This document shows positions 1 through 25,352 of a DNA stretch of 25,352 bases, piece by piece. The notes beneath the pieces were generated by a model that saw nothing but the letters and a program-made list of their open reading frames with translations, searched no databases and had not been told where the DNA came from. Numbering within the stretch: the first letter of the stretch is position 1; every line of letters starts with the position of its first letter. A program made the translations under genes and the position numbers. The DNA comes from a bacterium. GTDB lineage: Bacteria; UBP15; UBA6099; DSWB01. The DNA is taken from positions 1-25,352 of the forward strand of contig JAGUYV010000065.1 in NCBI GenBank assembly GCA_020061125.1, written 5' to 3'.

Positions 1-1
1 G

Positions 2-901
2 ACCGCGCAGGCCGCGGCGCAGCTCGGTCTGCGGCCCGGCATGCCCGTGTTCGGTGGCGGCGGCGACACCACCTGCATCACCCTGGGCGCGGGCTGCACA
101 GGACTGAACGACATCCATATCTATGTCGGCACCTCGGGCTGGCTGATCTGCAACACGGACAGGCGCATGGTGGATGTTTCTCACATGATCGCATCCATCC
201 TCGGCGCCATCCCGGGCCGGTACTGTTTCGTGGGCGAGCAGGACACATCGGGAGTGTGCCTCCAGTGGGTCAAGGACCACCTCGCGCTCGATGAAATCGG
301 CGTGTACCTCAAGGAACGCGAGAGCCGGGACCAGGAGCAGGACACGGCGCATTTGTATGCGTTGCTGAACAGCACAGTGGAGCAGGCGCCCGCAGGTTCC
401 GGCGGCGTGATATTCACGCCGTGGCTGCACGGCAACCGCGCGCCCGCGCAGGACCCCTACGCGCGCGCCATGTTCTTCAATATGGGGCTGAACACGGGCA
501 AACGCATGCTGGTGCGCGCGGTGCTCGAAGGCGTGGCGTTCCACAAGCGTTGGATCCTCGAATTCATGGAAAAGCGCGTGCCGCGCCAGCAGAAACTGCG
601 CTTCGCGGGCGGCGGCGCCAAGTCCGATGCGTGGTGCCGGATTATGGCGGATGTCACGGGCCGCTCCATCGAGGCTGTGGAAAACCCGCAGGACGCGGGC
701 GCCATGGGCGCCGCGCTCATCTCGGCCACTGGCCTGGGCCTCATCTCGAACATCGAGCAATCGGGCGCGTTGATTCCCGTTCACAAAACCTACGAACCGG
801 ATCCCGCGCACCGCGAAATTTACGACAAACACTACGCCGTTTTCAAGAACCTCTACGGCGCGAACAGAAAATTCTTCCGCGCGTTGAACGCGGAGCATTA
901 G
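2..901 (+). CDS. FGGY-family carbohydrate kinase (xylulokinase-like), C-terminal part; 5' end outside window
   Basis: The reading frame is open from base 2 to a TAG at 899-901, giving about 299 residues of the C-terminal half of an FGGY sugar kinase. These cytoplasmic enzymes phosphorylate a sugar or polyol with ATP. A GGGGDT segment at fragment residues 18-23 and an AGGGAKSD segment at about 202-209, followed by an NPQDAGAMGAAL stretch, match the nucleotide-binding C-terminal FGGY domain. Xylulokinase-like proteins are the closest type I recognise, but the substrate-binding N-terminal half is missing, so the sugar cannot be named. The first ATG, at base 41, lies inside the conserved fold and is not the true start. 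A TetR regulator follows 32 bases downstream and may be co-transcribed. Family call firm; substrate unknown. Confidence 0.88.
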   Translation, partial: TAQAAAQLGLRPGMPVFGGGGDTTCITLGAGCTGLNDIHIYVGTSGWLICNTDRRMVDVSHMIASILGAIPGRYCFVGEQDTSGVCLQWVKDHLALDEIGVYLKERESRDQEQDTAHLYALLNSTVEQAPAGSGGVIFTPWLHGNRAPAQDPYARAMFFNMGLNTGKRMLVRAVLEGVAFHKRWILEFMEKRVPRQQKLRFAGGGAKSDAWCRIMADVTGRSIEAVENPQDAGAMGAALISATGLGLISNIEQSGALIPVHKTYEPDPAHREIYDKHYAVFKNLYGANRKFFRALNAEH

Positions 902-933
902 GCGGATTCATTAGATACGCCGGTCACGGTTCC

Positions 934-1509
934 ATGAAGAACAGCAGGGAAAAAATTCTTAAAGCCGCGGTTGCCGTGTTCTCCCGGCGCGGATTTCACC
1001 AGGCCCAGGTCGAGGAGATCGCGAAAAAAGCGGGCGTGGGCAAGGGCACCATCTATCTGTACTTCCCCAACAAGGCCATGCTGTTTTCCGCCGCGGTGAG
1101 CGAGGGTCTTGAAGAAATCATGGCCGCGCTTCAGTCCGAGCTGCAATCGGATGTGCCATTCACCGAGCATTTCCACATTCTCATCCGAACGAGCGTGACT
1201 TTGTATCTCAAACACGGCGACCTGTCCAAAATCCTGATCAACGAACTCACCAGCGGCATTGGCCCCGCGGCCATGAAAGAAATTGAGGCTGTGCGCGAGC
1301 GGTTCATCGGATTTATCGCCGGGGTGCTCGAGCAGGGAAGCCGGGACGGATACATCAAGCCCATGGATTTTCGCCTCGCGGCCGCCGGCATCGTGGGTCT
1401 GATGGACAGCCTGTGCCGCTTCCATTTCCAGAGCCGGGGCGCCGTGGACAGCGCGCAGATCGCGGAAACCATGCACGCAATCCTGTCCAACGGCCTGCTC
1501 GCGAAGTGA
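934..1509 (+). CDS. TetR/AcrR-family transcriptional regulator
   Basis: This is a 191-residue protein, the usual length for TetR repressors. The N-terminal helix-turn-helix is clear: an ILKAAVAVFSRRGF helix at about residues 8-21, then VEEIAKKAGVGKGTIYLYFPNK at about 26-47, whose GTIYLYF core is the family's recognition helix. The remaining ~140 residues form the helical ligand-binding/dimerisation part, which is not diagnostic of a ligand. The ATG at 934 was chosen because it puts the HTH at the normal distance from the N-terminus; no strong Shine-Dalgarno precedes it, which fits translation coupled to the kinase gene just upstream. Its targets could include itself, the sugar kinase region, or the acylase gene that starts 110 bases downstream; this is inferred from position only. 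Confidence 0.92.
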   Translation: MKNSREKILKAAVAVFSRRGFHQAQVEEIAKKAGVGKGTIYLYFPNKAMLFSAAVSEGLEEIMAALQSELQSDVPFTEHFHILIRTSVTLYLKHGDLSKILINELTSGIGPAAMKEIEAVRERFIGFIAGVLEQGSRDGYIKPMDFRLAAAGIVGLMDSLCRFHFQSRGAVDSAQIAETMHAILSNGLLAK

Positions 1510-1531
1510 GCGGCCGCCGCCCGCGCGCAGC

Positions 1532-1560
1532 TTTACCCGTTTCCGCCGCCCTGTTACAAT
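1532..1560 (+). promoter_or_regulatory. Predicted extended -10 sigma-70 promoter for the acylase gene
   Basis: TTTACC at 1532-1537 (4 of 6 to TTGACA) is separated by 17 bases from TACAAT at 1555-1560 (5 of 6 to TATAAT). TG at 1552-1553 gives the extended -10 form TGnTACAAT. Transcription would start near 1567, about 50 bases before the ATG at 1620. It lies in the only gap between the TetR gene and the acylase gene, so it is also a natural place for a repressor site, although I see no clear palindrome. Confidence 0.55.
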
Positions 1561-1619
1561 TCCCCTTTGCGGTTTTCAATTCATCCGCAACAAACATTTT
1601 GATACTGGAGTTATTGGGA

Positions 1620-3977
1620 ATGTCTCGAACGCTGATGCTCATGCTGCTCTTTCTATCCGCCGCCGCGCCCCTTGCGGCGCAGGAAACCGTGTCCCTGCCG
1701 GGCCTCACGAATCCGGTGACTGTGCGCTACGACTCCTATGGCGTTCCGTCCATTGAAGCATCGAGCCTGCACGACCTTGTGTATGCCCAGGGATGGGTTC
1801 ACGCGCGGGACCGGCTGTGGCAGATGGATTTGAACCGGCGGCGCAGCACGGGGCGCATGGCGGAGCTGTTCGGCAAAGGGTCCGTGGGCGGCGATTTCCA
1901 TGTCCACATCGCGGGGCTGCCCGAAGTGTCGGAAAAAATCTGGGAGCAGTGCCTTCCCGAGGAGTGCGACAGCTATCAGGCGTACGCCGACGGCGTGAAC
2001 GCATTCATCGCCGCGATGAAAGAGCCGCCCGAGGAATACGCCCGCATAAAGGCGTCGCCCGAACCGTGGTCGCCCATGGACTCCGTGGCCATCGGCCGAG
2101 GCATGTCCTGGGGCCTGTCAAGCGATCTGGGACTGGAAATCATGCTCGGCGTGCTTGCCAAAAAACTGGGCGTGTCCATGCTCATGGACCTGCTTCCCAT
2201 TGACGGCGTGGATCCCATCACCATCATGGACGGCGGCGCGGCGTCGAGTTTTTCCGCGGAGCAATTCGACGAGGGCGTGCTTGCGGCGCTGGACGAACCC
2301 GTGTTCACCACCGGGCGCACGAACTTCGGTCCCGGCGTGGGCAGCAACAACTGGGTGGTGAGCGGCGCGCGCGCCGCCAATGGATTTCCTTTGCTTTCCA
2401 GCGACACCCACATGGGCCTGCCGCAGCCCTGCGACTGGTACGAAGTCCACCTCAAAGCGCCCGGCCTTCATGTGGCGGGACTGTCCGTACCCGGCGCGCC
2501 CGGCATCCTCATCGGCCACAATGAGCGCATCGCCTGGGGCGTAACCCAGGCCCGCTTTGATGTCAGCGACGCCTATATTGAAAAACTCGATCCGGAACGG
2601 CCCGGCACGCACTACTTGCACAAAGAACAGAGTTTGCCGTTCGAGGTCCGGAACATCCCCATCAAATATAAAACCGATGCCGGCACCGAAGTAGAAGAGA
2701 GAACCATCCGCTATACGGTTCACGGCCCGGTGGTTTATGAAGCCGATTCGCCGCAATCCGTGATCGCATACCGCTGGACCGGGCACGAGCCCACGCACGA
2801 GGGCGCGGCGTTTTTCGGATTCATGACCGCCTCAAACCTTTCCGAATTCAAGACCGCGCTCGACCTGTTCGAAGTGGGCGCGCAGAATTTCGTGTACGCG
2901 GATGTGGACGGAAACATCTATTACAGGAGCCAGGGCAAGGTTCCGTTGCGCAAAGGCAAACCCTTTCTGCCCCTGGACGGCTCGTCCGGCGAATATGAAT
3001 GGAACGGGTACATTCCTTACGGCGAACTGCCGCATGCGGAAAATCCGGCCGCCGGTTTTGTGGCCACGGCCAACAACAGGCAGGCCGGCAAAAACTATCC
3101 CTATTATCTGGGCGCAATTTTCGACAAGGGTTACCGCGCCCGCCGCATCTCGGAAATGATCCTCGCACTCGACAAAGTGTCTTTCAAGGACATGCAGGCC
3201 ATACAGAACGATGTGTACTCCCTGGCGGCCAAGAACCTGCTGCCGGTTCTTTATGCGGCCGCGGAAAAGCACCCGGACCTGCTGGACGCAAAAGGCAGCG
3301 CCGCCATCAAGGCGCTAAAGGAATGGAATCTGATAGAAACCCAGAACTCCATCGCGGCCACGGTCTTCTATGTCTGGCTCAAGCACTGTACCATCAACAT
3401 TTTCAAGGACAATGTGCCCGAGGAAGTGTTCCGGGAAATGGGGCGCACCGAGGTCGTGTACCCCACGATTCTGCGCAAGAAGAATCCCGTGATTGACATC
3501 TACGACAACGCGGCCACGCCCGATGTGCGCGAAACAAAGGCCATGATTCTTGTGCAGAGCATCAACCAGGCGGCCGAAGATCTGGAGGCGCGGTTCGGAG
3601 CGGACATGTCGCAATGGACCTGGGGCAAGCTGCACCAGGTGCGGCTGGGCCATCAACTCGGCGGCGAGTTCAGCGTGGGACCGGAGTCTGCGCCCGGCGG
3701 GTCCGACACCGTGAATGTGGCGGATTTCGGTCTTCTTGGCGATGATTTCAATTTCGGACACGGACCAAACATGCGATTCACCGTGGAACTTGCGCCCGGC
3801 GCCGTACGCGGGGAAAATGTGATCGCCGGGGGCCAGTCCGGAAATCGGTTGAGCGAAAACTATGCGGACCAGTTTCCCATGTGGCTCAAGGGGCTGGCGC
3901 GGCCCATGCATTTTCATGAAAAAGAGGTGGGCGCCAACACCGCCGCCGCAATTCTTCTGCAGCCCGTGAAGCAATAG
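1620..3977 (+). CDS. Penicillin acylase-family (Ntn-hydrolase) amidase, exported
   Basis: This 785-residue protein has a signal peptide (hydrophobic residues about 5-17, cleavage near LAA|QE at 20-21). In this family a precursor self-cleaves into alpha and beta chains, and the beta-chain N-terminal Ser attacks amide bonds of penicillins, acyl-homoserine lactones or related compounds in the periplasm. Ser242 in a GVGSNNWVVSG motif is the predicted cleavage site and nucleophile. GHNERIAWGVT (about 299-309) and VATANN (481-486) match the usual active-site surroundings. Length and order fit the family. The ATG at 1620 was chosen because GGAG (1607-1610) sits 9 bases upstream and the signal peptide begins there; the open frame further upstream overlaps the TetR gene. 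The substrate cannot be read from sequence. Confidence 0.93.
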   Translation: MSRTLMLMLLFLSAAAPLAAQETVSLPGLTNPVTVRYDSYGVPSIEASSLHDLVYAQGWVHARDRLWQMDLNRRRSTGRMAELFGKGSVGGDFHVHIAGLPEVSEKIWEQCLPEECDSYQAYADGVNAFIAAMKEPPEEYARIKASPEPWSPMDSVAIGRGMSWGLSSDLGLEIMLGVLAKKLGVSMLMDLLPIDGVDPITIMDGGAASSFSAEQFDEGVLAALDEPVFTTGRTNFGPGVGSNNWVVSGARAANGFPLLSSDTHMGLPQPCDWYEVHLKAPGLHVAGLSVPGAPGILIGHNERIAWGVTQARFDVSDAYIEKLDPERPGTHYLHKEQSLPFEVRNIPIKYKTDAGTEVEERTIRYTVHGPVVYEADSPQSVIAYRWTGHEPTHEGAAFFGFMTASNLSEFKTALDLFEVGAQNFVYADVDGNIYYRSQGKVPLRKGKPFLPLDGSSGEYEWNGYIPYGELPHAENPAAGFVATANNRQAGKNYPYYLGAIFDKGYRARRISEMILALDKVSFKDMQAIQNDVYSLAAKNLLPVLYAAAEKHPDLLDAKGSAAIKALKEWNLIETQNSIAATVFYVWLKHCTINIFKDNVPEEVFREMGRTEVVYPTILRKKNPVIDIYDNAATPDVRETKAMILVQSINQAAEDLEARFGADMSQWTWGKLHQVRLGHQLGGEFSVGPESAPGGSDTVNVADFGLLGDDFNFGHGPNMRFTVELAPGAVRGENVIAGGQSGNRLSENYADQFPMWLKGLARPMHFHEKEVGANTAAAILLQPVKQ

Positions 3978-4005
3978 CGCCCACGCCGCGCGCTCCGATA
4001 TTCTG

Positions 4006-4031
4006 GAAACCGTGCGGGTTTCGCTTAATAT
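4006..4031 (+). promoter_or_regulatory. Inverted repeat plus AT-rich -10-like element upstream of the histidine kinase
   Basis: GAAACC (4006-4011) and GGTTTC (4017-4022) form a perfect 6-base inverted repeat with a 5-base loop. It is followed directly by CGCTTAATAT (4022-4031), which contains a -10-like TAATAT. No U-tract follows, so it is not a convincing terminator for the acylase gene. A similar arrangement lies upstream of the first PilT gene (6153-6179). It could be a promoter with an operator-like palindrome. No good -35 is visible. Confidence 0.3.
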
Positions 4032-4093
4032 CTAATGTGGAAATTTCACGCGCAACTCCTTCCGGAAAACCGGGAGTGAACAGTTGCGATGCA

Positions 4094-5404
4094 ATGGCGG
4101 CGTACGCAATGGATGACGCGCAAAACAATCAAGAGAACGGCAAAGCGTCCCCTTCCCGCGGACAGGAAGCATCATTCATGCGCGAGCGCATCCGTTATTT
4201 GGAACTCATGCTGCATGAGGAAACCGCCCGGCGCGAGCGCGCCGACGCCGCGGTGCGCGAGAGCGAAAGTGATTTCCGCACGCTTTTCAACAATGTGCCC
4301 GTGGGCCTGTACCGCAACACGCCAGGCGACAGGGGCAAATTCATCATGGCCAATCCCGCCATCATCGCCATGTTCGGCTTCGAATCCGAAAGCGAATTTC
4401 TTGCCACCAGCGTGGCCGACATCTACGCCAACCCCGACAAGCGCAAGCAGTTTTCCGCAAAGCTGTCCGCCACGGGCCGCGTGATCGAGGAACCGCTCAA
4501 GCTGCGCAAAAAGAACGGAGAGCTGTTCTGGGGCGCGGTCACGGCCAACGCCGTGCGCGACGAACACGGCGCCATCAGATTCTTCGACGGCATCATCGAG
4601 GACATCACCGAACGCGTGCGCGCCCGCGAAGAATTGGACCGTTACAAAGCCAACCTCGAACAGGCCGTGTTCGAGCGCACCGCGGAACTCATGCGCGCAA
4701 ACCGCGAACTGCAATCCGAAATCGCGGAACGCAAACGAATGCAACAACGGCTCGGCGAGCTGTCCGAGAGCATCATCAGCCTCCAGGAGCAGGAACGCGC
4801 CAATTTGTCCCGCGAACTGCACGACGAACTCGGGCAGCAGCTCACGGCCCTTCGCCTGGAATTCGACGCCATGAAGAAACAGGCGCCGGAACTCGCCGCG
4901 CGCGGTTTCGCCGAATCTCTATCAGGAATGGTCGAGCGCATCACCGAGGAACTGCGCCGCATCTGCAAGGGCCTGCGCCCGTCGGTGCTGGACGACCTCG
5001 GCCTGTGCGCGGCGATCGGCGCGCTGACCCGCGATGTGGAGAACCGCACAGGCCTGGCCCTGGAGGTGGACCTCGCGCCCATTTCCGGAAGCAGCGTGCC
5101 GCCCCAGGTGGCCATCCATGTGTACCGCGTGCTGCAGGAATCTCTGAACAACATCGTCAAACACGCGCATGCGGACCGGGCCGCCGTGCGCCTCGAACAG
5201 CACGGAGAAAAACTCGTGCTCACGGTGGAGGACAACGGTCGGGGCATGGACGAGGCGCACGCCGAATCCGGCGGGTTCGGCATCATCGGCATGGCGCGCC
5301 GCGCCGAACTGTGCCACGGCCGCATCGCCCTGGAACCGAACACGCCGCACGGCGTGCGCGTGACGCTCGAAGTTCCGCTGAACACGAATTCCGCGCCCGC
5401 GTGA
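4094..5404 (+). CDS. Cytoplasmic PAS-domain sensor histidine kinase (NarL/DegS-type, HisKA_3)
   Basis: From the ATG at 4094 this is 436 residues. In order: a short coiled-coil-like N-terminus; a PAS domain at about 59-178 starting SDFRTLFNNVPVG and ending in the PAC-like FFDGIIEDITERV; a coiled-coil linker; a HisKA_3 dimerisation domain with phospho-acceptor His243 in LSRELHDELGQQ; and a HATPase_c domain with N-box LQESLNNIVKHAHA and G-box DNGRGMD. No membrane segment is seen, so it senses a cytoplasmic signal or bound cofactor. The partner is surely the response regulator 28 bases downstream. The start is uncertain: an in-frame GTG at 4037 and an ATG at 4109 are possible, and the only Shine-Dalgarno-like GGGAG (4072-4076) is 17 bases from 4094. 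Confidence 0.92.
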   Translation: MAAYAMDDAQNNQENGKASPSRGQEASFMRERIRYLELMLHEETARRERADAAVRESESDFRTLFNNVPVGLYRNTPGDRGKFIMANPAIIAMFGFESESEFLATSVADIYANPDKRKQFSAKLSATGRVIEEPLKLRKKNGELFWGAVTANAVRDEHGAIRFFDGIIEDITERVRAREELDRYKANLEQAVFERTAELMRANRELQSEIAERKRMQQRLGELSESIISLQEQERANLSRELHDELGQQLTALRLEFDAMKKQAPELAARGFAESLSGMVERITEELRRICKGLRPSVLDDLGLCAAIGALTRDVENRTGLALEVDLAPISGSSVPPQVAIHVYRVLQESLNNIVKHAHADRAAVRLEQHGEKLVLTVEDNGRGMDEAHAESGGFGIIGMARRAELCHGRIALEPNTPHGVRVTLEVPLNTNSAPA

Positions 5405-5432
5405 CACCACCGCGCGAAAGGACACGCATCAG

Positions 5433-6071
5433 ATGATTCGCATGATAATCGCCGACGACCACGAGCTGATTCGCGCAGGCCTGTGCAGGCTCATGGAAAC
5501 CGAGCCGGACATCCAGGTGCTGGGCCAGGCCGGCACCGGGCGCGGCGCCGTGGACCTGTGCCGCGAACTGCGCCCGGATGTAGCCCTGCTGGATTTCGCC
5601 ATGCCCGACATGGACGGCATCGAGGCTACGCGCCAGATCATCTCCGAAAAGCTCGGCGCGCGCGTGCTCATCCTCACCATGCACGACAACGAAGAATACG
5701 CCATCCGCCTCATCCAGGCCGGCGCGTCAGGCTTCATCGTCAAAGGCACCTCCCCGGACGAACTCATCACCGCCATCCGCCGCGTGGCCGAGGGCAAAAC
5801 CTATATCACGCCCTCCATCCTCGAAGCCATGACATTCCGCTCGTTCCAGGACGGCGCGGAAAACCCGCTCACTCTTCTCTCGGACCGCGAACTCCAGGTC
5901 CTGATCCGGCTCGCGCGCGGCCAGGTGAACAAAGAGATCTCCGAGGAACTCTGCATCAGCGTCAGCACCGTGGAAACCTACCGCAAGCGCATATTCGACA
6001 AACTCGGTCTTCGCAACCTCTCGGACATCACCCGCTTCGCCATCCGGTATGGCCTCATAGATCAGTTCTGA
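5433..6071 (+). CDS. NarL/FixJ-family response regulator (receiver + LuxR-type HTH)
   Basis: This 212-residue protein has an N-terminal receiver domain with the acidic pair Asp8/Asp9, phospho-acceptor Asp54 in ALLDFAMPDMDG, Thr82 and Lys104 (FIVKGT). The C-terminal GerE/LuxR helix-turn-helix spans about 145-205 (LSDRELQVL, NKEISEELCISVSTVETYRKRIFDKL). It is a phosphorylation-controlled DNA-binding protein, and its kinase is encoded immediately upstream. AAAGGA at 5417-5422 lies 10 bases before the ATG. All receiver residues needed for phosphotransfer are present. Targets are unknown; the PilT genes that follow after a 176-base gap are one possibility, on position alone. Confidence 0.96.
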   Translation: MIRMIIADDHELIRAGLCRLMETEPDIQVLGQAGTGRGAVDLCRELRPDVALLDFAMPDMDGIEATRQIISEKLGARVLILTMHDNEEYAIRLIQAGASGFIVKGTSPDELITAIRRVAEGKTYITPSILEAMTFRSFQDGAENPLTLLSDRELQVLIRLARGQVNKEISEELCISVSTVETYRKRIFDKLGLRNLSDITRFAIRYGLIDQF

Positions 6072-6141
6072 AACGCCTCATGGATTCTTCACGCGCCACT
6101 GCCGTTTCGTTCGCATCTGCACCGCGGCCCGCGTTTCGCTT

Positions 6142-6179
6142 GCGGGGTTCCCGCAAAACCGGGGTTTGCGCTAAAATAT
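6142..6179 (+). promoter_or_regulatory. Paired inverted repeats and -10-like element upstream of the first pilT-like gene
   Basis: The 176-base gap 6072-6247 holds two adjacent short hairpin candidates. GCGGG (6142-6146)/CCCGC (6150-6154) may belong to the end of the response-regulator transcript. GCAAA (6153-6157)/TTTGC (6165-6169) contains AAACC-GG-GGTTT. This is followed by GCGCTAAAATAT, with a -10-like TAAAAT at 6172-6177. The second part resembles the element at 4006-4031. No U-run follows, so a terminator is not supported. I see nothing else in this gap. Confidence 0.3.
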
Positions 6180-6247
6180 GCAATTGTTGGATCAGTGCGC
6201 ACGCAACCACACAGAGGATCCGTGAATAGCCGTCAAGGTGAAAGACA

Positions 6248-7321
6248 TTGAGTGAAGAAGCCAGACAACGATTGAACGGGCTGCTGAAAATGATGGTGGA
6301 GCGCGGGGGATCGGACCTGCACTTCAAGGCCAACAGCCCGGTGTACATCCGCGTGAACGGCAAGCTGCACCCCATAGATTCGCACCCCTACCCCCCGCAG
6401 CTCATCACGCAGATGGCCCTGTCCATCATGAACCCGCGCCAGCAGAAGGATTACGCCGAAACCAACGAATGCGACATGTCTTACAGCCTGCCCGGCGTGT
6501 CCCGGTTCCGCGTGAATGTATTCCGCCAGAGTTCCTTTACGGGCGCGGTGTTCCGCACGATTCCGCTCAAAATCCAGACCATCGCGGAACTGGGCATGCC
6601 GCAGATCCTCACCAAACTCGCGGACCGGCCAAAAGGCCTCATTCTCGTAACAGGCCCCACGGGCAGCGGCAAGTCCACCACACTGGCCGCCATGATTGAC
6701 CACATCAACAACACGCGCCGCGAGCACATTCTCACCATCGAGGACCCCATCGAGTTTCTGCACCGGGACAAAAGCTGCACAATCTGCCAGCGCGAGGTGG
6801 GGCAGGATACGCGCTCGTTCGCCCGCGCCCTCAAGAGCGCACTGCGCGAGGACCCCGATGTCATCCTCGTGGGCGAGCTGCGAAACCTCGAAACCATTTC
6901 CATGGCCATCACCACCGCGGAAACCGGCCACCTGGTCTTCGCAACCCTGCACACCACGGGCGCCGTGGCCACCATTGACCGCATCATTGATGTGTTCCCG
7001 CCACAGCAGCAGCAGCAGATCCGCATGCAACTTTCCGTGACGCTGCAAAGCGTGATCTCGCAGACCCTGGTGCCCCTGGCCTCGGGCCGCGGCCGCGTGT
7101 GCGCCCACGAGATCATGGTCATCACCCCCGCCATCTCCAGCCTCATCCGCGAGAACAAGGTCTTCATGATCCACCAGATCGTTCAGGCCGGCAAGGAAAT
7201 GGGCATGCACACTCTGGACCAGCACCTGCTGGAACTGTACCGCAAACGCCAGATCAAACTCGAAGACGCCATGTCCAAATGCCAGTTCCCGGTGGAGTTC
7301 CAGTCGCAGTTGAAACGCTGA
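6248..7321 (+). CDS. Type IV pilus retraction ATPase, PilT family (first of a tandem pair)
   Basis: This 357-residue protein is a hexameric cytoplasmic ATPase of the PilT family, which depolymerises type IV pili. An N-terminal PAS-like half (about 1-110) with SDLHFKANSPVYIRVNGKL is followed by the RecA-like half. Visible there are Walker A GPTGSGKST at 136-144, the Asp box TIEDPIEFLH, Walker B VILVGELRNLETI, and the His box TGHLVFATLHTTGA. AHEIMVITPAISSLIRE near the C-terminus corresponds to the PilT AIRNLIRE-type retraction motif. The start is TTG: AAGGTG at 6235-6240 sits 7 bases upstream, and the resulting N-terminus matches the family; the next ATG (6290) would cut into the conserved N-terminus. 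A second paralogue follows 20 bases downstream. Confidence 0.94.
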   Translation: MSEEARQRLNGLLKMMVERGGSDLHFKANSPVYIRVNGKLHPIDSHPYPPQLITQMALSIMNPRQQKDYAETNECDMSYSLPGVSRFRVNVFRQSSFTGAVFRTIPLKIQTIAELGMPQILTKLADRPKGLILVTGPTGSGKSTTLAAMIDHINNTRREHILTIEDPIEFLHRDKSCTICQREVGQDTRSFARALKSALREDPDVILVGELRNLETISMAITTAETGHLVFATLHTTGAVATIDRIIDVFPPQQQQQIRMQLSVTLQSVISQTLVPLASGRGRVCAHEIMVITPAISSLIRENKVFMIHQIVQAGKEMGMHTLDQHLLELYRKRQIKLEDAMSKCQFPVEFQSQLKR

Positions 7322-7341
7322 AAACGAGGATTGACCCTGTC

Positions 7342-8451
7342 ATGCACATACACGAACTGCTCGATCACATGCTGAACGCGGACGCCTCGGACCTTCATCT
7401 CAAGGTCGGGAACCAGCCCCTGGTGCGCGTGCATGGCGAAATCAAGGCCCTTGACATGCCGCGCCTCACCCCAGCGGAAACCAAGCAGCTTATCTTCAGC
7501 GTGCTCAACCCCGAGCAGCAGAAAGAATACATTGACGAATGGGAAGTGGACCTGGCTTATGCTTATGAGGACAAGGCCCGGTTCCGCGTCAACGCCTTCC
7601 ATCAGCGCGGCACCATGGCCGCGGTGTTCCGCGTCATTCCCATGCGCATCCGCAGCATGCAGGAGTTGAGTCTCCCGCCCATCATCAAAGAATTCTGCGA
7701 CCGCCCCCGCGGCCTCATCCTGGTCACAGGCCCCACAGGCAGCGGAAAGTCCACCACCCTCGCCTCCATGGTGGATTACATCAACGCCTCGCGCGACGAG
7801 CACATCATCACCATCGAGGACCCGGTCGAGTTCGTGCACGGCAACAAGCGCAGCCTCGTGAACCAGCGCGAAGTGGGCCGCGACACACAGTCCTTCATCA
7901 ACGCTCTCAAAAGCGCCCTGCGCCAGGACCCCGATGTGGTGCTCATCGGCGAAATGCGCGACCTCGAAACCATCGGCACGGCCCTGACCACCGCGGAAAC
8001 CGGCCACCTCGTGCTCGCCACCCTGCACACCACGGGCGCGGCCCAGACCATTGACCGCATCATTGATGTGTTCCCCCCGGAGCAGCAACCCCAGGTGCGC
8101 ATGCAGATGTCCATGAACATCCAGGGCATCGTGTCCCAGACCCTGCTGCGCCGCGCCGACGGCCGCGGCCGCATCGCCGCCTTCGACATCATGGTCCCCA
8201 CGCCCGCCATGCGAAACCTCATCCGCGACGGCAAGACCCATCAGATCCCCGCCACCATGCAGACCAGCAAAAGCGTGGGCATGTGCACTCTGGAGCAGTC
8301 CCTGGCCGAACTCGTGAAAAAGCGGCTCATCACCAAGGAAGTCGCCTTGCACAAGGCCATGGACCCGGACGCCCTGTCGGAACTCCTTGGACTGCCAAAA
8401 GGACCTGGCATGGGCGGCATGCCGCAACAGTCCCAGCGGCCCGGCATGTAA
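7342..8451 (+). CDS. Type IV pilus retraction ATPase, PilT/PilU family (second of a tandem pair)
   Basis: This 369-residue paralogue of the upstream gene starts MHIHELLDHMLNADASDLHLKVG, a typical PilT N-terminus. Walker A GPTGSGKST lies at 130-138, the Asp box IEDPVEFVH and Walker B VVLIGEMRDLETI follow, then the His box TGHLVLATLHTTGA and a C-terminal AMRNLIRDGK retraction-type motif. All catalytic elements are present. The C-terminus carries a short Gly/Pro/Met/Gln-rich tail (GPGMGGMPQQSQRPGM) absent from the first copy. GAGGA at 7326-7330 precedes the ATG by 11 bases. The two copies could correspond to the PilT/PilU pairing known in other bacteria, but which is which cannot be told. No pilB, pilC or pilin gene is in the window. 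Confidence 0.94.
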   Translation: MHIHELLDHMLNADASDLHLKVGNQPLVRVHGEIKALDMPRLTPAETKQLIFSVLNPEQQKEYIDEWEVDLAYAYEDKARFRVNAFHQRGTMAAVFRVIPMRIRSMQELSLPPIIKEFCDRPRGLILVTGPTGSGKSTTLASMVDYINASRDEHIITIEDPVEFVHGNKRSLVNQREVGRDTQSFINALKSALRQDPDVVLIGEMRDLETIGTALTTAETGHLVLATLHTTGAAQTIDRIIDVFPPEQQPQVRMQMSMNIQGIVSQTLLRRADGRGRIAAFDIMVPTPAMRNLIRDGKTHQIPATMQTSKSVGMCTLEQSLAELVKKRLITKEVALHKAMDPDALSELLGLPKGPGMGGMPQQSQRPGM

Positions 8452-8485
8452 TAGGCCGCTGCCACCAGACACAAAGGACATCATC

Positions 8486-9124
8486 ATGAAAGCCCGCGTC
8501 ATTCTTGTGCTAACGCTTGTTGCGCCGCTGCTCGCGTGTACGCCCGCACTCGCCATACGCGTAGACAATCAGAACGCCGAAATCACGGAAGAACAGAAAC
8601 GCGAACTTTTTTCGGATTACATGCAGGCCTTTTGCCCGGCCCTCGAGCACCCGGACAAACCGGAGTTCAGCGCCGTGTTCAATGTGAGGTTCTTGAGCAT
8701 TGCCGTGGCGCCGGACGAACTGATTAAGATAGCGGAGAAAACCCGTGAGGAAGTGGACGCCATCATGGCCGCAGGTCTGGTGCAGACCTTCCTTCAAGGA
8801 GAACTCCGCAACTGCTCGCCCCTGCCCGCCGTGCCCTCGGACTGCTTCGACGCATACAATATTTTCGAGCCTTCAATCATGGGCGGCATCCCCGAAGAGC
8901 AACTCGTCAAGCAGCTCAAGGATGCGCACGAGGCCACCGGCATCGTCGAATGCATGACCCTGCCCGTGACCCTCTCCGGCCTGGGCCGGGACACCATTGA
9001 AACGCTCCCCTTCCTCATCGGCTGGAATGGGAGGCAATGGCGCTCCCTGGGATTTCTGAAGCAGCAACTCGAACCCTCCGAACAACCCACGGCCCCGGCG
9101 CCCGGCACACCGCCCGCGAAATAA
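8486..9124 (+). CDS. Exported protein of unknown function
   Basis: This 212-residue protein has a clear signal sequence (MKAR then VILVLTLVAPLLA). Two processing routes are possible: signal peptidase I after ALA at residue 23, or lipoprotein processing at Cys18 in the lipobox-like LLAC. The mature part is acidic and mostly helical in appearance, with several Cys (in AFCPALEH, RNCSPL, SDCFD, VECMT) and a Pro/Ala-rich C-terminus (EQPTAPAPGTPPAK). I recognise no family. AAAGGA at 8473-8478, 7 bases upstream, supports the ATG at 8486. It follows the second PilT gene by 34 bases and probably shares its transcript, so an envelope role linked to pili is possible but unproven. Confidence 0.8.
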   Translation: MKARVILVLTLVAPLLACTPALAIRVDNQNAEITEEQKRELFSDYMQAFCPALEHPDKPEFSAVFNVRFLSIAVAPDELIKIAEKTREEVDAIMAAGLVQTFLQGELRNCSPLPAVPSDCFDAYNIFEPSIMGGIPEEQLVKQLKDAHEATGIVECMTLPVTLSGLGRDTIETLPFLIGWNGRQWRSLGFLKQQLEPSEQPTAPAPGTPPAK

Positions 9125-9189
9125 AATACTGTCTTCTCAATATGTCTGCGCCCCGCTCCGTCAACAAGTCATTGATCGTCCGCGGCGTT

Positions 9190-9219
9190 TTGACAAATAA
9201 TCGGCGCGGAGACTATGAT
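9190..9219 (+). promoter_or_regulatory. Predicted sigma-70 promoter for the decarboxylase gene
   Basis: TTGACA (9190-9195, 6 of 6) and TATGAT (9214-9219, 5 of 6) are 18 bases apart. Transcription would begin near 9226 and leave a leader of about 45 bases before the ATG at 9271. This is the closest match to consensus I found in the window, which suggests strong, largely constitutive expression. The rest of the 146-base gap 9125-9270 shows nothing notable. Confidence 0.7.
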
Positions 9220-9270
9220 TAGCGGTGCGGCGCGGCACAGAGCAGCGCCCGTCCACGAAGGGAGCACGAC

Positions 9271-10212
<942 letters not shown>

Positions 10213-10258
10213 AACGCATTCGAGCTTCTCTCAATCCAGGCACAATCTCCGGCAACGA

Positions 10259-11284
10259 TCATTTTCCTGTTTTCTGAATCTCGAGAAATTCTTTGTATAT
10301 GGCTTCTGTGTACCGTTCCGCGCCATCTCTGTTCAAATGAGTGGGATCGGAAAAATACCTGTTGGGGAATGATTTCCTGTTCCAGCCGTTTTGCGCCATG
10401 CGCACGGTGGGATACCTGTCCAGAATCGCCGCATATTGACGGGGCATGGCCGGGCATGGCGCAAACTCCTTCTCAAGAACCGGGGGTTCCACCAGCATCA
10501 CGGTTATGCCCTGGTCACGCGTCAGATTAAAGAACATACCCGCAAAGGGATCCTCAAACGGATCGAACTGCTCACATTTCCGGTGCATCCCGCTCTGGGG
10601 CATGAAATCGTCCGGAAGCCTTCCGCCCGGAAACGCCACTCTGTCCCGAATGTAATAGTATCCACGGTCGCGCTCGATGGCGCGCATTATGCGCCGGTCC
10701 ATGTCCCGGGCGCGCCGGATGCTCCGCCTGTCCAGCAACATGGCGTAGCCGTATTTGAGAGTTTCCCGCTTGTACATTCTGATGGGAAACAGCCAGTTCA
10801 TGAGAATGGCCTTGTTCTTTCGCAGGCGCGCATAAGCGGCCAGTTCGTGAGGCATGGAAATGCCCTGAAGCGCGTATTTGTCAAAAAGCCCCGGCGCGTT
10901 CCCGCGTTCCGTGCTCAATGTGGTGATAATGTACTGCGGTGGCGGATTGCGCTCCAGATAGTCCTTGAGCACAAAATATTGCGGTCCGATGGGCAGTGCG
11001 GGCAGGGCCAGATTGTAGGAATAGGTTTGGTTTCCGGACAGCGCATCGAAATGCTCGGGAATGGGACCGGCGAGAATTTTGCTGTTGCCCATGAAAAGCA
11101 CGGTGGTCCGTCCGCGCACGGGCGCCGCCCCGCCGTCCCGAACCTCGTTTCGTTTATATTCACACACCTTGGCCGCGCCGTCCTTGAATACATCGCCGGC
11201 CCTGATCGCAAAGGCGTTCAGCCCGGCGAGAATCACCGCGCCCAATGCGCAGAACAGCACCATTTTCAAGATCAGCCTCTTCAT
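10259..11284 (-). CDS. Membrane-anchored SGNH-hydrolase-like protein, partner of the MBOAT acyltransferase
   Basis: This 341-residue protein has one N-terminal membrane segment or uncleaved signal (about residues 3-27) and a periplasmic domain. VLFMGNSKILAG places Ser68 in a GNS block equivalent to the GDS nucleophile block of SGNH/GDSL enzymes, and YFSDPTHLNRDG near the C-terminus supplies the Asp313-x-x-His316 pair. This is the arrangement of AlgJ/AlgX-type and related acetylation partners, which transfer acyl groups to polysaccharides or other envelope acceptors. Its start is 9 bases after the MBOAT stop, so the two are certainly co-transcribed. The acceptor is not identifiable, and DltD-like or pure esterase functions remain possible. 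Similarity is motif-level only. Confidence 0.75.
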   Translation of the reverse strand: MKRLILKMVLFCALGAVILAGLNAFAIRAGDVFKDGAAKVCEYKRNEVRDGGAAPVRGRTTVLFMGNSKILAGPIPEHFDALSGNQTYSYNLALPALPIGPQYFVLKDYLERNPPPQYIITTLSTERGNAPGLFDKYALQGISMPHELAAYARLRKNKAILMNWLFPIRMYKRETLKYGYAMLLDRRSIRRARDMDRRIMRAIERDRGYYYIRDRVAFPGGRLPDDFMPQSGMHRKCEQFDPFEDPFAGMFFNLTRDQGITVMLVEPPVLEKEFAPCPAMPRQYAAILDRYPTVRMAQNGWNRKSFPNRYFSDPTHLNRDGAERYTEAIYKEFLEIQKTGK

Positions 11285-11293
11285 CGCTTTGCC

Positions 11294-12784
11294 CTAAAAC
11301 TGAAAATAGATGAAGCTCTTGTCTCCAAAAGAACCGAAGACAATAATCCAGAAAACCACGGCGTAGTAGGCCGCCCATCGTGCATATCCCGGCGCATTGT
11401 CCAGAAGATTCTTTGCATGAAATTTCGCCATCGCAGCTTCCACGGCAATCAGTATTCCAGCGGACAGGATTGCGGCAAGCGCGTTTATGGTCTCTACACC
11501 GGCGCCGAAACTGAACACGGACTTGATCAGCGCCACAGGTCCGTACCGCAACAGAATATCCGCGGACCCTCCAAGATTCGAGCCGAGGTGCGTGACGATG
11601 TAAAGCGCGTCACTCATGGATCCCGCCCTGAAGAAAATCCAGGCGAATGCCGTGAGATGAAATGTGATAAATATTTTTACAAGCCTGCCGGGACCGGCAG
11701 GAATCCGGGGCAGCGCCAAGCCATGGAAGCGGCGTACGGCTGCCCTGGCCCAAAGGGAGCACATGATGTACGCGCAATGCAGCGCGCCCCAGGCAACAAA
11801 TGTCCAGTTCGCGCCATGCCACAACCCGCTCAACAGAAACACGGCGGCGAGATTCAAGAACCTGCGGCGATCTCCGCGCCGGTTCCCGCCAAGGGGGATA
11901 TACACATAATCCCGGAACCATGTGGACAAAGATATGTGCCAGCGTTTCCAGAAATCCTCCATGGACGCCGCGAAATAGGGCATGCGGAAATTGGGCATGA
12001 GATCATAGCCCATGATGCGCGCCGCGCCCCTTGCGATATCCGTGTATCCGGAAAAATCGCAGTAAATCTGCAGGGTGAAAAAATATGTTGCGACGATGAG
12101 TTGCAAGCCGGTGAAATCCTGGGGCGCTGCATAGATTTTATCCACAAAGGGCGACAGATTGTCTGCGACTGCGATTTTTTTGAAATACCCCCACAGCATG
12201 AGCCGGAGACCATCCGTAAAGCGCGCGGGATCAGGCCCGGTCTTGCGCAGAAATTGCGGCAGCAGATTCCTGGACCTTTCAATCGGGCCGGCTACAAGCT
12301 GCGGGAAAAAAGAAATGAACAGGGCGAAAATTCCGGGACGCCTCTCCGGCTCCACATCGCCCCGGTACACATCAATGACATATCCCACGGCCTGAAATGT
12401 GAAAAAGGAAATGCCGACCGGAAGCAGCACATTCAGCACGGGTATGTCCCAGGACATGCCGCATCGCCGGAACAGAACATCCGTTTGGGCGCTGAAAAAA
12501 TTGAAATATTTGAATCCGAACAGCATGCCCAGATTCACGCACAAGGATACGGCCAGGAGCGCTTTTCTGCGTCCCGGATGCCTCTGGGCGGCAATCTTCT
12601 GCCCGAGGTAATATGCTGACACGGTCGCTATCAGAATCAGAATCAGATATTCCGGCTTCCATGACATGTAAAAGAAGTAACTTGCCGCCAGGAGAAATGC
12701 GAGACGCCATTTGCCGGGAATCATAAAAAACGCGCATACGCATACGGGAAAAAATATTAAAAATGGCAATGAATTAAACAGCAT
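11294..12784 (-). CDS. MBOAT-family O-acyltransferase (AlgI/PatB-like)
   Basis: This 496-residue polytopic membrane protein has many hydrophobic segments from the N-terminus on. It carries the MBOAT landmarks: PVGISFFTFQ, YCDFSGYTDIARG, FWKRWHISLSTWFRDYVYIPLGG with His283, and LSGLWHGANWTF with the conserved catalytic-type His323. Such proteins move acyl groups (usually acetyl) from a cytoplasmic donor across the membrane for attachment to polysaccharide, here most likely with the SGNH-like protein encoded next. The ATG at 12784 is preceded by GAGGA about 10 bases upstream and by an extended -10 promoter. It lies 83 bases downstream of the Wzy-like gene, so it could be transcribed with it, from its own promoter, or both. 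Confidence 0.95.
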   Translation of the reverse strand: MLFNSLPFLIFFPVCVCAFFMIPGKWRLAFLLAASYFFYMSWKPEYLILILIATVSAYYLGQKIAAQRHPGRRKALLAVSLCVNLGMLFGFKYFNFFSAQTDVLFRRCGMSWDIPVLNVLLPVGISFFTFQAVGYVIDVYRGDVEPERRPGIFALFISFFPQLVAGPIERSRNLLPQFLRKTGPDPARFTDGLRLMLWGYFKKIAVADNLSPFVDKIYAAPQDFTGLQLIVATYFFTLQIYCDFSGYTDIARGAARIMGYDLMPNFRMPYFAASMEDFWKRWHISLSTWFRDYVYIPLGGNRRGDRRRFLNLAAVFLLSGLWHGANWTFVAWGALHCAYIMCSLWARAAVRRFHGLALPRIPAGPGRLVKIFITFHLTAFAWIFFRAGSMSDALYIVTHLGSNLGGSADILLRYGPVALIKSVFSFGAGVETINALAAILSAGILIAVEAAMAKFHAKNLLDNAPGYARWAAYYAVVFWIIVFGSFGDKSFIYFQF

Positions 12785-12804
12785 GCGCGCGATTCCTCGA
12801 AGTG

Positions 12805-12813
12805 ATTATAGCA
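12805..12813 (-). promoter_or_regulatory. Extended -10 promoter element upstream of the MBOAT gene
   Basis: On the minus strand the sequence reads TGCTATAAT, a perfect extended -10 (TGn plus TATAAT), 20 bases before the MBOAT ATG. No good -35 is visible, as is common for extended -10 promoters. The leader would be very short (about 14 bases) and would begin at or next to the GAGGA ribosome site. It lies in the 83-base gap between the Wzy-like and MBOAT genes. Confidence 0.4.
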
Positions 12814-12867
12814 TTGCCGGCGAATGAGCGGATATCCTTGCGCGCCCGCGTTCCCGGGCGCAAAGAA

Positions 12868-14370
12868 TCACTGCGCGCTTCGCGGAACGGCCGCGGACTC
12901 TGCGCGCGTGCCGTCGTGAGGTTCTCCGGAAACCCGTGATTTCGCATCCGATCTGCTCATCTTGTATTCCTTGTCCACGACCAGAATGAACCCGAGAATA
13001 ACCAGCATCAGATGCCCGTGTCCGCCTTCGAACAGGTCGGCCACGGCGAATCCGTTTATCACGAAGACCAGGAACGCGGCGAGGAGAATAAGCCCGGCGT
13101 TTCGCACATCGCTGGAACGCGCGAACAGCGCCGCGCGGCCCGCCATAAACAACGGCGCGGCGCACCAGAACACAAACACCGCGCCGCCCACAATGCCTCC
13201 CTCCACAAGGCGGCGCACCATTTCGTTTTCCGCGCCCGTGGGGTGCGTGCCGATGCGCTCGCGAATAAACTGCTGCGGTCCGAATCCAAGCAACGGCTTC
13301 TGCTTGAACTGGCTCATGGCGTCGGCAATGTCGGTCTCCCGGAAACCTCCGTGTTCGTAATACAACTTGAAGGGATATATCTCCCTTCCCACTGTCATGC
13401 CTCCGAGAATGGCCACGGCGATGACCATGATCAGAGCCAGTGACAGCATGTAACGGCGCTTCATCAACGCCAGACTCGGAATGATCACGGCGATGATGCC
13501 CAGGCCGGAGCGCAGGCCCGAGCAGGAATTGGCGTACAATAGCATCATGACGCCCGTGAAGCTGGCCGTTTTCTCCATGATGGTGCTTCTGTTCCTGAAC
13601 AGGATTACCAGCATGATGCACACGCCCACGGCGAAGAAAATGCCCACCGCCGGCCCCACGGATCCATAACTGCGCAAAAACTGTCCGGATTCGCCGCCGC
13701 GGTTGGCGTATCGGAACGCTTCGCGAATCGCCGTGTTGCCGTTCAAAATCATGTAAAACTGCACGATGACCAGAACCGACTGAAGCACCAGGAGAGCGGA
13801 CAGGAATTTCAGCACGGAAAGAATCTGCCGGGAGTCCTTTGCAATGTTCATGACCACGAACGGGATGATCAATGTGAAATAGGTGAACTGGATGATTTCA
13901 GGGAAAGCTGTGAAGATGTTCGCCGCAGCCAGTGTGGAAAGAATCACGGACAAAACGAACAGGGCGCCGGCCGTGAGATACACTCCGGGCGGATACTCGA
14001 AGCCCTTGGAAACAGCGCCCTGGTAGAGCACGGACAGCATCATCATCAGCAGCATGATGTCCATGGGCGTGATGTGGATGATCCCGATGGAAATCGGCAC
14101 CGGAAACATGAAGACCAGAAAGATCAGAAACAGCAGAACCTGGTTCTTCACGAAAATGAAGAATGTGGAAAGCGCGAGAAAGAGAAAGATGAATGCAAAG
14201 AGGAAATTGGTCGAAAACCCGATAAAAATGAATGCGCCCGCAAACAGCAGGGAAGCCACGAAAAACAGTCCGTTGGTGGTGTTCTTTCTGCCGATGCGCG
14301 CCCGATACTGGCGCACGCCGAAGTCACGGGATGTATTCCGTATTCTGCCGTTGCCGTATGAGCGGTTCAT
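12868..14370 (-). CDS. O-antigen polymerase/ligase-family (Wzy/WaaL-type) membrane protein
   Basis: From the ATG at 14370 this is 500 residues. After a basic N-terminus come about eleven or twelve hydrophobic segments. The Wzy_C-like region is recognisable from SCSGLRSGLGIIAVIIPSL through an extracytoplasmic loop with KPLLGFGPQQF and the C-terminal ENEMVRRLVEGGIVGG, which corresponds to the usual HN..L..LVE.GiiG pattern. These enzymes polymerise or ligate lipid-linked glycans at the periplasmic face. The C-terminus is a hydrophilic tail. The start is uncertain: no strong ribosome site precedes 14370, and an in-frame ATG at 14430 would overlap oppF by a few codons. Polymerase and ligase cannot be separated by sequence alone, and no other glycan assembly genes (flippase, glycosyltransferases) are in view. 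Confidence 0.85.
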   Translation of the reverse strand: MNRSYGNGRIRNTSRDFGVRQYRARIGRKNTTNGLFFVASLLFAGAFIFIGFSTNFLFAFIFLFLALSTFFIFVKNQVLLFLIFLVFMFPVPISIGIIHITPMDIMLLMMMLSVLYQGAVSKGFEYPPGVYLTAGALFVLSVILSTLAAANIFTAFPEIIQFTYFTLIIPFVVMNIAKDSRQILSVLKFLSALLVLQSVLVIVQFYMILNGNTAIREAFRYANRGGESGQFLRSYGSVGPAVGIFFAVGVCIMLVILFRNRSTIMEKTASFTGVMMLLYANSCSGLRSGLGIIAVIIPSLALMKRRYMLSLALIMVIAVAILGGMTVGREIYPFKLYYEHGGFRETDIADAMSQFKQKPLLGFGPQQFIRERIGTHPTGAENEMVRRLVEGGIVGGAVFVFWCAAPLFMAGRAALFARSSDVRNAGLILLAAFLVFVINGFAVADLFEGGHGHLMLVILGFILVVDKEYKMSRSDAKSRVSGEPHDGTRAESAAVPRSAQ

Positions 14371-14413
14371 AACGATACCGGATCCGTGCGCGAATGCGTG
14401 CAAGCGCGGGGCG

Positions 14414-15397
14414 TCACACCGCATCTCCATTATATTGCGGGTCGTGCAAATGGCATGCCGTGAAATGGCCCGGCCCGGCTTCTCGCAACACAGGATCATG
14501 CGTGTCGCAGGGCAGGAAGCGGCGCGGGCACCTCGTCTTGAAGCGGCAGCCCTGGATGCGCGCATCCGGCGCGGGAATCTCGCCCTGCAGAATGATGCGC
14601 TTGCGTGTTTTTTCCACTTCGGGGTCCGGAATGGGGATGGCGGACAGCAGGGCCTGGGTGTAGGGATGCAGGGGATTTTCGTAAAGCTCGCGCTCTGGGG
14701 CGAGGTCCACGATGCGGCCCAGGTACATCACGGCCACGCGCGCGCTCACATGGCGCACCACGCTCAAGTCATGCGCAATGAACAGGTATGAAAACCCGAA
14801 CTGTTCCTGGAGTTCCTCGAGCAGATTGATGATCTGGGCCTGGATGGACACATCCAGGGCGGACACAGGCTCGTCGCAGATGATGAGCCTGGGATTGAGC
14901 GCCAGGGCGCGGGCCACCCCGATGCGCTGGCGCTGCCCGCCGCTGAATTCGTGCGGATACCGGTTGATGAAGCGCGGGTCCAGGCCTACAAGCGAGAACA
15001 GTTCGCGCACGCGCTGTTCGAGCGCATCGCCCTGCGCGAGCCGGTAATTGCGCAACGGCTCGGCCACGATTTCACCAACGGTCATACGCGGATTCAGCGA
15101 TGCGTACGGATCCTGGAAAATGATCTGGATGTCGCGGTAGATTTTTCGCAGGGTCTCGCCCTTGAGCGCCGCAATGTCGCTGCCCTCGAAAAAGATGCGG
15201 CCGGAGGTCACAGGCTCCAAGCGCAGAATGGCGCGCGCCGTGGTGCTCTTGCCGCAGCCGCTTTCGCCCACCAGGCCCAGGGTTTCGCCGCGCCCGATGG
15301 TAAAGCTCACGCCGTCCACCGCGCGGATCTCGCCGCCGCGGGCCTTGAACCGGACCTCGAGATCCCGGACTTCAAGAAGGGGCGTTTTGTCAGTCAT
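14414..15397 (-). CDS. oppF: Oligopeptide/dipeptide ABC transporter ATPase, OppF/DppF type
   Basis: From the ATG at 15397 the protein is 327 residues and begins [15 protein letters not shown], a typical OppF start. Walker A GESGCGKS, the Q-loop in [12 protein letters not shown], signature FSGGQRQR, Walker [13 protein letters not shown] and H-loop IAHD are intact. The C-terminal oligo_HPY region carries four Cys ([14 protein letters not shown]). With OppD it forms the nucleotide-binding pair that powers peptide import. An alternative GTG start at 15415 overlaps the oppD stop by 4 bases. ATG 15397 is preferred because GAGG, partly inside that overlap, lies 12 bases upstream and the N-terminus fits the family. 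The oppF symbol marks the OppF/DppF subtype; the transported substrate is not known. Confidence 0.93.
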
Positions 15398-15411
15398 TGC
15401 TTTATCAAACC

Positions 15412-16416
<1,005 letters not shown>

Positions 16417-16431
16417 TGTGCGAATGCGCGC

Positions 16432-17340
16432 TTATCCCTTGTCCTTCATTTGCGGGTCTATGGCGTCGCGCAGCCCCTCGCCCAGAAAGTTGAGCGAGAA
16501 CAGGGTCACGGCGAGAGCCAGGCCCGGGAAGAAAATCTGCCACCGGTAGTATTCGATGGTGGCGATGCCGTCGGACGCGAGGGATCCCCAGCTCGCCATG
16601 GGCGCCTGCACGCCCAGACCCAGGAAGCTCAAAAACGCTTCTTCGAGCATGACCGCAGGCACGGTGAGCGTGGCGTACACCACGATAGGCCCGAGCAGGT
16701 TCGGCACCACATGGCGCAGGAGAATCTGCGGGGTGTTGGACCCGGAGGCGCGCGCGGCCATGATATACTCTTTGGCGCGGATGCTCAAGGCCTGCCCGCG
16801 GGTAATGCGGCTCATGGTGAGCCACTGCACCGCGCCCAGCGCAATGAACAGGTTGAGAATGTTGCGGCCGAACACCACGACCAGAATGATCACGAAGAAC
16901 ATGAACGGCAGTCCGTAGAGGATGTCCACGAAGCGCATCATGATGTTGTCCGCGCGGCCGCCGAGATACCCGGACAGAGCGCCGTAGGTCACGCCGATGA
17001 GCAGGCTCACGGCCGTGGCCACCACGCCCACGAGCAGCGAGATTCGCCCCCCGTACAATACGCGCGAGAAAATGTCGCGCCCGAGATGGTCGGAGCCGAA
17101 CCAGTATTTCGCGCCCGGCGGCATGTTGGCGTCCGCGTGGTGGATCTCCCAGTAGGGATACGGAGCGATCCACGGCGACAGGATACACACAATGATGATC
17201 AGCAACAGCACACCGCCGCCGAGCATGGCCATTTTGTTGCGTTTGAGACGCCGCCATGCGTCGGCCCACAGGCTCACGCCTTCAAGGTATTCCTGTTCCC
17301 CGGCGGAAGCCGCCGCGGTGTTGCGCGCGTTGCCTGCCAT
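16432..17340 (-). CDS. oppC: Oligopeptide/dipeptide ABC transporter permease, OppC/DppC type
   Basis: This 302-residue inner-membrane protein has the OppC-type N-terminal segment (LKRNKMAMLGGGVLLLII, about 32-55), a periplasmic stretch ending in YWFGSDHLGRDIFSR, and then the BPD_transp_1 core. The EAA loop that docks on the ATPases is clear (AARASGSNTPQILLRHVVPN). It is the second permease of the usual OppB-OppC pair. Here it is the first gene of the operon, directly behind a predicted promoter, and neither OppB nor a substrate-binding OppA is encoded next to it. GGAGG about 10 bases upstream of the ATG (plus-strand 17351-17355) is a strong ribosome site. Confidence 0.94.
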   Translation of the reverse strand: MAGNARNTAAASAGEQEYLEGVSLWADAWRRLKRNKMAMLGGGVLLLIIIVCILSPWIAPYPYWEIHHADANMPPGAKYWFGSDHLGRDIFSRVLYGGRISLLVGVVATAVSLLIGVTYGALSGYLGGRADNIMMRFVDILYGLPFMFFVIILVVVFGRNILNLFIALGAVQWLTMSRITRGQALSIRAKEYIMAARASGSNTPQILLRHVVPNLLGPIVVYATLTVPAVMLEEAFLSFLGLGVQAPMASWGSLASDGIATIEYYRWQIFFPGLALAVTLFSLNFLGEGLRDAIDPQMKDKG

Positions 17341-17473
17341 TGCGTCCCTTCCTCCGGCCGCTGAAGTCTTTATTATAACAGGTTCCGTGTCATTGCAAGA
17401 TGCGTGCGCACTGGCGATCCCAGCATGCTTGTGCCAATATATTATTTAATTGGATCTTTTAGAAGGGACCGGA
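17341..17473. promoter_or_regulatory. Divergent promoter region between oppC (-) and the giant Ig-like gene (+)
   Basis: This 133-base region drives genes in both directions. On the minus strand TGTTATAAT (plus-strand 17372-17380) is a perfect extended -10 for oppC, with a weak TTGCAA (17393-17398) at a short 15-base spacing as a possible -35; the oppC leader would be about 24 bases. On the plus strand an AT-rich stretch 17436-17449 contains TATATT (17438-17443) as the only -10-like candidate, without a good -35. AAGGGA (17463-17468) is the ribosome site for the gene starting at 17474. Confidence 0.5.
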
Positions 17474-20400
17474 ATGCGCCGTCTGCTATTTCCGACAATT
17501 CTGCTGTTCATGTTATGTTGCGCCGCTCCCGCGCGGGCCGCGTCGCTGGCCATGCGCGCGGATCCGGCGAACCTGTCCGCGGATCAGGATGCAACAGTCA
17601 CGATCACCATTTCCCTGACGGATGGCAGGGGCAAACCCCTCGCCGGCAAAAAGATTTTCGTATCGGCTTCGCGAGGCACGGTTTCTGGAATCAAAGACAT
17701 GGGACAGGGCCGGTATCAGGCGGCCATAGAGGTGCCCGCACAACCCGCGCCCCGCAGACCAGATTATCTGCTGGTCATGGCGTCGGCGCTTCTGGACAAC
17801 GAAGCGCCCGCCGCGGGTCTGGCCGTGCCGGTTTCCTCGAATCTTGTGTTGCAGGGAAACGCCGCGCCCGGCGTGTCCATGCGCGCATCGGCCGCAGGCC
17901 GAAATCTGGGAGAACCTGTCACCGCGGGCACGGACGGCAAGTTCCGGCTGGTTGCGCCCGTGCCGCCCGGCGTGGCTTCGGTCACCGTCACGGCCACGCG
18001 AGGGGGTAGTTCCAGAACCAGCACGGTAAGCGTGGACACCGGCAATTTGACCCGGCATCTGACGCAGGCGGTTCCGGACAAACTCGTACCGGGCGGCGCG
18101 CAGGGATTTTTAAATGTGTTCGCGGTGCAGGCAACAGGAAACGCGGAATCCGCGAACCGTTTCACAATCGTGTCCGACGCCAGCAGTCACGCCACGGGAC
18201 TCACAGTTCTGGGCGGCGGCGTGTTTCAGTCCCGCGTGAGCCTGGAACCGCAGGCGCGCGCTCCGGCGGAAATCGTCGTGGAATACGCCGGTGCAAGCCG
18301 CTCCGTGTTATTTTCAATTGCTGAACAGGGATTGGCCGCCATTGCTCTCGAATCATCCGTCACCCAGGCCTACCCGGGCCAGGCCGTTGCGCTCTCACTG
18401 ACAGCCTATGATTTCGCGGAACTGCCCGCGCCCGGCGCAATCATCACAATGTTCGTGGACGGCGCAACCGCAGGCCAGGCTTCGGAGCGCGGCGCTGGCG
18501 CGTATTCATTCGATTTCTCACTGGACCCCGGCGATACGCGCCGCGACATAGCCATCTACGCCCTCGGATACGACCCGGCGTTTCCAGACACGGAAGCGCG
18601 CTCCCCGGAACTTCGCATTGCGATTCTCGAACCGGACATCAAGCTGACCGCGGAAGCAACGGAACCGCGGCTGGATGCGGGGCGCACGGCTGCGGTGCGC
18701 GTGCGCGCGGAATCCCGGACACAACGCGAGGGAGTGGAAGGCATTGCTCTACAGGTGCATGCGGAAACCGGGAGCGCCGGTCCGGTGCGAGACATAGGCG
18801 GCGGTGCTTATGAATTCGAATACACCGCGCCCAATGAGTTCGAAGGCCGCTCCATCAGCATCGCAATCCGTGCGCCGGACGCAGCGGGCGCGCCGCAGGC
18901 TGGCGTTGCTTTTGAATGGCTCGGTCCCGGCGCTCCGTTCGGAGAAGCGCGGCAGATGGAGATCACCGCTTCCGCGGCCACGGTTCCGGCGGGCGGTTCG
19001 GTCACGCTCACGGCGCGCCTCACGGATGCGGCCGGGCGCGGCGTTCCAGGCAGAACCGTGGCGTTCAGTTCCGATGCGGGCATTCCGGGCGCGGTCACGG
19101 ACAATGGTGACGGCTCCTATTCCGCGCAACTCGCCATGCCCGGAGTAGCGCCTTCGGGCGCGTTCGGCGTGCGCGCGGCATGCGATTGCGGCGGCGCGGC
19201 CCTGTCCGCTCAAACAACCCTGACCGTGCCTCCCAAGCCGCCCGCCACAATCTCCATGACCGCGGACCATGAAACGGTTCATGTGTCCAGCGCCGCAAGC
19301 ACAATCGTTCGTGTTCTGGTAACGGACAACAGCGGACAGGCCGCAGCGGATCAGGCCGTGACCCTAACGGTGTCCCAATCTGGCACAATCCAGACGCAAA
19401 CCCTCACCACGGACAGCAGCGGACAGGCCGCCGGGGAGATCGAACTGACGCCCGCGGCCGGACAGACTGTGGTCACTGGGTCCCTGTCCAGTAACCCATC
19501 CATTTCCGCATCCCTTACGATACAGAAAATCAAATACGCGGTGTCGCGCCTGGAACTCACGGCCCTGCCGCAGAGCATTCCCGCCAACGGGGCCGCAACC
19601 CTGGACATCGAGGCTTACGCCATTGACGAGACCGGAACGCACGCCGCGGGAGAACGCATCGAATTCCGGCTGAACTCCGGCTCCGGAAGACTCAATTCCA
19701 CAAACTGCACAACCGGCGGCGATGGCCGCTGCACTGTGCAGTACACCTCGGGCCTGGCCTGCGGAACCGTGTCCGTACAAGCGTACGCATACTCCGAAGA
19801 CACAGTGCGGCAAAACGCGGATGCGCAGGAAATGCCTGCTGTGCCGGCATCCCTGGAACTGAACAATCAGATTCCGGCACAGATTACCGCCAACGGCGCC
19901 GAGCAATGGACCATGCGCGTTCTGGCTTTGGATTCGGGGCAGTGCCCTGTTGCCGGCGAAACCCTGAATCTTTCCATGCAGGGCGGCAGCGGGAGCGTGG
20001 CGGCCCAGGCAGTGACCGATGCGCTCGGCGAAGCCGCAGCCCTTTACACCGCGGGGCTTGTTCCCGGAGACGCCACAATCCTTGCGCGGTCCCGCACCGC
20101 GCCGCTCGTTGCTCTTTCAACAACGCTCACGCTCCTGCCGTGGCAGCCCTCTTCCTACGATGTGTCCGTGTCCACGCAATCACCCGCAGCGGGCGTTCCG
20201 TTCACAGTCACCGTGACCGCGCGCGACTACTTCGGCGATGTCATGACGGAATGGGACGCCTCGGACCTGGCGTATTCAATGTCCGGCCCGTCGAACGCGC
20301 CCGATGGGACTCCGCCTTCTCTTCCCGCGGCAGCTTCCATTCTGTCCTCTTTCAGCAATGGTTCCGCAGTGTTTAACGTCACGCTTTTCAAGGCGGAAAC

Positions 20401-22477
20401 CACGATACTGCGATTCACGGATGGAAAAGTGACAGCGGAATCGCCGGGCGTCACGGTTGCGGGTGCGGCGGCTGTTTCATTTGACGCATCCGCAAACCCG
20501 GCCCAGACTGCGGGCGCACAGTTTTTGATGCAGGTTACGGCCAGGGATGTTTATGGAAATGTCGCAACCTACGATCCGTCCGGAAAAACCTTTACTTTAA
20601 GCGGCGCGGCCGCATCCCCGGACGGATTCGCGCCATCGTACCCGTCAAGCGCGGCCACGGCTGCGTCGTTCAGTTCCAGCACAGCCGCCCTTCCTGTCAC
20701 GCTGTTCAAAGCGGAAACCGCATCGTTGTCAATCAGCGACGGTTCCATTACCGGGACCACGGGTGCAATCACGGTCGCGCGCGTGCAGGCATCATTGATA
20801 ACAGTGGTCCAGAACAATAACCAGTCTCAAATCATCACGCAGTCTCTCGCCCAGAACCCCGTGGTTAGGGTTTCTGACGCGTACGGCAATCCCGTGGCGG
20901 GCGCGGCCGTATCGTTCGCAGTCACGGGCGGAGGCGGTTCTGCAATAGGACTGTCCCAGACCACGGACGCCTCGGGACTTGCCGCCCCCGGTTCCTGGAC
21001 CATGGGTCCAACCATTGGCGCAAATACAATGACCGCCACATTCACCCAGGACGCGGGCGGTTCCGTGACCATAAACGCCAGCGCCTTCGTGCCTTCGCCC
21101 AATGCCGTCATAACACTGGAATCCCACACAAACTACATCTGTCCAAACGACACGGTGGACCTCACGGGCGAAAATTCCACGGCGTCGGCTGTGTCTTCAC
21201 TCACGGCGTATTCCTGGAATTTCAGCAACGCTCTGGGAGGCGCATCCACCACGGACGCCAATCCCGGTCTCCTGCAGTACACGGCCACGGCAACGGTCCC
21301 GGTCACGCTCACGGTTACGGATAACTTTTCACAGACAGATTCCGAAACCTATTATGTGTATGTGGATTTTCCGCCCAGCCCCTTTACGCTATCCGCAAGC
21401 CCCGCGACCATCACTGCGGACGGCGTGTCCGAAACCACGATCACATCGTCCACAATTTACGGCTGCGGACAGGCCATAGTGGCTGACGGAACCCTGTTCA
21501 CCGTGGCGCCGTCCCTGGGCGCCGTCACTTCCCCTGACCAGAGCGGCCTTGGCGGTGTGCAGAGGCAAACCACAGGAGGCGTCATCCAGTTCACAGTGCG
21601 TTCCGGAACCGAGATTGGCACTTCGGTGGTTGTGGCGCAAAGTGTGGAATTCTCCTCATTGAATGCGTACACGCCCGTAACATTCACCGGTCCTGACACA
21701 GTACGGCCATTTGTGGCATCACATTCCCCGTCAGGAGGCAATGTTACCGGTCTCGTGAATCAGATTTCCATTGTCTTCAGCGAAGATGTGAACATAGCGC
21801 CGGACGACATCCGGGTCAAGAGAAACGGGTCCACCGTGAGCGGCGTCTGGAATTACACAAACGGCAATTATACCGCAGTATTCACTCCGGACTCCCCCAT
21901 CAACGCGGACGGGGCAACGATTGATGTAACAGTGCGCGACACAATCGCCGACCTTGCGGGCAACAGGCTCGACGGCCAGCAGACAGGAGCCAACAGCGAA
22001 TACGAATTCTCGTTCGGCGGTGAAATTTCATCAACGCCTCCAGTGATTGGCTCGTGCAACGCCGCTCCCGCCACATTCTCCCCGGACCCAACGGATGGAC
22101 TGCCCAACTCGTCTCACATCGCCATCCCCGTGACGGATGATGCTTACATCAAATACTGGCGCGCGGACATTCTTTCCGGCGGCGCCACGCTTCGGTCATA
22201 TGTGCAATACAATGCGTGTTCTTGCGGTAATCTGTGCGCATCCAACACCATAGCGTGCGGCAACTGCTGCTCCAACAATGCCGCGCCTCCCGGCTGCTGC
22301 ACAAGCTCGGCAGGAGATGTGGAATGGGACGGCAAAAACGCAAGCGGGGATTTCGTGGCCAACGGCGTGTATGATTACCGTGTCACGGCTTATGATCTCG
22401 AATCCAACGCAAGCGCCGCGTGCGACGCACAGGTCACGGTAAGCAATCCCATAGATTTCGGCGGGTTCGGTCCATGA
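17474..22477 (+). CDS. Giant exported multi-Ig-domain surface protein (adhesin/invasin-like)
   Basis: This protein is 1667 residues. A Sec signal peptide ends at ARA|AS (residue 22), so the protein leaves the cytoplasm. The rest is a chain of beta-sandwich modules. Big_1/invasin-like units lie near 24-110, 495-590, 593-684, 692-785, 793-893 and 1107-1209, with less clear units between. A duplicated ~100-residue module lies at 896-995 and 1004-1101. A PKD-like domain follows at about 1210-1300, another Ig-like unit at 1302-1410, a Big_5-like unit at 1411-1518, and a FlgD-type Ig at 1524-1660 (WDGKNASGDFVANGVYDYRV) holding a Cys-rich insert. No LPXTG, SLH, PEP-CTERM or autotransporter barrel is seen, so attachment must come from partners. 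ATG 17474 is chosen for AAGGGA 5 bases upstream and the signal peptide; TTG at 17450 is an upstream in-frame alternative. Its stop overlaps the next gene (ATGA). Adhesion is inferred from architecture only. Confidence 0.9.
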   Translation: MRRLLFPTILLFMLCCAAPARAASLAMRADPANLSADQDATVTITISLTDGRGKPLAGKKIFVSASRGTVSGIKDMGQGRYQAAIEVPAQPAPRRPDYLLVMASALLDNEAPAAGLAVPVSSNLVLQGNAAPGVSMRASAAGRNLGEPVTAGTDGKFRLVAPVPPGVASVTVTATRGGSSRTSTVSVDTGNLTRHLTQAVPDKLVPGGAQGFLNVFAVQATGNAESANRFTIVSDASSHATGLTVLGGGVFQSRVSLEPQARAPAEIVVEYAGASRSVLFSIAEQGLAAIALESSVTQAYPGQAVALSLTAYDFAELPAPGAIITMFVDGATAGQASERGAGAYSFDFSLDPGDTRRDIAIYALGYDPAFPDTEARSPELRIAILEPDIKLTAEATEPRLDAGRTAAVRVRAESRTQREGVEGIALQVHAETGSAGPVRDIGGGAYEFEYTAPNEFEGRSISIAIRAPDAAGAPQAGVAFEWLGPGAPFGEARQMEITASAATVPAGGSVTLTARLTDAAGRGVPGRTVAFSSDAGIPGAVTDNGDGSYSAQLAMPGVAPSGAFGVRAACDCGGAALSAQTTLTVPPKPPATISMTADHETVHVSSAASTIVRVLVTDNSGQAAADQAVTLTVSQSGTIQTQTLTTDSSGQAAGEIELTPAAGQTVVTGSLSSNPSISASLTIQKIKYAVSRLELTALPQSIPANGAATLDIEAYAIDETGTHAAGERIEFRLNSGSGRLNSTNCTTGGDGRCTVQYTSGLACGTVSVQAYAYSEDTVRQNADAQEMPAVPASLELNNQIPAQITANGAEQWTMRVLALDSGQCPVAGETLNLSMQGGSGSVAAQAVTDALGEAAALYTAGLVPGDATILARSRTAPLVALSTTLTLLPWQPSSYDVSVSTQSPAAGVPFTVTVTARDYFGDVMTEWDASDLAYSMSGPSNAPDGTPPSLPAAASILSSFSNGSAVFNVTLFKAETTILRFTDGKVTAESPGVTVAGAAAVSFDASANPAQTAGAQFLMQVTARDVYGNVATYDPSGKTFTLSGAAASPDGFAPSYPSSAATAASFSSSTAALPVTLFKAETASLSISDGSITGTTGAITVARVQASLITVVQNNNQSQIITQSLAQNPVVRVSDAYGNPVAGAAVSFAVTGGGGSAIGLSQTTDASGLAAPGSWTMGPTIGANTMTATFTQDAGGSVTINASAFVPSPNAVITLESHTNYICPNDTVDLTGENSTASAVSSLTAYSWNFSNALGGASTTDANPGLLQYTATATVPVTLTVTDNFSQTDSETYYVYVDFPPSPFTLSASPATITADGVSETTITSSTIYGCGQAIVADGTLFTVAPSLGAVTSPDQSGLGGVQRQTTGGVIQFTVRSGTEIGTSVVVAQSVEFSSLNAYTPVTFTGPDTVRPFVASHSPSGGNVTGLVNQISIVFSEDVNIAPDDIRVKRNGSTVSGVWNYTNGNYTAVFTPDSPINADGATIDVTVRDTIADLAGNRLDGQQTGANSEYEFSFGGEISSTPPVIGSCNAAPATFSPDPTDGLPNSSHIAIPVTDDAYIKYWRADILSGGATLRSYVQYNACSCGNLCASNTIACGNCCSNNAAPPGCCTSSAGDVEWDGKNASGDFVANGVYDYRVTAYDLESNASAACDAQVTVSNPIDFGGFGP
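20159..20776 (+). repeat. Tandem duplicated ~100-residue module inside the giant Ig-like protein
   Basis: Two adjacent units, 20159-20458 and 20483-20776, encode modules that align along their length. Shared blocks in the same order are VTARD-(Y/V)-(F/Y)-G-(D/N)-V, SG..-(A/S)-PDG-..-P-S-.-P, and the exact octapeptide VTLFKAET (20378-20401 and 20696-20719, 318 bases apart). By eye identity is around 40% in protein and visibly lower in DNA, so the duplication is old and not a recent repeat array. Confidence 0.75.
22217..22300 (+). other. Cys-rich insert (8 Cys in 28 residues) in the C-terminal FlgD-type Ig domain
   Basis: Residues 1582-1609 of the giant protein contain eight Cys in the order C-x-C-x3-C-x6-C-x2-CC-x8-CC. 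The insert sits between the first half of a FlgD-like Ig fold (YWRADILSGGATLRSY) and its WDGKNASGD hairpin. The rest of the protein has few Cys. It may be a disulfide-knotted cap or a metal-binding knuckle; neither can be decided from sequence. Confidence 0.7.
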
Positions 22478-24252
22478 CGCTGCACGCCCGGAGGTGTTGC
22501 TTTTTGATCACAGCTATGGACTCCGCATCCACACGATGCATTCGTGCCGCAGCCTGCCTATTTATTACTCTATCGGCTGCACTCATGTGCGCCCTGCCCT
22601 GCATGGCCGGAACAACGCCCAATGCGCAACCCGAAATATTCTGCGAGTTTTCTTCGAACCGCGCGCCCATTGACAGGGACAGCGTGCGAATCGAGGTGGA
22701 CGGCCGCGACGTCACACGGGACGCGATAGTCCAACCCTGGCGCGTGAGCTACACGCCCGCCGCCCCGCTTGCGCTGGGCCGCCACTTTGTGCGCGTCACT
22801 GTCAGGGATCTCGAAGGCGCTCAAGGCGTCAAGCAATGGGAATTCACCGTGGATCCAGCGGCGCACGAAACGCAACCCGCAACCATGGCCTTTGCTCCGC
22901 CCACCCCGGCTAACGGCGCCGTGCTCACGCATGGAGACGGTATTGTCATCGCAGCAAAAACAGAAACGCCCGGCTCCGCTCCGTCCCGGAATCCGAATCT
23001 CAAACTGTTTCGCAACGGAGTCCCAGTATCCGCGCCCGAACCCGGATCATGGTCGTATCACGGCGACGGCTTCTCTGTCAGTCTGCCTGCTCTGCCCCCC
23101 GGCCGTTACGCCGCGGTTTTGTCCGCGCCCGGCGCGGAGCGCGAAATTTCCACGGCGTTCGTGGTGGCGCCGGATCCGCCGCGCATTGCATCCTTTTCCG
23201 TGGAGCCGTCGCGGATTTCCGCGAGCGGCGGCCTGACGGCGGTTTTGTTCATTGAAGATGAGTCGGGCGCAGGCGCGGACTCGTGTGTTCTGTCCTTTTC
23301 CCGCAATGGCCGTTCCGTGTCCGTGAAAACCGTGCGCGCCGCGGCGGGCGCCAACCTGCTCATGATGCAAGCATCAAGCATCGAGCCATCGCCTGCAGGA
23401 ACTTACCAGGCCACGATACAATGCACGGACGCCGCGGGCCGCGCCACCAACCAGGCAGTACCCGTTGCATTCACCATCGAAGCCGCACCCTCGCAGCTCG
23501 CGGCGATAGATGCCCCGGCCTCGCGAGGCGGCACGGCCCTGTTCATGGATCGCCTGTCCGCACAGGTTGCGGTTTCACACATTGACATCACAGGCAAAGC
23601 GCCCCCCAATTCGAACCTTGCCCTTTTCGTGAACGGCGCGCGAGCGCTCGAACGCACAGCGGACACATGGGGCGCATTCCGCTTCACAAGCGTCCCGCTC
23701 GACCCCGGAGATAATACCATCTTCGTGGCCGTCGAGGATTCCGCAGGCCTGTCTTACATAGAATCGAACCGCGTGCAAGTCGCATATATTGAACCGGAAA
23801 CCGCTGTCGCGCATTTGCCCGAGCCGGACATGCCTCCCGCCGTGGAACCCGAACCTGGTCCTGCCACGGATATCAATCCAGTAACGCCGGAACCTGTGAT
23901 TCCGGATCCGGTTCCCGTTCCCGGAACACCGGACGAGCCGGAGCCGGTCGAACAGCAAGAGCCGGCTCCTGTTCTGGTTGAACTGACCGTTCATGTGCCG
24001 CCCGGCGCGTCGCACGGAAATAATGTGCCCGTGCGCGTGAGCGCGCCCCCGGGCGCTTCTGTGTCGTTGTATGTGAACGGCGTCCTCACCGCCACGGCAT
24101 CCGCGAACATCGGAGGCCAGGCGCATTTCAGCGAACTGGACTTTGACTCCGGAGACAATGAACTGTACGCCTCCGCCATTATTGACGGCGCGGAAATCCG
24201 CAGTCCCGCAGTCACGGTGCATGTGCAACCGCATTCACGGGGGAATCCATGA
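22474..24252 (+). CDS. Exported Ig-like protein with Pro/Glu-rich linker
   Basis: From the ATG at 22474 this is 592 residues. A hydrophobic signal (AAACLFITLSAALMCALPCMA) is followed by several Ig-like beta domains with a VRVTVRD-type strand, two short NGVPV/NGARALE-type units, a Pro/Glu-rich linker of about 64 residues (440-503) and a last Ig-like domain (YVNGVLTATASANIGG). The linker could span periplasm or wall. Start choice is open. ATG 22474 overlaps the giant gene's stop (ATGA) but has no ribosome site. TTG 22504 has GGAGG (22490-22494) 9 bases upstream. ATG 22516 gives the most ordinary signal peptide. No known family recognised beyond Ig-like folds. The stop overlaps the next gene by 4 bases, so all three are translated together. 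Confidence 0.82.
   Translation: MTLHARRCCFLITAMDSASTRCIRAAACLFITLSAALMCALPCMAGTTPNAQPEIFCEFSSNRAPIDRDSVRIEVDGRDVTRDAIVQPWRVSYTPAAPLALGRHFVRVTVRDLEGAQGVKQWEFTVDPAAHETQPATMAFAPPTPANGAVLTHGDGIVIAAKTETPGSAPSRNPNLKLFRNGVPVSAPEPGSWSYHGDGFSVSLPALPPGRYAAVLSAPGAEREISTAFVVAPDPPRIASFSVEPSRISASGGLTAVLFIEDESGAGADSCVLSFSRNGRSVSVKTVRAAAGANLLMMQASSIEPSPAGTYQATIQCTDAAGRATNQAVPVAFTIEAAPSQLAAIDAPASRGGTALFMDRLSAQVAVSHIDITGKAPPNSNLALFVNGARALERTADTWGAFRFTSVPLDPGDNTIFVAVEDSAGLSYIESNRVQVAYIEPETAVAHLPEPDMPPAVEPEPGPATDINPVTPEPVIPDPVPVPGTPDEPEPVEQQEPAPVLVELTVHVPPGASHGNNVPVRVSAPPGASVSLYVNGVLTATASANIGGQAHFSELDFDSGDNELYASAIIDGAEIRSPAVTVHVQPHSRGNP
22490..22494 (+). promoter_or_regulatory. Shine-Dalgarno GGAGG inside the start region of the second surface gene
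   Basis: GGAGG lies 16 bases into the frame that begins at ATG 22474 and 9 bases before an in-frame TTG at 22504. Its position argues that the true start is TTG 22504 (or ATG 22516, 21 bases away) and not the ATGA overlap. TTG is used elsewhere in the window (6248). This is the only strong ribosome site near this junction. Confidence 0.5.
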
Positions 24253-25352
24253 AGCGGCTCCTCTGCCTCTCCATCGCCGTGATGATTGTGGCCAATGCGC
24301 ACCTCGCCGCTCCGCAGGTGGAGTTTCCGCTGCCGGAATCGCACTGGTCATACAGCGCAATGGCCGCGCTTGCGGCCGCGGGCCTGGCCCCCGGTTTCGA
24401 ATATGCGGACTTTGACGGCCGCCGCACTTTCACACGCGAAGACATGGCCCGAGCCGCCGCAGCGGCTCGCGATTTCTTCTCCACCTCTCCTTCTTTATTT
24501 TCTTCAAACCATCTGGAACTGCTCGACAGGCTTCAGAACGAATTCAGGGACGAACTCGAACGCCTCGGCATCTACAGGCCCCTGCCCGCGACCGAATCAT
24601 CCCCCCCGGTTCCACCCGGACACTGGGCCTACGCCGCACTGGAAAAATTCGCGGCCGGAGGATTTTTTCCTGATACGCCCGCGCACCAATTCTCCGGCGG
24701 CAAAATTCTCACGCGTGCGGAAATGGCGGCTTTTGCCGCACAACTTCTGCAGCGCCGATCCTCGGACCCCTCGCTTTTCAATGATGAACAAGCGCGCATG
24801 TTGGACTATCTCGAAACCGAATTTCAAGCCGAGTTGCTAAACCGTGAATCAGTTCCCGCCATGGAGCAAAGCCGGGAACGCGCTGTTCCGCCCTTTGCCG
24901 TGTCCGGCACGGGCAATTTTTATGCAGGCGTCACAAAGGGCGACAAGGCTTCCATCACGGGCAGGCTCACCCTGGATGCGGACTCGCCCCGGATGGAAAC
25001 CTATTTCTCCGGAGATCTGGACAACGCGGAACGCTCCGGAACGGACCTGGATTTCGGCCGCGGATACACATTCCAGTTGAACCGCAAGCTCATCGGATAT
25101 CATTCGAATAAGAGTGATGCGGACAACGACCGCTATCTGCTGGCCGGAGACATCAACAGCATTGACTTTGACCGAGGCCTGATAGCCGGGGCCTTGAACA
25201 TAAAAGGCGTATTCGCATCATCCGGTTCTCCGGCGGCGCGCACCACAGCTTTGTGGGGGGAAGACACGGAAGGCAATGAAATCGCGGGCGCGCGATTCGT
25301 GCGCCGCATGGGAGACGACACGCGCATCGCCGCCGTGTGGCTGCGGGAATAC
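24249..25352 (+). CDS. SLH-domain outer-surface protein with beta-rich, barrel-like body; 3' end outside window
   Basis: The frame is open from ATG 24249 to the window end (368 residues, no stop). A signal peptide (about 1-17, cleavage near ANA|HL) is followed by two S-layer-homology-like repeats, at about 29-72 (SHWSYSAMAALAAAGL, TFTREDMARA) and 121-167 (GHWAYAALEKFAAGGFFP, LTRAEMAAFA). A helical stretch with many charged residues leads to a beta-rich region from about 215 on, with alternating strands (GNFYAGVTKG, SITGRLTLDA, YFSGDLDN, LLAGDINSIDF). SLH domains bind cell-wall polymers; followed by strands like these they resemble SLH-porin or barrel proteins of some Gram-negative groups. The ATG overlaps the preceding stop (ATGA), with GGGGGA 4 bases upstream. 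It probably anchors or displays the two upstream proteins (inference). Confidence 0.8.
   Translation, partial: MKRLLCLSIAVMIVANAHLAAPQVEFPLPESHWSYSAMAALAAAGLAPGFEYADFDGRRTFTREDMARAAAAARDFFSTSPSLFSSNHLELLDRLQNEFRDELERLGIYRPLPATESSPPVPPGHWAYAALEKFAAGGFFPDTPAHQFSGGKILTRAEMAAFAAQLLQRRSSDPSLFNDEQARMLDYLETEFQAELLNRESVPAMEQSRERAVPPFAVSGTGNFYAGVTKGDKASITGRLTLDADSPRMETYFSGDLDNAERSGTDLDFGRGYTFQLNRKLIGYHSNKSDADNDRYLLAGDINSIDFDRGLIAGALNIKGVFASSGSPAARTTALWGEDTEGNEIAGARFVRRMGDDTRIAAVWLREY

What the first reader, a model, noticed from the sequence alone, without database searches (positions are those of the whole stretch)
1..25352. Near-complete absence of the palindrome ACGT across the window
A hand scan of every CGT found ACGT only at 20376-20379 and 22709-22712. 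At about 60% GC, random expectation is roughly 90 (a rough base-composition estimate). The gap holds in all reading frames and in non-coding DNA. Asp-Val is written GAT-GTN almost everywhere (for example 2896, 3511, 5577, 6989, 8064) although GAC is otherwise common, and ACG codons are common but not followed by T. Other palindromes such as GTAC, GATC, TCGA and CATG are frequent. Such avoidance usually points to long exposure to a restriction system or to a mutagenic methylation at that site. Both exceptions lie in the surface-protein genes, which may be newer or more exchanged.
Basis: partly seen in the sequence, partly recalled or inferred. Interest (0 to 1): 0.7.

Follow-up and report, generated by a model that had tools for sequence, protein, structure and literature searches.

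The report
Genome stripped of five restriction sites
This uncultured bacterium, and viruses related to the ones in its genome, have lost almost every copy of at least five short DNA words that restriction enzymes are known to read, ACGT among them, which points to long pressure from several DNA-cutting defence systems; the cause is familiar, but the completeness and the number of sites are unusual.

Summary
It is genome-wide: 19 against 843 in 369 kb of the same genome, and 28 GACGTC in the whole genome against 628-1235 in the six other genomes of its phylum. CTSAG (0 in the window; genome ratio 0.007), RTCGAY (0; 0.055), GRGCYC (1; 0.051) and CAGCTG (0; 0.034) are purged too; CTAG is also low, and no other short word comes close. 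All five are known restriction-modification (R-M) specificities. Prophages of this genome and two related metagenomic phage contigs avoid the same words (ACGT only partly in the prophages). Codon choice shows that ACG before T did not become ACA, so mutation at methylated cytosines is not the main cause; selection against the sites fits. Best reading: long pressure from several Type II R-M systems on chromosome and phages. The ACGT enzyme was not identified. One complete R-M operon (C5 methylase, DUF4928 nuclease, Vsr) is present, but its relatives elsewhere sit in DNA with normal ACGT. A known phenomenon in an unusually deep, multi-site form.

The parts
1..25352 (.). Whole window: near-absence of ACGT, CTSAG, RTCGAY, GRGCYC, CAGCTG and CTAG
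   Evidence: Counts 2, 0, 0, 1, 0, 0 against 59.9, 40.4, 14.7, 25.6, 7.7, 8.2 expected
20376..20379 (.). Residual ACGT, context TTTAACGTCACG (Asn-Val junction, NAC|GTC)
22709..22712 (.). Residual ACGT, context GCGACGTCACAC (Asp-Val junction, inside a GACGTC)
2787..2792 (+). The only GRGCYC word of the window (GAGCCC)
17474..22477 (+). Large protein with Invasin_D3 and Big_1 domains, holds the first residual ACGT
   Evidence: Pfam
22420..24252 (+). Protein with a bacterial Ig-like domain (Big_13), holds the second residual ACGT
   Evidence: Pfam

Best explanation
The lineage has lived for a long time under several Type II restriction-modification systems whose sites include ACGT, CTSAG, RTCGAY, GRGCYC and probably CAGCTG. 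Under-methylated sites in the chromosome are now and then cut, and sites in entering phage DNA are cut efficiently, so variants without a site are favoured in both. Nearly all sites have been replaced by synonymous or neighbouring words. Shown here: the depletion, its genome-wide extent, its independence of codon phase, its absence from relatives for ACGT, CTSAG and RTCGAY, its presence in prophages and related phage contigs, and the lack of a deamination footprint at ACGT. Inferred: that restriction is the selecting force and that the systems are or were carried by this lineage. Not shown: which gene reads ACGT, or whether one is still present.
For: Genome sample of 369 kb: ACGT 19/843, CTSAG 4/591, RTCGAY 13/237, GRGCYC 22/434, CAGCTG 4/116. 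GACGTC 28 genome-wide against 628-1235 in six relatives. The set is discrete: with these words and CTAG set aside the lowest tetramer is CTAA at 0.30, and no gapped word stands out. All five are known R-M specificities: CTSAG (PMC10745947), RTCGAY (PMC12592239), ACGT, GRGCYC, CAGCTG (general knowledge: HpyCH4IV/MaeII, BanII, PvuII). Three prophage contigs: CTSAG 0/36.4, GRGCYC 1/26.0, RTCGAY 1/11.5. Two metagenomic phage contigs: ACGT 3/54.7, CTSAG 0/36.5, GRGCYC 0/22.1, RTCGAY 0/10.8; a distant phage from another source: ACGT 21/27.1, CTSAG 19/22.7, RTCGAY 15/11.0. ACG before T 4 of 1048 with no shift to ACA. Avoidance of orthodox Type II sites rises with time of residence and persists as traces of lost systems (PMC4687349).
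Against: No gene with ACGT specificity was identified; only one complete R-M operon was found, and its relatives elsewhere have normal ACGT. Fewer methylases than avoided sites, though a fifth of the genome is missing. Prophages keep a third of their ACGT (19/56). L215 and L219 may be prophages of a sister strain and not independent viruses. No methylation data.
Confidence: 0.8

Rival explanations
1. The operon on contig C128 (C5 cytosine methylase, DUF4928 nuclease, Vsr) is the ACGT system and has selected its own site away; the other sites have separate causes.
For: It is the only complete R-M operon and the only C5 methylase found. DUF4928 occurs only in this genome among the seven of the phylum, as does the ACGT depletion. 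The operon lies in the chromosome and its contig is itself poor in ACGT, 1/12.8.
Against: Plasmids with a 54-57% identical nuclease have ACGT 588/570, and four genomes with DUF4928 have ratios of 0.86-1.02. Recent acquisition there could explain it. CTSAG and RTCGAY are equally private to this genome and equally possible sites.
Confidence: 0.2
2. Mutation, not selection: a methylase made m5C at ACGT and deamination turned the sites into ATGT and ACAT.
For: ATGT/ACAT is the most enriched neighbour of ACGT in genes (1.43 against 1.15 in relatives). The four alignable ACGT sites of prophage C8 face ACAT or ATGT in L215.
Against: Thr before T: ACA rises by an odds factor of 2.34, less than the A-ending codons of Pro, Ala, Ser (3.2, 4.3, 3.5). 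Intergenic ATGT 0.82. Arg CGT after A is 1 of 548 although deamination there changes the residue. The ATGT excess in genes is forced by NAT|GT, the only synonym. CTSAG, RTCGAY, GRGCYC and CAGCTG are lost too.
Confidence: 0.07
3. The words were purged in the phages only because prophages sat long in a purging chromosome; restriction of incoming phage plays no part.
For: The prophages are integrated or assembled with the chromosome; L215 and L219 could be prophages of a sister strain.
Against: C8 keeps 9 of 30 ACGT but 0 of 16.5 CTSAG and 0 of 11.9 GRGCYC, so it is too recent for the ACGT purge yet already free of the others. None of the 588 differences between C8 and L215 touches a CTSAG, RTCGAY, GRGCYC or CAGCTG site, against 4.4, 3.5, 7.1 and 1.3 expected.
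Confidence: 0.15
4. Ordinary composition or codon bias.
For: CTAG and several TA-containing words are low in many bacteria, relatives included.
Against: Synonymous shuffling gives z = -10 in the window and about -33 in the genome sample; relatives do not share it for ACGT, CTSAG, RTCGAY.
Confidence: 0.01

Closest known systems
Avoidance of orthodox Type II R-M sites in prokaryotic genomes (Rusinov et al. 2015, PMC4687349, and work cited there)
   Same: Short palindromic R-M sites under-represented genome-wide; more sites avoided than systems present; traces of lost systems
   Different: Their threshold for avoidance is a ratio of 0.78; here five sites stand at 0.007-0.055 at once, by a different null model
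Recognition-site avoidance in phages (Rusinov et al. 2018, PMC6286503)
   Same: Phage contigs lack the words that the host lacks
   Different: That study finds avoidance stronger in non-temperate phages; here the sequences are prophages or close relatives of them
MTase-DUF4928-Vsr operons on Pseudomonas, Serratia and Burkholderia plasmids
   Same: Same gene order as contig C128; nuclease 54-57% and methylase 37-39% identical
   Different: Those plasmids do not lack ACGT; the operon here is chromosomal
ACGT-specific R-M systems (HpyCH4IV, MaeII, TaiI; from general knowledge)
   Same: Same word
   Different: No sequence of theirs was available to compare; kinship with any gene here is untested

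Membership tests
R-M site avoidance in a host genome | Word under-represented against a composition- and codon-aware null | tested here: met
R-M site avoidance in a host genome | The words are sites of orthodox Type II systems | tested here: met
   CTSAG and RTCGAY as methylase/R-M motifs in papers; ACGT, GRGCYC, CAGCTG from general knowledge
R-M site avoidance in a host genome | A cognate R-M system is or was in the lineage | tested here: inconclusive
   One R-M operon of unknown site; genome 79% complete
R-M site avoidance in a host genome | Loss by selection, spread over synonyms | tested here: met
   Thr codons before T, Arg after A
Mutagenic m5C methylation at ACGT | Excess of the C-to-T product where synonyms allow a choice | tested here: not met
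   No ACA excess before T; intergenic ATGT 0.82
ACGT-specific DUF4928 R-M system | Carriers of the system avoid ACGT | tested here: not met
   Plasmids 588/570, four genomes 0.86-1.02; recent acquisition could explain this
ACGT-specific DUF4928 R-M system | Methylase modifies ACGT | not testable with these tools
   No methylation data
Phage site avoidance | Phages of the host lack the same words | tested here: met
   partial for ACGT in the genome's own prophages

The most novel reading that the evidence does not exclude
The lineage has become nearly site-free for five or more restriction specificities, so that R-M genes, its own or its neighbours', can come and go without self-damage: a genome made restriction-proof by site loss and not by methylation, with its phages following.
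Probability: 0.12. Interest if true: 0.7.

Novelty: new member of a known kind. Interest (0 to 1): 0.45.

Why it matters
Avoided words are a readable record of which DNA-cutting defences an uncultured lineage has faced, and they can tie phage contigs to a host without CRISPR spacers. Near-complete loss of five sites at once is a clean natural case for asking how strong and how long self-restriction must act, and whether a site-free genome makes R-M genes freely exchangeable.

Tried and rejected
A bare ACGT pattern was too short for the genome search; GACGTC was used. DUF4928 as the ACGT enzyme: carriers elsewhere are not depleted. DUF4928 as a GRGCYC enzyme: several carrier plasmids lack GRGCYC, but two plasmids of the same backbone without DUF4928 lack it too (0/16.0 and 0/19.7), so it is a property of the backbone. 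The N6/N4 methylase on C172 as the ACGT cause: close homologues (57-59% identity) in five of the six relatives, of which G013 and G014, the two sampled, have an ACGT ratio near 0.85. Type I methylase family PF02384: none. Gapped and non-palindromic words: nothing comparable. Other ACGT-poor genomes (L007, L008, L014) as a guide to the enzyme: none carries DUF4928; their C5 methylases were not compared in detail. Contigs picked because they hold GACGTC were kept out of the main ratio, but are in the gene samples. The endolysin of prophage C259 found no relatives. A text search for ACGT under-representation in Helicobacter found nothing.

Full report
OBSERVATION. Base composition predicts 89.9, a second-order Markov model 59.2, and shuffling synonymous codons 56.6 (z = -10). 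Two hundred second-order simulations never gave fewer than 38.

GENOME. The window is contig C428 of a 4.12 Mb assembly of 513 contigs, 78.8% complete. In 369 kb taken without regard to ACGT (prophage contig C8 left out), ACGT is 19 against 843 expected (0.023). Of 50 sampled contigs besides the window 37 hold none (a few of these are masked in part). DNA outside called genes has 11 against 116. GACGTC occurs 28 times in the whole genome and 628-1235 times in each of the six other genomes of the phylum. Loci from the nearest named relatives (MAGs RA.bin91, ADurb.Bin236 and others) have ACGT ratios of 0.91-1.02, and larger samples of three genomes of the phylum 0.79-0.85.

MORE THAN ACGT. A scan of all palindromic words of 4-6 letters, with synonymous shuffling as the null, finds a discrete set: CTSAG 1/449, RTCGAY 12/528, CAGCTG 3/189, ACGT 46/1168, GRGCYC 31/624, then CTAG 11/90 (this gene sample includes contigs chosen for holding GACGTC, so its ACGT figure is slightly high). 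With these set aside the lowest tetramer is CTAA at 0.30, a TA-containing word, and no gapped word stands out. ACGT, CTSAG and RTCGAY are strongly depleted only in this genome among those compared; CAGCTG is low in all three relatives sampled, GRGCYC in G014, CTAG in two of three. In the window itself: CTSAG 0/40, RTCGAY 0/15, GRGCYC 1/26, CAGCTG 0/8. CTSAG is a predicted methylase site in many species, confirmed in several (PMC10745947), and RTCGAY is a site filtered for Bifidobacterium breve UCC2003 as a restriction site (PMC12592239). ACGT, GRGCYC and CAGCTG are the sites of HpyCH4IV/MaeII, BanII and PvuII (general knowledge). That the outliers are all R-M sites is strong, though indirect, evidence of the cause.

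PHAGES. Contigs C8, C78 and C259 carry phage head, tail or lysis genes. Pooled they have CTSAG 0/36.4, GRGCYC 1/26.0, RTCGAY 1/11.5, CAGCTG 1/7.3, but ACGT 19/56.3. Related contigs in IMG/VR, L215 (88-90% identical DNA to C8) and L219 (85% identical in one C78 protein), both from metagenome 3300007072, have CTSAG 0/36.5, GRGCYC 0/22.1, RTCGAY 0/10.8, CAGCTG 0/7.8 and ACGT 3/54.7. A distant phage from another source, L220, has CTSAG 19/22.7, RTCGAY 15/11.0 and ACGT 21/27.1, though it too lacks GRGCYC (0/6.4) and CAGCTG (0/3.7). L218 matches this genome's own C78 in length and at 100% protein identity. L215 and L219 may be prophages of a sister strain, so residence in the chromosome could account for part of this. 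But C8 keeps a third of its ACGT while lacking all CTSAG, which residence alone does not explain. The 588 differences between C8 and L215 never touch a CTSAG, RTCGAY, GRGCYC or CAGCTG site, where 4.4, 3.5, 7.1 and 1.3 would be expected if changes fell at random; ACGT is 6 against 9.5.

SELECTION OR MUTATION. If methylated ACGT decayed by deamination, ACG before T should have become ACA. It has not: before T, ACG falls to 4 of 1048, while the A-ending codon rises by an odds factor of 2.34, less than in Pro, Ala and Ser (3.2, 4.3, 3.5), where the G-ending codon rises 1.7-2.0. ATGT outside called genes is not in excess (0.82). Arg CGT after A is 1 of 548, although there deamination would change the residue. 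Loss spread over synonyms is what selection against the word predicts. The four alignable ACGT sites of C8 face ACAT or ATGT in L215, so transitions do occur there, as on any path to or from ACGT.

GENES. One C5 methylase was found, on C128, followed by a DUF4928 protein (a Type II restriction enzyme by PADLOC) and Vsr. GH3-like and HflX-like genes follow (my reading of the translations), and the 6.2 kb contig has ACGT 1/12.8, so it looks chromosomal and resident. DUF4928 is absent from the other six genomes of the phylum. The same operon sits on plasmids of Pseudomonas, Serratia and Burkholderia, but those plasmids and four genomes with DUF4928 have normal ACGT. Its site is therefore open. 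Other methylases: a Dam homologue (C38), an enzyme on C172 with close homologues in five of the six relatives, a methylase-like protein on C411, and two in prophages; PF02384 is absent. Fewer systems than sites is common, because systems are lost and the trace remains (PMC4687349), and a fifth of this genome is missing.

HOW IT MOST LIKELY WORKS. Occasional cutting of under-methylated chromosomal sites, and efficient cutting of entering phage DNA, favours variants without the site. To bring ACGT to 2% of expectation the pressure must have lasted long enough to saturate synonymous positions, or have been strong (inference). My estimates: restriction as the force about 0.8; several systems and not one, about 0.9 given that; identity of the ACGT enzyme unknown.

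NOVELTY. Site avoidance by hosts and phages is established (PMC4687349, PMC6286503). What is unusual is the depth (0.007-0.055) and the number of sites at once, in a sparsely sampled phylum, with the phages showing the same pattern.

Noticed in passing
own genome sample and window: YTCGAR is over-represented 2.2-fold while RTCGAY is nearly absent; relatives show neither.
   Followed up: partly
L007, L008 (Cardiobacteriaceae MAGs), L014 (Nitrospirae JdFR-88), L060 (Elusimicrobia UBA4817): Other genomes with strong ACGT depletion (ratios 0.06, 0.03, 0.13, 0.16), without DUF4928; L060 is poor in several palindromes.
   Followed up: partly
L003, L004, L150-L154 (relatives in the phylum): GATC is depleted (0.38-0.46) in these relatives but not in the window's genome.
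   Followed up: no
L096, L098, L216, L217 (plasmid backbones): One broad-host plasmid backbone lacks GRGCYC and CAGCTG and nearly lacks CTSAG, with or without the DUF4928 operon, but keeps ACGT and RTCGAY.
   Followed up: partly
L083:417-2871 and L085-L088: In the DUF4928 operon the nuclease is more conserved (54-57%) than its methylase (37-39%) between this genome and the plasmids; some plasmid copies lack Vsr.
   Followed up: no
window 6248-7321 and 7372-8451: Two different PilT-type ATPase genes in tandem (my reading of the translations).
   Followed up: no
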